64,000 nt of DNA from Terriglobia bacterium (lineage in GTDB: Bacteria; Acidobacteriota; Terriglobia; Terriglobales; Acidobacteriaceae), in contig JAIQFT010000043.1 in the NCBI GenBank assembly GCA_020073185.1, positions 1-64,000 of the forward strand, read 5' to 3'. The notes beneath the pieces are model-generated. The model was not told the origin of the DNA, ran no database searches, and saw only the letters and a list, made by a program, of their open reading frames with translations. This document shows, one piece after another, positions 1 to 64,000 of this stretch (its first letter is position 1; every line of letters begins with the position of its first letter). The translations under genes were made by a program, and so were the position numbers.

Positions 1-107
1 TGGGCTGGAAGGACATCTGGCAACTGAGAGCAATCCTAGGAAGAGGAGAAACAGAAAAAGCTGCGACTAAGCAGGAGGTCGCGTAACATGATCCCGAGCG
101 CCGCTCT

Positions 108-599
108 TCAACCTCCAACTAAAAGCGGGACACTCTCGCAGCCGCACTCGATCCGTTTCTGCGATGCAGATGCCTCCTGCCCCCTGTGGAAGACGTGCAT
201 AACGGTTTCTCCACGGATCCTCAGGCTATAAGGATATGCACCTGTATCTTTGGAAATTTCTGTAGCCGTCTTTGCAACCGGTTCGCTCAGGGACTGCATG
301 TCGCAAGGCACCTTCGCCACGACTTTCGATTCATAAGGTGGGAGGAGCCCGCCTTCGCCTTGGTCGTTGTCGAAATGATAAACCCCCTGTTTGAACTCCA
401 AGAAGTGCCCGCTTGCTGTACGGCGATGCCGCACCACATAATCGCCGGCCGGCAGAACTGCATCTCCGACCCTGGTTTTCTGTTTCAGCGTGAGATGTCC
501 CTTCTTGCCCACCTTGGGCTGGTCAGATTGCGCGTAGGCTACGCTGCCGAGCGCCAAGAGTACGACGACGAGGGCGACTAAGGACTTTTTGTTTTTCAT
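108..599 (-). CDS. Secreted hypothetical protein, paralogue of the gene at 934
   Basis: This 163-residue protein starts with a clear Sec signal peptide (MKNKK, a hydrophobic stretch, then AYAQS at about residue 24) and so is exported. The ATG is preceded by AAGGAGATTAGTT, a strong ribosome binding site. The mature part holds a beta-rich segment (about residues 30-75) with the pattern GxxGHLTLKQ, LPAGDYVVRH, SGHFLEFKQG. The protein encoded at 934-1482 matches it closely (GKTGNVKLRA, LQPGVYEVRH, TGHYVEFSR), so the two divergent genes are paralogues. Both also share a later pattern of a Cys flanked by V-A-(K/R)-V, then LRIRGE or LEIRGE followed by VMHVF or AVHLF. I do not recognise a characterised family; a function cannot be given. 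Confidence 0.75.
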   Translation of the reverse strand: MKNKKSLVALVVVLLALGSVAYAQSDQPKVGKKGHLTLKQKTRVGDAVLPAGDYVVRHRRTASGHFLEFKQGVYHFDNDQGEGGLLPPYESKVVAKVPCDMQSLSEPVAKTATEISKDTGAYPYSLRIRGETVMHVFHRGQEASASQKRIECGCESVPLLVGG

Positions 600-933
600 A
601 ACTAATCTCCTTCATTACTATGTCGGGCCGTTTTTCTCTGGCGCCCGATTCGATCTTGCTTATGCACGCAGCCTGCCGCACGGAAATTCCTGCTTAAACC
701 ATTTGCTGGATTGGCTTCGCTGCTGCCATGAAGGTGGAGTGCGCTGCCTCATCTCGTCCAGTCGTGGCCCGAAAGCGTCCAATCTGCGAGCACGGTTGCG
801 ATCCGGCGCCTACTCTTAACTCGATGAAAACGCCAGCCGTTCGCGTTTTTGCATGCTTGGCATTCAGCGTGCCCTTAGGAGAAACGAGCATCGCACACGA
901 TGTGAAAACAATAAAGAGAAGAGGTGCACTAAA
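600..933. other. Divergent intergenic region between the two secreted paralogues
   Basis: This 334-base stretch separates two divergently transcribed paralogous genes and must hold both promoters. Short ORFs here have no signal peptide, no ribosome binding site and no recognisable composition. I see a good Shine-Dalgarno sequence on each side but no convincing -35/-10 pair and no palindrome. Confidence 0.4.
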
Positions 934-1482
934 ATGAAAAACCGCTATTACCTTCCCGTTCTAGCTGTCCTCATCCTGGCACTTGCCGGGCTGAGCTTCG
1001 CGCAAGATGAGTGGTACGACGACTCTGGCTACCACTCGTCCAATTCGGTGTCCGTCGAGCCGGTAGCCGATACAAACTCTGTGTTCGACTCAGACGTGTA
1101 TTACACGGATTCGGGCATCCAGCGTCTTCCGGCGCCCTTCAAGTTCGACTCCACGCCGGCTTTTCACCAGCATGCCGGGAAGACCGGCAACGTGAAACTG
1201 CGTGCTGCCATTAGACTCGGCGGTAGTGTCCTCCAGCCTGGGGTTTACGAGGTCCGCCATATGGATACGTCCACGGGACATTACGTCGAGTTCTCGCGGA
1301 TCGTCGAGAACGATTCAGTACCTGAAGGCATGTCGCCCTATCAGGAACAGGTCGTGGCGCGAGTGAATTGCACGCGCGAACCGCTGAATACGGTGGTCGC
1401 TCGCACCGAACTGCTGCCCCAATCCGCCAGCACAATGGCACAATTGGAAATCCGTGGCGAGAAAGCCGTGCACCTGTTCTGA
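934..1482 (+). CDS. Secreted hypothetical protein, paralogue of the gene at 108
   Basis: The protein is 182 residues with an N-terminal signal peptide (MKNRYYLPVLAVL, hydrophobic core, cleavage near SFAQ). The reading frame is open further upstream to 853, but the start at 934 is chosen because it is preceded by AAGAGAAGAGG and begins the signal peptide. Residues about 25-75 are acidic and rich in Ser, Tyr and Asp. From about residue 78 on it matches the protein at 108-599: HAGKTGNVKLRA, GVYEVRH, TGHYVEFSR, then VVARVNC and LEIRGEKAVHLF. It ends shortly after this shared motif. It is likely periplasmic or surface-located. Its function is unknown to me. Confidence 0.72.
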   Translation: MKNRYYLPVLAVLILALAGLSFAQDEWYDDSGYHSSNSVSVEPVADTNSVFDSDVYYTDSGIQRLPAPFKFDSTPAFHQHAGKTGNVKLRAAIRLGGSVLQPGVYEVRHMDTSTGHYVEFSRIVENDSVPEGMSPYQEQVVARVNCTREPLNTVVARTELLPQSASTMAQLEIRGEKAVHLF

Positions 1483-1644
1483 AGCGACCTGCAGGGGCCA
1501 TGACCGGTGCGTCCGCCGTGGAACCGGGGTTCCCGGCGGACGTCGGCCTGACAGGCGCAACCGCGAGTTCAGCGGTCACTCGCGGACGTGACCACCGTCA
1601 CAGGCACGGGTTCATCGCTGACGTACTATCCCTGGGAAGCAAAC

Positions 1645-2022
1645 ATGAGCGTTGGTTCCAAATTCGTGGCGGTGGCGGTGGTGCTGGCGATGGCGCTGCT
1701 GGCGATCCCGGCGGCGGGGCTGGCGAGTGGCCGGACGGACTGCAGGAATATGTCCCGCGGCTGCTGCGCGATGATGATGGCAACGCAGCAGGCGGTACCG
1801 GCGATTGAGGCCGCCGCCGGGGGCGGATCGTGCTGCAACCTGTCGTCGGGTAAGCCGGCACCGGCGGCAAAGTTACAGACGCCGAGCAGTGCGCCGACGA
1901 TGGTGAATCCGGTTGCAACGAAGGCAATGGCGATAGCGCCGGTATACAGCGAATTGCGAGACGCAGTACCCCTCAAGGTTCTTTCCCCTTCTCAGGCAGC
2001 GCTCTGCACGTTTCTGATCTGA
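1645..2022 (+). CDS. Small Cys/Met-rich exported protein, putative copper binder
   Basis: The 125-residue protein begins MSVGSKF followed by a hydrophobic signal segment ending near AGLASG. The frame is open to 1588, but the ATG at 1645 gives a proper signal peptide. The mature N-terminus carries a dense cluster of thiol and thioether residues, CRNMSRGCCAMMM, and about 25 residues later GGGSCCNLSSGKPAP; the rest is low-complexity Pro/Ala/Thr. Such clusters suit binding of Cu(I) or Ag(I), and the gene lies 157 bases upstream of the copper/silver efflux genes in the same direction. The family is not one I can name. A metal buffering or delivery role in the periplasm is inferred only from composition and position. 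Confidence 0.6.
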   Translation: MSVGSKFVAVAVVLAMALLAIPAAGLASGRTDCRNMSRGCCAMMMATQQAVPAIEAAAGGGSCCNLSSGKPAPAAKLQTPSSAPTMVNPVATKAMAIAPVYSELRDAVPLKVLSPSQAALCTFLI

Positions 2023-2043
2023 TTTTTTCTCTCTAAAGCCTAG

Positions 2044-2073
2044 ATTCCTCGCGGGCTGAAGCCCGCTCGGAAT
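2044..2073. repeat. Palindromic TGAA-loop hairpin, family A
   Basis: An outer stem ATTCC/GGAAT and an inner stem GCGGGC/GCCCGC enclose the loop TGAA, separated by a symmetric TC/TC internal loop. It is followed by ATGACAAG, which also follows the related sequence near 19411. It is one of several such elements in this window. Confidence 0.7.
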
Positions 2074-2097
2074 GACAAGAAATAAAGAGCTTGTCAC

Positions 2098-2117
2098 GGC
2101 GCGGCTGAAGCCGCACC
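2098..2117. repeat. Palindromic TGAA-loop hairpin, family A
   Basis: The stem GGCGCGGC/GCCGCACC (one mismatch) closes a TGAA loop and is followed by CCTTCAAAA. The same hairpin and trailing motif occur at 19435 and 24685. It lies 32 bases after the preceding element. Confidence 0.65.
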
Positions 2118-2124
2118 CCTTCAA

Positions 2125-2153
2125 AACAGATTCTTGAAAAACAGATTCTTGAA
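2125..2153. repeat. Two tandem copies of a 14-base unit
   Basis: The unit AACAGATTCTTGAA occurs twice in a row with one base between copies (2125-2138 and 2140-2153), just upstream of the outer-membrane efflux gene. It looks like a local slippage duplication. Confidence 0.7.
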
Positions 2154-2179
2154 GGTCGTTCAGCGGAAGAGAGATTTTC

Positions 2180-3520
2180 ATGTTCAGGACAAGGGTCGTC
2201 TTCAGGACAACAGTTTTCATACTTGCGGGACTTTTTGCGTTTGCAGGACTTTTCGCGGCCAATGTTTATGCGGCTGACACGGTATTAACGCTGCAGGAGG
2301 CGGTGCAGGAAGCGCTGGCGAAGAATCCGGCGATCCGCGCCGGAGCCCACGCAGTCGCCGCGCAACGCGCGAAGGTCCCGCAGGCGAAGGCGCTGCCGGA
2401 CCCGAGCTTCGGGATCGGCTGGATGGGAAATGCGCAGCCATTCAGCGTGCAGACGGGAGATCCGTCGAGCTACCGCAGCGTGAGCGCGATGCAGATGCTG
2501 CCGTTTCCGGGCAAGCGCAGCCTGCGCGGACAGATGGCGACGAAAGAGGCCGATGCCACGCAATGGGACCTGGAGGCGGTGCGGCGGCGGGTAACAGCGG
2601 ATGTGAAAGCCGCTTATTACGACTACTGGTACTTCGACAAGGCGATCCGCACGGCGCAGCAGAACCGCGAGCTGCTGGTGAAGCTGTCGCAGATCGCCGA
2701 GGCAAGGTATCGGGTGGGCAAGGCCATCCAGACCGACGTGCTGCGCTCGCAGGTAGAGATTTCCATGCTGCTGCAGAAGCTGACGACGCTGGAGCAGCAG
2801 CGAGCGACGGCGCAGGCGAGGCTGAACGCGCTGATGGCGCGCGAGCCCGATGCCCCCTTGCCGCCGGCCGCCGACATTGCGACGCAGACGGCGCTGAGCT
2901 ACTCGCTGGATGAGCTGTACAAGCTGGGGCGAGCGAACGATCCCGAGTATCAGCGGATGCAGAAGATGGTGGAGCGCAACCAGCTCGCGGCGAGCCTGGC
3001 GCAGAAGGATTCCCTGCCCGATTTGAGCGTCGGCTACATGTACCAGCAGCGGCCGATGATGCCGGACATGCACGGGCTGACATTCACGGTGAACCTGCCG
3101 ATTTTCTACAAGAGCAAGCAGCGCGAGGAAGTGAAGCAGGCGACCGAGGAAGGGCTGAGCGCGGCGAGCGCGCGCGACAACCGGCAGAACGAACTCTATT
3201 TCGAGCTGAAGCAGAACTACCTGGCGGCCAAGGCGAGTGAAACCCTGCTGAAACTTTATGCGCAGGGCGTGGTGCCGCAGTCGTCGCTGGCGCTGGAATC
3301 GTCGATGGCGGCGTACCAGGTGGGGAACGTGGATTTCCTGACGGTGCTGGGAAACTTCACCACCGTGCTCAATTACCAGACGGATTATTTCCGCGAGCTG
3401 GCGAACTACCAGACGGCACTGGCGCGCATGGAAGCGCTGACCGGCACGGATTTCAGCAACGAGCAACCGATTCCGGGCACGAGCGATGAAATGAAGGAGC
3501 GCAAAAATGGCTCGCATTAA
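2180..3520 (+). CDS. cusC: TolC-family outer-membrane channel of a heavy-metal RND efflux system
   Basis: The 446-residue protein has an N-terminal signal segment (FILAGLFAFAGLFAANVYA) and two outer-membrane efflux protein repeats, roughly residues 35-230 and 240-430. Typical features are the opening LTLQEAVQEALAKNPAIRA, long helices rich in Gln, Ala and Leu (QNRELLVKLSQIAEARYRVG), and the closing L-x-NYQTALARMEALTG. The channel would take ions from the RND pump and adaptor across the outer membrane. Its stop lies 14 bases inside the adaptor gene, so translation is likely coupled. The signal peptide shows internal near-duplications (FRTRVVFRTTVF; AGLFAFAGLFA) mirrored in the DNA. The assignment to the Cus/Czc type rests mainly on the neighbours. 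Confidence 0.85.
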   Translation: MFRTRVVFRTTVFILAGLFAFAGLFAANVYAADTVLTLQEAVQEALAKNPAIRAGAHAVAAQRAKVPQAKALPDPSFGIGWMGNAQPFSVQTGDPSSYRSVSAMQMLPFPGKRSLRGQMATKEADATQWDLEAVRRRVTADVKAAYYDYWYFDKAIRTAQQNRELLVKLSQIAEARYRVGKAIQTDVLRSQVEISMLLQKLTTLEQQRATAQARLNALMAREPDAPLPPAADIATQTALSYSLDELYKLGRANDPEYQRMQKMVERNQLAASLAQKDSLPDLSVGYMYQQRPMMPDMHGLTFTVNLPIFYKSKQREEVKQATEEGLSAASARDNRQNELYFELKQNYLAAKASETLLKLYAQGVVPQSSLALESSMAAYQVGNVDFLTVLGNFTTVLNYQTDYFRELANYQTALARMEALTGTDFSNEQPIPGTSDEMKERKNGSH

Positions 3521-4931
3521 TAAGTTTCTCCGAATGTCTGCACTGATCGTGGCACTCGCGGTCATGGGTGGAATTCTGTACGGCGGACGGGTTCTGGCGG
3601 CGTGGCAGCACGATCACTCCGACCATCAGCAGGGGAGCGCCACCAGTGGAGAGCGCAAGGTCCTCTACTGGTACGACGCGATGAACCCACAGCACCATTA
3701 CGACAAGCCGGGCAAGGCGCCGGACGGCATGGACCTGGCGCCGATGTATGCGGATCAAGGGATGGCGCCTGCTCAAAACCCAACGGCGTCCAAGGGCGAA
3801 CGCAAGATTCTCTACTGGTACGACCCGATGCACCCGCAGTACAAGGCAGACAAGCCGGGCAAGGCGCCGGATTGCGGCATGGACCTGGCGCCGAAGTACG
3901 CCGATGAAGAAGCGGCGACGATGGCGCCCGGTACCGTGACGATCGCGGCGGACAAGCAGCAGTTGATCGGGGTGCGCACGGCGGAGGTGAGGCGGGAGAG
4001 CCTGGTGCGCGAGGTACGTACGACGGGCCAGATCACCACCGACGAAAGCAGGATCGCACACGTGCACGTGAAGGTGAACGGATTCATCGACAAGGTGTTT
4101 GTCGACTCCATCGGCCAGCTCGTCAAGAAGGGCCAGCCGCTGTTCACACTGTACAGCGCGGACCTGGTGGCGACGCAAAACGAATACCTGATTGCGAAGC
4201 GGGGCGAGAAGACGCTGGGCGGGTCGGCGTTTGCGGAGGTTGCGCAAGGGTCGCAGTCGCTGCTGCGGTCGGCGCGCGAGCGGCTGAAGTTGTGGGACAT
4301 CAGCGACGATCAGATCGCGACGCTGGACGAGACGGGCAAGGTACAGCGCACGCTGACGTTCTACTCGCCGATCGCGGGGTTCGTGACCGACCGCAAGGCG
4401 TTTCCGAACACCTCGGTGAACCCGGATACGGAGCTGTACACGGTGGCGGATCTGTCGTCGGTGTGGGTGAACGCAGACGTGTACGAGTACGAGGTTCCGT
4501 ACGTGAAGGTCGGGCAGCAGGCGGAGATGCAGCTCAGCTACTACCCGGGAAGGACGTGGCACGGACGGGTGTCGTTCATTTATCCGACGGTAGACCCGAC
4601 GACTCGCACGGTGAAAGTGCGGTTGGAGTTTGCCAATCCCAACTTCGAGTTGAAGCCGCAGATGTTTGCCGAGGTGCAGTTGAAGGTGAATTACGGCAAC
4701 CAGATCGTGGTGGCGCAGGAGGCGGTGTTGGATTCGGGGAAGGAGCAGACGGTGTTCGTAGCGCATGAGGGCGGGCACTTCGAGCCGCGCAGGATCACCA
4801 CGGGCGCGAAACTGGATGGGAAGGTAGCGGTGTTGTCGGGATTGAAGGCGGGCGAGACGGTGGTGACCTCGGGCAACTTCCTGCTGGATTCGGAAAGCAA
4901 GCTGAAGAGCGCAACGGACGGGATGCAGTAA
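3507..4931 (+). CDS. cusB: CusB-like periplasmic adaptor with duplicated heavy-metal-binding motif
   Basis: The 474-residue membrane-fusion protein begins with an N-terminal hydrophobic anchor (residues 10-30) and a His-rich stretch (QHDHSDHQQ). Two copies of the heavy-metal-binding domain follow, at about residues 49-81 and 98-131; both read YWYD-M-P-Q...DKPGKAPD...GMDLAP. The second has the usual CGMD cysteine (Cys123), while the first lacks exactly that codon. The HlyD core follows: barrel-sandwich start near VRTTGQITTDESRIAHVHVKVNGFI, a helical hairpin, and beta-barrel segments ending LKAGETVVTSGNFLLDSESKL. It would link the RND pump to the outer-membrane channel and pass Cu(I)/Ag(I). A good ribosome binding site (AAGGAGCGCAAAA) lies inside the end of the upstream gene. 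Confidence 0.88.
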   Translation: MARINKFLRMSALIVALAVMGGILYGGRVLAAWQHDHSDHQQGSATSGERKVLYWYDAMNPQHHYDKPGKAPDGMDLAPMYADQGMAPAQNPTASKGERKILYWYDPMHPQYKADKPGKAPDCGMDLAPKYADEEAATMAPGTVTIAADKQQLIGVRTAEVRRESLVREVRTTGQITTDESRIAHVHVKVNGFIDKVFVDSIGQLVKKGQPLFTLYSADLVATQNEYLIAKRGEKTLGGSAFAEVAQGSQSLLRSARERLKLWDISDDQIATLDETGKVQRTLTFYSPIAGFVTDRKAFPNTSVNPDTELYTVADLSSVWVNADVYEYEVPYVKVGQQAEMQLSYYPGRTWHGRVSFIYPTVDPTTRTVKVRLEFANPNFELKPQMFAEVQLKVNYGNQIVVAQEAVLDSGKEQTVFVAHEGGHFEPRRITTGAKLDGKVAVLSGLKAGETVVTSGNFLLDSESKLKSATDGMQ

Positions 4932-4957
4932 ACCGTTTCCCGAGTTGCTGTCTCCAG

Positions 4958-4969
4958 GGGCTAAAGCCC
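4958..4969. repeat. Short palindrome of family A with TAAA loop
   Basis: The stem GGGC/GCCC closes a TAAA loop. It is a variant of the TGAA-loop family and lies 23 bases before another member. Confidence 0.45.
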
Positions 4970-4991
4970 TCGTTTGAAAACGGCCCTGAGT

Positions 4992-5011
4992 GGCACGACT
5001 GAAGTCGTGCC
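4992..5011. repeat. Palindromic TGAA-loop hairpin, family A
   Basis: A perfect 8-base-pair stem, GGCACGAC/GTCGTGCC, closes a TGAA loop. It lies between the adaptor gene and the NosL-like gene, where it could also act on the transcript, for example by processing or attenuation. Confidence 0.7.
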
Positions 5012-5058
5012 CTGATACGAACGGACAGATTTTATGGAAAGGCTCTAAGGAGCGACTC

Positions 5059-5697
5059 ATGGCAAGGAAATTGTCCATGGCCGGAATCGGGCTGCTGGTG
5101 ATCGTGGCGGGAGTGCTGATCGCCGGACAGTGGAGCCTGCACCGGCAGTCTTATGAGGTATGCAACATCTGCTCGCGGCGGATCAACCCGCAGGCGGGAG
5201 TGATTGCCGAAATCGGAGATCGCCGCGAACGCGTTTGCTGCGCGCACTGCGTGGTGACCGAAGGCTTGCAGGAGCACAAGCGGGTGCGGCTGATCGAGGT
5301 CACCGACTACAGCAGCGGGCGCAAGCTGGATCCGCGCGGCGCGTGGTATGTGGACGGCAGCCGGATTGAGGCGTGCGCGCACGACATGACTCGGATGAAT
5401 GAAATGAAGCAGGTCGAGAAGGCCGCGTTCGACCGCTGCTCGCCGGGAACGTTCGCGTTCGCCATCAGGGCGGAAGCGGAGGCGTTCGTGGCGAAGAATG
5501 GGGGCGCGGTGCGCGGCATAGATGAGTTGCTGGCGGTGGTGAACAATCCCGACAACCCCGACAATTCCAACAATCCCACCCTGTCGCCGCCAAAAGCGGG
5601 CGGCGATCAGGGTGGGCCACCGACGGGCGGCGATCAGGGCAAGAAAACCGGCGCCGGCAAGGTTGGGGTAAGCGGTGGCGGGGAGGCGCGGCCATGA
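5059..5697 (+). CDS. NosL-like membrane-anchored Cys-rich protein of the copper efflux operon
   Basis: The 212-residue protein has a single N-terminal anchor (residues 5-25) and a periplasmic domain with YEVCNICSRRINPQAG, then ERVCCAHCVVTEG, then GAWYVDGSRIEACAHDMTRMNE and DRCSPGTFAF. The CxxC pair, the paired cysteines and the W-Y-V-D-G-S strand resemble the copper-binding NosL family. The start is the ATG at 5059 after AAGGAGCGACTC; the frame is open to 4990 but lacks such a site there. It lies between the adaptor and pump genes, and its stop overlaps the pump start (ATGA). The last 50 residues are low complexity (NNPDNPDNSNNPT, then Gly-rich) and overlap a hairpin repeat. A copper-carrier role is inferred, not shown. 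Confidence 0.65.
   Translation: MARKLSMAGIGLLVIVAGVLIAGQWSLHRQSYEVCNICSRRINPQAGVIAEIGDRRERVCCAHCVVTEGLQEHKRVRLIEVTDYSSGRKLDPRGAWYVDGSRIEACAHDMTRMNEMKQVEKAAFDRCSPGTFAFAIRAEAEAFVAKNGGAVRGIDELLAVVNNPDNPDNSNNPTLSPPKAGGDQGGPPTGGDQGKKTGAGKVGVSGGGEARP
5575..5616. repeat. Hairpin of family B inside a coding region
   Basis: The arms CCCACCCTG/CAGGGTGGG and CGCCGCC/GGCGGCG flank an AAAA-containing loop. A related hairpin lies between fabZ and lpxA at 26494. Here it encodes the low-complexity tail of the NosL-like protein. Confidence 0.65.
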
Positions 5698-8600
5698 TCA
5701 ACCGGATCATTGAAATTTGCGCCAAGAACAGGTTCCTGGTTTTCCTGTTCGCCGGAGTCGCAGTGTTGTTCGGCTGGCAATCGCTGAAAAACACGAAGCT
5801 GGATGCGATTCCCGACCTGTCGGACACGCAGGTGATCGTGTACGCGAAGTGGGACCGCAGCCCCGACATCATGGAAGACCAGGTGAGTTATCCGGTCACG
5901 TCGGCGCTGCTGGGCATGCCGAAGGTGAAGGATATCCGCGCGTTCAGCGATTTTGGCTATTCCTACATTTACATCATCTTCGAAGAAGGCACGGACATTT
6001 ACTGGGCGCGCTCGCGGACGCTGGAGTACTTGAATTCGGTGACGCCGCGGCTGCCGAAGGGAGTGAATGTCGAACTGGCGAAGGACGCCACCGCTGTCGG
6101 CTGGGTCTATCAATACGCGCTGGTGGATGAAACAGGCCAGTACTCACTTGACCAGATGCGCAGCTACCAGGACTGGTACTTACGCTATGCGCTGCAGGCA
6201 GTGCCGGGTGTAGCCGAGGTTGCGCCAATTGGTGGCTTCGTGCGGCAATACCAGATCAACGTCGATCCCAACAAACTGCTCGCTTACAAGATCCCGATCA
6301 ACATGGTCGTGGATGCCGTACAGAAGTCGAACAATGATGTGGGAGCACGGCTGGTGGAGCAGAGCGGCCGCGAGTACATGGTGCGGGGACGCGGCTACAT
6401 CAAATCGCTCGCTGATATTGCGAGTATCCCGCTGATGGTGAACCAGCAGACCGGCACCCCGGTACTGGTGCGCGATGTGGCGACGGTGACCTACGGCCCC
6501 GACATGCGGCGGGGCGTGTCGGAACTGGATGGACGGGGCGAAGCGGTCGGCGGCGTGGTGATCATGCGCTTCGGCGAGAACGCCCAGAAGGTAATTGAGC
6601 GCGTCAAGGCGAAGATTTCCGAACTTGAGCCGACGTTGCCCAAAGGGTTGAAGATTGTGCCCACCTACGACCGCTCCGATCTGATTGATCGGTCAGTGGA
6701 CAACCTGAAGCACACGCTGTTGGAAGAGTTGATCATCGTAAGCCTGGTGATCATGATTTTCCTGTGGCACTTCCCCAGCGCGATTATCCCCATCACGATG
6801 ATTCCGATCACTGTGATCTTGGCGTTCATTCCAATACAGCTATCCGGCATGACCGCCAACATCATGTCGCTCGGTGGCATTGCGGTGGCGATTGGCGCCA
6901 TGGTCGACGCCTCCGTCGTGATGGTGGAGCAGATTCATAAGAAGCTCGAGCACTGGCAGGCGGAAGGCCAGCCGGGGAGTCGCTCCGCCGTACTGCTCGC
7001 AGCCATCAAGGAGGTGGGTGGCCCGAGTTTCTTCGCGTTGCTGGTGATCGCGGTTGCCTTTCTGCCGGTGTTCACCCTTGAGGCTCAGGAAGGACGGCTG
7101 TTCAAACCGCTTGCGTTCACCAAGAACTTCGCCATGGCGATTGCTGCCGCGCTTGCCGTCACCTTAGTGCCGGCGACGGTTGGTCTACTGTTCGGGCGCA
7201 CACGGCCCTTCGGCTTCCGGCCGAGATGGCTGGCCCGCATGGTGAGTGCTGTGGCCATAGGAAAGATACACAAGGAAGAGAACCACCCCATCAGCCGGCC
7301 ATTGATGAAAGTCTACTATCCCGTCTGTGAGTTCGTCCTGGAACACAAGTGGAAGACGATTGCAGTGGCCGTCCTGGCGATGGCGCTTACCGTACCGGTG
7401 TTCTTCAAGCTCGGCTCCGAATTCATGCCGCCGCTCGACGAAGGCACGCTGCTCTACATGCCGACGACCCTGCCCGGAATGTCGGTGACCGAAGCCACCA
7501 ATCTGCTGCAAGTGCAAGACAAGATCATCAAGAGTTTTCCCGAAGTTGACCGTGTTTTCGGCAAAGCCGGTCGCGTTGAGAGCGCCACCGACCCGGCGCC
7601 TTACTCGATGATGGAAACCGTTGTCGTGCTCAAGCCACACATGGAGTGGCCCAAGCGCGAGCGGTTTTACTCCAAGTGGGCGCCCAACTGGGCACAGGAC
7701 ATCCTTCGCCGGTTCTGGCCCGACCATAAAACCACGCAGGAGCTGATCTACGGCCCTGGTGGGCTGAACGAGGCGCTCACCATCCCGGGAGTCGCCAACG
7801 CCTGGACGATGCCGATCAAGGCCCGCATTGACATGCTGACCACGGGGGTGCGCACACCGGTCGGCATCAAGGTCCTCGGTTCCGATCTGGGCGAGATCGA
7901 AAAGATTGGCGAGCAAGTCGAGGCAGCGCTGAAGGACATCCCGGGAACAACCAGCGTGTTTGCGGAACGCACCACCGGCGGCTATTTCCTCGACTTCGAC
8001 CTCAAGCGCGATCAGCTAGCAAGGTATGGACTGAAGATTGATGATGCCAATGACGTGCTGATGTCGGCCATCGGCGGCGAATCGGTCACGACCACGGTGG
8101 AAGGGCGCGAGCGCTATAGCGTCAATGTCCGTTACCTTCGCGATTACCGCTCCGACCTGGATGCGCTCCAGCGAGTGCTGGTCAACACACCATCGGGCGC
8201 GCAGGTTCCGCTGGCGCAGCTCGCCGACATCTCGCTGAAGACCGGCCCCGGCATGATCCGCGACGAGAATGGGCGGCTGAGCGGCTATGTATACGTGGAC
8301 GTGAGCGGTCGTGATATCGGCAGCTACATCACGGATGCGAAGAACGCTGTTCGGCAGAAGGTCAGCGTTCCTGCCGGTTATCAACTGGTTTGGAGCGGGC
8401 AATACGAATCGATGGAGCGCGTGAAGGAGCGGCTGAAGATCGTGTTGCCAGTGACGCTCTTCATCGTTTTCCTGCTGCTCTACTTCAATACCGGTTCGGC
8501 GGTGAAGACGGGGATCATTCTGCTCGCGGTGCCGTTCTCCGCCATCGGCGCCATTTGGTTCCTCTACTTGCTGAACTACAACATGAGCATTGCCGTCTGG

Positions 8601-9017
8601 GTCGGCCTCATCGCCCTGCTTGGCGTGGATGCAGAGACAGCGGTCTTCATGCTGCTGTACCTCGATCTCGCGTACCACGACGCGATCAACAAGGGTCAGA
8701 TGAACAGTTGGGACAATTTGAAAGAAGCGATCGTTAACGGTGCGGTCAAGCGCTTGCGGCCCAAGGTGATGACCGTTGCCTGCATGCTCTTCGGCCTGCT
8801 GCCGATCATGTGGTCGGTGGGCGCCGGTGGCGATGTGATGAAGCGCATCGCAGCCCCGATGATCGGCGGCATCATCACGTCGTTCCTCATGGAACTGGTG
8901 ATCTACCCGCCGATTTTCGCCATCTGGAAGTGGAACTTCGAGGTAAAGCCGACGCTGACGAAGCAAGGGCCGAAGCCGGTTGAGCGTGCGGAGATCGAGG
9001 AGCCGGTGCATGCCTAG
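5694..9017 (+). CDS. cusA: CusA-like heavy-metal RND efflux pump
   Basis: The 1107-residue inner-membrane transporter has the RND layout of twelve membrane helices and two large periplasmic loops. It opens MINRIIEICAKNRFLVFLFAGV and keeps the HME-RND signatures: IPDLSDTQVIVYAKWDRSPDIMEDQ split over the first loop, GAMVDASVVMVE in helix 4, and EFMPPLDEGTLLYMPTTLPG in the second loop. The Met-rich segments (LLYMPTTLPGMS, DPAPYSMMETVV, WTMPIKARIDMLTTG) resemble the Cu/Ag-specific CusA rather than the Zn/Co/Ni type CzcA. It exports monovalent copper or silver using the proton gradient. It is somewhat longer than typical (about 1040 residues), with an extra stretch after helix 6. It is translationally coupled on both sides: ATGA with the gene before, 8 bases with the transglycosylase after. 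Confidence 0.93.
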   Translation: MINRIIEICAKNRFLVFLFAGVAVLFGWQSLKNTKLDAIPDLSDTQVIVYAKWDRSPDIMEDQVSYPVTSALLGMPKVKDIRAFSDFGYSYIYIIFEEGTDIYWARSRTLEYLNSVTPRLPKGVNVELAKDATAVGWVYQYALVDETGQYSLDQMRSYQDWYLRYALQAVPGVAEVAPIGGFVRQYQINVDPNKLLAYKIPINMVVDAVQKSNNDVGARLVEQSGREYMVRGRGYIKSLADIASIPLMVNQQTGTPVLVRDVATVTYGPDMRRGVSELDGRGEAVGGVVIMRFGENAQKVIERVKAKISELEPTLPKGLKIVPTYDRSDLIDRSVDNLKHTLLEELIIVSLVIMIFLWHFPSAIIPITMIPITVILAFIPIQLSGMTANIMSLGGIAVAIGAMVDASVVMVEQIHKKLEHWQAEGQPGSRSAVLLAAIKEVGGPSFFALLVIAVAFLPVFTLEAQEGRLFKPLAFTKNFAMAIAAALAVTLVPATVGLLFGRTRPFGFRPRWLARMVSAVAIGKIHKEENHPISRPLMKVYYPVCEFVLEHKWKTIAVAVLAMALTVPVFFKLGSEFMPPLDEGTLLYMPTTLPGMSVTEATNLLQVQDKIIKSFPEVDRVFGKAGRVESATDPAPYSMMETVVVLKPHMEWPKRERFYSKWAPNWAQDILRRFWPDHKTTQELIYGPGGLNEALTIPGVANAWTMPIKARIDMLTTGVRTPVGIKVLGSDLGEIEKIGEQVEAALKDIPGTTSVFAERTTGGYFLDFDLKRDQLARYGLKIDDANDVLMSAIGGESVTTTVEGRERYSVNVRYLRDYRSDLDALQRVLVNTPSGAQVPLAQLADISLKTGPGMIRDENGRLSGYVYVDVSGRDIGSYITDAKNAVRQKVSVPAGYQLVWSGQYESMERVKERLKIVLPVTLFIVFLLLYFNTGSAVKTGIILLAVPFSAIGAIWFLYLLNYNMSIAVWVGLIALLGVDAETAVFMLLYLDLAYHDAINKGQMNSWDNLKEAIVNGAVKRLRPKVMTVACMLFGLLPIMWSVGAGGDVMKRIAAPMIGGIITSFLMELVIYPPIFAIWKWNFEVKPTLTKQGPKPVERAEIEEPVHA

Positions 9018-9819
9018 GGTGCGACAACTGACGGTGATGCTGCTGCTGTGTGCGGCCGTGAACGTTGCATGGTCGCAGGAGGCGCGGTACGCGGTGCCGG
9101 CGGCGTCGGTGGAGGAGCAGTTTTCGGCGTATCAGCGGGAGTTGAGCAATGCCGCGGATGAAGTGCTGGCCGCGGCGGAGCTAGGCCGGACGAGCGAGGC
9201 GAGGTCCGCGGAGGCGGCGAGCGGAGTTCCGGTCGACGAGCGTGCGGTGCAGCGGTTTGCGCGGCAATACTGGAATGGTGAAGAACAGAATGTGCGGCGA
9301 GCGATGGAACGCGTGACGCAGCTCAGGGCGACGTTGGATGCGGTCCTCGGAGAAGAGGGCGTGCCGAAGGAGGTCGCCGCGTTGGTGCTGGTGGAGAGCG
9401 GCGGGAGGCCGGCGGCGCTGTCGCCGAAGGGCGCACGCGGAGTGTGGCAATTCATGCCGGAGACGGCGCGGCGCTATGGGCTGACGGTCAGCGCGTCAAA
9501 AGACGAGCGGCTGGATGTGGCGAAGTCCACGCGCGCCGCGGCGCGGTATTTGCGCGCACTGTACGGCCAGTTTGGCGACTGGCGATTGGCCTTTGCCGCG
9601 TACAACGCGGGCGAACAGGCGGTGGCGCAAGCAGTGGCACGCGCCGGGCAAAGAGACTTTGCGCGCGTGCAGCTTCATCTGCCACGGGAAACGCGCAACT
9701 ATGTGCCGGCGGTGATGGAAGCAATGGCGTTGTTGGGCGGCGGCGAAGCGATGGCGAACGGTTCCGGCAGGTCCAGCATGGGACGGGCGGTTTATGCGTC
9801 GCCGGGTGCAACCCCTTAA
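9010..9819 (+). CDS. Lytic transglycosylase (SLT domain), exported
   Basis: The 269-residue protein has a signal peptide (RQLTVMLLLCAAVNVAWSQ) and a C-terminal SLT-type domain. Motifs are ALVLVESGGRPAALSPKGA (catalytic Glu in VESG), RGVWQFMPETARRYGL and WRLAFAAYNAGEQAV, the family's usual ES, GLMQ-like and AYNAG motifs. It would cleave the glycan strands of peptidoglycan in the periplasm. The start at 9010 overlaps the pump gene by 8 bases, so it belongs to the efflux operon, perhaps opening the wall for the envelope-spanning complex; that role is inferred. Its stop shares the bases TTAA with the convergent antiporter gene. Confidence 0.85.
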   Translation: MPRVRQLTVMLLLCAAVNVAWSQEARYAVPAASVEEQFSAYQRELSNAADEVLAAAELGRTSEARSAEAASGVPVDERAVQRFARQYWNGEEQNVRRAMERVTQLRATLDAVLGEEGVPKEVAALVLVESGGRPAALSPKGARGVWQFMPETARRYGLTVSASKDERLDVAKSTRAAARYLRALYGQFGDWRLAFAAYNAGEQAVAQAVARAGQRDFARVQLHLPRETRNYVPAVMEAMALLGGGEAMANGSGRSSMGRAVYASPGATP

Positions 9820-11096
9820 ACCGGCGAGACAAATTCTTTACCGGCCGCCGATTCGACGGTGAGTGGAGCGAGAACCGGTTCGGCGACGGCCTCGTGGCGT
9901 GCAAATGCAAACCTCAGTAACGCCGGGGTGATGAGCGTAGTCGCAAGCACCAGAACGATGACCTGCACGTAAACACCGCGTGAAATCAGGCCGGCAGCGA
10001 AACCGATGCTGGCGGTGATGAGGCCCACCTCACCGCGCGGGATCATGCCCACGCCGACGACGATGGAATTGCGCGCGCCGAATCCGGTGGCGAAGGCGCC
10101 GGCGGCGCAACCAACGATCTTGCCGGCGACCGCCACCAGCAACAGCGCGAGGAAGAACCCGAGGTGGCCGCCCAAGTCGCGGGCGTCGATCTGCAGGCCG
10201 ATGGAGACGAAGAACACGGGGCCAAAGAAGGCGTTGCACAGAGAACGAAGCGGTCCGACGATGGTTTTGCGCGCCGGAGTGGCGGCCGCAAACACGCCCG
10301 CCAGGTACGCCCCGGTAATCGCGGCCATTCCGCCCAGGTAGGCGGCAGCAAAGGCAAAAAGGAAAGCCAGCGCCAGCGCCGCCGAGGCCGTGGAGTGATT
10401 GCCGCTGGATGGTTCCGTGCGATTGAGAACGAAGCGCACCAGTCGCGGGCCGAGGGCAAAGGCGATGACCAGAAACAGCGTCATGCGCGCGATGGGGAAC
10501 GCGGCGCCGGCCAGCCCGGAAGACGCCTGAGCGGGGTGCGCGGACATCGCTATGACTATCGAAAGCACAATCAAGCCAAGGACATCATCAATCACCGCCG
10601 CGCCGAGGATGGTTGCGCCGGCACGGGAGCGCATCTTGCCAAGATCGAGCAGCGTCTGTGCGGTGATGGTGACGCTGGTGGCGGTCAAGACGGTGCCGAT
10701 GAAGATGGCTTCCGGCCATCCGAAACCGGCGATGCGCGACACCAGGGCGCCTCCGGCCATGGGCAGTAGAACGCCGCCGGTGGCCGCCCAGAATGCGGGA
10801 GCGACGCTGGCGCGCAGAAGACGAATGTCGGTTTCGAGCCCGGCGAGGAACATGAGCGCGACCACACCCAATTGCGCCAGCACCTGAAATACCGCCGGCA
10901 GCGAAGCAGCGTTTGGGTTGGGAGAAGAGAACCAGGAGAAGCGCCAGATGTTCAGAACGGTGGGGCCGAGCACGACACCGGCGGCGAGTTCGCCGAGAAC
11001 CAGCGGCAGGCTGATGCGCGAACCCATGTGGGCCATTGCCTTGGCAAACAGGATCAGCACGGCGATGAACAACAGGCATTGCAGCGAAGTGTCCAT
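9816..11096 (-). CDS. Cation/proton antiporter, CPA2 (Kef/NapA-like) family
   Basis: The 426-residue polytopic membrane protein has about 12-13 hydrophobic segments. It opens LQCLLFIAVLILFAKAMAHMG and has LPLVLGELAAGVVLGP, the typical start of the Na+/H+ exchanger domain. The ion-binding site is the paired acid AAVIDDVLGL around residue 166, which in this family marks electrogenic exchangers. PRGEVGLITA near the end is also characteristic. There is no C-terminal TrkA-N domain. It exchanges Na+ or K+ for protons across the inner membrane; the ion cannot be told from sequence alone. A small membrane protein gene lies 11 bases upstream and is probably co-transcribed. Confidence 0.88.
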   Translation of the reverse strand: MDTSLQCLLFIAVLILFAKAMAHMGSRISLPLVLGELAAGVVLGPTVLNIWRFSWFSSPNPNAASLPAVFQVLAQLGVVALMFLAGLETDIRLLRASVAPAFWAATGGVLLPMAGGALVSRIAGFGWPEAIFIGTVLTATSVTITAQTLLDLGKMRSRAGATILGAAVIDDVLGLIVLSIVIAMSAHPAQASSGLAGAAFPIARMTLFLVIAFALGPRLVRFVLNRTEPSSGNHSTASAALALAFLFAFAAAYLGGMAAITGAYLAGVFAAATPARKTIVGPLRSLCNAFFGPVFFVSIGLQIDARDLGGHLGFFLALLLVAVAGKIVGCAAGAFATGFGARNSIVVGVGMIPRGEVGLITASIGFAAGLISRGVYVQVIVLVLATTLITPALLRFAFARHEAVAEPVLAPLTVESAAGKEFVSPV

Positions 11097-11107
11097 CGAG
11101 TCCCCGT

Positions 11108-11302
11108 TCAGCGCTTGCCGCGCATTGCCTTCAGGCCTGAAGTTGCCAACACCGCGGCAATGCAGCCGACGAGTACCGGTAGCGGCGGTGCGCCGAAACG
11201 CAGAGTCAGAACGCCCCCGATCAACACGGCAAAGGCCAGCGTCACGCGGTCATTTTTCAGGATGGTGAGAAAGTTCAGCATCTGCTCCCTTGGAGTGCTC
11301 AT
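11108..11302 (-). CDS. Small two-helix membrane protein upstream of the antiporter
   Basis: The 64-residue protein has two hydrophobic segments (VTLAFAVLIGGVLTLRFG and PVLVGCIAAVLATSGL) and a basic C-terminus (KAMRGKR). It ends 11 bases before the antiporter start. The ATG at 11302 has no clear ribosome binding site; the in-frame ATG at 11281 follows AAGGGAG but at short spacing, so the true start is unsure. No family is recognised. It could be a small partner of the antiporter, a guess from position. Confidence 0.5.
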   Translation of the reverse strand: MSTPREQMLNFLTILKNDRVTLAFAVLIGGVLTLRFGAPPLPVLVGCIAAVLATSGLKAMRGKR

Positions 11303-11344
11303 TGTGCCGTCCCTACGGACTCACGTTGAAAAAAGTCACGCCTA

Positions 11345-11363
11345 CCCAGGGCTGCGCCCTGGG
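11345..11363. repeat. Palindrome with 8-bp stem and TGC loop
   Basis: The stem CCCAGGGC/GCCCTGGG closes a TGC loop, followed by CTACCAGCG. It is a loop variant of the dispersed hairpins nearby. Confidence 0.65.
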
Positions 11364-11384
11364 CTACCAGCGTTCGCCCCTACG

Positions 11385-11428
11385 GGGTTTCGGCGCTGCG
11401 CGCCTCGGTCACGACTGAAGTCATGACC
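11385..11428. repeat. Composite dispersed repeat ending in a TGAA-loop hairpin
   Basis: About 35 bases beginning GGGTTTCGGCGCTGCG and running to GGTCACGACTGAA recur at 19351-19386 with three base differences and one extra base. The element holds a small GGCGC/GCGCC hairpin. In this copy it ends in a larger hairpin, GGTCACGAC/GTCATGACC, around TGAA (11407-11428). Confidence 0.65.
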
Positions 11429-11539
11429 TACCGCGCGGCGCCTAACTACGTGAGCCGAAGCGCAGTCGCGGGTCAGAAACCCGCCACACGCTTTCGAGCG
11501 GTTTTGCAATTACTGCAGCCACCGTTTCAGGTACCTCAG

Positions 11540-11551
11540 CGGCTGAAGCCG
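11540..11551. repeat. Short TGAA-loop palindrome, family A
   Basis: The four-base stem CGGC/GCCG closes a TGAA loop. It is short alone but lies within the repeat cluster. Confidence 0.45.
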
Positions 11552-11640
11552 GAACGATAGCAACGCCTTTTCGCAGGCCTGAAGTGTGTCCGCGAGAACT
11601 TCAGTCGTGCCTACGGCACTAAATATTTTCCCCACTTTGC

Positions 11641-11660
11641 CCCGCCGCTGAAGCGGCGGG
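11641..11660. repeat. TGAA-loop hairpin, family A, perfect 8-bp stem
   Basis: The perfect stem CCCGCCGC/GCGGCGGG closes a TGAA loop and is followed by CTACTATCAA. The stem sequence is unrelated to the other members, yet the loop is the same. Confidence 0.7.
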
Positions 11661-11818
11661 CTACTATCAATCGCCCCGCTGTGGCTTCAAAATCGCGACT
11701 TCGTACCACAGGCAACCATGCCAGGCTAGTTCTCACGCACACTCTAAAGGCCTGCGCCACCCACCCACGGGGACCGATACAGAAAATCCTGAAACGCTCA
11801 GTGCATGTGCAGTACCGC

Positions 11819-12370
11819 TCAGTGCATGTGCAGCAGAAGCGCAAACAGCACGGCAGCCATTCCGGTTGCACCGAGCCACAGCATGGAACGGTTGAACGTT
11901 TTGTGAAACCAGGGCCGAGCGATGCCGTCGCGCGCGCGCTGGCGTTCGTGTCGGAGCAGTTGCGCGATCAGACGGCGCTCGTCGAGCGTGCGGGCGCATT
12001 CCAGCGCACGGCGCGCTAATTCATATCCTTTGGCCGGGACGCGCAGAGTGAAGTAAAGCTGCGCCAGCTTGAATTGCGCGTGAAAATTCTCCGGCTCAAG
12101 ATCGGAGGCGCGCGTCAGGTGATCAATCGCAGGGTAAATCCGGCTGGTCATCGCGTAGGCCACCCCGAGAGCGACGTGGACGTCGGGAAGATTCGGGGCG
12201 TTTTCCAGCGCGGAGGTCAGCGACACCACGGCCGCGGCGGGCTCGCCCAGGCTGAGTTGCTCCAGGCCTTCCTGAAAATGCCGCAACGCTGGAACAGAAA
12301 CTGCGCCAGGGCAGCGTGGAGCCAGCTCCATGGAACTGTCGTCGGTGGCGGAAGTGTTCATCGTGTTCAC
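11819..12370 (-). CDS. TPR-repeat protein with C-terminal membrane anchor
   Basis: The 183-residue protein has two to three tetratricopeptide repeats (about residues 30-135: HFQEGLEQLSLGEPAAAVVSL, LPDVHVALGVAYAMTSRIYPA, ENFHAQFKLAQLYFTLRVPA). A basic linker and a C-terminal hydrophobic helix (SMLWLGATGMAAVLFALLLH) follow, so it is tail-anchored with the repeats in the cytoplasm. The start is GTG at 12370 after AAAGAGGGA; an ATG lies 9 bases downstream. It follows glnK by 14 bases and is the last gene of the ammonium operon. TPR domains bind proteins, so it may scaffold P-II or AmtB; this is inferred from position only. Confidence 0.72.
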   Translation of the reverse strand: MNTMNTSATDDSSMELAPRCPGAVSVPALRHFQEGLEQLSLGEPAAAVVSLTSALENAPNLPDVHVALGVAYAMTSRIYPAIDHLTRASDLEPENFHAQFKLAQLYFTLRVPAKGYELARRALECARTLDERRLIAQLLRHERQRARDGIARPWFHKTFNRSMLWLGATGMAAVLFALLLHMH

Positions 12371-12384
12371 CGGGTCCCTCTTTC

Positions 12385-12723
12385 CTAAAGAGCGGCAACG
12401 CCGCGTTCCTCGTTGCGGATGCGGATGACCTCATCCACCTTGGAGAGAAAAATCTTGCCATCACCGATCTTGCCGCTACGGGCGGTCTGGATGATGGTCT
12501 CCACGGCAGAATCAACCAGGTTATCCGGCAAGACCAATTCGATTTTGATTTTGGGTATGAGGTCCACGCTGTACTCGCGACCGCGGTAATTCTCGGTGTG
12601 CCCTTTCTGACGGCCGTGGCCGCGGACCTCGGAGACGGTCATGCCTTCGACGCCCAGTTGATGAAGGGCGTCCTTCACGAACTCGAATTTGTTCATCTGG
12701 ACGATCGCTTCGACTTTCACCAT
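12385..12723 (-). CDS. glnK: P-II nitrogen regulatory protein
   Basis: The 112-residue protein has the exact usual length of P-II signal proteins. It starts MVKVEAIVQMNKFEFVKDAL and carries the T-loop from about residue 36 to 55 with Tyr51 in RGREYSVDL, the site uridylylated in many bacteria. The later signatures FLSKVDEVIRIRNEERG and GKIGDGKIF are the ATP/2-oxoglutarate-binding B and C loop regions. The frame is open further upstream, but the ATG at 12723 follows GGAGGAAGTGAA and fits the family start. It lies 76 bases after amtB on the same strand, the classic pairing in which GlnK plugs AmtB when nitrogen is plentiful. Confidence 0.95.
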   Translation of the reverse strand: MVKVEAIVQMNKFEFVKDALHQLGVEGMTVSEVRGHGRQKGHTENYRGREYSVDLIPKIKIELVLPDNLVDSAVETIIQTARSGKIGDGKIFLSKVDEVIRIRNEERGVAAL

Positions 12724-12799
12724 TTCACTTCCTCCGGATTGTTCTGGTTGGTGTGATGAAACTGCCGGAGCGCCGCATGCGCCCCGGCACTCCGCGATC

Positions 12800-14521
12800 C
12801 TAGTCGCCGCTACCGAATGAAGGAGCGGGAACCGAGACTGCTCCAAACGCCGGAGTTGCTTCCTTGGGCGCAACCGCCGTGCGCTGCATCTTCAAGACGA
12901 ATTCGGGATAGCCGAGGGAACCCATCTCCGGAATGTCGAGACCTTCCAGTTCGGATTCCGGCGAAACGCGCTGTCCGACAAGCCAGTCCACCAGGGCGTT
13001 GAAGGCAAACGAGAGGCTGAAGACGAAGCCGATCAGGGTGACGACGCCAATGAGCTGGGCAATGAGCTGGGAGGGGTCGCCATGGAAGAGGCCGCGGACC
13101 GGCCCGTTGACGCCGTTCCAGCCTCCGCCGTAGTTGGCGGTGCCGTCGGCGAAGAGTCCGACGGAAATGACGCCCCAGATTCCGTTGACGCCGTGGACGG
13201 AGATGGCGCCGACCGGATCGTCCACCTTGGCGACACGCTCGAAGAACTCGCAGCTCAAGCAAACCAGCACGCCGGCGATGAGGCCGATGATGGCGGCGCC
13301 AACGGTGCTCACAAATCCGGAGGGTGCGGTGATGGCCACCAAACCGGCGAGCAGGCCATTGCCCACCATGGAAGCGTCGGGCTTGCCATAGCGCCGCCAC
13401 ATATAAAAGATGGCGCCGAAGGAGCCGGTGCAACCGGCCAGCATGGTGTTGACGGCAATGGTGGCGATGCGCAGGTTGCCGTTGCCGGAGGCGCCCAGCG
13501 TGCTGCCCGGATTGAATCCGAACCAGCCGAAGGCGAGGATGAAGCAGCCGGCGAGCACGATGACCATGTCGTGACCGGGCATGGCATTGGGAGAGCCGTC
13601 GCGGTTGTACTTGCCGATGCGCGGGCCGATGAGCATGGCGGCAGCCAGGGCGGTGATGCCACCGACGGCGTGCACCACGCCGGATCCGGCAAAGTCAACG
13701 TAGCCGTGGCCCAAGCCGAAGTTAGCGCCCAACTGGGAGAGCCAGCCGCCTCCCCAGGCCCAATTGGCGAACAGCGGGTAGGTGATGGCGCCCATCAGCA
13801 CCGAGCAAAACGCGAAAGCGGCAAACTTCCAGCGTTCGGCGGCCGAACCGGTGACGATGGTCAGCGCCGTGTCCATGAACACCATCTGGAAGAGGAACAG
13901 AACCATCACGCCGACGTCGTAAGTGGCGCCGCTGAGGAAGAAGCCGCTGGTCCCGAAGAGACCCCAAGTCTTTCCGAGGACGGTGATCGTGAATTCATGG
14001 GTGAGCGGCGCCGCACCACCCAGGTTGAGCACGCCACCGACGCCGCCCATCTGGATGGCGAAGCCGCACACCCAGTAGGCGAACAGGCCGAAGCCGTAGA
14101 CCATGAAGTTCATCATCATGGTGTGGTTGGCGTTCTTGGCGCGGCACAGGCCGGTCTCCACCAAGGCGAACCCGGCCTGCATAAACATGACCAGGAAGCC
14201 GGCGATGAGCGTCCAGGTGAAGTTAATGGCGACCTTGTTCTGGCCGGCCTGGTTGGCAAGGTCGGTGAGGGTGAGGCCGGTCTTGGGATCGGCGACGGCG
14301 ACGTCGGAGACGGTGCCGGTTTTGTCGCCGGCGGGATCGCCCTTGGCAAGTTCGTCGGTGGTAGGAGCGGCTGCGTCTTTGATCACGGTGGATCCGCGCA
14401 GAACCGCAGCGGGAGCAGCGGGGGCGTTGGCCGTCGCAGATGGCGGCGTGTCTGCCCCGACAGCGATGCCGGACAGCAGCACGGCCGCTGCAAAAATCAG
14501 TGTGAGGCGTGCCAATTTCAT
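12800..14521 (-). CDS. amtB: Ammonium transporter
   Basis: The 573-residue Amt-family channel has a cleavable signal peptide (MKLARLTLIFAAAVLLSG) and an unusual 75-residue Ala/Pro/Thr-rich periplasmic N-terminal extension. Eleven membrane helices start at VAINFTWTLIAGFLVMF. The twin pore histidines are visible in GSGVVHAVGGITAL and AISVHGVNGIWGV. FALVETGLCRAKNANH and DTALTIVTGSAAERWKF are typical family signatures. The C-terminal tail continues to PSFGSGD and is the expected contact for GlnK. The start at 14521 follows AGGAGAACGAGA; the 17 residues open upstream lack a signal peptide. It imports ammonium into the cytoplasm. Confidence 0.95.
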   Translation of the reverse strand: MKLARLTLIFAAAVLLSGIAVGADTPPSATANAPAAPAAVLRGSTVIKDAAAPTTDELAKGDPAGDKTGTVSDVAVADPKTGLTLTDLANQAGQNKVAINFTWTLIAGFLVMFMQAGFALVETGLCRAKNANHTMMMNFMVYGFGLFAYWVCGFAIQMGGVGGVLNLGGAAPLTHEFTITVLGKTWGLFGTSGFFLSGATYDVGVMVLFLFQMVFMDTALTIVTGSAAERWKFAAFAFCSVLMGAITYPLFANWAWGGGWLSQLGANFGLGHGYVDFAGSGVVHAVGGITALAAAMLIGPRIGKYNRDGSPNAMPGHDMVIVLAGCFILAFGWFGFNPGSTLGASGNGNLRIATIAVNTMLAGCTGSFGAIFYMWRRYGKPDASMVGNGLLAGLVAITAPSGFVSTVGAAIIGLIAGVLVCLSCEFFERVAKVDDPVGAISVHGVNGIWGVISVGLFADGTANYGGGWNGVNGPVRGLFHGDPSQLIAQLIGVVTLIGFVFSLSFAFNALVDWLVGQRVSPESELEGLDIPEMGSLGYPEFVLKMQRTAVAPKEATPAFGAVSVPAPSFGSGD

Positions 14522-14552
14522 TCTCGTTCTCCTGAAGATGTCTTTCTCGGCT

Positions 14553-14735
14553 TTACTGCTTCCAGATGGCATGTTTCATGTACGCCCGGTTAAGCATGCC
14601 GAGTATGGCGAAGGTACACATGCCGATGCCGAGCAGACAAAGCGCCAAGCGGATGGTGTTGGACGCTGTCAGCACAAGGCCTGCAAGCGGGAGCAGCCAT
14701 CCGAGAAGCGCGACGACGATCGCGAGTAATTTCAT
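14553..14735 (-). CDS. Small membrane protein of the ammonium operon (60 residues)
   Basis: The protein MKLLAIVVALLGWLLP...KHAIWKQ has two hydrophobic segments and a short basic tail. It follows a strong ribosome binding site (CCAAGGAGAGGGCA) and lies 31 bases upstream of amtB. Its second half (IRLALCLLGIGM and the ending WKQ) matches the 36-residue product encoded at 15078-15188, so the two are likely related. I do not recognise a named family; a role alongside AmtB is only suggested by position. Confidence 0.65.
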   Translation of the reverse strand: MKLLAIVVALLGWLLPLAGLVLTASNTIRLALCLLGIGMCTFAILGMLNRAYMKHAIWKQ

Positions 14736-14755
14736 TGCCCTCTCCTTGGTGTTGT

Positions 14756-14953
14756 TTAGCCCTGATCGGTGAATTCGAGCCGCTTGATGCGGTAGGTACC
14801 GGCGAGGGCCTGGATGATCAGACCCACCGCGATCACCGCGACCGCGATGCCGATAGCGGGATGGCTGGGGCGCGTCACCAGCCCAGCCGGCAGCAGCGTG
14901 AATCCGATCAGGAACAGACCCAAATAACTTGCTTGTTGGCGATTCGCAGCCAT
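14756..14953 (-). CDS. Small membrane protein of the ammonium operon (65 residues)
   Basis: The protein MAANRQQASYLGLFLI... has two hydrophobic segments (LGLFLIGFTLLPAGLV and AIGIAVAVIAVGLIIQALAG) and a charged tail (YRIKRLEFTDQG). The start follows CAAGGAGAACTCGAC. It lies 20 bases before the 60-residue gene on the same strand. No family is recognised. Together with its neighbours it forms a run of small membrane proteins between the porin and amtB. Confidence 0.65.
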   Translation of the reverse strand: MAANRQQASYLGLFLIGFTLLPAGLVTRPSHPAIGIAVAVIAVGLIIQALAGTYRIKRLEFTDQG

Positions 14954-15077
14954 GTCGAGTTCTCCTTGAAAATCTGGTCCGGGTACGCGGCGTGGGTGCT
15001 GGTCATGGGGTTTGGATTTCCCGCACCGCGCCCCCCGGATAAATGGCTGCCCCCAAGACAGCCGCTTGGCCCACCTA

Positions 15078-15188
15078 CTACTTCTGTTTCCACAAACCCT
15101 GCTTCACGGTTCCGATCAGCCCGGCAGAAAACATTCCCGCTCCGAGCACGCAGAGAACCAAGCGCAACACAACGTCGTGGGGGCTCAC
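15078..15188 (-). CDS. 36-residue membrane mini-protein with GTG start overlapping the porin stop
   Basis: The frame reads (GTG)SPHDVVLRLVLCVLGAGM followed by FSAGLIGTVKQGLWKQK and a TAG stop. The GTG shares two bases with the porin stop (GTGA), a standard translational-coupling overlap. The sequence LRLVLCVLGAGM and the end LWKQK match the 60-residue protein at 14553-14735 (IRLALCLLGIGM, IWKQ), which supports it as a real gene or a truncated copy of that family. One hydrophobic helix is predicted. It is short and lacks an ATG, so ordinary gene callers would miss it. Confidence 0.55.
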   Translation of the reverse strand: MSPHDVVLRLVLCVLGAGMFSAGLIGTVKQGLWKQK

Positions 15189-16507
15189 CACTTGGTCTCG
15201 CGCGTGTCGAATGTGTAGACCACGCCGGCGGTCAAGGTGTCCTGGCCCAGCACCGGGTCGGTGCCCTTGGTGAAGACCGGACGGTTGGAGAAATCGTGGC
15301 GATATTCCAAGCGGCTAATCAGGTGGTGCGCCATGATCCGCTCGAACGTCCCGGTGAACTCCTGCATGTGCTGCGGGGTACCGGTGGTAAATCCGTAGTG
15401 GTCGTTGAAGTACTCGTAGCGGGTCACGACCGCGGAGCTTGAACCGAAGGCGTAGCGCACATAGCCCGCTACTCCGGTCCAGTACACCGGTTGGACGACG
15501 CCGGCGATGCGATCGCCGCGGCCGTAGTCGAAGTTCACGGTGGTCGAGAGGCGGGCGGTCGGAGAGTAGGTCACGACGGTATCGCTCAACTGCCGCCAAT
15601 GCGCGTTGGTGCCGGCGGCCTCCGGTCCCGCCATGTAGTTTTGCGCAATGCTGAGCTTCTTGGTCGGGTTCCAGCCGAAGGAGACGCCCATCGTCTTGCC
15701 GGTGTTGTTGTCGTAGATATCGTTCCAGCCGTTCACCAAGAAGCCGGTGATGGAGTACTTGTCGCTGAACGAGTACTTGGCGCGCGCGCCGTAGTGGTAG
15801 TACGGGATGGCATACGCGAACAGCAGGCCGCGCGAGTAGTTCCAGTTGTCCTTGGTCTCGATGACCTCAAACCCATGCGGGGTAACAAACTTGCCTACGT
15901 CCACCTGCAAGCCTTTGCCCACCGGGGCGAGATAGGAAATGTAGGCTTCCTTCAAATACTGCGCGAAGCCCAGCCCGGCGGGGTCAGTGGAGTTCACGAC
16001 GTTCATCGCCTGGCCGAAGCCCAGACCGAGGTGGAACCCCAGCCGGCTGTTGGTCGCTTCGGGTGGCTTGTCGATATTGAGTTCGATCAGGTTGAGCGCG
16101 AACTGGTTGGAGGGACCGTCGAAGGCGCGGAAGCTGTTGGTTCGCGACGCCGGCTGATTGAAGTTGTAACCGTAGTAGGTGTCAACAAAGCCGCTCAGCG
16201 TGGTGCTCCCTAAGACTTGGGTCAGCACGCTGGGAGGCGCCGCAGGCGCTGCGGGAGTGGAGGCCGACGACGACGACGTTGTCGTTGCCGCTGGCGTGGT
16301 GGCCGCGCCAGCTTGCTGTTTCAGTTCCGCAACCTGGGCGCGCAGAGTCCCGACTTCCTTCTCCAGATCCTGCATCCGGCGGATCAATTCCGTGGGAGCC
16401 ATTTTGCCCGCATCGGCGGCGGCATCCGCTTGCGCGTTGAGCTCGGTTGGAGCCACCCAGGCAAGACACAAGGCCAAAGTCAGGCAGGCTAATCGAGAAC
16501 TTTTCAC
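15185..16507 (-). CDS. Outer-membrane beta-barrel porin (BBP2/OmpL-like) with coiled-coil N-terminus
   Basis: The 440-residue protein has a signal peptide (LACLTLALCLAWVAPTELNAQ). A short coiled coil (RMQDLEKEVGTLRAQVAELKQQ) and a Thr/Ser/Ala linker follow. The barrel starts near TLSGFVDTYYGYNFNQP and has many alternating aromatic strands (YISYLAPVGKGLQVDVGKFV, VRYAFGSSSAVVTRYEYFND). It ends in VVYTFDTRETKW, an aromatic-rich last strand. This layout matches the putative beta-barrel porin-2 family. It is the first gene of a minus-strand run that includes amtB and glnK, so it may let ammonium or small nitrogen compounds through the outer membrane; that link is inferred from position. Confidence 0.85.
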   Translation of the reverse strand: MKSSRLACLTLALCLAWVAPTELNAQADAAADAGKMAPTELIRRMQDLEKEVGTLRAQVAELKQQAGAATTPAATTTSSSSASTPAAPAAPPSVLTQVLGSTTLSGFVDTYYGYNFNQPASRTNSFRAFDGPSNQFALNLIELNIDKPPEATNSRLGFHLGLGFGQAMNVVNSTDPAGLGFAQYLKEAYISYLAPVGKGLQVDVGKFVTPHGFEVIETKDNWNYSRGLLFAYAIPYYHYGARAKYSFSDKYSITGFLVNGWNDIYDNNTGKTMGVSFGWNPTKKLSIAQNYMAGPEAAGTNAHWRQLSDTVVTYSPTARLSTTVNFDYGRGDRIAGVVQPVYWTGVAGYVRYAFGSSSAVVTRYEYFNDHYGFTTGTPQHMQEFTGTFERIMAHHLISRLEYRHDFSNRPVFTKGTDPVLGQDTLTAGVVYTFDTRETKW

Positions 16508-17179
16508 GGCTTACTTGCTTTCTCCCCACAGGCGCGTCGAAACGATCCATCGCAACGCGACCTTCACAACCAGCAAGCGAAGAGTAGCTGGGGCGCATCG
16601 ACATGGTCCAACGCATACTTTCTGTTCGCGCAATCGGAAATATTTTGAAAAGTTAAATTTATGGGCGGGATAAAGGAGATTTATCGGCAGAACGACGGCG
16701 GGCTTGCGTTGGTATATCGCATAGCGACATGAATCAGACCGCAGAAGCGTCCACTGGCGGGCGGCTCTGTCGCCAGCAGCGGCTTGGGAACATCGGATTT
16801 CGCGGGTTTTTCAGCACTGAGCGCAATTCCAAAGGCCGACTTCCCGTCGTTGTGGGGCGAAGGGCCTCGAGTGGCGAGGCATGAATAGAACGAGCATCGA
16901 AGCGCACCGACGCCGGTCAACAGCGTGCTTTGAAAGCTACGGTGAAATCGAAATTGCGATGCCAGCGATTCATCTTTCGAGTGCGAAGCCAATGTCGCCA
17001 GAGCAGCTTCAGAAATGCTGGAGCCGAGAGAGGAAACACCGAGATCCCTCGACTCGGGGTTTCACGCCGGAACAAGGCGCGGGAGCCCTCCCTCGCGCGG
17101 GATGACATCGGCTACAGAAAAGATGAAGCTCCAATCACACGGAAGGCCATAATTCTTGGAAGAGCGGGGATGCCGACCG
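16508..17179. other. Gene-free region upstream of the porin operon
   Basis: These 672 bases lie between the porin start and the end of the debranching enzyme gene, both minus strand. No ORF here has a ribosome binding site, signal peptide or recognisable sequence. Near 17040-17110 the pieces GAGATCCCTCGACTC and GCGGGATGACATCGG resemble the flanks of the family A repeats. I looked for a sigma-54 promoter (TGGC-N8-TTGC) on the minus strand near the porin and saw none. Confidence 0.5.
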
Positions 17180-19222
17180 TCATGTTTCGCCAGCACCGGT
17201 CGCGAGGTTGGGCGGCTGCCGGCGCGCCGTCCGCGGCCGCCAGTCAGGCGACGCCGGCCGCACCTGGAGCACGTCCTCACACCAGGCGCGCAGGATTTCA
17301 GCGACACTCCAAGCTTGCGCGAAGCAACCGCGCGGCAGGTGCGGAGCGTCAGCGTCGAAGATTTCCGAAATCTGCCCCAATCCAGCCTGGCTCAGATGTT
17401 CACGCAAACCGGACATCATCTGCTCCGCGCGGCGCCTGGCGTCAACGTCGCCGCCGTTGACTTTGACGTAGGCGGTGACAAATGGTCCGAGCAGCCACGG
17501 CCAGACCGTGCCCTGGTGATAGGCCGCATCGCGTTCGAGCGGACTCCCCTGATAGCGCGGACGGTAAGCACCGCTGTTGTGGTTCAGGGTGCGCAGGCCG
17601 ACCGGGGTGAGCAACTCGCGCTCGACGACCTCGACCACTTGCCGCGCACGATCCGGAGCGAGCATGGAATGGGGCAGACTCACGGCAAAGATCTGGTTGG
17701 GGCGAATGGATGCATCCGGTGCACCGCCATCCACAAGGTCGTAAAGACAGCCCGCGCTCTGGTTCCAGAACAGGCGGTTGAAGGTCGAGTGCAGCAACGC
17801 AGAAACCGTCTTACAGCGCCGCTGGTTCGGGGCATCGCCAAAGCGGCCGGCAAACTCTTCCATGATGTTCAGCGCGTTGTACCACAGGGCCTGAATCTCC
17901 ACTGGTTTGCCGCTGCGGGGTGTCACCACCCAATCGCCGATTTTTGCGTCCATCCAGGTTAGCTGCACGCCTGGCTCGCCGGCATGCAGCAGACCGTCAT
18001 CCAACATGCGAATGCCATAGCGAGTGCCTTTGATATGCCAGTCGAGGACGGAGGTGAGCACCGGATAAAGCTCGTTTTTGATCAGCGAGTAATCGCCGGT
18101 CGCCGCCCCGTAGGCGCGGATGGCCTCGAAATACCAGAGGGTTGCGTCGACGGTGTTGAACTCGGCCGCCTCACCGTGATCGGGAAATCGGTTGGGCAGC
18201 ATGCCCCGATCCACATGCACGGCAAACGTCCGCAAAACGTTCTTAGCGAGGTGAGCATTGCCAGTCAACAGTGTGAGACCAGGCAACGCGATCATGGTGT
18301 CGCGGCCCCAATCGGTGAACCAGGGATATCCGGCGATGACGGTCGATCCGTCTCCGCGGCTGACGAGGAACTGGTCGGCCGCCAAGGCCAGCGAGCGCGC
18401 GAAGTCGTCCGCCGCAGCGGCTTGCTGGATGGCTTTCCGGCGCCGCAATTCCGCCTCGCGATAGGCGGCGGCATGGTTGGCGTCCTGCCGCTCGGTGGAT
18501 GCAATCACGATCGCATCCGACGCCTGCGACAACACGAACCGGAGCATCATCGGGTTAAACAGATCTTCGACCGCGTCGAGCCCGCGCTCCTGCTCAAGGC
18601 GGTAAAAAAAGTTGCGATACCAGGATCCGGGCATCCCCACTTCCGCCGCGTTATGCGCCAGGTAGAGGCGCGGCAATCCCGGATACGGCGCGACACTCAC
18701 GAGGCCGGGTTCCTGTTGCAGCGCAGGATTGAGCGCGCCATTCTCGTGCGTCGTGCTGTGGTAGTCGCGGAATGCGATGAGCGGGCGCAGTTCGAGTTCC
18801 ACATTTGCCTTCGCCGGCGCCCGAAGCAGGCGATATGCGATGACGGTCGTGTTCTGGCCGTGCGGCATGAAGACAGCCTTCTCCAACAGCACGCCTTCAC
18901 ATTCGAAAGTAAAAACGGGGAATGGATCCAGGCGGAAACCGACGAGAAAGTCCAATCCACGCGGGTGCACAGCACCGGCGTACTCGTTGGTTGCGAGATC
19001 GACGCGGCGCTCGGCGATGAGGAGAGTCTCCTCCAGCTTCGACAGCAACAACACTCTTCCCACGGGAGGGTTGGTCGCCGCCATGAGCAGCCCGTGGTAC
19101 CGGCGTGTGTTGGCGCCGGCGATACTCGACGAGGCGAAACCGCCGAGGCCGTTGGTTTCCAGCCACTCGCGGCTCAGCGCCTGATCGAGATGGCCGCAGA
19201 CATCGCGATTAAAGGCAATCAT
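17180..19222 (-). CDS. Glycogen-debranching-type amylo-alpha-1,6-glucosidase (GH133-like)
   Basis: The 680-residue protein has an N-terminal beta domain (residues about 1-250) opening with SREWLETNGLGGFASSS and NTRRYHGLLMAAT, typical of bacterial and archaeal debranching enzymes. A C-terminal (alpha/alpha)6 barrel has AGYPWFTDWGRDTMIALPGL, GEPGVQLTWMDAKIGDW and GKPVEIQALWYNAL; the Asp in TWMDAK and the Glu in PVEIQ are the likely catalytic acids. It would hydrolyse alpha-1,6 branch points of glycogen or similar glucans in the cytoplasm. The start at 19222 follows CGCAAGGAGCGAATC; 24 residues open upstream have no such site. No other glycogen gene is nearby. Confidence 0.88.
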   Translation of the reverse strand: MIAFNRDVCGHLDQALSREWLETNGLGGFASSSIAGANTRRYHGLLMAATNPPVGRVLLLSKLEETLLIAERRVDLATNEYAGAVHPRGLDFLVGFRLDPFPVFTFECEGVLLEKAVFMPHGQNTTVIAYRLLRAPAKANVELELRPLIAFRDYHSTTHENGALNPALQQEPGLVSVAPYPGLPRLYLAHNAAEVGMPGSWYRNFFYRLEQERGLDAVEDLFNPMMLRFVLSQASDAIVIASTERQDANHAAAYREAELRRRKAIQQAAAADDFARSLALAADQFLVSRGDGSTVIAGYPWFTDWGRDTMIALPGLTLLTGNAHLAKNVLRTFAVHVDRGMLPNRFPDHGEAAEFNTVDATLWYFEAIRAYGAATGDYSLIKNELYPVLTSVLDWHIKGTRYGIRMLDDGLLHAGEPGVQLTWMDAKIGDWVVTPRSGKPVEIQALWYNALNIMEEFAGRFGDAPNQRRCKTVSALLHSTFNRLFWNQSAGCLYDLVDGGAPDASIRPNQIFAVSLPHSMLAPDRARQVVEVVERELLTPVGLRTLNHNSGAYRPRYQGSPLERDAAYHQGTVWPWLLGPFVTAYVKVNGGDVDARRRAEQMMSGLREHLSQAGLGQISEIFDADAPHLPRGCFAQAWSVAEILRAWCEDVLQVRPASPDWRPRTARRQPPNLATGAGET

Positions 19223-19350
19223 GATTCGCTCCTTGCGCGGCACAGACGACCTGGGCGACCTCATAGTACACTTTGATCGTCTCCTTGGCGGCATCGAGGA
19301 GATGGAGGACTAGAAGGCTGCTGAAAAAATCCGAGACCTCGATTTTTCGC

Positions 19351-19386
19351 GGGCTTTCGGCGCTTCGCGCCTCGGTCACGGCTGAA
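19351..19386. repeat. Composite dispersed repeat, second copy
   Basis: It begins GGGCTTTCGGCGCTTCGC and runs through the CTCGGTCACGG section to CTGAA, matching 11385-11419. It holds the same GGCGC/GCGCC hairpin. The TGAA hairpin that follows in the first copy is degenerate here. Confidence 0.6.
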
Positions 19387-19434
19387 ACTTTTGACCTAGC
19401 GAGCCCGCTCGGAATGACAATATAGGACTTGTTC

Positions 19435-19454
19435 GGCGCGGCTGAAGCCGCGCC
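19435..19454. repeat. TGAA-loop hairpin, family A, perfect 8-bp stem
   Basis: The stem GGCGCGGC/GCCGCGCC closes a TGAA loop and is followed by CCTTCAAAG. Together with CCCGCTCGGAATGACA about 30 bases upstream, it repeats the arrangement at 2061-2125. Confidence 0.7.
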
Positions 19455-19639
19455 CCTTCAAAGCAAGCCGTAGAGAAAGTAGATTGGGCGAGACAGGGCG
19501 GCGCCACAACTTCTGTAACTCGTACGGGTTTAGCTTCCGCGAAAGGTGACCAAGTTGTGCAACGCAGTTTGTGCGGTGGGCCTCCTTTCCCAATTCTCGC
19601 TGTCCACAGAAGTCCCAACATATACAACGGAGTCGAACC

Positions 19640-20788
19640 ATGCGTGCCCGTAGCCTCACAGTTGAATCGCCGTGCACAATTCGGCGGATGGCGTGGACAT
19701 TTTCGAGAGCCGCAGTTGTCTTGCTGACGGCGGCCCTGACCGCTTGCGGCGGGAGTAGCAACGGCAAGAAGATCTACGTTGTCGGCCTGGGCACGCCGAA
19801 CGTGCAAATCTTCGCGGTCTCGAGCTCGGGCGCGCTGACCGCGGACACGACAAACTTGGTGGGCACCGGCTCGCGGCCGAACGCGATCATCCTGACTCGT
19901 CACTTCGCCTACGTGCTCGATTCCACCGGCGGCGTTCAGCCCGGCGGGATATCGGAGTATACGATCGGAAGTTCGGGCACGCTCTCGGCGGCACGCACCG
20001 CCTTAGCTCTCAGTACCACCACGGTCACCGCCACGCCACCCAAAACGGGTTTGAACCCGCTCGCGATGGTCATGGATTCCAACGGTAAGTTCGCGTTCGT
20101 GGCCAACCAGGGGTCAAATTCCATCTCCGTGTTCACCGTGGACGGCGGCACCGGTCTTCTGACTGAAGTGACAGGATCGCCTTTCTCTACCGCCGCCGGG
20201 CCGAGCGGCCTGGCAATCACTGGAAATACGCTTTTCGTCGCCAATCAGGGTGCGGGAACGGTGTCGGTCTATACCTTCGATCAGACGAGCGGTAGCCTGA
20301 CGCAGGTGAGCGGCTCGCCATTTGCAGCGGGGACCAGCCCAACCGCCCTGGACGTGGATTCTGGCGGCAAATTCCTTTATGTCGCGGATCAAGCGTTCAA
20401 TACTGTTTACGGGTTCAGCATCGCGGGGAGTTCAGGCCAGCTTTCGTCGATTGCGGGCTCGCCGTTTCCGGCGGGAACGACGCCGGTGAATGTGAGAGTT
20501 GTCGGAAGTTCTGTTTACGTTGCCAACACCGGGTCAGGGAATGTATCGGCTTACGCGATCAGCGGCTCAGGAGCACTGGCGACGGTCAGCGGCTCCCCAT
20601 TCAGCGCCAGCGCCAATCCCGTGTATATCGCATCAGGAAACTCGGGCAAGCTGTTGTTTGTTGGCAATCAGGGATCAAACAACATCTCGGAGTTCCAGAT
20701 CGGCAGCGGCGGGGCCTTGAGCGCCGTGAGCGGTTCGCCTTTTGCCACCGTTGTGGCAAGTCCCACGGCGATCGCCAGCAATTTCTAG
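19640..20788 (+). CDS. Beta-propeller lipoprotein (YncE/lactonase-like repeats)
   Basis: The 382-residue protein carries a lipobox (LLTAALTAC) with the lipidated Cys at residue 36, so it is membrane-anchored on the outer side. About seven repeats of 40-45 residues follow, built on the pattern of Ser-rich turns plus GSPF, PTALDVDSGGKFLYVAD, and S-V-Y-(T/A)-F/I. This is typical of beta-propeller proteins of the 6-phosphogluconolactonase/YncE type. No catalytic residues can be assigned. The start at 19640 follows CGGAG; an ATG at 19688 would give a shorter, more typical lipoprotein signal. Many acidobacteria have such surface propellers of unknown substrate. Confidence 0.78.
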   Translation: MRARSLTVESPCTIRRMAWTFSRAAVVLLTAALTACGGSSNGKKIYVVGLGTPNVQIFAVSSSGALTADTTNLVGTGSRPNAIILTRHFAYVLDSTGGVQPGGISEYTIGSSGTLSAARTALALSTTTVTATPPKTGLNPLAMVMDSNGKFAFVANQGSNSISVFTVDGGTGLLTEVTGSPFSTAAGPSGLAITGNTLFVANQGAGTVSVYTFDQTSGSLTQVSGSPFAAGTSPTALDVDSGGKFLYVADQAFNTVYGFSIAGSSGQLSSIAGSPFPAGTTPVNVRVVGSSVYVANTGSGNVSAYAISGSGALATVSGSPFSASANPVYIASGNSGKLLFVGNQGSNNISEFQIGSGGALSAVSGSPFATVVASPTAIASNF

Positions 20789-20805
20789 TTCCGTTATTGG
20801 GAGAA

Positions 20806-21432
20806 TTATGGCGTGACCGTTAGCGTGGCCAGCGGGCTGGTCACCCCGGAAGCACTCGCAGAAATGAAGACAGTTCCGGGTGCATGGCCCGTAGCCAGTC
20901 CGTTGCCGTCGATGGTTGCAATCACGGAGGAATTGTTAGCCCAGGTAAAGGTCACGCCGGTTACGGCGTTGCCATTGGCGTCCACCGCCGCGGCCGTAAA
21001 CTGCTGGGTTGCATTGACCGCGATCGTCGCTGTTGGCGGCGAGATGGTGATGGATGCTATGGGTTGAGTCACGTTGAGCGTCGCAGGGGCACTGGTCACA
21101 CCCGATGCGGAAGCTGTGATCTGAGTGCTTCCGCTCGTGCGGCCCAGAGCAACGCCGTTACTGTCAATGCTGGCCACATTGGGCGCACTACTGACCCAGG
21201 CAAACACGACACCGGTGAGCGTATTTCCCTTCGAGTCTTGCGCGGTTGCCGAAAACGCTTGCGCTCGGTTAGGCGAGATGGATGCCGATTTAGGCGTAAC
21301 GTTGATTGTCGTGGGTGGACTTGAACTGGACGAGGATCCGCCCCCACAACCCGAAAGCCAGAAGCCGATCAACAACAATCCGCCCAATACACCAGCGCGC
21401 TTGCCGCTGCTATGTAGCAATTTCAGTCGCAT
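20806..21432 (-). CDS. Lipoprotein with two bacterial Ig-like (BIG2) domains
   Basis: The 208-residue protein has a basic start (MRLKLLHSSGKR), a hydrophobic signal and lipobox LSGC followed by a Gly/Ser linker. Two Ig-like domains of about 80 residues each follow (INVTPKSASISPNRAQAFSA and ITISPPTATIAVNATQQFTA), both with the BIG2 ending of the type GxTxITASASGVTSxxATLxVT. The longer frame to 21753 is rejected because the signal peptide starts at 21432. It is likely surface-attached and adhesive or structural. It is convergent with the propeller gene (17 bases apart) and divergent from a close paralogue at 21748. Confidence 0.78.
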   Translation of the reverse strand: MRLKLLHSSGKRAGVLGGLLLIGFWLSGCGGGSSSSSSPPTTINVTPKSASISPNRAQAFSATAQDSKGNTLTGVVFAWVSSAPNVASIDSNGVALGRTSGSTQITASASGVTSAPATLNVTQPIASITISPPTATIAVNATQQFTAAAVDANGNAVTGVTFTWANNSSVIATIDGNGLATGHAPGTVFISASASGVTSPLATLTVTP

Positions 21433-21582
21433 GATCAATTGAGAGCGCCTTGGGGCTGCCGCAGGTACGCGCACCCCAGAAGGCCGGCACGTCTGATGGT
21501 ATTCGCGTTTCAACCCCGTGTCCCGCAGAAAGTTTTTCCCGGGTGCACGGCGTGGCCCGGCGCGATCGGGAGCGCCGTCCGG

Positions 21583-21610
21583 TTGACGGAATGCGAGGTT
21601 CCTGTAAAGA
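21583..21610 (+). promoter_or_regulatory. Candidate sigma-70 type promoter for the Ig-like lipoprotein gene
   Basis: A -35-like TTGACG and a -10-like TAAAGA are separated by 16 bases in the gap between the divergent lipoprotein genes, pointing toward 21748. No other pair in the gap is as good. Confidence 0.35.
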
Positions 21611-21747
21611 TTCGAATCGTCGGCGCTAACAACCAGCAACTTTGCCCGCCGCCAGGTGTTTAAGATGCGGCGAAGCTCGGATACCCAGGAGTCAACGCGC
21701 GAATGCGAACGCGTTCTTACGCGACGCCGCCCAATCCTCGTTTCAGC

Positions 21748-22341
21748 ATGCATCGATTGTGCTCATTGCTGGCCGTTGCCGCATTGTTGTCGGGATGCGG
21801 CGGCTCGTCCACGGGGACGCTGGCCGCAATCGCAATAAGCCCTGCGAGCAGTTTTGTCGCCGTCAATGCCCAGCAGGTGTACACGGCAACCGCCCAGGAC
21901 TCCAGGGGAAGAACTATCTCTGGAACCACGTTCACCTGGACCAGCAGTGCGCCCGACACGGCCAGCATAGACAGCGCAGGCGTTGCGACCGGCCACCACG
22001 TCGGGACAGCTCAAATCACCGCATCGTCATCGGGGATAACCAGCCCGGCGGCAACCCTCAACGTAGTGAGTTCGAGCACACCGATCGCCTCGGTGACGCT
22101 GACGCCCAGCGGCGCCACGATCAAGGTCGGAGAAACCCAACAGTTCACGGCGACTGCGTTGGATACAAACGGAAACAAGGTGAGTCCGGTGACCTTCACG
22201 TGGCGCAACAGCGCCGCCGGGGTTGCGATTGTCGACGGCAATGGACTTGCGACCGGCATCACGCCCGGCATGACAGTGATAACCGCCTCGGTCGGCACGG
22301 TAACCAGCCCGGCGGCCACGCTGACGGTGACTGCGCCATAG
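21748..22341 (+). CDS. Lipoprotein with two bacterial Ig-like (BIG2) domains
   Basis: The 197-residue protein starts MHRLCSLLAVAALLSGC, a lipoprotein signal with the lipidated Cys at 17. Two BIG2 domains follow: IAISPASSFVAVNAQQVYTA with the ending HHVGTAQITASSSGITSP, and VTLTPSGATIKVGETQQFTA with the ending ITPGMTVITASVGTVTSP. The frame is open to 21703, but 21748 gives the compact signal peptide. It is a clear paralogue of the divergent gene at 20806-21432. It probably sits on the cell surface; its partner is unknown. The next gene starts 29 bases after its stop and is likely co-transcribed. Confidence 0.75.
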   Translation: MHRLCSLLAVAALLSGCGGSSTGTLAAIAISPASSFVAVNAQQVYTATAQDSRGRTISGTTFTWTSSAPDTASIDSAGVATGHHVGTAQITASSSGITSPAATLNVVSSSTPIASVTLTPSGATIKVGETQQFTATALDTNGNKVSPVTFTWRNSAAGVAIVDGNGLATGITPGMTVITASVGTVTSPAATLTVTAP

Positions 22342-22370
22342 GCAAGTTGGTGGGAACCTTGGGAGACCTC

Positions 22371-24608
22371 ATGAAGCAGGCAGCCGCGGCCATGGCGATC
22401 GTATTCGCCGGCATGATGATCGGGTGCAGCAGCGGAAACAGTGCCGGGGTGTCAGTTACTATTTCTCCGACCAGCGCCACGGTTCCAATCGGTCGCACAC
22501 AGCAATTCACCGCCACCGTAAACAACGCGGGCAACAACGGGGTCACCTGGCAGGTGAATGGGGTCGTGGGCGGAAACTCCAACACGGGCACGATCACCTC
22601 GAGCGGGTTGTACACGGCCCCCTTAAGTCCCACCACGGTCACGGTCACCGCCGTTTCCGTGGCCAACACAACACAAGCCGCCTCCGCCACGGTAACGGTG
22701 GCGCTGCCGATTTCGATTACGCCCACCACTGCCGCGATCAATCTCAGCGGCACAGTGCAATTTACCGCCACGGTGACTTTTTCCAGCAATACGACGGTGA
22801 CTTGGGAGGTGAATGGCACCAGTGGCGGCAATGCAAGCATCGGCACCATCAGCTCCAGCGGTCTGTATACCGCCCCGGCGAGCATCCCGAACCCCAATAT
22901 CGTGACGATTACCGCCGTCGCGCAGGCCGACACGACGCAAACCGCGTCAGCAACGGTAACGATCAATCCTCCTCCACTAGTGATCACTCCAACCGGGCTG
23001 ACCATGGCGGCCGGCGCGCAGCAGACGTTTACCGCCACCGTGAATGGGGCGAGCGTCACCCCGGTGTGGAGCGTCGCTTGCAAGAGTCAGTTGGCGGCCG
23101 GCTGTGGGAGCATTTCGTCGGGCGGCGTTTATGTCGCTCCGTCGTCGCCACCCCCTGGCGGGAGCGTCACCGTCACGGCAAAGATGGCGGATGGCAGTGC
23201 GGTCCCGGCAAGCACCAACGTCTCGGTGCAGTTTTCCAATGCTTCGCTGGCGGGATCGTACGCGTACGCGTTCAGCATTCGCACCAGCCAGAAACTGTCC
23301 GCTGAGGCGGGAACGATCGCCTGCGATGGCAACGGCAATATTACCGGCGGCACGATCGATCGCAGCGATGATGGCGGAACGCCGATCGCGATCACGGGGG
23401 GCACATACCAGATTGGCGACGACGGACGCGGCACTGCCGTGGTGGATACGGACCAAGGGCCGGTTGGGTGGCAGTTCGTCCTGACGAATCAACCGCTGGG
23501 CTACGTGGTGCGCTTCGATGCCAACGGTGCGACTGCCAGCGGAACCCTTGAACTACAACATCCAGACAAGTTCGGCCTGGCCTCGATCCAGGGAAACTAT
23601 GCGGCAAGCCTGGTGGGCGTCAGTGCAGGTAGTTCGCCAGTCTTCATCGCCATGATTGGCAGCCTGGCCGCCGACGGGGCCGGACATTTCACTCGCGGCA
23701 TTCTTGACGTCAACAACAACTCCAGCATAAGCACGAACCTCAGCGCCACCGGCACATATAGTTCCCCATCATCGTCGGGCCGTGGAACCTTCACGCTCAC
23801 CAGCGCCTTGGGCACGCAGACGTTTGCCTATTACCAGGTTGACGATACGCGTCTGAAGCTGGTTGAAATCGACGGGGCCAGCGCCTTGGCCGGCGAAGTG
23901 TCAAAACAGCCGCCTGGCCCGTTCACCAACGCGAGTTTCAATGGCCGGTACGCCTTGGCGATGGCCGGAGTGAAGGGTGGAAGCACATTCGGGATGGGCG
24001 GCCTGTTCACCATGAACCTGGGCGAGATTACCAACCGGCTACTCGATGGGGTAAATCAGACCGTGTTCGATTCGCAAGGAGGATACTCCGTCACGGATTC
24101 CACGTTGGGGCGCACCACCGTAAACTGGACCGTCAACAACGGAGCCGTGTTGCAATACGTGCTGTACCCGCGTAGCGACGGTGGATTTGCGATGTTGGAA
24201 ATCGATGGAACCGCCGCCGCCGAGGGCATTGTCCTTCCCCAGACTCTGTCCAGCCCGAGCACTTTTTCACAGACGGGGAACTTCGCGGTCACGCTAACCG
24301 GAGGCGAACCGCCCAGCAGCCTTGCCAATGAAAGCATAACGGGGCAATTTGTGCTGCCAGGCGGCGCGGCGTTTTCCGGCGCATTAGATATTGATGAGAA
24401 CGGCGCGACCACACAGGGGGGGGCCTTCCAGGTTGGGGTCTTCACGGTCGATGTCAATAGTGGACGCGGCGTGGCTACGGCGCTGCCAAGCTCATCCGTC
24501 CTAAGCAATGCCAGCTTCATCCTGTACATTCTGGATGCCGACAAAGCGCTCATTCTGGAAAACGACAACGCTCGGGTATTGACGGGTGTCATGACACGGC
24601 AGTACTAG
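22371..24608 (+). CDS. Large lipoprotein: three Ig-like repeats plus four beta-rich tandem modules
   Basis: The 745-residue protein starts MKQAAAAMAIVFAGMMIGC, a lipoprotein signal with Cys19, after GGGAGACCTC. Residues about 25-285 form three Ig-like repeats, two with the hallmark GTI(T/S)SSGLYTAP. Residues about 288-745 form four modules of 110-118 residues, each opening with an aromatic G-(S/N/R)-(Y/F)-A motif (LAGSYAYAFS, IQGNYAASLVG, FNGRYALAMAG, QTGNFAVTLTG), with a D-x-(N/G) strand-turn and a YxVDDTRLKLVEID-like strand in between. I know this module only as a recurrent acidobacterial surface unit with no assigned function. The much longer frame upstream (to 21642) overlaps the preceding gene in another frame and is not used. 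Confidence 0.75.
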   Translation: MKQAAAAMAIVFAGMMIGCSSGNSAGVSVTISPTSATVPIGRTQQFTATVNNAGNNGVTWQVNGVVGGNSNTGTITSSGLYTAPLSPTTVTVTAVSVANTTQAASATVTVALPISITPTTAAINLSGTVQFTATVTFSSNTTVTWEVNGTSGGNASIGTISSSGLYTAPASIPNPNIVTITAVAQADTTQTASATVTINPPPLVITPTGLTMAAGAQQTFTATVNGASVTPVWSVACKSQLAAGCGSISSGGVYVAPSSPPPGGSVTVTAKMADGSAVPASTNVSVQFSNASLAGSYAYAFSIRTSQKLSAEAGTIACDGNGNITGGTIDRSDDGGTPIAITGGTYQIGDDGRGTAVVDTDQGPVGWQFVLTNQPLGYVVRFDANGATASGTLELQHPDKFGLASIQGNYAASLVGVSAGSSPVFIAMIGSLAADGAGHFTRGILDVNNNSSISTNLSATGTYSSPSSSGRGTFTLTSALGTQTFAYYQVDDTRLKLVEIDGASALAGEVSKQPPGPFTNASFNGRYALAMAGVKGGSTFGMGGLFTMNLGEITNRLLDGVNQTVFDSQGGYSVTDSTLGRTTVNWTVNNGAVLQYVLYPRSDGGFAMLEIDGTAAAEGIVLPQTLSSPSTFSQTGNFAVTLTGGEPPSSLANESITGQFVLPGGAAFSGALDIDENGATTQGGAFQVGVFTVDVNSGRGVATALPSSSVLSNASFILYILDADKALILENDNARVLTGVMTRQY

Positions 24609-24684
24609 GGAAACTCTGATCAAGCACGTCGTCAGTCCCTCAGCAGCTAGTCTAAAGCCGTGCTATTTCTGCGGCATTTACGGG

Positions 24685-24698
24685 CGGCCTGAAGGCCG
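24685..24698. repeat. TGAA-loop hairpin, family A
   Basis: The stem CGGCC/GGCCG closes a TGAA loop. It is followed by CCCCTTCAAAA, as at 2118 and 19453. Confidence 0.6.
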
Positions 24699-24782
24699 TC
24701 CCCTTCAAAAACCGGAGTTGATCAGACCCTCCCTAGCGCTGAAACTTACCAAGACACGCTGCGGTTAGTGCCGCCCAGCGAC

Positions 24783-25940
24783 CTACACCGATTCAACCAA
24801 CCGCGCCAGCAGTGCAGTGCGGCGCGGGATTTCCGCGACCACGATGGATTCATTGCGGGCGTGTGCGCCTTCGCCGACGGCACCCAGGCCGTCCAGCGTG
24901 GGAATGCCGAGCGCGGCGGTAAAGTTGCCATCGGAGCCGCCGCCAACCGAGGCCTCGTCAACTTCAAATCCAAGCTCGCGCGCCGCAGCCTGCGCCTTGC
25001 GGAACAAGGCGACCACCGCAGGCGTGCGCTCCAGGGGCGGGCGGTTGATGCCGCCACTGACCTGGAGGCGACAGACCTTGTCGAAGGGCCGCAGGGACCG
25101 GAATTTGCGGTCGAGCAGCGGCGCGTCGAGCAGGCGGGCAATGCGCGCGTCGACCTCGACCTCGGCTTCGGCGGCGACAACGTTGGTGCGCGTGCCGCCG
25201 CGAATGATGCCCGGGTTCACGGTGATGCCGCGCCTGGCGCCGTTGAAGGCAGCGATGCGCTCGATCTGGCGCGCCAGTTCGATGATGGCGCTGTGGCCGT
25301 TCTGCGGATCGAGCCCAGCGTGCGCGGCGCAGCCGGTGACCCTGACCTGGTATTCGCCGACGCCTTTGCGCGCCGTCTTCAACGCGCCCTTCAATCCCGC
25401 CGACGGCTCCAGCACGAAGACCGCCGCGGATTGCCTCGCCAGCTTTTCCAGGATGGCGCGCGAGGTGGCACTCTTGACCTCCTCGTCGCTCACCAACAGG
25501 ATGGTGACGGGCCGCGGCAGCGCGCCGTGGAGCTCGCGTAGCGCGTCAACCGCGAAGATCATCTGCGCGATACCCGTCTTCATGTCGTAAACGCCGGGCC
25601 CGAAGAGACGGCCATTTTTCTCGCACAACGGCATGGTCTTCAAGGCGCCAACGTCCCACACGGTGTCCATGTGACCGAGCAGCAGGACTGGTTTTTGACG
25701 GCTGGCGGCAGCGAAGTCCGCCTGCAAATGGTTGCCGAATTCCTTGACCGGATGCACGCGGACACGAGCGCCCTTGCGTTGCAGCGTTTTCGCGAGTGAT
25801 TGGGCGAACGAATCCACCGCGCGCTTGTTGAAGCTGGGCGATTCCTGCACGACCAGTTGGCGGATGAATTCGACCATCTCCCGGCGGCGCGCGTTGAGCA
25901 AGGCGAGCAGTTGCGACGGAACTATGTTGGCGACACTCAT
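24783..25940 (-). CDS. M20 family metallopeptidase (glutamate carboxypeptidase-like)
   Basis: The 385-residue cytoplasmic protein has no signal peptide. The zinc-site motifs of family M20 are clear: LLLGHMDTVWDVG (His and Asp), GPGVYDMKTGIAQM (bridging Asp), SDEEVKS (catalytic and metal Glu), and the later GEGAHARNE with the last His ligand. The dimerisation domain shows TGCAAHAGLDPQNGHSA. The closest known type is the carboxypeptidase G2 group, which removes C-terminal glutamate or cleaves similar peptides and conjugates. The exact substrate cannot be told. The gene is divergent from fabZ, with only 33 bases between the two starts. Confidence 0.85.
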   Translation of the reverse strand: MSVANIVPSQLLALLNARRREMVEFIRQLVVQESPSFNKRAVDSFAQSLAKTLQRKGARVRVHPVKEFGNHLQADFAAASRQKPVLLLGHMDTVWDVGALKTMPLCEKNGRLFGPGVYDMKTGIAQMIFAVDALRELHGALPRPVTILLVSDEEVKSATSRAILEKLARQSAAVFVLEPSAGLKGALKTARKGVGEYQVRVTGCAAHAGLDPQNGHSAIIELARQIERIAAFNGARRGITVNPGIIRGGTRTNVVAAEAEVEVDARIARLLDAPLLDRKFRSLRPFDKVCRLQVSGGINRPPLERTPAVVALFRKAQAAARELGFEVDEASVGGGSDGNFTAALGIPTLDGLGAVGEGAHARNESIVVAEIPRRTALLARLVESV

Positions 25941-25954
25941 GCTTTCGCTATAAT
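25927..25954 (+). promoter_or_regulatory. Candidate sigma-70 promoter of fabZ-lpxA
   Basis: TTGGCG and a perfect TATAAT are separated by 16 bases. The -35 box lies inside the start of the divergent peptidase gene. If this -10 is used, transcription starts near 25961, which favours the fabZ ATG at 25974 over the one at 25953. Confidence 0.45.
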
Positions 25955-25973
25955 GCCTGACTTACCCGCAATC

Positions 25974-26489
25974 ATGGACACAGAAGCGACGACGGAACAG
26001 AAAACGACACTGGACATCACGGAAATCCAGCGGATCCTGCCACACCGCTATCCGTTCCTGCTGATTGACCGCGTGGTGGAACTGACGCGGCGGCAGCGCA
26101 TTGTTGCGCTCAAGAACGTAACCGTGAACGAGCCGTACTTCCAGGGCCATTTTCCCGGATTTCCCATCATGCCTGGGGTGTTGATGGTGGAAGCGATCGC
26201 GCAGGCAGGAGGCGCGCTGCTGCTGACCGAAATCGAGGACCACGACCGGCATCTGATGGTTTTCTCCGGCATCGAGCGCGCGCGCTTCCGCCGTCCGGTG
26301 GTGCCGGGTGACCAGTTGCGCATCGAGGTGACGGTGCTGGCATGGCGGATGCACGCGGTGCGCATGGAGGGAAAGATTTTTGTCGGCGACAACCGGGTGT
26401 GTGAAGCCATCGTGAGCTGCCGGCTGGTGCCGCGTTCCGCCGCAGCGAACGCCGAGTCACCCGGCGGCGACAGTCAGGGCGAGTCGTGA
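25974..26489 (+). CDS. fabZ: 3-hydroxyacyl-[acyl-carrier-protein] dehydratase
   Basis: The 171-residue hot-dog-fold enzyme has LPHRYPFLLIDRVVEL, GHFPGFPIMPGVLMVEAIAQAGG (catalytic His and Glu) and FSGIERARFRRPVVPGDQL, all diagnostic of FabZ. It dehydrates 3-hydroxyacyl-ACP in fatty acid synthesis. The start is not certain: ATG at 25953 is also in frame, but it overlaps the TATAAT box, so 25974 is used. The tail after SCRLVPRS is Ala/Ser/Gly-rich and longer than usual. A hairpin repeat follows directly after its stop. The pairing with lpxA 90 bases downstream is the common lipid A gene order. Confidence 0.88.
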   Translation: MDTEATTEQKTTLDITEIQRILPHRYPFLLIDRVVELTRRQRIVALKNVTVNEPYFQGHFPGFPIMPGVLMVEAIAQAGGALLLTEIEDHDRHLMVFSGIERARFRRPVVPGDQLRIEVTVLAWRMHAVRMEGKIFVGDNRVCEAIVSCRLVPRSAAANAESPGGDSQGES

Positions 26490-26493
26490 ACAA

Positions 26494-26535
26494 CCCCACC
26501 TTGTCGCTCCAAAACCGGGAGCGACAAGGGCGGGG
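26494..26535. repeat. Hairpin of family B between fabZ and lpxA
   Basis: A perfect 12-bp stem (CCTTGTCGCTCC/GGAGCGACAAGG) flanked by CCCC/GGGG closes the loop AAAACCG. The same design, with a shared GAACAA(T)CCC flank, occurs at 5575. It could act as a terminator or processing site, though no U-run follows. Confidence 0.7.
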
Positions 26536-26578
26536 CAACCGCTCCGGCGCCGAACCTGGAATTCGAAACTGAAACTCG

Positions 26579-27352
26579 TTGATCCATCCCACCGCCATCA
26601 TCGATCCCACAGCCAGGATTCCGGAGTCCTGCCGTATCGGACCGTACTGCGTTGTCGGAGCGAAGGTGGAGATGGGGGGAAATTGCGAGCTGGTGGCGCA
26701 CGTCGTGCTGCATGGGCCGACACGCATGGGCCGGAACAACCGCATCTATCCGTTCGCGGCGGTGGGCATTGATCCCCAGGACATCAGCTACCGCGGCGAG
26801 GCAACGGGGCTGGAGATCGGCGACGACAATACCATCCGCGAGTACGTCACGATCAACCGCGGCACAATGAAAGGCGGTGGGGTTACGCGCATCGGCAGCG
26901 GCATTCTTATCATGGCGTACACGCATATCGGGCACGATTGCGTGATTGGCGACCACGCCATGCTGATCAACGCGGCCACGCTTGCGGGGCACGTCACGGT
27001 GGAAGAATGGGCGGTGGTGGGCGCGCTGTGTCCGGTGCACCAATTCGTGCGCATCGGCGCGCATAGCTACATTGGCGGCGGGACCACAATCACGCAGGAC
27101 GTACTGCCGTTTTCCAAGACCAGTGCGGCGCGCGAGAATCGGGCGTACGGGCTGAACAGCGTGGGATTGAAGCGGCGTGGATTTAGCGACGAGCGGCTAC
27201 GCAAACTGCATCACGCATACAAGATCCTGCTGGCGTCCAAGCTGAACACCTCGCAGGCGATCGAGAAGCTGCGCCGCGAGGGCAACCTGGGCGAAGACGT
27301 CGAGCTGCTGGTCCGGTTCATCGAGTCGTCGGACCGGGGAGTAATTAAGTGA
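26579..27352 (+). CDS. lpxA: Acyl-[ACP]-UDP-N-acetylglucosamine O-acyltransferase
   Basis: The 257-residue protein begins at a TTG codon and reads IHPTAIIDPTARIPESCRIGPYCVVG, the left-handed beta-helix hexapeptide repeat of LpxA. Diagnostic segments are IYPFAAVGIDPQDISYRGE, HIGHDCVIGDHAMLINAATLAGHV (catalytic His) and AYGLNSVGLKRRGFSDE, followed by the C-terminal helical domain. Length and motifs match the family. It catalyses the first step of lipid A synthesis, so the organism is Gram-negative. The TTG start has no strong ribosome binding site, but the family N-terminus fixes it. Confidence 0.93.
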   Translation: MIHPTAIIDPTARIPESCRIGPYCVVGAKVEMGGNCELVAHVVLHGPTRMGRNNRIYPFAAVGIDPQDISYRGEATGLEIGDDNTIREYVTINRGTMKGGGVTRIGSGILIMAYTHIGHDCVIGDHAMLINAATLAGHVTVEEWAVVGALCPVHQFVRIGAHSYIGGGTTITQDVLPFSKTSAARENRAYGLNSVGLKRRGFSDERLRKLHHAYKILLASKLNTSQAIEKLRREGNLGEDVELLVRFIESSDRGVIK

Positions 27353-27534
27353 AGCGGGCGCGGCGCGATGGAGTGCGGGTGCATGCAGCCGGACGTCCGA
27401 CAGCCTCATTGCCACTGCAACAAGCGAAACGGCACGGTGGGCGATAGATAGCCATCTCCTCCCCGGGCGGGGTTCGGAATGCGCAGCAACGCGAATTGAG
27501 CCGCGAAGGTGATGGGGCCGAGAGCGTTTGCTGC

Positions 27535-27540
27535 TATAAT
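27535..27540 (+). promoter_or_regulatory. Candidate -10 box upstream of tRNA-Pro
   Basis: A perfect TATAAT lies 69 bases before the tRNA. No consensus -35 is seen at 16-18 bases upstream, so the call is weak. Confidence 0.3.
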
Positions 27541-27608
27541 AACGACGATGCGGCAAGGTCCGCGCCCGCAGTCCTGAAGACAGCCAACAAGCAGTGTCCG
27601 CAATGCGT

Positions 27609-27685
<77 letters not shown>

Positions 27686-27750
27686 ATCCTCAAAATTCGG
27701 TCGTAAGCTCCTGAAATTGTGAGGTCGAAAATTCCGCTCCGAACACGGCG

Positions 27751-27783
27751 GTTCTAAAATCGTCTGCTAGGGCCGACCAATCT
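27751..27783 (+). repeat. Imperfect direct repeat, left copy, tRNA-3'-end-like
   Basis: It begins GTTCTAAAATCGTCTGC and ends TAGGGCCGACCAATCT. A similar sequence in the same orientation lies at 30393-30423, sharing about 27 positions with two one-base indels. GTTC-(n)-AAATC...CCGACCA resembles the 3' end of a tRNA, but the T-stem does not pair. Confidence 0.5.
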
Positions 27784-27872
27784 CTTTTGGGGGTTTGCTT
27801 TTCAGGTCGGACGAGCACACCGATTCCCTCAATGAACTTCTCGTGTGGAAACCGGTGATGCTGTTCTGGCGG

Positions 27873-30038
27873 CTATTTGAGCCCGCGATGTTCGAGCAGG
27901 GGCCCAATATCCGGCGGCCCTCCGTAAAACTGCTCGAACAGGACCTCCGGATTCGCGCTGCGTCCGCGCGCGAGCACCTTGGCCCGCAGAAAGTCGCCAT
28001 TGGCGCGCTGCAGACCGCCGTGGGTATGGAACCACTGTTCGGTATCCCGCGCCAGCACCTCGCTCCAGATGTAAGCGTAATAGCCGGCCGCATAGCCGCC
28101 GGCGAAGGCGTGCGCGAAATACGGAGTGTGGTAGCGGGGCGGAACCGGCGCGTATTCCACGCCGTCCTTTTTCAAAGCGGCAGCCTCAAACGCCATCACC
28201 TTATCGGCTGAGGGCGCCTGTGCCGAATTGATCTGATGCCAGGCTTGGTCGAGCAGCGCGGCCGCTATGTATTCGGTGGTCGCGTAACCCTGGCCGAATT
28301 TCTCGGCCGCGAGCACCTTGTCGAGCAGCGCCTGGGGCATCGGTGCGCCGGTCTGGTAGTGCTTTGCATAGTGGGTGAACACAATCGGCTCGCGCGCCCA
28401 CATCTCGTTGTACTGCGACGGAAACTCGACAAAATCACGCGGCACCCTGGTGCCGGAGAGCGAGGGATAGTTCACGTCCGAGAACAGGCCATGCAGCGCG
28501 TGCCCGAACTCGTGGAACATGGTGCTGACCTCATCGAAGGTCAGCAAGGTGGGCTGGCCCTGCGGCGGCTTGGGGATGTTGAGGTTGTTGACGACGACGG
28601 GCTTCAACCCGAGCAGCCTGGACTGGCCAACGTAATTGCTCATCCAGGCGCCACCGCGCTTGTTGTCGCGCGCGAAATAGTCGGCCAGGAACAGGCCCAC
28701 CGGAGAGCCATCGGCATTGAAAACCTCGAACACTCGTACGTCCGTCTGGTACACCGGGAGGTCGTGGCGCTCCTTGAAGTCGAGACCGTAGAGCTGATGG
28801 GCGGCATAGAACAGGCCGTCCTGCATCACGCGGTTCAACTCGAAGTAAGGCTTCACCTCGGACTGGTCGAAGCCGAAGCGGGCTTTGCGGACCTGTTCGG
28901 CGTAGAAGGCCCAGTCCCAGGGCTGCAGTGTGAATGGCGTGCCGTTGCCGGCGCTCGCCTGTTCGTCGATCAGTTTCTGGTTGTCGGCCGCTTCTTTTTT
29001 GGCGTTGGCGAGGGCAGGCGGCACGAGCCGGGCGAGCATCTGGTTGACGGCCGCAGGCGTGCCCGCAGTCTCATCCGCCAGCCCATACGCCGCATAATCG
29101 GGATACCCCAGCAGGGTGGCCTTTTCTGCGCGCAGCTTCACGATTTGCGCGACGACCGCCGTGTTGTCGTAGGTACCGCCGTCGGCGCGGCCGATCGAGG
29201 CTTGGTAGATTTTCTCCCGCAGCGCTCGGTTCCGGAGTTGCTCCAGCACCGGCTGGATGGTGGTGTTCTGCAGTGGGATCACCCACTTGCCGTTGAGCCC
29301 GCGCGCCTTCGCTGCTTCCGCCGCGGCGCCGATCTGTTCGCGTGAAAGCCCGTCCAGATCGCCGACGTTGTCAACGACCACCGCGGAATCCTTGGTGGCC
29401 TTGAGCACGTTCTGTTGGAACCGGGTGGTCAGCGACGCGATCTGCTCGTTGAGCTGCCGCAGCCTACTTTTGTCTGCATCCGAGAGCTTCGCCCCGGCCC
29501 GCACGAACTCGGTATAAGTGCGCTCCAGCAATTGCAGCGACTCGGGGTCCAGTTGGAGAGCGGCGCGCTTCTGGTAAACCGCGTCGAAACGCGCGAACAA
29601 CGCCGCGTCGAGCAGGATGGCGTCCCGGTGCGCGGAGCGCTTCGGAGCCATCTCGGAGGCAATTTTCAGGATCTCGGGATTGGTGTTGGACCCGTTGAGA
29701 TTGGAGAAGGCCGACGATACCCGATCCAGCAACTGGCCCGATTTTTCCAAAGCAACGACGGTGTTTTCGAAGCTCGGCGGCGCCGGGTTGCGGTCGATCG
29801 CCTCGACCTCTTTGCGCTGTTCAGCCATACCGGCGTCGAAGGCGGGCCGGAAGTCCGCGTCCTTAATGCGGTCGAAAGGGGGAAGGTGGTAGGGCAGCGT
29901 GCTCGGCCGGGCGAACGGATTATCGGCGGAAAGCTGCGGCGCGACGACGGCCGAACCTTGATGGCCGACCTGCGCGGACACGGTGACGGCAGCAAGCGCT
30001 GCCGCGAATATGAGGCAGCGAACGGTTTTTGAATGCAT
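27873..30038 (-). CDS. dcp: Exported M3 family metallopeptidase, peptidyl-dipeptidase Dcp type
   Basis: The 721-residue protein has a signal peptide (TVRCLIFAAALAAVTVSAQ) after a start at 30038; the frame is open to 30227 but without a signal there. The zinc site is MFHEFGHALHGLFSDV (HExxH) with SGTRVPRDFVEFPSQYNEMWA further on, both hallmarks of Dcp. The N-terminal helical half (DNPFARPSTLPYHLPPFDRI onward) is also family-typical. It removes dipeptides from the C-terminus of peptides, here in the periplasm. It is flanked by an imperfect direct repeat on each side. The gene runs opposite to the tRNA and the PKS cluster. Confidence 0.9.
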   Translation of the reverse strand: MHSKTVRCLIFAAALAAVTVSAQVGHQGSAVVAPQLSADNPFARPSTLPYHLPPFDRIKDADFRPAFDAGMAEQRKEVEAIDRNPAPPSFENTVVALEKSGQLLDRVSSAFSNLNGSNTNPEILKIASEMAPKRSAHRDAILLDAALFARFDAVYQKRAALQLDPESLQLLERTYTEFVRAGAKLSDADKSRLRQLNEQIASLTTRFQQNVLKATKDSAVVVDNVGDLDGLSREQIGAAAEAAKARGLNGKWVIPLQNTTIQPVLEQLRNRALREKIYQASIGRADGGTYDNTAVVAQIVKLRAEKATLLGYPDYAAYGLADETAGTPAAVNQMLARLVPPALANAKKEAADNQKLIDEQASAGNGTPFTLQPWDWAFYAEQVRKARFGFDQSEVKPYFELNRVMQDGLFYAAHQLYGLDFKERHDLPVYQTDVRVFEVFNADGSPVGLFLADYFARDNKRGGAWMSNYVGQSRLLGLKPVVVNNLNIPKPPQGQPTLLTFDEVSTMFHEFGHALHGLFSDVNYPSLSGTRVPRDFVEFPSQYNEMWAREPIVFTHYAKHYQTGAPMPQALLDKVLAAEKFGQGYATTEYIAAALLDQAWHQINSAQAPSADKVMAFEAAALKKDGVEYAPVPPRYHTPYFAHAFAGGYAAGYYAYIWSEVLARDTEQWFHTHGGLQRANGDFLRAKVLARGRSANPEVLFEQFYGGPPDIGPLLEHRGLK

Positions 30039-30541
30039 GACATGTACTCCGCGGCAAATGCGACCTGTGGGCCACGGTGCATCCTGCCGTAAACACAGAA
30101 AAGCGTTACTTGCATTGTGATAAACCGGGGCTAGACGGAACGTTTTCCGGTTTGAACTGCGCCGCCTTCGACAGCACCGGGCCACAAGGGCTGACGACGC
30201 TGCAACCGCCAACCACAGCAGCGGCATTGTAGCGCGCGTGTCAATGCCGGAATTTCCACCATTTGCTGCGAGGGAACTGGCCCACCCTCTCCAGCAGGAA
30301 ATAAATTTGCCCGCCTTTGGCGAAGCGCGGGCACAGGATTTCGGAGTTGAACCGCGACACGCAACGGTTCGGCGGCTCCGCTAGTAACAAGAGTTCCAAA
30401 TCGTTCGCCAGGGCCGACCATCTGGAAACTATCTCGCCATGAACCATGTCAGCAAAGTGCGGATTCCCTCAGGGCACTTTCAGCAACGTTGCGATGGCGA
30501 AGTTGAAGGGAGAATGTCACAGGAGGTTGTGACGAGCATTA
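30039..30541. other. Gene-free region between the peptidase and the insertion sequence
   Basis: These 503 bases show no credible gene. They hold the right copy of the direct repeat at 30393. The frame that reads upstream from the transposase to 30439 lies outside the inverted repeats and is not taken as coding. Confidence 0.5.
30393..30423 (+). repeat. Imperfect direct repeat, right copy, tRNA-3'-end-like
   Basis: It begins GTTCCAAATCGTTCGCC and ends AGGGCCGACCATCT. It matches the copy at 27751-27783 in the same orientation, about 2.6 kb away across the M3 peptidase. Confidence 0.5.
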
Positions 30542-31648
30542 AGTTGCACCAGTTAGCGTATGGTCGATGGTGTATAGTGTCCGACATGCGGGCGCAGATA
30601 CCCATTCTGAGCAGCGCAGAGCGGGAACATTTGGAGAGCATCGTGCACCGTCCGAGCAGCACCAGGCGGGATGAATTCCGGGCACGACTCATCTTGGATG
30701 CCGCCTACGGCTTGAGTAATGAAACCATTGCCGCGCAGCGCAAGACGCGTCCGGCTACGGTGAGCAAGTGGCGCAGCCGGTTTCTGGCGCGGCGACTGCA
30801 GGGACTCGGCGATGCCCCGCGCAGCGGCAAGCCACGGCGCTACGATGCCGGCGCTGAGCAGCGGATTCTCCGGCAGTTGGACGCTCCGGTTCCCTCTGGA
30901 TATACACGCTGGAACGGGAGCTTGCTGGCGGCGGCGCTGGGAGACATTTCCGACGATCAGATCTGGCGGGTGCTGCGCAAGCACGGCATCAGCCTGGAAC
31001 GGCGCCGCAGTTGGTGTGTGAGCACGGACCCCTGCTTTGCCCAGAAAGCCGCCGATGTAGTGGGGCTGTATCTGGACCCACCGGAGAACGCCCTGGTGCT
31101 GTCGGTGGACGAGAAACCGCACAACCAAGCGCTGGAGCGCGCGCAGGGCTGGCTGCGGCTGCCGCATGGCAAGGCCCTCAGCGGGTTCTCGCATGACGAT
31201 CCGCGGCACAGCAGGACCAGCTTGTTCGCCGCTCTGGAAGTGGCCACCGGATTGGTGAAAGTGGGCCACTACGCGCGCCGCGGCCGGGTGGAGTTCCTCG
31301 AGTTCATGAATGGCATCGTGGCCGCTCATCCGCACCAGTCCATTCACGTCATCCTCGACAATCTCAACACTGACAAACCCGCGTGCGACCGCTGGGTCGA
31401 ACGGCACAAGAACGTCCACTTCCACGACACCCCCACCCACGCTTCCTGGCTGAATCAGGTGGAGATCTGGTTCAGCATTCTCAGCCGGGAATCCCAGGCG
31501 GGGACCAGCTTCGCCAGCACGGAACAATTTCGCCACCATATCGAGCTTTTTGTCGACGCCTATAACCAGAACGCCCATCCGTTCGAGTGGAAGAAACAGA
31601 TCGAGTTCCAGAAGCATCGCAGGGCATCATACGCCAACTTAAGCAACT
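30542..31648 (+). mobile_element. IS630-type insertion sequence, about 1.1 kb
   Basis: The ends are imperfect 21-bp terminal inverted repeats with 17 of 21 bases matching: AGTTGC-n3-AGTT-n-GCGTATG at 30542-30562, and its complement at 31628-31648. They enclose one transposase gene whose stop lies in the right repeat. TA, the usual IS630 target, lies directly left of the left end (30540-30541); on the right a TA overlaps the repeat end, so the exact duplication is unclear. The element sits directly upstream of the PKS cluster. Confidence 0.8.
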
Positions 31649-31650
31649 AG
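30586..31650 (+). CDS. IS630 family transposase
   Basis: The 354-residue protein has an N-terminal helix-turn-helix region (ETIAAQRKTRPATVSKWRSRFLARRLQGL, residues about 45-80) and a C-terminal DDE domain. The three acidic residues are in LVLSVDEKPHNQ, HVILDNLNTDK and SWLNQVEIWFSIL. SGYTRWNGSLLAAALG is the usual linker motif. It catalyses cut-and-paste transposition at TA sites. The start at 30586 lies inside the inverted repeats; the 49 residues open upstream start outside the element. The gene is intact. Confidence 0.9.
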   Translation: MRAQIPILSSAEREHLESIVHRPSSTRRDEFRARLILDAAYGLSNETIAAQRKTRPATVSKWRSRFLARRLQGLGDAPRSGKPRRYDAGAEQRILRQLDAPVPSGYTRWNGSLLAAALGDISDDQIWRVLRKHGISLERRRSWCVSTDPCFAQKAADVVGLYLDPPENALVLSVDEKPHNQALERAQGWLRLPHGKALSGFSHDDPRHSRTSLFAALEVATGLVKVGHYARRGRVEFLEFMNGIVAAHPHQSIHVILDNLNTDKPACDRWVERHKNVHFHDTPTHASWLNQVEIWFSILSRESQAGTSFASTEQFRHHIELFVDAYNQNAHPFEWKKQIEFQKHRRASYANLSN

Positions 31651-31704
31651 GTATCAGGGTACCTCATGGCTTCCTTGTCCCCCTTCATTAGTGCCAACAC
31701 CAAC

Positions 31705-31718
31705 GTAACGGAAGTTAC
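31705..31718. promoter_or_regulatory. Small inverted repeat upstream of the PKS cluster
   Basis: GTAAC-GGAA-GTTAC lies 119 bases before the first cluster gene, in the only gap between the insertion sequence and the cluster. It might be an operator; nothing else supports this. Confidence 0.25.
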
Positions 31719-31836
31719 TGTCGAATTTCTCGTACAAAGGCAAGAAAAGTGATTATCTACATGATGTTCGGGCTGCTCTGGGCAGCGTCTTGGCCGAATC
31801 CGATCCAGAACGCCTGTTTGCACTCACGCGAAGTGT

Positions 31837-32646
31837 ATGTCCGTGGATACAAAACAAAATCAAGGGCAGCAGGAGTGCCGCCCTTGGCTTCTCCGATTCC
31901 GTCCAAATCCGTCAGCGGCATTGCAACTGTTCTGCTTCCCGTACGCTGGCGTAGGAGCCTCCGCCTATTTTTCCTGGGCGCATGAACTCGCTCCCAGCAT
32001 CGAGTTGCTGGCGGTCCAGCTTCCCGGCAGGGAGGACCGCATCCGGGAGAAGCCGTTCAACCGGCTGAGCGACATCGTGCCCTTAGCTGCCCAGGCCATT
32101 CGCCCGCTGGTGAGGGGGCCGTATGCCTTTTTCGGTCACAGCATGGGAGCTCTGATTGCATTCGAAGTCACCCGGTATCTGCGCGCGGAAGCTTTCCCTG
32201 GCCCGGCGCAGCTATTTGTGTCGGCGCGGCGAGCGCCGCCCCGCCCCGAACGGCTGGCCCGGATCCACCATCTTCCCGAGGCTGAGTTTCTGGCGGCATT
32301 GCGGCGACGCTGGAATGGGATTCCGCCGGCCGTACTGCGCGAACCCGAACTTCTCCAACTCGTTTTGCCCAGTCTGAGGGCGGATATGGCGGTCATCGAA
32401 ACCTACACCTACACCAACGGCGAGCGCCTCGACAGCCCCATCTCGGTGTTTGGGGCGGAGAACGACAAGGGAGTGGATCGCGACGACCTTCAGGCGTGGG
32501 GAGAGTTGACCAATGGGTTTTTCCGGCTGCGAATGTTCCCGGGTGACCATTTCTTTATCCGGAGCCAGTATCGGAAAGTTGCGCGCGCGGTGAGCGAGGA
32601 CTTTCTCGCGGTTCTGGACGATCGTCAAGGTGCCGCGCCATGCTGA
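31837..32646 (+). CDS. Type II thioesterase of the PKS cluster
   Basis: The 269-residue alpha/beta hydrolase has LQLFCFPYAGVGASAYFSWA, AVQLPGREDRIREKPF, the nucleophile elbow FFGHSMGAL (Ser102), RRWNGIPPAVL and MFPGDHFFI (His238), all typical of discrete editing thioesterases. These enzymes free stalled or mis-primed acyl groups from carrier proteins. The first 25 residues (KQNQGQQECRPWLL) precede the family core; the ATG at 31837 has only a weak ribosome binding site, so a later start is possible. It overlaps the next gene by 7 bases and opens the cluster. A second homologue lies at 59178. Confidence 0.88.
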   Translation: MSVDTKQNQGQQECRPWLLRFRPNPSAALQLFCFPYAGVGASAYFSWAHELAPSIELLAVQLPGREDRIREKPFNRLSDIVPLAAQAIRPLVRGPYAFFGHSMGALIAFEVTRYLRAEAFPGPAQLFVSARRAPPRPERLARIHHLPEAEFLAALRRRWNGIPPAVLREPELLQLVLPSLRADMAVIETYTYTNGERLDSPISVFGAENDKGVDRDDLQAWGELTNGFFRLRMFPGDHFFIRSQYRKVARAVSEDFLAVLDDRQGAAPC

Positions 32647-33499
32647 CCGATGCTCAGGAATGGAAAATGTCCAACCGCACCCCCGCCATGACCCAGGGGA
32701 GCGTGCACGTGTGGTTTGCGAGGCTCGATCATCCGGATGCAGTCATGCAAAGGCTGGCAGAGAACATCTCCTCCGACGAATACAAGCGGGCCATGCGCTT
32801 TCGGTTCCCGCAGGGCCGGAATCGATACATGGTCGCGCGGGCGCTTCTGCGAGAGGTTCTGGCCGGTTATTTGGGGAGCGAACCACGAGCTCTGTCGTTC
32901 CAGTATGGCCGTTACGGAAAGCCGACACTGGCGGGAACTTTCGCGGAAAGTGAGATCCGGTTCAACGTCTCGCACTCGTCGGCGTGGCGCAGGGGCGGGA
33001 GATTGGGGTCGATCTAGAATTCATCCGCCCGCTCAGCGACCTTCGCGATCTTGCGGAATCGTGCTTTTCGATCGCCGAGAAGGCTGCATTGGAAGCGTTG
33101 CCGGAGCACGAGAGGCTGCGCGGATTTTTCGATGGCTGGACCCGGAAAGAAGCTTACTTGAAGGCGACCGGCAAGGGGCTGTCATTTTCTCTGCAGTCCT
33201 TCGAGGTGTCGCTGGCGCCGGGACCTGGCCGGCGAGCGTTGATGCTTCCCGACGGCAGCAAGAATGAACCCGCATTGACGCTGGTATCGCTGGCACCGCG
33301 TGCAGATTATTCCGCGGCGGTCGTGGTTGATGGTTGTGATTGCCATCTCACGTGCGCTGAATGGCCGGTGGATGCTGTGCCGCACCGGCCACCCGTTCAG
33401 ACCATTCTTTGCCGTACTTCTGGGGAGCGCAAGTTTTCCTTATCCGTCGAGAGCGAGGAAGGTGGCGTGTTGGGTCAGCTCAGGATGGGAGTGAAATGA
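32640..33499 (+). pseudogene. Sfp-type 4'-phosphopantetheinyl transferase, split by frameshift
   Basis: The first frame (32640-33017, 125 residues) has the N-terminal half, including RFPQGRNRYMVARALLREVL, LSFQYGRYGKPTLAG and IRFNVSHSSA. The second frame (from 32984) continues VAQGREIGVDLEFI, CFSIAEKAALEAL and WTRKEAYLKATGKGL, the magnesium and coenzyme A motifs of the family. In normal Sfp proteins the SHS and GRE(V/I)GVD motifs are joined in one frame by about nine residues. Here only about four would remain, so a 3n+1 base deletion of roughly 16 bases near 32984 would explain both the shift and the gap. The enzyme would attach the arm to every ACP in this cluster. As read it cannot be one functional chain; an assembly error is possible. 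Confidence 0.8.
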
Positions 33500-36400
33500 T
33501 GTCAACCGCCGATGTCACTTCGCATAGTCCGCAGACGGATCTACCGAAGCCGGAGTCGAGCGCGGGCTTGCCGAGCTTGAGCCCCCAGGATTCAGGGTCT
33601 CGTGCCCCGATTGCAATCGTGGGCATCGGCTGCCGTTACCCGGGGGGCGTGGCCGGCCCGAAAGCCTTCTGGCGCCTTTTGCGGGACGGGGTGGATGCCA
33701 TCATGGAGATCCCCCCGGATCGCATGGACGTTGCCGCCTATTACGATCCGCGTCCCGCCACGCCCGGAAAAATGATGACTCGCTGGGGCGGCTTTCTGGA
33801 ACAAATCGATATGTTTGATGCCAGTTTTTTTGGCATCTCTCCACGCGAAGCCGACCGACTGGATCCGCAACAGCGCTTGCTATTGGAGGTGGCATGGGAA
33901 GCGCTGGAGGATGCGGGGCAGGCGGTCGATCGTCTGGGCGGCAGCCATGCCGGCGTCTTCATTGGAATGTGGCTGAATGACTATGAGGCCCGTCTTTTTG
34001 CGAATCCCGGCGGCGTCGATTTCTACATGACCACGGGGAGTGGCCGTTATTCCGCCTCGGGCCGCCTGTCCTATGTTCTGGGGTTGCAGGGTCCCAGTCT
34101 GACGGTCGACACGGCCTGCTCTTCGTCGCTGGTGGCGGTCCACTTGGCATGCCAGAGCCTGTGGAGGAGCGAATGTTCGATGGCATTGGCGGGGGGCGCC
34201 AATGTGATCTTGCAGCCCCACATCTCGATCGCCTACTCGCAATCGAAAATGATGGCGCCCGATGGCCGATGCAAGTTCGGAGACGCCGGCGCCAACGGCT
34301 ACGTTCGCAGTGAAGGAGCCGGCATTGTGGTGCTTAAGCCGCTCGCTTCCGCCTTGCGGGACGGCGACCCCATTTATGCCCTCATTCGAGGCAGTGCCGT
34401 AAACAATGACGGCCGGAGCAGTGGATACATGACCACCCCGGCGCGGGGTGGCCAGGAAGACTTATTGCGTTGGGCGTACCGCGATGCAGGAGTTTCTCCG
34501 GGCCAGATACAGTACGTGGAAGCTCATGGCACCGGGACGCTTGCGGGCGACCCGGTTGAACTCGGTGCTTTGGGGAGCGTCCTTTCCCCCGATCGCCCCC
34601 CGGGCAGACCTTGCTATGTCGGGTCCGTCAAAACTAACTTCGGTCACACCGAAGGGGCAGCAGGAATCGCCGGCCTCATCAAGACGGCCCTTATCCTCAA
34701 ACATCGCTTGATCCCCGCAAGCCTCCATTTGAAGGAGTTGAACCCAACCATTGCGTGGAAGGACTGTCAACTGGTCATTCCCCGCGCGTTGACGCCCTGG
34801 CCGCAAGATTCCGAGTCCGCCGTGGCCGGCGTCAGTGCATTTGGAATCGCCGGCACTAACGCTCACGTGGTCCTCGCGGAAGCCCCAGGAGAGCAGGCCG
34901 CTGAGGACACGCGCTCGCGTCCCGATTCCACTTGCTTGCTGCCTCTTTCCGCGCGTTCACCGGAAGCGTTGGCAGCGCTGGCTCGCGCATACCTTTCCGC
35001 GGTGAACGATGAAGAAGCGCCTCCCCTGCGCGACCTCTGTTTTACCGCCAGTGTGCGCCGCACTCATCACGAACATCGTATGGCGCTGGTGGCTGGAAGC
35101 CACGCGGATGCGAGTGACCGCTTGAAGGCCTTTTTGCTGGGGGAGAACCTGCCGGGAGTGTGCGCGGGAAAGGCGGAGCCGGACCGAACCCGGAAAGTCG
35201 TATTTGTGTGTCCTGGACAAGGGTCCCAATGGCCTGGGATGGGCCGGCAACTCATGAGCCGAGAAGCCGTTTTCCGGGAATCACTGGAGCGATGCGAGCA
35301 GGCGATGCGACCCTTTGTGGATTGGTCGCTGCAGGAGCAATTGAATCTCGATCCCAGTGCTCCCGGATATCGGATGAACGAAATCGATGTCATTCAGCCC
35401 AGCCTGGTGTCGATTGAAATCGCCCTGGCTGCGCTGTGGCGTTCCTGGGGGGTGGAGCCGGACGCCGTGGTGGGACACAGCATGGGCGAGGTGGCGGCGG
35501 CCTTTGTGGCGGAAGCCTTGAGTCTGGAAGATGCCATGCACATCATCTGCGCGCGCAGCTTCCTGTTGCGACGCGTGAGCGGCAAGGGGGCGATGGCCGT
35601 GGTGGCGCTTCCCTTGGATGAGGCGAAGGAGGCCCTGGCCGGGTTCGAGGACCGTGTGTCGGTTGCGGTGAGTAACAGCCCTCGCTCCACCGTGCTGTCG
35701 GGGGATCCGGCCGCGATGGGAAAGATTCTCGGGGAGTTGCAGGCCCGGGATGTCTTTTGCCGCCTGGTGAAGGTGGACGTGGCGTCGCACAGCCCTCAGA
35801 TGGATCTTCTCACGGACGACTTGCTGCGCACGCTGGACGGAATCCAACCTCGGCAGGCAAGAGTACCGGTTTATTCCACTGTGACTGCCCAGAGAAGTGA
35901 TGGATCAACCTTGGACGCTCGCTATTGGATGAGCAACTTGCGGCGCCCCGTGCTTTTTTCCAGAACCGTGCAACGGCTAGCGGAGGATGATCACACAGTT
36001 TTCATCGAGCTCAGCCCCCATCCCGTTCTGATGCCATCTATCGAAGACACCCTTCACGATCTGGGCCGGGAAGGCTATGCCATTCCTTCCCTGGAGAGGG
36101 AGAAGGATGAGCGGGCGAGTTTACTGGGCTCGATCGGCCGGCTCTATACCATCGGATATCCGGTGAATTGGGAGCGCCTTTTTCCTTCCGCAGGTAAGGT
36201 TGTTTCCCTCCCCGCTTATCCGTGGCAGCGTCAACACTTCTGGATGGAGACGCAACCTTCGAAAGGGAGCACCAGCCTTGGTTGCTTCGGTGAGGGTATT
36301 GGAAGCGTCCAGGATCATCCGCTGCTTGGGGTTCGTTTGCCGGACGTGGCAAATCTGCCAGGCAGCTTCCTTTGGCAGAACAAGCTCGACGCCCGTTTCC

Positions 36401-38706
36401 GCGACTTGCTACGCGAACATCATGTCGAGAGTTCAGCTCCCTTGCCGGAGACAGTCTATCTGGAGATGGCTGCAGCAGCCGGCGATGCGGCATTTGGTGA
36501 AAGGCTGCATCGGATCTCCGACTTGGCTATACATCAGCCTCTGACCTTGCCTGATGGTACGGAATCGAAAATGCAGTTCATTCTGACTTTGAGCGCGCCC
36601 GGGCTGGGATCATTCCAACTCTTCAGCCGTGAGTCCGACGCGACGAAGGAATGGAAGGCGCACGTCTCCGGGAAGATCGAGGCGGGGCAAGCAGAGGCGG
36701 ACTGGCTGTACGAGCTGGAGTGGAAGGAGAAACCGCTTCCACCCGATACCTTGAAGGTGCAGACCGGCCAAACTGGGCGCTGGCTGATATTTGCAGAGCG
36801 GGGAGGACTCGGCTCAGCAGTTGCGGAGTTACTGCAATCGCACGGCGAGGAGTGCGTCCTAGTGTTTGTCGGAGACTCCTTTCAAGTTCAAGGACCCGGG
36901 CGCTTTTGCGTCGACCCGCGACGATTGGAAGACATGCAGCGACTGCTTCATGAGGCGCTGGGCGCCGCACACCCCTCTTGCCGGGGCATCATCTACCTCT
37001 GGAGTTTGGATTCGACGACAACCCGTTCAGCGAGCTTCCTCCAGGATTCGCAAGCTCTCAGTTGTGACGGCGTGTTGCATTTGATCCAGTCGCTCGCCCA
37101 AATGGAATGGAAGACACCGCCTCGCCTATGGTTGGTCACCCGGGGCGCGCAAGCAGTCGAGCCGGCGGATGGGATGTCACTGTCCGTGGAGCAAGCTCCC
37201 TTGTGGGGCCTGGGACGGGTTATTGCGCTTGAGCATCCGAACCTGTGGGGCGGATTGGTGGATTTGCCTCGCTTCGAGAAGACATCAACTACGGCGGAGG
37301 TAGCAACCACGCTTCGGGAAGAGATCCTGGGCTCGGACGGCGAGGACCAGGTGGTGCGCCGTGAGGGGCGGCGCTATGTGGTGCGCCTGGTGAGATCTCA
37401 TGCCGGCGCCGCCGTAAGGAAACCGCTCACTCTCCTGCCTGATGCGACCTACTTGATAACCGGAGGTCTCGGAAGCCTGGGACTCCGTCTCGCCGGTTGG
37501 CTGATGTTACAGGGGGCACGACATTTAGTGCTGACGAGTCGGACGGGTCTGCCGGAGCGGTCCACATGGGCGTCCGTCCCTCCCGAGACCGAGCTCGGAA
37601 AGCGGATTGCCGCCGTCAGAACCTTGGAGGAACGTGGGGCGAAGATTCTCGTCGCCAAGGCCGATGTCGGCGACGAATCACAGATGTCGAGCCTGTGGGA
37701 GGAACTCGCCCGCCACCGCAGCCCACTTCGAGGAATTATTCACGCCGCTGGAATCGTGGGGTCACATGACCTGGTTGATCTCAAACCGGAGGAATTTCAC
37801 GAAGTCCTGCGCTCCAAGGTGACGGGGGCGTGGTTGCTCCACCAATTCACCCAAGCCAGGAAAGGCGCGGAGGCGCTGGATTTCTTTGTCCTGTTTTCCT
37901 CGGGAGCATCGGTATGGGGCTCTCAGGGGCTGGGTCATTATGCGGCGGCAAATCATTTCCTGGATGCCCTGTCTCACCATCGGGCTGGTCTTGGACTTCC
38001 GGCGTTGAGCGTTAATTGGGGCTGGTGGGAGGGTCCAGGGCTGGTCTCAGAGGAACTGGCCACGCTTTTCGGACGCATCGGCTTGAAGAGCCTTCCGCCC
38101 GAACAGGCCCTCGCAGCCCTCGCATACCTGTTGGAAACGGGCGCAACCCAGAAGACGGTGGCGGATGTGGACTGGAAGGTTTTTGGACCCATCTACGAGG
38201 CCAGGAAAAAGCGGCCATTTCTTGAACAGTTGACAGCCCGACCACAAGTCCAGGTGGAGGCGGGGGAGGTGGAAGAGAACAAGAGGTCGCGCCTGCTGCA
38301 GCGGATTCAGCAGGCCTCCCCGATCGATAAGAGGCCGCTCTTGCATAGCTACATCCGCACGCAGGTGGCTGAGATTCTGGGGTTTGGGTCATCCGATGGC
38401 GTCGATCCAAGGCAAGGCTTTTTCAAAATGGGCATGGACTCCATCATGACGGTGCAATTGCGAACGCGCCTGGAAGTGAGCCTGGGCTGCTCTCTTCCGC
38501 CGACCGTTGCTTTTGAATACCCGACCGTCGAGGCCTTGACGAAATACTTGGCTGAGACCGTGATTAAGTTGGAAGAGCCCGCGAGTGCTGCGGTCCTCTC
38601 GCTGTCACCCGAAAAGAAGAAAGAGGCGCCGGAGGTCCGGCAAGAAGCCTTTTCCGAAGAGGAACTGGTTGAGTTGCTCGCGAAGAAATTGGAACAGATC
38701 AGGTGA
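33496..38706 (+). CDS. Type I PKS module 1: KS-AT-(DH fragment)-KR-ACP
   Basis: The 1736-residue protein has KS at about 38-455 (Cys208 in VDTACSSSL, then EAHGTGT and NFGHTEGAAG). AT is at about 568-920 (Ser662 in GHSMGE), with the methylmalonyl-type motifs EIDVIQP and VASH. At 940-1060 there is only a DH N-terminal piece (EHHVESSAPLPETVYLEM) with no Asp half. A structural KR half (about 1065-1310) and catalytic KR (1315-1530) follow, with TYLITGGLGSLG and GHYAAANHFLDAL. Trp eight residues before the Tyr and no LDD motif point to an A-type KR. ACP is at 1612-1685 (Ser1649 in GMDSIM), then a helical tail ending EELVELLAKKLEQIR. No N-terminal docking helix and no loading module are seen. The start at 33496 or 33499 overlaps the PPTase stop. 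Confidence 0.92.
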   Translation: MMSTADVTSHSPQTDLPKPESSAGLPSLSPQDSGSRAPIAIVGIGCRYPGGVAGPKAFWRLLRDGVDAIMEIPPDRMDVAAYYDPRPATPGKMMTRWGGFLEQIDMFDASFFGISPREADRLDPQQRLLLEVAWEALEDAGQAVDRLGGSHAGVFIGMWLNDYEARLFANPGGVDFYMTTGSGRYSASGRLSYVLGLQGPSLTVDTACSSSLVAVHLACQSLWRSECSMALAGGANVILQPHISIAYSQSKMMAPDGRCKFGDAGANGYVRSEGAGIVVLKPLASALRDGDPIYALIRGSAVNNDGRSSGYMTTPARGGQEDLLRWAYRDAGVSPGQIQYVEAHGTGTLAGDPVELGALGSVLSPDRPPGRPCYVGSVKTNFGHTEGAAGIAGLIKTALILKHRLIPASLHLKELNPTIAWKDCQLVIPRALTPWPQDSESAVAGVSAFGIAGTNAHVVLAEAPGEQAAEDTRSRPDSTCLLPLSARSPEALAALARAYLSAVNDEEAPPLRDLCFTASVRRTHHEHRMALVAGSHADASDRLKAFLLGENLPGVCAGKAEPDRTRKVVFVCPGQGSQWPGMGRQLMSREAVFRESLERCEQAMRPFVDWSLQEQLNLDPSAPGYRMNEIDVIQPSLVSIEIALAALWRSWGVEPDAVVGHSMGEVAAAFVAEALSLEDAMHIICARSFLLRRVSGKGAMAVVALPLDEAKEALAGFEDRVSVAVSNSPRSTVLSGDPAAMGKILGELQARDVFCRLVKVDVASHSPQMDLLTDDLLRTLDGIQPRQARVPVYSTVTAQRSDGSTLDARYWMSNLRRPVLFSRTVQRLAEDDHTVFIELSPHPVLMPSIEDTLHDLGREGYAIPSLEREKDERASLLGSIGRLYTIGYPVNWERLFPSAGKVVSLPAYPWQRQHFWMETQPSKGSTSLGCFGEGIGSVQDHPLLGVRLPDVANLPGSFLWQNKLDARFRDLLREHHVESSAPLPETVYLEMAAAAGDAAFGERLHRISDLAIHQPLTLPDGTESKMQFILTLSAPGLGSFQLFSRESDATKEWKAHVSGKIEAGQAEADWLYELEWKEKPLPPDTLKVQTGQTGRWLIFAERGGLGSAVAELLQSHGEECVLVFVGDSFQVQGPGRFCVDPRRLEDMQRLLHEALGAAHPSCRGIIYLWSLDSTTTRSASFLQDSQALSCDGVLHLIQSLAQMEWKTPPRLWLVTRGAQAVEPADGMSLSVEQAPLWGLGRVIALEHPNLWGGLVDLPRFEKTSTTAEVATTLREEILGSDGEDQVVRREGRRYVVRLVRSHAGAAVRKPLTLLPDATYLITGGLGSLGLRLAGWLMLQGARHLVLTSRTGLPERSTWASVPPETELGKRIAAVRTLEERGAKILVAKADVGDESQMSSLWEELARHRSPLRGIIHAAGIVGSHDLVDLKPEEFHEVLRSKVTGAWLLHQFTQARKGAEALDFFVLFSSGASVWGSQGLGHYAAANHFLDALSHHRAGLGLPALSVNWGWWEGPGLVSEELATLFGRIGLKSLPPEQALAALAYLLETGATQKTVADVDWKVFGPIYEARKKRPFLEQLTARPQVQVEAGEVEENKRSRLLQRIQQASPIDKRPLLHSYIRTQVAEILGFGSSDGVDPRQGFFKMGMDSIMTVQLRTRLEVSLGCSLPPTVAFEYPTVEALTKYLAETVIKLEEPASAAVLSLSPEKKKEAPEVRQEAFSEEELVELLAKKLEQIR

Positions 38707-38732
38707 AACCGCCGGTGGCGGCGGGTTTTTGG

Positions 38733-38738
38733 AAGGAG
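38733..38738 (+). promoter_or_regulatory. Ribosome binding site deciding the PKS2 start
   Basis: AAGGAG lies nine bases before the in-frame TTG at 38748. The alternatives, GTG at 38703 (overlapping the PKS1 stop) and ATG at 38775, have no comparable site. Confidence 0.55.
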
Positions 38739-38747
38739 ATAAGGATT

Positions 38748-41700
38748 TTGGAAAACGATAAAGGGACCGATTCCATGAATCACTTATCAGAACCCAAGGA
38801 CCGGCGGGCCGTGCTGCAACGGGCGCTCCGGGCTATGGAGGAAATGCAGGCCAAGCTCGATGCTCTCGAGCGTGAGAAGAGGGAACCGATCGCGATCATT
38901 GGAATGGGCTGCCGGTTTCCCGGCCATGCCAGTAGTCCGGAGGCTTACTGGAATCTGTTGCGCGACGGGGTGGATGCCATTCGCGAAGTTCCTGCGGATC
39001 GCTGGGACATCGACGCTTTTTATGATCCCGATCCCGATTGTCCGGGCAAGATGTACACGCGGATGGGCGGATTCCTGGACGAGGTCGACAAGTTTGACGC
39101 GTATTTTTTCGGGATTTCTCCCCGCGAGACTCGGAAGACGGATCCCCAACAGCGATTGGTGCTGGAAGTGAGCTGGGAGGCGCTGGAGGACGCCGCCATT
39201 GCTCCCAAGAGCCTGCTGGGGAGTCAGACCGGCGTTTTTATTGGTATCACAAACTACGATTATGCCCGGATTGTAGAGCGCGCGGGCCTGGAGTTCATTG
39301 ACGCCTACCACCTCACCGGGAATTGCCTCAACTTTGCGGCCGGGCGAATTTCGTATTCTTTTGGATTGCAGGGACCCGCGATGGCGGTGGATACAGCCTG
39401 CTCAACCTCCGGGGTCACAATCCATCTTGCCTGCCAAAGCCTCCGCAACCGGGAATGCAACCTGGCCCTGGCGGGCGGAGTCAACCTGATCCTGTCGCCT
39501 GAAATCAGCATTACCTCGACCAAGGCAAGGACCCTTTCTCCCGACGGCTACTGCAGGACTTTCGACTCCAGGGCCAACGGTTATGTTCGGGGTGAAGGTT
39601 GTGGCGTTGTTGTGCTGAAGCGCTTATCCGACGCTCTGGCCGACGGCGATAATATCCGTGCCGTCATTCGCGGCTCGGCGGTGAATCAAGATGGCGCCAG
39701 CAGTGGAATTACGGTTCCCAACAAGCTGGCCCAGGCCGAAGTGATGCGCCAGGCGCTGGAGAGAGCTGGGCTAGAACCGGATCAGGTGGATTTTGTAGAG
39801 ACCCACGGGACTGGAACCCCTTTAGGAGATCCGATTGAGGTGCGGGGTTTAGCCTCGGTCTACAGCCGGGGACGATCTGCAAATCATCCGCTGATTATCG
39901 GGACCGTGAAGACCAATGTGGGCCACTTGGAATCGGCCGCGGGTGTAGCCGGGTTGATCAAAGTGGTCCTTTCGCTGCAGCACCGCACCATTCCAGCTCA
40001 CTTGCATTTCAAGAAGCTCAATCCCGCGATCACGCTTGACGATATTCCTGCACTCATCCCCGTCCAGGCAATGCCCTGGCCCAGCCGAGACAAGGCGCAC
40101 GTGGCTGGCCTGAGCTTTTTCGGTGGAAGCGGGACCGTTGCCCACATGATCGTGGAGGAGGCCCCGGAACTTCATTCTGCCCCTGAGGATAACTCCCGAA
40201 CCTCACACTTGTTCTGTCTGTCCGCAAAGAATCCAGTCGCCTTGAATGAACTGGCGGGTCGCTACGAAGGCTATCTCGCGACCCCAGCGGCGGCATCACT
40301 GGCTGACGTGTGTTACACGGTCGATGCAGGACGGTCGCATTTCAATCATCGACTCTCCGTCGTCAGCTCAACTTCAGAGGAGTTGCGGGAACGGCTGCTT
40401 GATTACAGAGCGGGCCACGAGGCTGCAGGACTGTCGTGCAGAGAGGTTCCGGGTATCCAGGCACCCAAGGTTGTTTTCCTGTTCACGGGACAGGGGGGGC
40501 AGTACTTGAATATGGGGCGCCGGCTGTACGAGGGCGAGCCGATCTTCCGAAGCGTCGTCGATCGCTGTGATGAATGCCTGCGCCCGCATCTGCCAATGTC
40601 CTTGCGGTCGGTGTTGTACCCGCAGCCGGGGGCGAGCACGCCCTTGGATGAGACCCAGTACACGCACGTGGCGATGTTTGCAGTCCAGTACGGGCTGGCC
40701 GCGTTGTGGCGTTCCTGGGGGGTAGAGCCCGCGCTGATCATGGGCCACAGCGTCGGGGAGATCGTAGCCGCTACGGTGGCCGGGCAGATGAGCTTTGAGG
40801 ACGGACTCAAACTGATGCGTGAGCGGGGACGTCTCATGCAAAGCCTTCCGGCCGCCGGGATGATGGCATCCCTGCTCGCCGACGAAAAGCGGGCCGCCGC
40901 TGCCCTGGCCCCCTACCGGGATCGAGTGGCTATTGCCGCCGTCAACGGGCCGGAGAGCACAGTGATTTCCGGAGAAAAGGCGGCGGTGCAGGCGATTGTG
41001 AAGCAGTTGGAGAGGGAGGGCACCAAGGTCAAATTACTAAAGGTGTCCAATGCCTTTCATTCGCCGCTGGTGGAGCCCGTGTTGGCGGAATTCGAACAGA
41101 CTGCGAAAGAACTGAATTACGCCGCTCCGCAGGTTGCTTTGTTTTCCAGCATGCGCCTGGAAATGGTGGGAGAACAGAATCTGCTGGATGCGACGTACTG
41201 GCGGCAGAATCTTCGGAACACGGTGCGTTTTTCCGAGGCCATGCAGAAGCTTTATGAACAAGGCTATCGCTTGTTTGTGGAGATTGGGCCAACTCCCATT
41301 CTGGTCAGCATGGGTAGCCAATGCGTGCCGATCGGTGAAGGGGTCTGGCTGCCTTCGCTGCGGGAAGATCGGGACGATTGGCAACAATTACTGGAAAGCC
41401 TGGGGCAGCTCTACGTGAATGGCGTCGATGTGAACTGGGATGGGTTCTACCAGGATCGTCGAGGCCGCAAGATCGCCCTGCCCACCTATCCCTTCCAACG
41501 CGAGCGGTACTGGGTGGATTCCCCATCCCGCGCCGAGCAGCCCATAGCCGGCCTTGCCGCGAAGGCTTCTGGTACAAGCCATCCATTGCTGGGTAGTCGA
41601 TTGCGTTCCGCAATCCCCCTCTTCGAACAGCAACTCAGTGTTACTCGTCTTCCCTTTCTCAAAGACCATTGCGTTTTTGGCAAAGCAGTTCTTCCAGCCA

Positions 41701-44700
41701 CCGCCTATCTGGAGTTGGTGCAGGCCGCAGCAGGCGAGACTTTTGCAGGCAAGCAGACCACCGTAAGAAACGTGGTTCTTACTCAGGCCCTCCTGCTCCC
41801 GGACGAAGAAGAAAGAACGATTCAGGTGATGGTGACAGAGACGGAGCCGGGTTCCGCCACTTTTAAAGTCTTCAGCCTCGATCCAAAGGGAGAAAAGAGA
41901 AGCCCCGCATGGATGCTTCATACCACCGGCGATATATCCGCGGAAGAAGAGGGCAGCCGCGATGGGTCGCAGGAACTCGTTAACCTCACCGACATTCAAA
42001 GGCGTTGCCAGACCAAGGTGGAGGTCGAATCCCACTATGAGTCGCTGCGGTCGCGAGGGCTGGAGTTTGGACCCGACTTCAAAGGAATAGAAGGGTTATG
42101 GAGACATGAGGGAGAGGCCATTGGTTTGATCAAGCTCCCTGCCTCCTTATCCGCCGAAACAGAGCGGTATCACATTCACCCGGCTTTCATGGACGCTTGC
42201 TTGCAGCCCGTCGTCGCGGCGTTGTCGGCGCCTGCCACTTCCAATGCTGAAACGCAGACTTACTTGCCGCAGCGACTGGAAAGCTTCACGGTGTACCGCC
42301 GTCCTGGCGATCAAGTATGGAGTCATGTCACTCTTGGCAAAGGTGTCGCCATCGACAGCACCGAGATTACTGCGGACATCGAGGTTTTTGATCCCGCGGG
42401 ACAAAGGGTTTTCGAAGTTCGGGGTTTGGTTCTTAGACGGGCGGGACGAGAGGCAATCATCCCCTTCGAGCAAGAGGATTTCAGCCAATGGTTGTATGAG
42501 TTCAAATGGGAAGAAAAGCCGCGACAAATCGAGAGGCCTGAGAGTTCCGCCTTCATTCCCGCCCCCCTGCGTATTGCGCAAGCACTCCTGCCATATGCGC
42601 GGCGAAGCCGCTCGGAGCCAGGGTTAGAGGAGTTTGCCTCCCTGCTGCCAAGGCTGGAGGGGTTGAGCACTCAATATGTATGGCAGGCGCTCCGGGAATT
42701 GGGCTGGAGGATTCAGGAACATCACACCTTCACCACCGAGTCGAAAGCGCGCGAACTGCGCGTCCCGGAACGGTACCATCGTCTCCTGGGCAGAATGTTC
42801 GAGATGTTGCAACAGGACGGCTGCCTCTTGCGAGACGGCCAAGAGTGGAAAGTCTCCCGCGTTCCTCCCGAGCAAAATCCCGAGGAGGAGCTATCGACCC
42901 TTTTGAAGGAATACCCAGCCTCTTCCGCGGAGTTGATCCTGGTCGGGCGGTGCGGTCAGCACTTCGCCCGAGCCATGAGAGGTGAATCCGAGCCGCTGGA
43001 GCTGTTATTTCCCAATGGGTCTTTAGGAGACGTGGAAAGACTCTACAGAGACTCTCCGTACTTTCGTTTCTACAACGGGCTCATTCAGCAGGCTGTTATG
43101 GAGGTGGTTGGCGGAGCGCCCCAGGATCGACCCTTAAGGATCCTGGAGATCGGCGCGGGAACCGGAAGCACCACGTCCTATCTGTTGCCCAAACTTTCGG
43201 CCCAACGGACGGAGTATGTATTCACAGACGTCTCGAGTCTTTTTACCTCCAAGGCCCGGGAAACCTTTGCCGCCTACCCCTTCGTAAGTTATCGGGTTCT
43301 CGATATCGAGAAGAACCCATTGGAGCAGGGCTTCAGTAGTCATTCGTTCGACCTGATCATCGCGGCCAATGTCCTGCATGCCACGGCGGATTTGCGTCAG
43401 ACCCTCCAACAGATTCAAACACTCTTGTCGTCGGAAGGCTTGCTCGTGCTGCTGGAAGCGACTCGGCCACTCCGATTCGCGGACATCATCGTGGGCCTGA
43501 CGGAGGGTTGGTGGAGGTTTACCGATACGGAGCTCCGGCCCTCACACGCACTGCTTTCTCAAGACCAATGGCGGAAGTTGCTCATCGGGAGTGGATTCAC
43601 CGAGGTGGCAACGTCCCCCGAACAGGAGCGGGACAGCGTTCTATCCAATCAGTCCTTGGTCCTGGCTCGCGGCCCGCGCACGGCAGAGGAGGCGAAGAAA
43701 CTGGGGCAGGTAATGGGTGTCCCGGCGCGGAAGGGGAGTTGGCTGATATTGGCCGATCACGGCGCCATGGGAATAGGCCTGGAGACGACCCTGAAATCTC
43801 ACGGGGAAGGCTGCGTCTTTGTTTCCGCGGGAAAGAAATTCGAAAACCGGGGTCGAGGACACTTCCAGGTCGATGCCAGCAGCCCGGAAGATTTCCAAAG
43901 GCTCTTACAGGAGGCCGGATGCTCAAATGGGTCCACCCTGAACGGAGTTGTATATCTCTGGCCACTGAACGATTCTTCCAGTGCATTCCAGGACTGGGAA
44001 ACTTTGAAAGGGGAAATTCAAAAGGGATGTGGGAGTTTGCTCCACCTGGTGAAGGCCCTTGTTTCCGGCGGGAGTTCCCTGACCAACAATCTGTGGATTG
44101 TGACCCGTGGGGCCCAATCCGTGGATTCTGAAACAGCTTTGAGATCGTTGTCGCAGTCTCCGACCGCAGCCTTGGGAAGCACCATAGGCCTCGAGTACCC
44201 GGAACTCCACTGTGGAAGGGTTGATCTGGATCCCGTTGCTTCCCCCGACGAAGTGGAGGCACTTTTTGAAGAGGTCAGGAACGAGAAGGACGAGAACTTG
44301 GTGGTCTTTCGTCACGGGCGTCGCTTGGTGGCGCGACTGGTCCAAAGCAGAGTCGATTCTCCCGCAGCGCATAAGAGCCCCAAGGCAGATATCAACCAAC
44401 CCTACCAGCTAAGGATCTCTTCAACCGGCATCCTGGACAATCTGTCTCTGTGTCCCGTGGAACGCCGGTCGCCGGGCCAAGGCGAAGTAGAGATTGAGGT
44501 CCACGCTACGGGTATGGGTTTCAGGGACGTTTTGATGGCGTTGGGGCGATATCCCGGGACCTCCCATGTTTTCGGATACGAATGCGCCGGAAAAATCGTG
44601 AGCGTGGGAGAAGGGGTCGAGCAGTTCCGCGTGGGGCAAAGGGTGATGGCGGTGGGACCGGGCAGTTTTTCTGCCTTCCTGACGATTTCGGCGGACCGGA

Positions 44701-46637
44701 TCGTCGCTATCCCGGAGCCTCTCCAGGAAGATGAAGCCGCGACTCTCCCGAGTGCGTTCTTGACAGCGCAGTATGCTCTCTGTCGCCTGGGCAAGATCTC
44801 AGCCGGAGAAAAGGTACTGATTCACGCGGCGGCGGGAGGGGTAGGACTGGCGGCGGTGCAACTGGCTCAGCGGGCCGGAGCAGAGATTTTTGCCACGGCC
44901 GGGAGTGCGGAGAAGCGGGCCTATTTGAAGTCGTTGGGGGTACCTCATGTCATGGACTCGCGATCTCTCGATTTCGCCGGCGAGATCATGGAAATCACGG
45001 GCGGACACGGTGTGGACCTCGTACTCAATTCCCTGGCCGGCGAATTCATTCCCAAGAGCTTTTCCATCACAGCGACCAACGGACGGTTCTTAGAAATCGG
45101 CAGGACCGGGATTTGGGACCAGGCCCAAGTGGCCCAATTGAACAGGAATCTTTCGTACTTCCCCATCGACCTGGCTTCGACCTTCGAAAAGAGCCCTGAA
45201 CTGGTTCGGAGCCTGTTCGATGAACTGATCCCGGATTTCAGGACGGGCCAGTTGAAGCCGTTGCCGCTCAAGATATTCCCCCTTGATGAATTGATCCCTG
45301 CCTTCCGGTTTATGGCGCAGGCCAGGCACATCGGCAAGGTGGTGTTGTCTCACCCGAGTTTCCGCGGACAGCGAGAGGGTTCCGCCCGTGTGGAGCCCGG
45401 CCGAGAGAGAACGCTGAAACCCGAGGGGAGCTATCTGATCACCGGGGGCCTAGGAGGACTTGGGCTGCTGGTGGCCGGGTGGATGTCGGAACAGGGTGCA
45501 ACGCATCTGGTATTGACTGGCCGCAGTGGAGCTTCCGAGTCAGCGGTTAGCGCGATCCGCGCAATGGAGGAGAAAGGCACCCGCGTCGTGGTGGCCCAGG
45601 GTGATGTATCGGACCGCGCCCTCTTGGTGGAACTGTTCTCAAGGTTTGGCCATTCGCTGCCGCCCTTGCGAGGGATTGTCCACTCGGCGGGAACCCTCGA
45701 CGATGGAGTCCTCGCCCAACAGACCTGGGAGCGCTTCGAGAGAGTAATGGCGCCGAAGGTGGACGGGGCATGGCATCTACATACTCTTTCGCAGGATCGG
45801 CCCCTCGATTTCTTCGTCCTCTTTTCCTCAGCAGTCTCGATGCTGGGATCGGCGGGTCAAGGGAACCATGTGGCCGCCTGCGCCTTTGAGGATGCGCTTG
45901 CACATCACCGGCACGATCTCGGATTACCCGCCCTGAGTATCAACTGGGGACCCTGGGGTGAGATTGGAGCTGCGACCCAGGGCGGGGTGAGCCACCGCCT
46001 CCGAATGAAAGGGTTTCACCTAATTGAACCGCAGCAAGGGCTGCGCGTTTTTGAACACCTGCTCTGGCAGGACCGGGCCCAGGTCGGAGTGATGTCGGTC
46101 GATTGGCGGCAGTATGTCGATTCGCTTCCTCCGGGGTGCCAGTCCATGCTGTTTTCAAGAGTGCTATCCAAGGCGGACGTCCATCCGCTGGTCGAACCAC
46201 GGAAAGCCCCACAACCACCAGCCTTGCTGGAGCAACTCAGGCAAGCGCCTCCGAACAAGCGTCGCCCGCTGCTCGAGGCGCATATTCGCGAACTGGCCAT
46301 CAAGGTTCTTGGGCTCAACCCTTCGTTCAAGCTCGACGTGAATCAGGGTCTGGCAACGTTCGGGATGGACTCTCTGATGACGATCGAGTTGAAGAACCGC
46401 CTCCAGGCCAGCGTTGGAAAACCATTATCCTCGACGATCGTGTTTGATCACCCCACCGTGGCGGCGCTGGCTGAGCACCTTGAGCAGAATGTTTTGATGG
46501 CTGGGGAAAATTCAAAAGAGGCAGGCAGGACAGCGAAAGCCCATGATGAAGAAGCCAGGACCCTGACCGAACTGAAGCAGCTTTCGGATGAGGAGGCAGA
46601 GGCAATACTGGCCAAAGAATTGTCCGGTACTCCCTGA
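38748..46637 (+). CDS. Type I PKS module 2: KS-AT-DH-cMT-ER-KR-ACP
   Basis: The 2629-residue protein begins at TTG. A docking coiled coil (residues 10-45, RRAVLQRALRAMEEMQAKL) precedes the KS (from 47; Cys218 in DTACSTSG, an unusual variant of ACSSS). AT has Ser668 and the malonyl-type motifs TQYTH and SNAFH. DH is complete: His974 (HCVFGKAVLP) and Asp1149 (HPAFMDACLQ). cMT spans about 1230-1620 (SAM motif LEIGAGTG near 1466). ER is at about 1885-2198 (HAAAGGVGLAAVQLA near 2026). KR starts near 2228, with LDDGV (B-type) but GNHVAAC, so His2374 and Cys2378 sit where catalytic Tyr and Asn are expected. ACP Ser2542 is in GMDSLM. The tail LSDEEAEAILAKEL is a likely docking segment. It would add a methylated, fully reduced unit if all domains work. 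Confidence 0.93.
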   Translation: MENDKGTDSMNHLSEPKDRRAVLQRALRAMEEMQAKLDALEREKREPIAIIGMGCRFPGHASSPEAYWNLLRDGVDAIREVPADRWDIDAFYDPDPDCPGKMYTRMGGFLDEVDKFDAYFFGISPRETRKTDPQQRLVLEVSWEALEDAAIAPKSLLGSQTGVFIGITNYDYARIVERAGLEFIDAYHLTGNCLNFAAGRISYSFGLQGPAMAVDTACSTSGVTIHLACQSLRNRECNLALAGGVNLILSPEISITSTKARTLSPDGYCRTFDSRANGYVRGEGCGVVVLKRLSDALADGDNIRAVIRGSAVNQDGASSGITVPNKLAQAEVMRQALERAGLEPDQVDFVETHGTGTPLGDPIEVRGLASVYSRGRSANHPLIIGTVKTNVGHLESAAGVAGLIKVVLSLQHRTIPAHLHFKKLNPAITLDDIPALIPVQAMPWPSRDKAHVAGLSFFGGSGTVAHMIVEEAPELHSAPEDNSRTSHLFCLSAKNPVALNELAGRYEGYLATPAAASLADVCYTVDAGRSHFNHRLSVVSSTSEELRERLLDYRAGHEAAGLSCREVPGIQAPKVVFLFTGQGGQYLNMGRRLYEGEPIFRSVVDRCDECLRPHLPMSLRSVLYPQPGASTPLDETQYTHVAMFAVQYGLAALWRSWGVEPALIMGHSVGEIVAATVAGQMSFEDGLKLMRERGRLMQSLPAAGMMASLLADEKRAAAALAPYRDRVAIAAVNGPESTVISGEKAAVQAIVKQLEREGTKVKLLKVSNAFHSPLVEPVLAEFEQTAKELNYAAPQVALFSSMRLEMVGEQNLLDATYWRQNLRNTVRFSEAMQKLYEQGYRLFVEIGPTPILVSMGSQCVPIGEGVWLPSLREDRDDWQQLLESLGQLYVNGVDVNWDGFYQDRRGRKIALPTYPFQRERYWVDSPSRAEQPIAGLAAKASGTSHPLLGSRLRSAIPLFEQQLSVTRLPFLKDHCVFGKAVLPATAYLELVQAAAGETFAGKQTTVRNVVLTQALLLPDEEERTIQVMVTETEPGSATFKVFSLDPKGEKRSPAWMLHTTGDISAEEEGSRDGSQELVNLTDIQRRCQTKVEVESHYESLRSRGLEFGPDFKGIEGLWRHEGEAIGLIKLPASLSAETERYHIHPAFMDACLQPVVAALSAPATSNAETQTYLPQRLESFTVYRRPGDQVWSHVTLGKGVAIDSTEITADIEVFDPAGQRVFEVRGLVLRRAGREAIIPFEQEDFSQWLYEFKWEEKPRQIERPESSAFIPAPLRIAQALLPYARRSRSEPGLEEFASLLPRLEGLSTQYVWQALRELGWRIQEHHTFTTESKARELRVPERYHRLLGRMFEMLQQDGCLLRDGQEWKVSRVPPEQNPEEELSTLLKEYPASSAELILVGRCGQHFARAMRGESEPLELLFPNGSLGDVERLYRDSPYFRFYNGLIQQAVMEVVGGAPQDRPLRILEIGAGTGSTTSYLLPKLSAQRTEYVFTDVSSLFTSKARETFAAYPFVSYRVLDIEKNPLEQGFSSHSFDLIIAANVLHATADLRQTLQQIQTLLSSEGLLVLLEATRPLRFADIIVGLTEGWWRFTDTELRPSHALLSQDQWRKLLIGSGFTEVATSPEQERDSVLSNQSLVLARGPRTAEEAKKLGQVMGVPARKGSWLILADHGAMGIGLETTLKSHGEGCVFVSAGKKFENRGRGHFQVDASSPEDFQRLLQEAGCSNGSTLNGVVYLWPLNDSSSAFQDWETLKGEIQKGCGSLLHLVKALVSGGSSLTNNLWIVTRGAQSVDSETALRSLSQSPTAALGSTIGLEYPELHCGRVDLDPVASPDEVEALFEEVRNEKDENLVVFRHGRRLVARLVQSRVDSPAAHKSPKADINQPYQLRISSTGILDNLSLCPVERRSPGQGEVEIEVHATGMGFRDVLMALGRYPGTSHVFGYECAGKIVSVGEGVEQFRVGQRVMAVGPGSFSAFLTISADRIVAIPEPLQEDEAATLPSAFLTAQYALCRLGKISAGEKVLIHAAAGGVGLAAVQLAQRAGAEIFATAGSAEKRAYLKSLGVPHVMDSRSLDFAGEIMEITGGHGVDLVLNSLAGEFIPKSFSITATNGRFLEIGRTGIWDQAQVAQLNRNLSYFPIDLASTFEKSPELVRSLFDELIPDFRTGQLKPLPLKIFPLDELIPAFRFMAQARHIGKVVLSHPSFRGQREGSARVEPGRERTLKPEGSYLITGGLGGLGLLVAGWMSEQGATHLVLTGRSGASESAVSAIRAMEEKGTRVVVAQGDVSDRALLVELFSRFGHSLPPLRGIVHSAGTLDDGVLAQQTWERFERVMAPKVDGAWHLHTLSQDRPLDFFVLFSSAVSMLGSAGQGNHVAACAFEDALAHHRHDLGLPALSINWGPWGEIGAATQGGVSHRLRMKGFHLIEPQQGLRVFEHLLWQDRAQVGVMSVDWRQYVDSLPPGCQSMLFSRVLSKADVHPLVEPRKAPQPPALLEQLRQAPPNKRRPLLEAHIRELAIKVLGLNPSFKLDVNQGLATFGMDSLMTIELKNRLQASVGKPLSSTIVFDHPTVAALAEHLEQNVLMAGENSKEAGRTAKAHDEEARTLTELKQLSDEEAEAILAKELSGTP

Positions 46638-46742
46638 TCTCGCGCATGGGTATGCATTGCCCATGGGTGGACGACCGGTGAGTTCATTCTTGAGGCAAGC
46701 CAAGAAAGCTTGCCATGGCAGACAAAGAGTAGAGAACAACAA

Positions 46743-49700
46743 ATGGACGATTACTCTCAAGGCGCGGATCAACTCTCGCCGGTGAAACGAGCGATTGCGG
46801 AACTTCGGATGTTGCGAGCCAAACTCAAAGAGGCTGAGCGCGTTCGAGACGAGCCCATCGCAGTGATCGGAATGGGATGCCGCTTTCCCGGCGGAGCGGA
46901 CGATCCGGATTCACTCTGGCGGCTGTTGTGCGATGGGACCGATGCCATCCGCGAAGTGCCGGCGGACCGTTGGGACATCAACGAGTTCTTCGATCCGAAC
47001 CCCGATGCACCCGGGAAGATGTCGACCCGTTGGGCAGGATTTCTGGACGAGGTCGACAAATTTGACGCCGATTTCTTTGGCGTCTCACCGCGCGAAGCCG
47101 TGACCCTGGATCCGCAGCAGCGGCTGTTTCTGGAGGTTGGCTGGGAGGCTCTGGAAAACGCCGGCCAGTCCCCGGAAAAGCTGTTGGGCAGTTCCACCAG
47201 CGTGTTTTTGGGAATTGCCAGTAACGACTACGCCCAGCTTCAAATGCAGTTTGGAGACCCCGCCCAGATCGACGCCTACTTGGCCACCGGCACGTGTCAC
47301 AGCGTTGCCTCGGGTCGGCTGTCGTACACCCTCGGCCTTCAGGGCTCCGCCATCGCTCTTGACACGGCTTGCTCTTCTTCGCTCGTTGCGGTGCATCTGG
47401 CGTGTCAGGGTCTTCGCCTGGGGGACTGCCGAATGGCCCTGGCCGGGGGCGTGAACGTGATCTTGGCGCCAGAGCTTCTAATCAATTTCTCCAAGTCCCA
47501 CATGATGGCCGCAGATGGCCGCTGTAAGACCTTTGATGCCTCGGCCGATGGGTTTGTGCGTGGTGAAGGATGTGGGGTGGTGGTGCTGAAACGTCTCGCC
47601 GACGCGGTCACAGACGGAGACAACATCCTGGCTGTGATTCGGGGCACTGCCATCAATCAGGATGGACGCAGCAGCGGTCTCACTGTCCCGAATGGCTCTT
47701 CCCAGCAGGAAGTCATTCGGAAGGCCTTGAGGAATGCCGGCGTGGAGCCATCCGAGGTGGGATATGTCGAAGCCCACGGGACGGGAACTTCCCTAGGCGA
47801 CCCCATCGAGGTTCATGCCCTGAATGCGGTATACGGAGTAGGTCGATCCAAGCAGCATTCTCTTGCCCTCGGATCGATCAAAACGAACGTCGGACACCTG
47901 GAGACAGCGGCGGGCGTGGCCGGGCTTATCAAAGTCGTGCTCATTCTCATGCACGGGGAAATCCCTCCTCACCTGCACTTCAAGGAGCCCAATCCGCACA
48001 TCCCCTGGAATGAAGTCGCGATTACAGTGCCCTCGACCCGCACGCCTTGGCCATCGAACTCCACGCGACGCATCGCTGCGGTTAGCTCTTTTGGATTCAG
48101 CGGCACCAACACTCACATCATCGTTGCCGAGGCGCCAGAGCCGAAACCAGCTGCTGCGGATCCGGATCGATCTCGCCATCTTCTGACTCTTTCAGCAAAG
48201 GGTGCCGGGTCGCTGAAGGAACTGGTGGGCCGGTACGCGCGACACCTCGGAGAGCATCCTGAGATCCCCCTGGCTGATGTGTGTCACACCGCCAATGCCG
48301 GACGATCGCATTTCGAGCATCGTCTCGCGGCGGTCGCCGCCTCCAGCGAGCAACTGCGCCAAAGCCTCCTGGCTTGTGCCGACGGGCAGGAGTCCGTGGG
48401 AGTGCTCCAGGGTCACGTCGACTTGACCCAGCGACCGGAAGTCGTGTTCCTCTTCACCGGGCAGGGCGGGCAATACGTCAACATGGGACGGGCGTTGTAT
48501 GGCAGCGAGCCCGTTTTCCGGGAGGTGGTGGACCGCTGCGATGAGTTGGTGCGACCGCATCTGGAGAAGCCGTTGCGCTCGGTGATGTATCCGGCAGGGG
48601 GCGAGGCGACGCCGCTGGACCAAACCCAGTACACGCATGTAGCGATGTTTGCGGTGCAATACGGACTGGCCCAGTTGTGGCGGTCCTGGGGAGTGGAGCC
48701 GGGGGCGGTGATGGGCCACAGCGTGGGCGAAATCGTGGCAGCCACGGTGGCCGGCATGATGAGCCTGGAGGACGGGTTGATGATCATGCGAGAGCGCGGC
48801 CGCTTGATGCACAGTCTTCCTCCCACCGGTCTGATGGCTTCGCTGCTGGCGGGAGAAGCGCAGGTGGCCGCGGTCCTGGAACCTTATCGGGACAGGGTGG
48901 CGATCGCGGCGGTGAACGGGCCGGAGAGCACTGTGATTTCGGGGGAGCGCACGGCCGTGCAGGAAATCCTGCGCCGCTTGGAGGCGCAGGGAATCAAGAC
49001 CAAGCCTTTGAAGGTCTCCAACTCCTTCCACTCTCCGCTGGTGGAGCCGGTGCTGGAAGAGTTTGAACATTCGGCGGCCCAGGCTACTTACCGCCCGCCG
49101 CAGGTGGCCCAGTTCTCCAGCATGCGCTTGCAGTGGGTGGGCGAACAGAACTTATTGGATGCCGCCTACTGGCGCTACAACCTGCGGAACACGGTGCGCT
49201 TTTCCCAGGCCATGGGCGCGCTCTACGAGCAAGGCTACCGCGTGTTCCTGGAAATCGGTCCTTCCCCCATTCTGGTCGGCATGGGCAGCCAGTGCGTACC
49301 GCAAGGCCAGGGCGTCTGGTTGCCATCCCTCCGCCGGGACCGCGGGGATTGGGAGCAAATGCTGGAAGATCTTGGCACGCTGTACGTGAACGGCGTGAAC
49401 ATCGACTGGAAAGAGTTCGACCGGGGTCGCGGTCGCAGGAAGGTCATGCTGCCGACGTACCCTTGGAAGCGTAAGCAGTTCTTGGCGGAGGCAGCCAAGG
49501 CACGGCGACGCGGAACCAGCTCCCAGGAAACCTCCCGATGGCACAATGTCGTGACCTCAGCACTCGCGCAATGTCGCCAGGTTCCCATGGATCTGTCCCT
49601 CGACAGCTATCCAGCCAAGTGGAAGACCCTCGACCGAATGGCCACGGCCTATATGTCTCACACGCTCTTCGAGCTGGGGGCCTTCCGAACTCCGAATCAA

Positions 49701-51206
49701 ACATACTCGCTCGATTCATTGCTTCAAGAGCTCAAAATCCTGCCTACCTACCGAATCCTCATTGCGCGTTGGCTGAACAAACTGGCCGCCGAAGGAGTGC
49801 TCCAGCAAGTGGGGGACGCATATAGCAATCCAGCGTCCCTTCCCGAGGACCTTCTCAAACTCGACAGTAGCCTCGCTGGCAAGGAGCTGGCAGACATTCC
49901 ATTTGTGCTGGAGTACATGCGCCGTTGTGGCGAAATGGCGCCTGCCATTCTGACGGGCGAAGTCTCACCCCTCGATACGCTTTTCCCGGGAGGCTCGCTC
50001 GCATTGGCGGAAGATATCTATGAACACTGGGCCCTCTCGCGCTATTTCAGCGGTGTCGCCAGATCGGTCTTGGAATCGCTGGTAAGAACCCTGCCGCTGG
50101 GCCGGCAACTGCGGATTGCGGAGATCGGCGCGGGCACGGGGGGTTCAACTTCGGCGATGCTGCCGGTGCTGCCGCCCGGTCGCACTCTTTACTGCTTCAC
50201 GGACGTATCCAAGTTCTTCTTTGATCGTGCGCGTGACAAGTACAAGGAATACCCGTTTCTTCGTTTCGGGCTGCTGGATATAGAGAAAAAACCGGCGGAG
50301 CAGGGCTTTGGAGAACATACCTTCGACGCCGTGGTGGCTGCCAACGTCCTGCATGCCACCCGCAACCTGGATGAAACGATTGAGAATGTTTTAAGCCTGC
50401 TGAGTCCGGGAGGCCTGTTAGTCCTGTGTGAAGTGACCAATGCACCGTCGTGGATCGAATTCTCCTACGGCCTCATTGAAGATTGGCATCGTTTTAACGA
50501 CGGGTTGCGCCAGGATAGTCCCCTGCTTTCCCGGGAACAGTGGGCGACGTTGCTTCGTTCACACGGTTTCGAAGAGGTTGTGGCCTTTCCCGAGTCCGGA
50601 TCACCCGCCGAAATCTTGGGAGAACATTGCATGGTTGCCCGGGCCCCGTCGTTCACATACTCCATCCAAAGCGAGGGACGCGATGCGTGGATGGAGGATT
50701 TGAGCGAGCAGTCTTCAACGGCTTTGATCGAAACCGACAGTGCCGAGGTTTCGAAAGGGCGCGTGCAGGATTTCCTGGACACACTCCGGCAATCTCCTCC
50801 CAGTGAACAGCACGAACAACTGGTGGAATTTGTGCGGAGCCGCACGATGAAGGTGCTGCGGCGAGATCGTTCTGACCCCATCGATCGTCGCCACCGCCTG
50901 ATGGATCTGGGCATTGATTCTCTTATGGCGGTCGAACTGAGAAACAGCTTGAGCGCGGACCTGGGTTTGCCTCGCGCGCTTCCCGCCACCCTCATCTTCG
51001 ACTATCCCAACGTGGAAGCCATTGCGGAGTATCTGGCGTCCCGGGTTCTGACTCTTGATCAGGTGGCTTCAGGAAGTCATCCCGGGCCTAGCCAGGAAGC
51101 GGGGATCGATAGCGTCGCGGAGACTAGGGCGGCGGCGTTGAGCATCGAGGATTTGTCAGACGACGAAGTGGAAAAGATGCTGCTTAAGAAGCTGGAAACG
51201 ATGTAG
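46743..51206 (+). CDS. Type I PKS module 3: KS-AT-cMT-ACP, no reductive domains
   Basis: The 1487-residue protein has a docking helix ([19 protein letters not shown]) and KS with Cys210 ([10 protein letters not shown]). AT has Ser660 (GHSVGE) and the malonyl-type motifs TQYTH and SNSFH. A SAM methyltransferase (about 950-1310; [12 protein letters not shown] at 1125, [11 protein letters not shown]) and ACP with Ser1393 ([10 protein letters not shown]) follow. After the AT the sequence passes straight into the methyltransferase; no DH, ER or KR is present. The expected unit is an alpha-methyl (or gem-dimethyl) beta-keto group. The AT is strikingly close to that of PKS2, much closer than to the AT of PKS4. 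The tail [19 protein letters not shown] resembles the other docking tails. The ATG at 46743 is chosen for the docking helix; 46710 is possible. Confidence 0.92.
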
Positions 51207-51274
51207 GCCGGAACCACCTCGCAGCGGGCTGGGCGGTATACGAATGTCAAGTTTCCGGTAAGAGGAGATTTTCA

Positions 51275-54200
51275 GTGAACGGCGAAGCCAAAGGAAAGAA
51301 TCCGCTTTCTCCAGTGAAACAAGCCTATCTCAAACTGGAGGAACTGCAGTCCAGGCTCGATGCCGTTGAGCAGGCGAAGCGAGAGCCTATTGCCATTGTC
51401 GGAATCGCCTGCCGTTTTCCTGGGGGGAGCCACGATCCGGAGGCGTTTTGGCGGTTTCTGCGGGAGGGTCAGGACGCGGTCCGCGAGATCCCTGCCGATC
51501 GATGGGACATTGAAGCCTACTACGATCCTAATCCCGGAACGGCCGGGAAAATGTACACACGCAGCGGCGCTTTTCTGGACCGGGTAGACCTGTTCGACCC
51601 GCAGTTCTTCGGCATAGCACCCCGGGAAGCCATTGGGATGGACCCGCAGCAAAGGCTGCTTCTGGAGGTGACATGGGAGGCCCTGGAGCGTTCGGGCTTA
51701 TACCCCGACAAGTTATCGGGCAGCCGCACGGGTGTTTTTGTTGGCCTGTGCACCAGTGACTACGCGGGCCTCCAGCTTCGCTCGCTCGACGTCACGAAAC
51801 TCGATGCCTACCATGCCTCCGGCATCGCCCACAGCATCGCCTCGGGAAGACTCTCCTATGTGCTGGGCCTGCAAGGTCCATGCGTCACCCTGGACACGGC
51901 CTGTTCCTCCTCGCTGGTGGCGGTGCATCTGGCTTGCCAGAGTTTGAGAGGGCGAGAGTGCAACCTGGCCCTGGCCGGGGGAGTGGGTGTCATTCTTTCT
52001 CCCGACATGTTCATTGCATTGTCCAAAGCTTCGATGTTGGCTCCCGACGGGCGATGCAAGACCTTCGATGCTTCGGCTGACGGGTATGCACGCGGAGAGG
52101 GTTGTGGCGTGGTCGTGCTCAAACGCCTCTCCGATGCCCGTGCGGAGGGCGATCAGATCCTGGCACTCGTCCGGGGCAGCGCCATCAACCAGGATGGACC
52201 AAGCAGCGGGCTGACGGCGCCCAACGGACCTTCTCAAACGTCGGTGATCCGCGATGCGCTAGCGAACGGGGGCGTCCGGCCGGAGGAGGTAACCTATGTA
52301 GAAACGCATGGCACCGGGACTTCTCTGGGAGATCCTATCGAGGTGCAGGCGCTGGGGGCCGCCTATTGTGAAAGCCGTCCGCCCGATCACCCTCTACTAA
52401 TCGGCGCCGTCAAGAGTAACATCGGCCATCTGGAAGGGGCAGCCGGCGTTGCCGGCCTGATTAAGCTGGTGATGGCGATGCAGCACGGCGAGATCCCGCC
52501 CAGCCTGCACGTGAAAAAGCCCAATCCTTTTATCCCCTGGGAGGAGTTGTCCGTCAAAGTCACGACCCGACTTACCCCCTGGGAGCCTTCCGGCAAGACC
52601 CGTATGGCGGGCCTGAGCTCCTTTGGATTCAGCGGAACCAATGCTCACATCGTGGTTGAGGAAGCCCCCACGCCAGAACTCGTGCGGGCCGAAGTGGAAC
52701 GGCCACGGCATCTGCTGGCTCTCTCGGCGATGAGCGAGGAGGCCCTGGCGGCACTGGCGGGAAGGTTCCACCAGCATTTGTCAACCCATCCGGACGAGGG
52801 GATCGAGAACATTTGTTACACGGCAAATTCAGGCCGGGCTCATTGGCCGCACCGCATGGCCATCTTCGCCGACTCCTCGGCGCAGATGTGCGAAAAGCTC
52901 GGCAAACTCACTTCCGCCGCGCTGCCCGCCGGCGTGTTCAAGGGACAAGCGAAAACCTCAGAAGGATTGAAGGTAGCGTTCCTCTTCACGGGCCAAGGAT
53001 CCCAGTATGTGGGCATGGGGCGGGAGCTGTATGAGACCCAGCCGACATTCAGGAGAGTCCTTGATCAATGCAGCCAGATCCTCCAGGACGAACTTGACCC
53101 ACCCTTGCTTTCAGTCCTGTACCCAGAACCTGGCCAGAGCTCCCCGCTCGATGAAACGGCATACACGCAGCCGGCTTTGTTCAGCCTGGAGTATGCGCTG
53201 GCACAGTTGTGGCGCTCCTGGGGAATCCTCCCGGCCGTGGTGATGGGCCACAGCGTGGGGGAATATGTGGCGGCCTGCGTGGCGGGTGTCTTCAGTCTCG
53301 AAGACGGCTTGAAGCTGATTGCAGCGCGCGGCCGGCTGATGCAACAGAAGTGTGAAAGTGGCCTGATGGCTGCAGTTTCCGGTGATGAACCCCGCGTGGC
53401 CAAAGAACTTGAAGGCTATGGGAACCACGTCGCCATCGCGGCACTGAACGGTCCCGGGAACACGGTGATTTCGGGACGACGCGAAACGGTGCAAGAGCTC
53501 ATCAAGAAGTTCGTCGAGGCAGGCATGAAGGCCACCCCGCTGACGGTTTCCCATGCCTTCCATTCTCCGTTGATGGAGCCGATGCTGGAGGCTTTCGAAA
53601 AGGTCGCGGCGAAGGTGAAACATTACCCGCCCCGCCTCGCCCTTATTTCCAATCTCACAGGACAAATGGTGTCGCCGGAGGAAATCTCAAAAGACTATTG
53701 GGTACGACAGGTCCGTGAGGCGGTGAATTTTTCCGCTTCCGTGCAGACGGTCCAGGATAAGGGTTACCAGGTTTTTCTGGAGCTGGGACCGAATCCCACT
53801 TTGTTGGGAATGGCCAGTAAGTGTTTGCCCGAGGGTTTCGGGACCTGGCTCCCGTCGTTGAGAAAGGGGCGCGAGGAGTGGCAACAGATGCTGGAGAGCC
53901 TGGTGGCCCTGTACGTTCAGGGGGCGGAGGTGGATTGGAGGGGGTTTGATGGCGACTACCAGCGACGTCGCGTTGTGCTTCCCACCTATCCCTTCCAGCG
54001 GAAACGGTATTGGTTTGAAGTGCCCGAAGGCCGGGCCGCAGGAAAGAAGGATGGAAACATCCCACGCAAGACCCTAGGACATCCACTGCTCAGCCACCGC
54101 CTGGATTCGCCCTTCATCAAAGATGTCTTGATTGAGTCGTACATTTCCTCGGCCACTCTCCCCTGGCTTAAGGATCACCAGGCTTTCGGATTGGCCGTGT

Positions 54201-57200
54201 TCCCCGCCACCGGCTACCTGGAAATGATTTTGGCATCCGCAAAGGAGGCCTTTGGACCCGGGATTCCCACGATCAAGGAAATGGATATTCGGGAAGCAAT
54301 GATCATTGAGGAGGGAGAGGTCCGGAGGGTTCAGATTGCGATAACACCTCCAGAGGGACCGGAGGCGTCTTTTCAGCTTGCCAGCCTCATTGCCAGCGAG
54401 TCGAACGCCGAAGCGAAATGGAAGGTTCATGCGGCGGGAAAGATTCGGATTGAAGAACCCGAGGCGGATTCTCAAGCCCCAGCATTGCCCTCGTTGGAAG
54501 AGGCGAGATCGCGATGTCAGCAAGAGATTCCCGTGGAACCCTACCATCAACAGTTCGCGGCTCTGGGGATGTACCTAGGCCCCAGCTTCAAGGGATTGGA
54601 GAGGCTTTGGAGCGGCAAGAATGAAGTCCTGGGTCAAGTGCGCCTTGTGCCAGAGATCGCCTCGGAAGCGCCGCTTTATCAGATTCATCCCGGGATGCTT
54701 GATCCCTGCCTGCAACCCTTCGCCGCTGCAGCATTGAGTCCCGAGGATCTGGCGTCGGGTGGCGTGATCTACATGCCGGTTGGGGTGGACAGTTACAGGG
54801 TCTATCGAGAGCCCGGTGAAGGCTTGTGGAGCCACGTCGTTGCCGCGCAAGGCAAGCATCAGAATGAAGTGAAGAACACCCTCCATTTTGACGTTTTCGT
54901 GTTCGATTGCGCTGGAGCCTTGGTAGCTGAAGTGAGAGGACTCTCGCTCCGGCGAGTGGATCGTAAGGCACTCGCAAAGTCCCAGGAAAAACCTCTCCAG
55001 GACTGGCTTTATCAATTGAGCTGGAAAGAGGCGCCCTTGCCGAATGAGATGGGCAGGACGGCCTCTGTTTGCATTCCCAGTCCCCCTCAGATTATCGAGG
55101 AGCTCCGCCTTTACACCAATCGGCACCGATCGGAGCCCGGGCTGGCGGAGTTTGCGTCCCTCTTTCCCCGCCTGGAAACCTTAAGCACGCACTATGTTTA
55201 TCGGGCTCTGAGTCAGTTAGGTTGGACAATACAGAAGCATGAACGTTTCACCACTGAATCGAAAGCAACTGAACTGCAATTGCCTGAAAAGTATTTCCGG
55301 CTGTTGGGAAGAATGCTGGAGATGCTGCAACAGGATGGAATTCTCAAGCGAGTGGACGGGGTGTGGGAGGTTAACCAGTTGCCTCCAGCGCTAGAACCTG
55401 AGATGTCGGCTGACCGGCTCTTGGAACAATACCCTGATTGCTCGGCTGAATTGAGAATGACGGTCCGGTGCGGCGAGCACTTGGCCGAAGCGATGAAAGG
55501 CGACTGTGAACCCCTGGACCTGCTCTTCCCGGATGGTTCCATGGAGGACATCGAAAAACTCTACCGCGATTCACCGTTCTCTCGTTTTTACAATGGAATG
55601 ATTGAAGAGGCGGTTGAGGCTCTTGTCACACGCTTGCCTTCGGACCGGCCGCTCCGGGTTCTCGAGATCGGCGCCGGGACCGGGAGTACCACCGCGTCTG
55701 TGCTGCCCAAACTTCCGGCACAGCAGACGCAATATGTTTGCACCGACGTTACCCCGCTCTTTACTTCAAAGGCCCGGGAAAAGTTCAGCAACTTCCCATT
55801 CGTGAAATATCGAGTTCTGGACATCGAGAAAGATCCTTTGGCCCAGGGCTTTGACGCTCACTCGTACGACATCGTGATTGCGGCCAACGTCCTGCATGCC
55901 ACACAGGATCTGCAACAGACCCTCAAGAACGTCCAGACGCTGTTGGCTTCGCAAGGCCTGCTCCTGCTACTAGAAGGGACGCGGCCGCTTCGTTTCGGCG
56001 ACCTCATCGTAGGTCTGACGGAGGGTTGGTGGAGGTTTAAGGACACAGAGCTGCGTCCTTTCCACGCCTTGATTTCAGATCGGAAATGGCAGGCGCTCCT
56101 TGCGAGCTGTGGATTCACCGATGTGGTTATCAGCCCAGAAGTCGAACCGGACGGTGTTCTCGCCAATCAGTCTTTAATCCTAGCCCGCGGTCCCCGCCCT
56201 GCGGGCGAAGAGACCAAGCCATCCACCTCCGCCCCGGAGATGAGCGGACGCTGGATGATTTTTTCCGATCGCAGCGGTCTCGGAGAGAGCCTGTGCGCGT
56301 TGCTGAAGCCGGCAGCCGGGAGCTGCTGCACAGTCATCCCGGGAAGTCAGTATGAAACCCTGGGCGAGGCCAGTTACCAAATTAACGCCGACAACCCCGA
56401 TGATTTCCAAGAATTGCTCCGAGCAGCGGGAGGCTCCAATGAATCTCCCCTCAAAGGAGTGGTGTATCTCTGGCCTCTGGATACTCCCAACCCCGAGATT
56501 ACGTCCTGGGAAGACCTGAACGGGAAGATTCAATGGGGATGTGAAAGTTTGCTCCACTTGGTCAAGGCACTGGTTTCAGAAGGCAACTCCAAGGCGGACA
56601 GCCTATGGATCGTTACCCGGGGAGCACAATCCGTGAACTCTTCCGCGGAACGGGTTGCCTTGTCGCAGGCTCCAGTCTCAGCCATGGGAAGTACCATTGG
56701 GCTGGAGTATCCCGAACTCCGCTGTGCCAGGATTGACTTGGATCCCGCGGGGGCACCGGGCGAAGCAGACGACTTACTGCAAGAGGTCCAGTCCAACGAG
56801 GAGGAAACCCTGCTTGCTTTCCGCCAGGGACGTCGCCATGTGGCCCGGCTGAGTCGGGTGTCGGATTCGCCACCTGCGGACAAGAGTCTAGCGCCCGGCA
56901 GCCTGCCGGCGTATCAATTGCAGACTTCCGCGCCCGGTATGCTGGACCGTCTCGCGCTGCAACCTTTGCCGCGCCGGCATCCCGGGGCGGGCGAAGTGGA
57001 GGTCGCAGTCCTCGCGACGGGTTTGAATTTTCGAGACGTTCTGATGGCCCTGGGACGGTATCCGGGCGGCTCCGATGTTTTTGGATACGAATGCGCCGGA
57101 AAGATTGCGGCTCTGGGTGCAGGAGTACGCCATTTCCAATTGGGACAAAGAGTGCTCGTGATGGGACCGGGAAGCTTCGCTTCTCACATGACTCTCCCGG

Positions 57201-59149
57201 TTGACCATGTCATGCCGGTCCCGAATTCTCTGAGTGACTATGAGGCCGCAACCATTCCCAGTGCTTTCCTTACGGCGCATTATGCCCTCTCTAACTTGGG
57301 CAAGATCGCCGCAGGTGATCGGGTACTGATTCACGCCGCTGCCGGAGGGGTGGGGTTGGCGGCGGTGCAACTGGCGCAACGGGCAGGCGCAGAGGTTTTT
57401 GCCACCGCAGGGAGTCCGCAGAAGCGAGCCTACCTCAAATCCCTGGGTGTCGCTCACGTCATGGACTCGCGGACCCTGGACTTCGCCTCCGAGATCATGC
57501 AGCTCACGCAGGGAAAAGGGGTGGATCTCGTACTGAATTCTCTGGCGGGCGAGTTCATTGAGAAAAGCTTCTCCGTCATGGCAACCAATGGCCGATTTTT
57601 GGAAATCGGCATGACCGATATCTGGGACGACGCTCGAGTGTCCCAACTGAACAAGAACATCTCTTATTACCCCATCAATCTGGCAGCCACGTTTCGGGAG
57701 AGTCCACGCCTGATAGCAGACATGCTGCATGAACTGCTGCAGGAATTCGAAGCGGGACGTTTGAAACCCCTGCCGCTCAAGGTCTTCCCCGTTGATCAAG
57801 TGATCCAGGCTTTCCGATACATGGCACAAGCCAGGCACATTGGAAAGATCGTGGTGACTCATGAAAGTCCGGCTATGCGACTCTCCCAGAAATCGGGAGC
57901 ACTTTCGGGGGAGAGGCACGGTTTGGATGGTGATGCCAGCTACTTAATCACTGGGGGACTGGCAGGCCTGGGGTTGCTGGTGGCGCAATGGATGGTGGAG
58001 CAGGGTGCGCGTCATCTGGTAGTGACGGGGCGAAGCCAGCCTTCGGAACAAGCCCTCCAGGTGATTCGTGGTTTGCAGGAGACGGGCGCCGAGGTGGTCA
58101 TAGCACAAGGCGATGTTTCAGATCGAAGCCATCTGGACGAGGTCTTTTCAAAGTTCGGTCGTGCGCTGCCGCCCCTGCGTGGAATTGTCCACTCGGCGGG
58201 AACTCTGGATGACGGAGTGCTTTTGCATCAGAGTTGGCAGCGCTTCCAAACAGTGTTTGCCCCGAAGGTAAGTGGATCATGGCAGCTCCATACAATGACA
58301 CAAGATCTGCCCTTGGACTTCTTTGTCATGTTTTCTTCGGCGGTATCACTGCTGGGCTCGGCAGGTCAAGGCAACCATGTGGCCGCCTGTGCCTTTGAAG
58401 ATGGCCTGGCCCACTACCGGTGCGCCCTGGGTTTGCCGGCGTTAAGCATCAACTGGGGACCATGGGCCGAAGTAGGCGCTGCAACCCGGGGAACGGTGAG
58501 CCAGCGTCTTCAGTTGAAGGGGTTTCAGGCCATCGAACCGGAGCAGGGATTGCGGGTCCTTGAGGAACTGCTGGGGCACAATCGAATCCAAGTCGGAGTC
58601 TTGTCGGCGGATTGGCGGCAGTACTGCGATTCCCTCCCCCGCAAATTCCGGTCCGCGTTCCTTTCCGAATTGGTCCGCAAGACAGAAGTCCCCGCCCCGA
58701 GCGGACAACGGAAGACCGGGCAGCCCCAGGCGTTATTGCAGCAACTGAATCAGGTCCCGCCCGCGAAGCGCCAAAAGCTCTTGCTCGAGTTCGTGGGGGG
58801 GCAGGCGGTCAAGATATTGGGACTCGGTTCCACACAATCCCTAGACTACAAACAACCGCTGAGTGATCTCGGGCTCGACTCACTGATGGCCGTCGAGTTA
58901 AGAAGCCTGTTGAGTACAGAGCTCGGCCTGGCGCGCGGTTTGCCCGCCACCCTGGTCTTTGACTATCCAACGATCGCCGCCCTGGCAGACTACCTGGCGG
59001 AAGAGGTGTTGTCGGCGGAGAAGCCTCCGGCGGCCAAGTCTGAAGCTCCGCAGAAAGAAGAAAAGTTCTCCGACATCTTGGACCGTATCGAGGGTCTCTC
59101 GGAAGAAGAAGTGGATCGACTGTGCACCCAAGAGAAAGCGGTTAAGTAG
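51275..59149 (+). CDS. Type I PKS module 4: KS-AT-DH-cMT-ER-KR-ACP
   Basis: The 2624-residue protein starts at GTG after AGAGGAGATTTTCA. It has a docking helix (SPVKQAYLKLEELQSRLDA) and KS with Cys210 (LDTACSSSL). AT has Ser660 and the malonyl-type motifs ETAYTQ and SHAFH. DH has His968 (HQAFGLAVFP) and Asp1143 (HPGMLDPCLQ). cMT has LEIGAGTGSTT near 1463 and ER has HAAAGGVGLAAVQLA near 2021. KR carries LDDGV and the same odd GNHVAAC (His2368, Cys2372) as PKS2. ACP has Ser2536 ([10 protein letters not shown]), and the tail IEGLSEEEVDRL is a docking-like helix. Domain order and the DH-to-KR part follow PKS2 closely, but the AT is of another lineage, which suggests module duplication with AT exchange. 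It would add a methyl-branched, fully reduced unit. Confidence 0.93.
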   Translation: MNGEAKGKNPLSPVKQAYLKLEELQSRLDAVEQAKREPIAIVGIACRFPGGSHDPEAFWRFLREGQDAVREIPADRWDIEAYYDPNPGTAGKMYTRSGAFLDRVDLFDPQFFGIAPREAIGMDPQQRLLLEVTWEALERSGLYPDKLSGSRTGVFVGLCTSDYAGLQLRSLDVTKLDAYHASGIAHSIASGRLSYVLGLQGPCVTLDTACSSSLVAVHLACQSLRGRECNLALAGGVGVILSPDMFIALSKASMLAPDGRCKTFDASADGYARGEGCGVVVLKRLSDARAEGDQILALVRGSAINQDGPSSGLTAPNGPSQTSVIRDALANGGVRPEEVTYVETHGTGTSLGDPIEVQALGAAYCESRPPDHPLLIGAVKSNIGHLEGAAGVAGLIKLVMAMQHGEIPPSLHVKKPNPFIPWEELSVKVTTRLTPWEPSGKTRMAGLSSFGFSGTNAHIVVEEAPTPELVRAEVERPRHLLALSAMSEEALAALAGRFHQHLSTHPDEGIENICYTANSGRAHWPHRMAIFADSSAQMCEKLGKLTSAALPAGVFKGQAKTSEGLKVAFLFTGQGSQYVGMGRELYETQPTFRRVLDQCSQILQDELDPPLLSVLYPEPGQSSPLDETAYTQPALFSLEYALAQLWRSWGILPAVVMGHSVGEYVAACVAGVFSLEDGLKLIAARGRLMQQKCESGLMAAVSGDEPRVAKELEGYGNHVAIAALNGPGNTVISGRRETVQELIKKFVEAGMKATPLTVSHAFHSPLMEPMLEAFEKVAAKVKHYPPRLALISNLTGQMVSPEEISKDYWVRQVREAVNFSASVQTVQDKGYQVFLELGPNPTLLGMASKCLPEGFGTWLPSLRKGREEWQQMLESLVALYVQGAEVDWRGFDGDYQRRRVVLPTYPFQRKRYWFEVPEGRAAGKKDGNIPRKTLGHPLLSHRLDSPFIKDVLIESYISSATLPWLKDHQAFGLAVFPATGYLEMILASAKEAFGPGIPTIKEMDIREAMIIEEGEVRRVQIAITPPEGPEASFQLASLIASESNAEAKWKVHAAGKIRIEEPEADSQAPALPSLEEARSRCQQEIPVEPYHQQFAALGMYLGPSFKGLERLWSGKNEVLGQVRLVPEIASEAPLYQIHPGMLDPCLQPFAAAALSPEDLASGGVIYMPVGVDSYRVYREPGEGLWSHVVAAQGKHQNEVKNTLHFDVFVFDCAGALVAEVRGLSLRRVDRKALAKSQEKPLQDWLYQLSWKEAPLPNEMGRTASVCIPSPPQIIEELRLYTNRHRSEPGLAEFASLFPRLETLSTHYVYRALSQLGWTIQKHERFTTESKATELQLPEKYFRLLGRMLEMLQQDGILKRVDGVWEVNQLPPALEPEMSADRLLEQYPDCSAELRMTVRCGEHLAEAMKGDCEPLDLLFPDGSMEDIEKLYRDSPFSRFYNGMIEEAVEALVTRLPSDRPLRVLEIGAGTGSTTASVLPKLPAQQTQYVCTDVTPLFTSKAREKFSNFPFVKYRVLDIEKDPLAQGFDAHSYDIVIAANVLHATQDLQQTLKNVQTLLASQGLLLLLEGTRPLRFGDLIVGLTEGWWRFKDTELRPFHALISDRKWQALLASCGFTDVVISPEVEPDGVLANQSLILARGPRPAGEETKPSTSAPEMSGRWMIFSDRSGLGESLCALLKPAAGSCCTVIPGSQYETLGEASYQINADNPDDFQELLRAAGGSNESPLKGVVYLWPLDTPNPEITSWEDLNGKIQWGCESLLHLVKALVSEGNSKADSLWIVTRGAQSVNSSAERVALSQAPVSAMGSTIGLEYPELRCARIDLDPAGAPGEADDLLQEVQSNEEETLLAFRQGRRHVARLSRVSDSPPADKSLAPGSLPAYQLQTSAPGMLDRLALQPLPRRHPGAGEVEVAVLATGLNFRDVLMALGRYPGGSDVFGYECAGKIAALGAGVRHFQLGQRVLVMGPGSFASHMTLPVDHVMPVPNSLSDYEAATIPSAFLTAHYALSNLGKIAAGDRVLIHAAAGGVGLAAVQLAQRAGAEVFATAGSPQKRAYLKSLGVAHVMDSRTLDFASEIMQLTQGKGVDLVLNSLAGEFIEKSFSVMATNGRFLEIGMTDIWDDARVSQLNKNISYYPINLAATFRESPRLIADMLHELLQEFEAGRLKPLPLKVFPVDQVIQAFRYMAQARHIGKIVVTHESPAMRLSQKSGALSGERHGLDGDASYLITGGLAGLGLLVAQWMVEQGARHLVVTGRSQPSEQALQVIRGLQETGAEVVIAQGDVSDRSHLDEVFSKFGRALPPLRGIVHSAGTLDDGVLLHQSWQRFQTVFAPKVSGSWQLHTMTQDLPLDFFVMFSSAVSLLGSAGQGNHVAACAFEDGLAHYRCALGLPALSINWGPWAEVGAATRGTVSQRLQLKGFQAIEPEQGLRVLEELLGHNRIQVGVLSADWRQYCDSLPRKFRSAFLSELVRKTEVPAPSGQRKTGQPQALLQQLNQVPPAKRQKLLLEFVGGQAVKILGLGSTQSLDYKQPLSDLGLDSLMAVELRSLLSTELGLARGLPATLVFDYPTIAALADYLAEEVLSAEKPPAAKSEAPQKEEKFSDILDRIEGLSEEEVDRLCTQEKAVK

Positions 59150-59177
59150 CAGGAGAAAGCAGTTAAGAGGGAGAGAA

Positions 59178-59957
59178 ATGCGCGCCATCCATCCATGGAT
59201 CTTTCGTCCCAGGCCGAATCCAGCGCCCCATCTCCGGCTCTTTTGCGTTCCTTATGCAGGGAGAGGGGCTTCGTTGTATCGCGACTGGCCGGAGCACGTG
59301 AACTCCCAAGTGGAATTGTGTGCCCTGCAACTGCCCGGTCGAGAGAACCGACTGCGAGAGCCGCCATTCACGCGGATTGCAGACGCAGTGCAAGAGGCGG
59401 CCCAGGTTCTTCAATCGTACCTGGATGTCCCCTTTGCGTTATTTGGTCATAGCATGGGAGGGTTGATCTGCTTTGAACTTGCCCGTCGGCTGCGCAGCCT
59501 ATACGAGATCGCACCTGTTCATTTGTTCATTTCGGCACGCCGGGCTCCGCAATTGCCCGATCCGCGACCTCCGCTCTGCCCTCTGCAGGACGAACAGTTC
59601 GTTGCAGAGATTCGCCGACGTTACAACGGAATCCCTCGCGAGGTCTTGGGGGACCCGGAGTTGATGGAGTTGTTGCTGCCCATGCTACGAGCGGATGTGG
59701 AGATGCTCGAGACCTACACTTATGCACCCGGTCCTAATCTCGAGTGTCCCATCACCGCTTTCGGAGGGTGGGAGGATACCGAGGCGCGCTTTGAGGAATT
59801 GGCAGCCTGGTGTGAACAGACGAATGCCCGATTCCAAACAAAAATGTTTCCGGGAGATCATTTCTTCCTCCAGTCTGCGCAAACCCAGATTCTGGAGACG
59901 ATTTCCCAGCAGTTGAATCTGGAGGTGGATTTGACTCCAGGAGCTTCAAGCCGTTAA
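59178..59957 (+). CDS. Second type II thioesterase of the PKS cluster
   Basis: The 259-residue alpha/beta hydrolase starts MRAIHPWIFRPRPNPAPHLR after AAGAGGGAGAG. It has LFCVPYAGRGASLYRDW, LPGRENRLREPPF, the nucleophile elbow ALFGHSMGGL (Ser92), RRRYNGIPREVL and MFPGDHFFL. It is homologous to the enzyme at 31837 but clearly diverged. It would edit carrier proteins or perhaps take part in release, since none of the visible modules carries a terminal thioesterase. It lies 28 bases after PKS4 and 12 bases before PKS5, inside the same operon. The frame open upstream to 58959 is inside PKS4 and not used. Confidence 0.9.
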   Translation: MRAIHPWIFRPRPNPAPHLRLFCVPYAGRGASLYRDWPEHVNSQVELCALQLPGRENRLREPPFTRIADAVQEAAQVLQSYLDVPFALFGHSMGGLICFELARRLRSLYEIAPVHLFISARRAPQLPDPRPPLCPLQDEQFVAEIRRRYNGIPREVLGDPELMELLLPMLRADVEMLETYTYAPGPNLECPITAFGGWEDTEARFEELAAWCEQTNARFQTKMFPGDHFFLQSAQTQILETISQQLNLEVDLTPGASSR

Positions 59958-59969
59958 GGGCTAAATATT

Positions 59970-62900
59970 ATGGCTGATTTCCTCGAGAGGATTTCCAAGC
60001 TCCCTCCTAAGAAGCTCGCTTTATTAGTCCGGGATCTCCAGCAGCGGCTGGACTCCATCGAGAAGGACAAGCGAGAACCCATTGCCATCGTCGGGATTGG
60101 CTGTCGGTTTCCCGGAGGAGCCAACAGTCCGGAGGAATTCTGGCGCCTTCTCCAGGATGGGGTGGATGCGATCTCGGAAGTCCCACCGGAGCGCTGGGAT
60201 CTGGATTCCATTTATGATCCGGAGCCCGGCAAGCCTGGAAAGACCTGTTCCCGGTACGGTGGTTTCCTAAAAGAGGTGGACCAATTCGACCCGCTGTTCT
60301 TCGGCATTTCTCCGCGCGAAGCCGCCAGCATGGATCCGCAGCAGCGGCTGCTCCTGGAGGTCGTTTGGGAAACCTTGGAGAATGCCGGCCAGTCGCCGGA
60401 GAAATTGTCGGAGACCCAAACCGGGGTGTTTGTAGGTATCTCCGGCACCGACTACATGCGCGTGATGCTGGCGTGTGACCCCAAGGAACTGGATATGTAT
60501 CTTGCCACGGGGGGGGCACTTTCCACCGCCTCTGGACGCATCTCCTATCTTCTCGGCCTTCATGGCCCCAGCATATCGGTCGACACCGCATGTTCCTCGT
60601 CACTCGTGGCGTTTCACCTGGCCTGCCAGAGCATCCGCAGCGGGGAATCCAAGATCGCGCTGGCATGCGGAGTCAACCTTGTACTAAACCCGGCTGTGGC
60701 CATTGCACTGTCGCGTTCGCACATGCTGGCGCCCGATGGCCGCTGCAAGGCTTTCGATGCGTCGGGGGACGGATTTGTTCGGAGCGAAGGGTGTGGCGCG
60801 GTTGTGCTCAAGAACCTGTCGGATGCAGTGGCGAACCGCGACCGCATCCTGGCGCTTGTCCGGGGCACGGCAGCGAATCAAGACGGGAGGAGCAGCGGAC
60901 TGACGGCGCCGAACGGCCCTTCTCAGGAGGCAGTGGTCCGGGCTGCGCTCGCAGCTGCGAACACCACGCCTTCCGAGATCGATTACATCGAGACTCATGG
61001 AACCGGCACTTCGCTTGGTGACCCCATTGAGGCTGGAGCGCTGGGGAACGTATTCGGGCGAGACCGGGATCGCTTGCCCCCACTAACTATCGGATCGGTG
61101 AAAACAAATCTCGGCCATCTGGAGTCGGCTGCGGGAATTGTGGGCCTGATAAAGACCGTTTTAGCTTTGGAGCGCGAGGAGATTCCCCCCTCGTTGCACT
61201 TCAAGAGTCCGAATCCGCACATACCCTGGGACCAGCTCCCCATCGTGGTGGCAGTCAAGCCAACGCCCTGGGTGCGCGGCACGCGCCCGCGCCTTGCTGG
61301 TGTCAGCTCCTTCGGGTTCAGCGGGACCAATGTTCACGTCATTCTCGCGGAAGCGCCGATCCAGGGTGTGGCCGGGTCCGAGCAGGATCGGCCAGCACAC
61401 GTCTATACCGTCTCGGCGAAGAGCGAGACGGCCCTGGTCGAGAACGTGAGGCGCCATGCCCAAGCTCTAGGCGGAGAGCACATGTCTCTAGCAAATGCCT
61501 GCTATACCGCGAACGCGGGGCGCGCCCATTTTCCGCATCGCGTCGCCTGTATGAGCCGCTCGCTCGACGAACTCCGGGTGCAGCTCGAGGCGTTTGCCGC
61601 AGGAGAACTGGCGCCGGGCAGCGTGTCCGGAAACGTCCGTGGCTCTTCGCCGACCGAAGTGGTGTTCCTCTTCCCCGGGCAGGGCGCCCAGTATCCCGGG
61701 ATGACCAGGAAACTGTATCAGTCGGAATCCACCTTCCGTCAGGCTATGGACCGATGTGCCGAGGCTTTGAAAGGTCGCATCGAGAAACCGCTGCTCGAAG
61801 TGCTGTTCGAGTCTGGACCAGAAGATAGTTCCCTCCATGATCCTGTCTACGCGCAGCCGGCAAATTTCGCCGTGGAGTATGCAGCCGCTGAGATGTGGCG
61901 TTCCTGGGGTGTGGCTCCGTCGGCAGTTGTCGGGCACAGCCTCGGGGAGTTTGGCGCTGCGTGCGTAGCCGGCATGTGCAGTCCTGAGGATGCTATCCGC
62001 TTGGTCGCCACGCGTGGACGACTGATGCAGGGACTTCCGCCAACGGGGGCTATGGCAGCCGTGCACGCGCGTGAGGAACTTGTTGCGGCGGCGATTGCAG
62101 AGCTGGGCGGTAGAGGCGCCATTGCGGCCGTCAACCATCCTGAACAGACCGTGGTTTCTGGACTGCGGGCCAGTGTCGAGGCCGTCGCCGAGCTCATGCA
62201 GGCCCAAGGCATCGAGGTCGAGTGGCTTCGAGCCTACCACGGATACCATTCTCCCGAAATGCAGCCCATGGCTGACGAACTGGTTCGGGCTGCCCGCGGC
62301 GCGAAGTTTGACGCGCCTGCCATCAGCTTCGTCTCGACCATGACGGGAAAACCGCTGCTGTCCGGCAAGACACTGGAACCGGAGTACTGGGGCCAGCAGG
62401 TGGTGGCGCCCGTGCATTTCGTCGCTGCGGTCAAGAGTCTCAGAGAGCTCCGATACAGCGTGTTTCTGGACATGGGTCCGGCACCGGTATTGGGAGGCAT
62501 GGGCCGCTATTGCTACCCCGATGGCGTATGGCTTGCAACACTACGTCCAGGCCGCGAAGACTGGGAACAGGCGCTCGATACCCTTGCCGCGCTTCACGTC
62601 GCTGGCGTCGCAATCGACTGGGAGGCGTTCGACCGGCCCTACCCGCGGCAACGGATAGCTCTGCCGACGTCTGTCTTCGAGCGGCAGCGTTATTGGGCCG
62701 CGGAACCCGATCTGGAGCAACCAGCGCTCCTCAAGACAGCACACGTGGGCACAGCGGTTCACCCGCTGCTTGGGGTACGTGTGGACCACGCCATGCCGAC
62801 GTTCGAGACTCGCCTTGGCCCCGCAGGAGTCCCCGCCGTCGGTGCGCACCGGATCGGTGAAATGGCGGTCCTGCCAGGTCCGGTTTATTTCGAAATGGCA

Positions 62901-64000
62901 TTGGCTGCGGCAGCGGAAGTTCTAGGACCCGGGCCGCACATGGTCGAAGACCTGGTAATCAAGGAGGCGTTGGTACTCGATGATGCCGATCGCACCGTGC
63001 AGACCGTCGTCACCCAGGAAGGACAGGGGACGGGGGTCTTCCAGGTGTGCAGCCGAACTAACAACGGGGATTCCAAGCTCTGGCGCAAGCACGCGAGTGC
63101 GCGGCTACGGCCCACGCTGACAGACGAGCTGTCCCACCAAGGCTTGGACCAAGCGAAAACGCGCTGCCCGGAACCAGTCTGCCTGGACGCGCTCCGGGAA
63201 CAACTCCGGGCGCTTGGTGTCGAGATTCCAGCGATTGATTCCGTCGACAGAGCCTGGCAGGGTACGTCCGAGGTGTTGGCGCATCTTTGCCTGCCGGCGG
63301 ATCAGGCAGAGCAACGTTCGCGCTATTGCTTCGATCCGGCAGCGGCAGATGCTGCCCTGTTGTCCTTCGCCGCTTTACTGTCCACAACCCCTGCTGAATC
63401 GACCGAAGGAAGCTACTTTCTGGCGGGCGTCGACCGGGTCGTTGTTCAGGAACGGCCGGGCGAGAAGCTTTGGAGCTATGCCAAGCTGCGGCCCGTCAAT
63501 GAGAAACCGGTGCGACTGTATATGGGTGATCTGTTCATCTACAGCGAGGCGGGTGCGATGATTGCCGCCTTCCACGGGTTGCGGTTTCAATGGGCAAATA
63601 AGGCGTCGCTAGCGGTTGCCCAATCGCAGGCGGGTCCGGAGAAGGACTGGTTCTACCGCTTGGAGTGGGAACCCACAAATGCCCGCGGGAATTCCGACAT
63701 AAAGGACAGTGATCGCTCGATACGATCGTCCGTGGACGTTGCCATCGAACGGCTGCCTTCCCAGGCGGAGGCGCATGTTCGGGAGTATCGGCTCGAAGAG
63801 TATGAGGCGATGCGTCCAGACCTCGATCGCGCCTGCGCTGGCTACATCGTGAACGCATTCCAGCAGTTGGGCTGGGATCTGGTCCCCGGCGATCGGAAAC
63901 AGGCGGATGATCTTGCCAGTCGCTTAGGTGTCGCGGCGAAACACAGGCGCCTGTTTGGCCGGCTTCTGAAGGTACTCGATGGCGAAGGGATACTGAAGGC
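59970..64000 (+). CDS. Type I PKS module 5, partial: KS-AT-DH-like-cMT start
   Basis: The first 1343 residues are present; the gene continues past the window end. MADFLERISKLPPKKLALLVRDLQQRL is a docking helix, after AAGGG. KS has Cys208 ([14 protein letters not shown]). AT has Ser657 (GHSLGEFG), but YAQPANF and HGYH (residues 757-760) replace the usual selectivity motifs. A DH-like region follows with AHRIGEMAVLPG (His960 kept, the usual Gly at +4 is Glu) and CFDPAAADAALLSF instead of HPxxxDxxxQ, so activity is doubtful. The last residues (YIVNAFQQLGW, LGVAAKHRRLFGRLLKVLDGEGIL) match the start of the methyltransferase regions of PKS2 and PKS4. From the AT on, the sequence is more Ala-rich and less like the other modules. 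Confidence 0.9.
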   Translation, partial: MADFLERISKLPPKKLALLVRDLQQRLDSIEKDKREPIAIVGIGCRFPGGANSPEEFWRLLQDGVDAISEVPPERWDLDSIYDPEPGKPGKTCSRYGGFLKEVDQFDPLFFGISPREAASMDPQQRLLLEVVWETLENAGQSPEKLSETQTGVFVGISGTDYMRVMLACDPKELDMYLATGGALSTASGRISYLLGLHGPSISVDTACSSSLVAFHLACQSIRSGESKIALACGVNLVLNPAVAIALSRSHMLAPDGRCKAFDASGDGFVRSEGCGAVVLKNLSDAVANRDRILALVRGTAANQDGRSSGLTAPNGPSQEAVVRAALAAANTTPSEIDYIETHGTGTSLGDPIEAGALGNVFGRDRDRLPPLTIGSVKTNLGHLESAAGIVGLIKTVLALEREEIPPSLHFKSPNPHIPWDQLPIVVAVKPTPWVRGTRPRLAGVSSFGFSGTNVHVILAEAPIQGVAGSEQDRPAHVYTVSAKSETALVENVRRHAQALGGEHMSLANACYTANAGRAHFPHRVACMSRSLDELRVQLEAFAAGELAPGSVSGNVRGSSPTEVVFLFPGQGAQYPGMTRKLYQSESTFRQAMDRCAEALKGRIEKPLLEVLFESGPEDSSLHDPVYAQPANFAVEYAAAEMWRSWGVAPSAVVGHSLGEFGAACVAGMCSPEDAIRLVATRGRLMQGLPPTGAMAAVHAREELVAAAIAELGGRGAIAAVNHPEQTVVSGLRASVEAVAELMQAQGIEVEWLRAYHGYHSPEMQPMADELVRAARGAKFDAPAISFVSTMTGKPLLSGKTLEPEYWGQQVVAPVHFVAAVKSLRELRYSVFLDMGPAPVLGGMGRYCYPDGVWLATLRPGREDWEQALDTLAALHVAGVAIDWEAFDRPYPRQRIALPTSVFERQRYWAAEPDLEQPALLKTAHVGTAVHPLLGVRVDHAMPTFETRLGPAGVPAVGAHRIGEMAVLPGPVYFEMALAAAAEVLGPGPHMVEDLVIKEALVLDDADRTVQTVVTQEGQGTGVFQVCSRTNNGDSKLWRKHASARLRPTLTDELSHQGLDQAKTRCPEPVCLDALREQLRALGVEIPAIDSVDRAWQGTSEVLAHLCLPADQAEQRSRYCFDPAAADAALLSFAALLSTTPAESTEGSYFLAGVDRVVVQERPGEKLWSYAKLRPVNEKPVRLYMGDLFIYSEAGAMIAAFHGLRFQWANKASLAVAQSQAGPEKDWFYRLEWEPTNARGNSDIKDSDRSIRSSVDVAIERLPSQAEAHVREYRLEEYEAMRPDLDRACAGYIVNAFQQLGWDLVPGDRKQADDLASRLGVAAKHRRLFGRLLKVLDGEGILK

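Follow-up and report, generated by a model that had tools for sequence, protein, structure and literature searches.

Mycocerosic acid synthase (MAS) makes methyl-branched, reduced chains; it is not known to have an in-line C-methyltransferase (cMT) and takes its methyls from methylmalonyl-CoA. CurJ of the curacin pathway does carry such a cMT (PDB 5thy), in a module whose order we take to be KS-AT-DH-cMT-KR-ACP, the order also seen in PKS5 below. Fungal highly reducing polyketide synthases (PKSs) are iterative (PMC12828468), and among the matches listed, publications containing the domain string KS-AT-DH-cMT-ER-KR are mostly on fungi. The same order is one of the four kinds of type I module listed in a 2008 survey (PMC2613160). 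SwfA, considered as a bacterial precedent, was rejected, as PMC3908369 gives it as KS-AT-DH-ER-KR-ACP, with no cMT.

Two of the PKS genes described here, PKS2 and PKS4, have the order KS-AT-DH-cMT-ER-KR-ACP by Pfam and alignments, as originally predicted. The accompanying statement that this order is known mainly from fungal PKSs matches published wording but does not hold for bacterial genomes, where we found the order through KR in 31 other modules, ruling out a fungal-only architecture and making such modules ordinary in bacteria.

Organization of the gene cluster

The window, the 64-kb stretch of contig C43 that was analysed, holds five successive single-module PKS genes that begin at 33,496 and continue past the window edge at 64,000 (Table 1). 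Domain calls from Pfam and alignments, read with the open reading frames, confirmed this predicted layout and extended it along the contig, which ends at 68856. The C43 genes are separated by short gaps or overlap one another; the PKS1 frame opens at 33361, but an ATG that overlaps the stop of the preceding frame is the likelier start. Both discrete thioesterases expected from the original prediction are intact, with their nucleophile motifs. The transposase at the 5' edge, which we take to be IS630-like from its Pfam domains, had no inverted repeat of at least 14 bp around it (30050-31950).

Table 1. Features of the cluster on contigs C43 and C82.
Feature	Coordinates	Strand	Evidence
DDE transposase, flanking the 5' edge, outside the pathway	30439..31650	+	DDE_3 4.9e-18, HTH_32 6.5e-16
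Discrete thioesterase 1, type II-like	31837..32646	+	Thioesterase 8.9e-45; GHSMG nucleophile motif
4'-Phosphopantetheinyl transferase (PPTase), split over two frames	32640..33499	+	AASDHPPT_N, ACPS
PKS1: KS-AT-half DH-KR-ACP	33496..38706	+	Pfam, alignments
PKS2: KS-AT-DH-cMT-ER-KR-ACP	38703..46637	+	Methyltransf_12, cMT core 43143-43445
PKS3: KS-AT-cMT-ACP, without KR	46710..51206	+	Methyltransf_12, cMT core 50121-50420
PKS4: KS-AT-DH-cMT-ER-KR-ACP	51275..59149	+	Methyltransf_12, cMT core 55661-55963
Discrete thioesterase 2, type II-like	59178..59957	+	Thioesterase 5.2e-47 (on longer ORF from 58959); GHSMG
PKS5: KS-AT-DH-cMT-KR-ACP	59970..66833 of C43 (window ends 64000)	+	Methyltransf_12, cMT core 64311-64613
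NRPS1: C-A, cut by contig end	C43, after PKS5 to 68856		
A-PCP, PKS6 (KS-AT-KR-ACP), NRPS2 (C-A-PCP), TubC_N-TE	C82, in this order		

Each PKS gene is one unbroken open frame, and the PKS/NRPS coding sequence of C43 and C82, 43.7 kb in all, contains no internal stop; the real stops or frameshifts in several modules that would have undermined the original prediction were not found. Chance is excluded because E-values reach 1e-100, and these values together with the unbroken PKS frames also rule out an artefact. All six PKS genes (five on C43, one on C82) retain intact motifs for KS, AT, and ACP and, judged by these catalytic motifs, the system is a modular cis-AT type I PKS.

It is also, as read from the genes, a PKS-NRPS hybrid, with NRPS1 directly after PKS5 on C43 and the PCP, PKS6, and NRPS2 on C82 presumed to belong to the same line. 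Contig C82 very probably continues C43. The latter stops at position 194 of the AMP-binding domain and C82 resumes at 225. Measured against the NRPS2 A domain, about 72 bp are missing inside a duplicated A domain; the NRPS1 and NRPS2 copies are near-identical (96.8% over 721 bp, 94.7% over 924 bp), and the genome yielded no more than two C domains. The docking domain of the terminal TE is supported by a TubC_N match (6.5e-21) and by the AerJ and TubC structures. No loading module was seen on C43 or C82, and since C82 ends 133 bp past the TE, further genes may be missing.

C-methylation and beta-carbon processing

At least three, probably four, in-line cMTs had been predicted, and Methyltransf_12 matches identify exactly four, in PKS2 to PKS5, the fourth lying outside the window just past 64,000. 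Their motifs are intact in all four cases, and each has the SAM-binding motif and the His-Glu dyad of the CurJ/PksCT class; in a 20-row alignment that includes all four, His266 and Glu292 are invariant and 26 residues apart. The role of this dyad is described in PMC9821293. Compared with solved structures, the PKS4 cMT is nearest to CurJ (3.9e-91), which has the His-Glu pair likewise, followed by fungal PksCT (1.4e-44) and LovB (3.2e-29).

AT and A-domain specificities were assigned as motif readings rather than by trained predictors. Read by hand, the AT signatures are HAFH in PKS4 and PKS6, NAFH in PKS2, NSFH in PKS3, VASH in PKS1, and HGYH in PKS5. By the usual meaning of these motifs we assume PKS2 and PKS4 to be malonyl-type, PKS3 near-malonyl, PKS1 methylmalonyl-like, and PKS5 ambiguous; the genome contains two matches to methylmalonyl-CoA mutase. 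The suggestion of a polymethyl-branched chain that imitates a polypropionate with methyls from SAM survives in part. SAM-derived branches in four modules are supported by the CurJ-like cMT of PKS4, the His-Glu pair in all four cMTs, and the malonyl-type ATs of PKS2 and PKS4 with the near-malonyl one of PKS3, but the chain would not simply be of that kind: the line continues as NRPS-PKS-NRPS-TE, PKS3 should leave a beta-ketone, the PKS1 AT appears methylmalonyl-type, and PKS5 combines an unclear AT with a degenerate DH.

The description of these modules as highly reducing needs a similar qualification. DH and ER motifs are intact in PKS2 and PKS4, but in both KRs His replaces the catalytic Tyr and Cys the Asn (K-S-H-C; usual K-S-Y-N), which makes full reduction by these modules uncertain; KR4 additionally has TGGLA for TGGxG. 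Elsewhere, the PKS1 KR is active by sequence and is accompanied by only half a DH, KR5 has Ser for Asn, and the PKS6 KR has Arg for Lys. In the PKS5 DH, HxxxG is without its G and DxxxQ without its Q, and the GP motif is absent.

If KR2 and KR4 were dead, PKS2 and PKS4 would make alpha-methyl-beta-keto units, and their idle DH and ER domains would leave a C-methylated poly-beta-ketone at that point in the chain. The K-S-H-C residues favor this outcome, which we nevertheless regard as unlikely given how His-type KRs are distributed: 27 of 28 occur in cMT modules (PKS2 and PKS4 included), 21 of those 27 also have an ER, and retention of His across cMT modules argues for a working KR variant. Cys at the Asn place is also found with Tyr, in five of nine KRs with the cMT after the KR and in one with the cMT before it; a Cys there does not by itself show that a KR is dead.

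These counts come from an alignment-based survey of loci chosen for cMT or ER content, from which two unreadable rows were dropped and three near-duplicates removed. Where the cMT precedes the KR in the module, 27 of 52 KRs have His and 25 Tyr, compared with one His and 61 Tyr among the 62 from all other modules, nine of which have the cMT after the KR. Thirty KRs with the module start outside the same ORF were left out; one of them, from G409 and the only counterexample, was restored once two adjacent stretches had been read together, and 29 stayed out. Asn is kept in 24 of the surveyed His-type KRs and replaced by Ser in one, and PKS2 and PKS4 are alone in pairing Cys with His.

Replacement of Tyr by His thus goes with cMT modules, but this relationship is confounded by ancestry. 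On the KR tree the residue changes seven times, with only three independent pairs on supported branches, too few for the association to be significant. Among the papers listed, we found no report that ties His-type KRs to cMTs; PMC11228615 names a variant with Q in place of the catalytic Tyr. It is conceivable, though doubtful, that KR2 and KR4 represent a separate class of His-for-Tyr KR paired with an upstream in-line cMT, perhaps one that reduces beta-ketoacyl chains only when they are alpha-methylated. Methylation would then gate reduction in a line yielding four SAM-methylated units and a statine-like, serine-rich tail. Should His-type KRs act only after methylation, they would provide a sequence marker for methylation-gated reduction, which is a programming question in polyketide biosynthesis.

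Cluster integrity and module use

The PPTase predicted for the cluster is present but split by a frameshift near 32985 in this assembly, the N-terminal part lying in one frame (32640-33017; AASDHPPT_N 6.5e-11) and the C-terminal part in another (32984-33499; ACPS 2.3e-18). Other ACPS-family matches in the genome, on contigs C16, C37, and C51, the last in two parts, may or may not stand in for it. Together with the half DH of PKS1, the motif losses in the PKS5 DH, and the altered KR residues, the broken PPTase could indicate a decayed or silent cluster that makes no product. We think this improbable, as the uninterrupted coding sequence, the KS, AT, and ACP motifs intact in every PKS gene, and the four intact cMTs all speak against decay, the KR His variant is common to many modules that also carry DH and ER, and the two-part match on C51 also weighs on this side.

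Repeated use of PKS2, PKS4, or both in the manner of the fungal iterative enzymes is very unlikely: the domain order is identical and relatives at loci L052, L053, and L054 are single KS-AT-DH-cMT-ER-KR-ACP-KS-AT proteins, but the locus has six consecutive modules with five domain sets, in gene order with NRPS downstream, which fit single use of each, and PKS2 and PKS4 are neither stand-alone synthases nor nearest in kin to fungal ones, the PKS4 cMT being closer to CurJ.

Predicted assembly line and related systems

From the gene order, domain order, and catalytic-residue states we infer the substrates, reduction states, contig join, and product of a cis-AT modular PKS-NRPS line with one module per gene. 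It probably makes a short methyl-branched acyl chain followed by a Ser-like residue, a malonyl-derived hydroxy unit, and a second Ser-like residue. PKS1 would extend a starter with a methylmalonyl-like unit and leave a beta-hydroxy group, given its apparently active KR and half DH. PKS2, PKS3, and PKS4 would each add malonyl, followed by methylation of the alpha carbon from SAM; reduction would come after methylation in PKS2 and PKS4, complete if their KRs work, and PKS3 would leave the ketone. The fifth unit, from PKS5, would be C-methylated and probably left as an alcohol because the DH is degenerate. NRPS1 would then add a serine-like amino acid, PKS6 would extend with malonyl and reduce to give a 4-amino-3-hydroxy-acid, a statine-like unit, and NRPS2 would add the second serine-like residue; the NRPS2 code, read by hand, is DVWHISLVDK, which we take to be a Ser code, and the readable part of the NRPS1 code is identical. 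The TE with its TubC-type docking domain would release the chain, and the two discrete thioesterases probably clear stalled carriers.

The original prediction did not recognize a known pathway here, and we likewise found no close relative of the cluster in the genomes and sequences compared, where identities were all below 60%. One scan of genome contigs, which used two peptide patterns only and may have omitted near genomes, returned 10 loci, with a best identity of 43%. The comparison with CurJ covered its cMT; PKS2 and PKS4 differ from CurJ in additionally carrying an ER. Fungal LovB and PksCT have the LovB-type domain order and the cMT fold family in common with these modules, but their cMT similarity is far below that of CurJ. 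MAS provides the closest solved KR to KR4 and, after CurL, the second-best match to the whole of PKS4.

The PKS-NRPS cluster on plasmid pGLO7428.01 of Gloeocapsa sp. PCC 7428 (NC_019746.1) has two KS-AT-DH-cMT-ER-KR-ACP genes, 42-44% identical to PKS2/PKS4 over nearly their full length, followed by KS-AT-KR-PCP and NRPS genes. It differs in that these genes are preceded by a possible loader, an AMP-binding gene that includes a carrier domain, in having an LLM oxidoreductase, and in lacking a KS-AT-cMT-ACP gene in the stretch seen. Four other genomes of the same family (G409, G892, G019, and G037) have a cMT-KR PKS followed by C-A-PCP and KS-AT-KR-PCP, the order at the 3' end of our cluster, with 34-54% identity in the pairs compared. 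In G409 a KS-AT-cMT-ACP gene lies two places before this three-gene set, but the reducing modules seen there have no cMT; an AT was recognized neither in the cMT-KR gene of G019 nor in one of the genes of G409. The source lineage is probably Acidobacteriota: of 18 TIGR03436 matches in the genome, 17 exceeded the cut-off, and of 14 control genomes four gave matches, all below it. TIGR03435 matched no control and was uninformative, and no 16S gene turned up in the genome. The cluster is an uncharacterized example of a well-known type of natural-product assembly line, not a new type, and adds to these systems a mostly complete C-methylating PKS-NRPS pathway from this probably acidobacterial lineage.

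Gene organization of the cluster

The contig carrying the cluster (C43; 68,856 bases), of which the window makes up the initial 64,000 bases, belongs to a draft genome of 4.66 Mb in 121 contigs. Annotation recovered the five consecutive single-module PKS genes of the original prediction, all on the plus strand, and agreed with its domain order for PKS2 and PKS4; in-line C-methyltransferases (cMTs), expected in at least three and probably four modules, are found in four of the five. There is a four-base overlap between PKS1 and PKS2, and the spacing from PKS2 to PKS5, intervening thioesterase included, is 72, 68, 28 and 12 bases, suggesting that the run is a single operon. The discrete thioesterases (two) and the PPTase that had been reported are also present, but the PPTase gene is split across two reading frames, its N-terminal (AASDHPPT_N) and catalytic (ACPS) parts both recognizable; the split may be a genuine lesion or an assembly error. 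A tRNA-Pro gene lies some 4 kb 5' of the cluster, separated from it by a peptidase gene and a transposase gene, and is a possible island boundary. The window also holds a heavy-metal RND efflux pump gene of the CusA/CzcA family, matched above the curated cut-off. A 2,998-aa ORF on contig C51, with a domain order unlike that of the window's modules and an adjoining ORF with two ACPS-family matches, is a separate PKS locus.

Positions and domain content of the cluster and other features (window coordinates unless a locus is named: L006, stretch of C43 including NRPS1; L018, contig C82; L019, on contig C51)
Feature	Position	Strand	Content
RND efflux pump gene	5694-9017		
tRNA-Pro (cgg)	27609-27685		
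Cluster start	31,837 onward	plus	thioesterase, PPTase, five single-module PKS genes
PPTase frame split	~32,985		
PKS1		plus	KS-AT-half DH-KR-ACP
PKS2, PKS4		plus	KS-AT-DH-cMT-ER-KR-ACP
KR domain, PKS2	45426-45959		
PKS3		plus	KS-AT-cMT-ACP
KR domain, PKS4	57935-58471		
Second thioesterase	between PKS4 and PKS5	plus	
PKS5	past window edge, end at 66,833	plus	KS-AT-DH-cMT-KR-ACP
A-domain near-copy pair	L006:9137-9857 with L018:7125-7845		
A-domain near-copy pair	L018:1-924 with L018:7918-8841		
C82	L018		A (partial), PCP, PKS6 (KS-AT-KR-ACP), NRPS2 (C-A-PCP), stand-alone thioesterase with TubC_N docking domain
Final thioesterase	L018:9439-10599		
C51 ORF	L019:2020-11013		KS-AT-ACP-KR-DH

Catalytic residues and a ketoreductase variant

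The Cys-His-His set is present in all six KS domains. AT signatures were read by hand; we take those of PKS2, PKS4 and PKS6 to be malonyl-type, that of PKS3 (NSFH) to be near malonyl-type and that of PKS1 (VASH) to be methylmalonyl-type, and the HGYH of PKS5 is of neither clear type. The genome has two matches to methylmalonyl-CoA mutase. PKS1 lacks the second half of its DH; the DH of PKS5 has both halves, but the customary G, GP and Q are missing from it. The SAM motif is retained in each of the four cMTs, as is a His-Glu pair 26 residues apart; the His and the Glu are invariant in a 20-row alignment. Such a dyad is described in PMC9821293 for the cMTs of the curacin PKS protein CurJ, citrinin synthase and PsoF, and PMC12828468 reports that a fungal cMT domain lacking this His was inactive.

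The KRs of PKS2 and PKS4 carry His in place of the catalytic Tyr and Cys in place of the expected Asn, and that of PKS4 also has TGGLA where TGGxG is usual. If these domains were dead, the label "highly reducing" attached to the cluster would be wrong. In a survey of complete modules from 76 loci picked for cMT or ER (own contigs, public plasmids, named contigs and relatives), His was found in 27 and Tyr in 25 of 52 readable KRs with a cMT ahead, and His in one of 62 KRs of other modules; two KRs were unreadable, and 30 were left out with the module start in another ORF, one of which, the His counterexample, was put back. An ER shares the module in 21 of the 27, our own two included, and His-type KRs occur at the compared loci L052-L054, L087 and L088, among others. 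The His-type KR is thus a recurrent variant that has been retained, a point in favour of function. His and Cys were combined only in the KRs of PKS2 and PKS4 among those surveyed; Cys together with Tyr was seen in five of nine KRs of modules with the cMT after the KR, and in one KR with a cMT before it. On the KR tree the residue switches between Tyr and His only seven times, and the independent pairs with branch support number three, which does not suffice for significance; ancestry is controlled with too little power for the His-cMT association. No link between His-type KRs and cMTs appeared among the literature matches listed, nor in the available text of the KR motif paper.

Continuation past the window and a proposed assembly line

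An NRPS gene (NRPS1) lies directly 3' of PKS5, its A domain truncated by the contig end. Contig C82 (10,732 bases), which starts within an A domain and ends 133 bases past a docking-domain thioesterase, very probably continues C43. C domains turned up at just two places in a search of the genome, one per contig, and with NRPS2 as ruler the gap between the contigs is 72 bp. The NRPS1 and NRPS2 A domains are 96.8% identical in DNA across one stretch of 721 bp and 94.7% across another of 924 bp, pointing to a recent duplication or conversion; this near-identical repeat, with the break inside it, would explain why the assembly parted here.

PKS1 would extend a starter (no loading module was seen on C43 or C82), PKS2 to PKS5 would each add one unit, methylated from SAM and reduced to differing degrees, and NRPS1, whose code is serine-like, would add an amino acid. 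PKS6 would extend that residue and then reduce, giving a statine-like unit, NRPS2, with its near-copy A domain, would add a second serine-like residue, and the docking-domain thioesterase would free the product. The serine and statine-like readings come from hand-read codes and from general rules that we take to apply. The final thioesterase, which follows the module predicted to add serine, has a GYCAG motif, and with it a Cys nucleophile, and carries its TubC_N domain at the N-terminus; its nearest solved relative, 4zxh, also has Cys at that place in the alignment. In other systems, thioesterases with a Cys nucleophile are able to produce beta-lactones.

Relatives and known systems

The description of the PKS2 and PKS4 order as known mainly from fungal PKSs mirrors the literature, in which 32 papers contain the domain-order string and fungi are the topic of most of the 25 titles listed, but KS-AT-DH-cMT-ER-KR also occurs in 31 bacterial modules outside this cluster in the KR-survey sample (among them two in Gloeocapsa sp. 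PCC 7428 and one each in Nostoc sp. C052, Streptantibioticus cattleyicolor and Nonomuraea gerenzanensis). A 2008 survey gives four MT module types in type I PKSs, KS-AT-MT-ACP, KS-AT-MT-KR-ACP, KS-AT-DH-MT-KR-ACP and KS-AT-DH-MT-ER-KR-ACP (PMC2613160), three of which are present here. Among 399 same-class genomes, a cMT-ER profile matched near full length (starting no later than position 10 and ending no earlier than position 966 of 992) at 20 places in 16 genomes besides the window's own. Outside that genome, the best match was 720 bits in the class search and 654 bits in a family search of 398 genomes, three congeners included; the two copies in the cluster itself reach about 2,100 bits by construction, the profile having been built from them. 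The genome probably belongs to Acidobacteriota, having 17 acidobact_VWFA matches over the cut-off; four of 14 control genomes matched, none over it.

The 3' order of cMT-KR PKS, C-A-PCP and KS-AT-KR-PCP recurs in four same-family genomes (G409, G892, G019 and G037) at 34-54% identity between gene pairs; no AT was recognized in the cMT-KR PKS gene of G019. Three loci in genomes of the family (L086, L056 and L057), with several cMT or DH-ER-KR modules without a recognized AT beside cis-AT modules, are possibly mixed cis/trans-AT lines. Identity stayed below 60% in all comparisons made, MIBiG clusters not being among them. The original prediction was confirmed and extended in its observations and borne out in part in its interpretation. 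The cluster, which is bordered by a transposase gene, looks like one of the diverse, patchily distributed hybrid clusters of the bacterial family. The closest solved structure to the cMT of PKS4 is that of CurJ, with fungal enzymes far behind, and the cluster as a whole is an uncharacterized example of an already known type.
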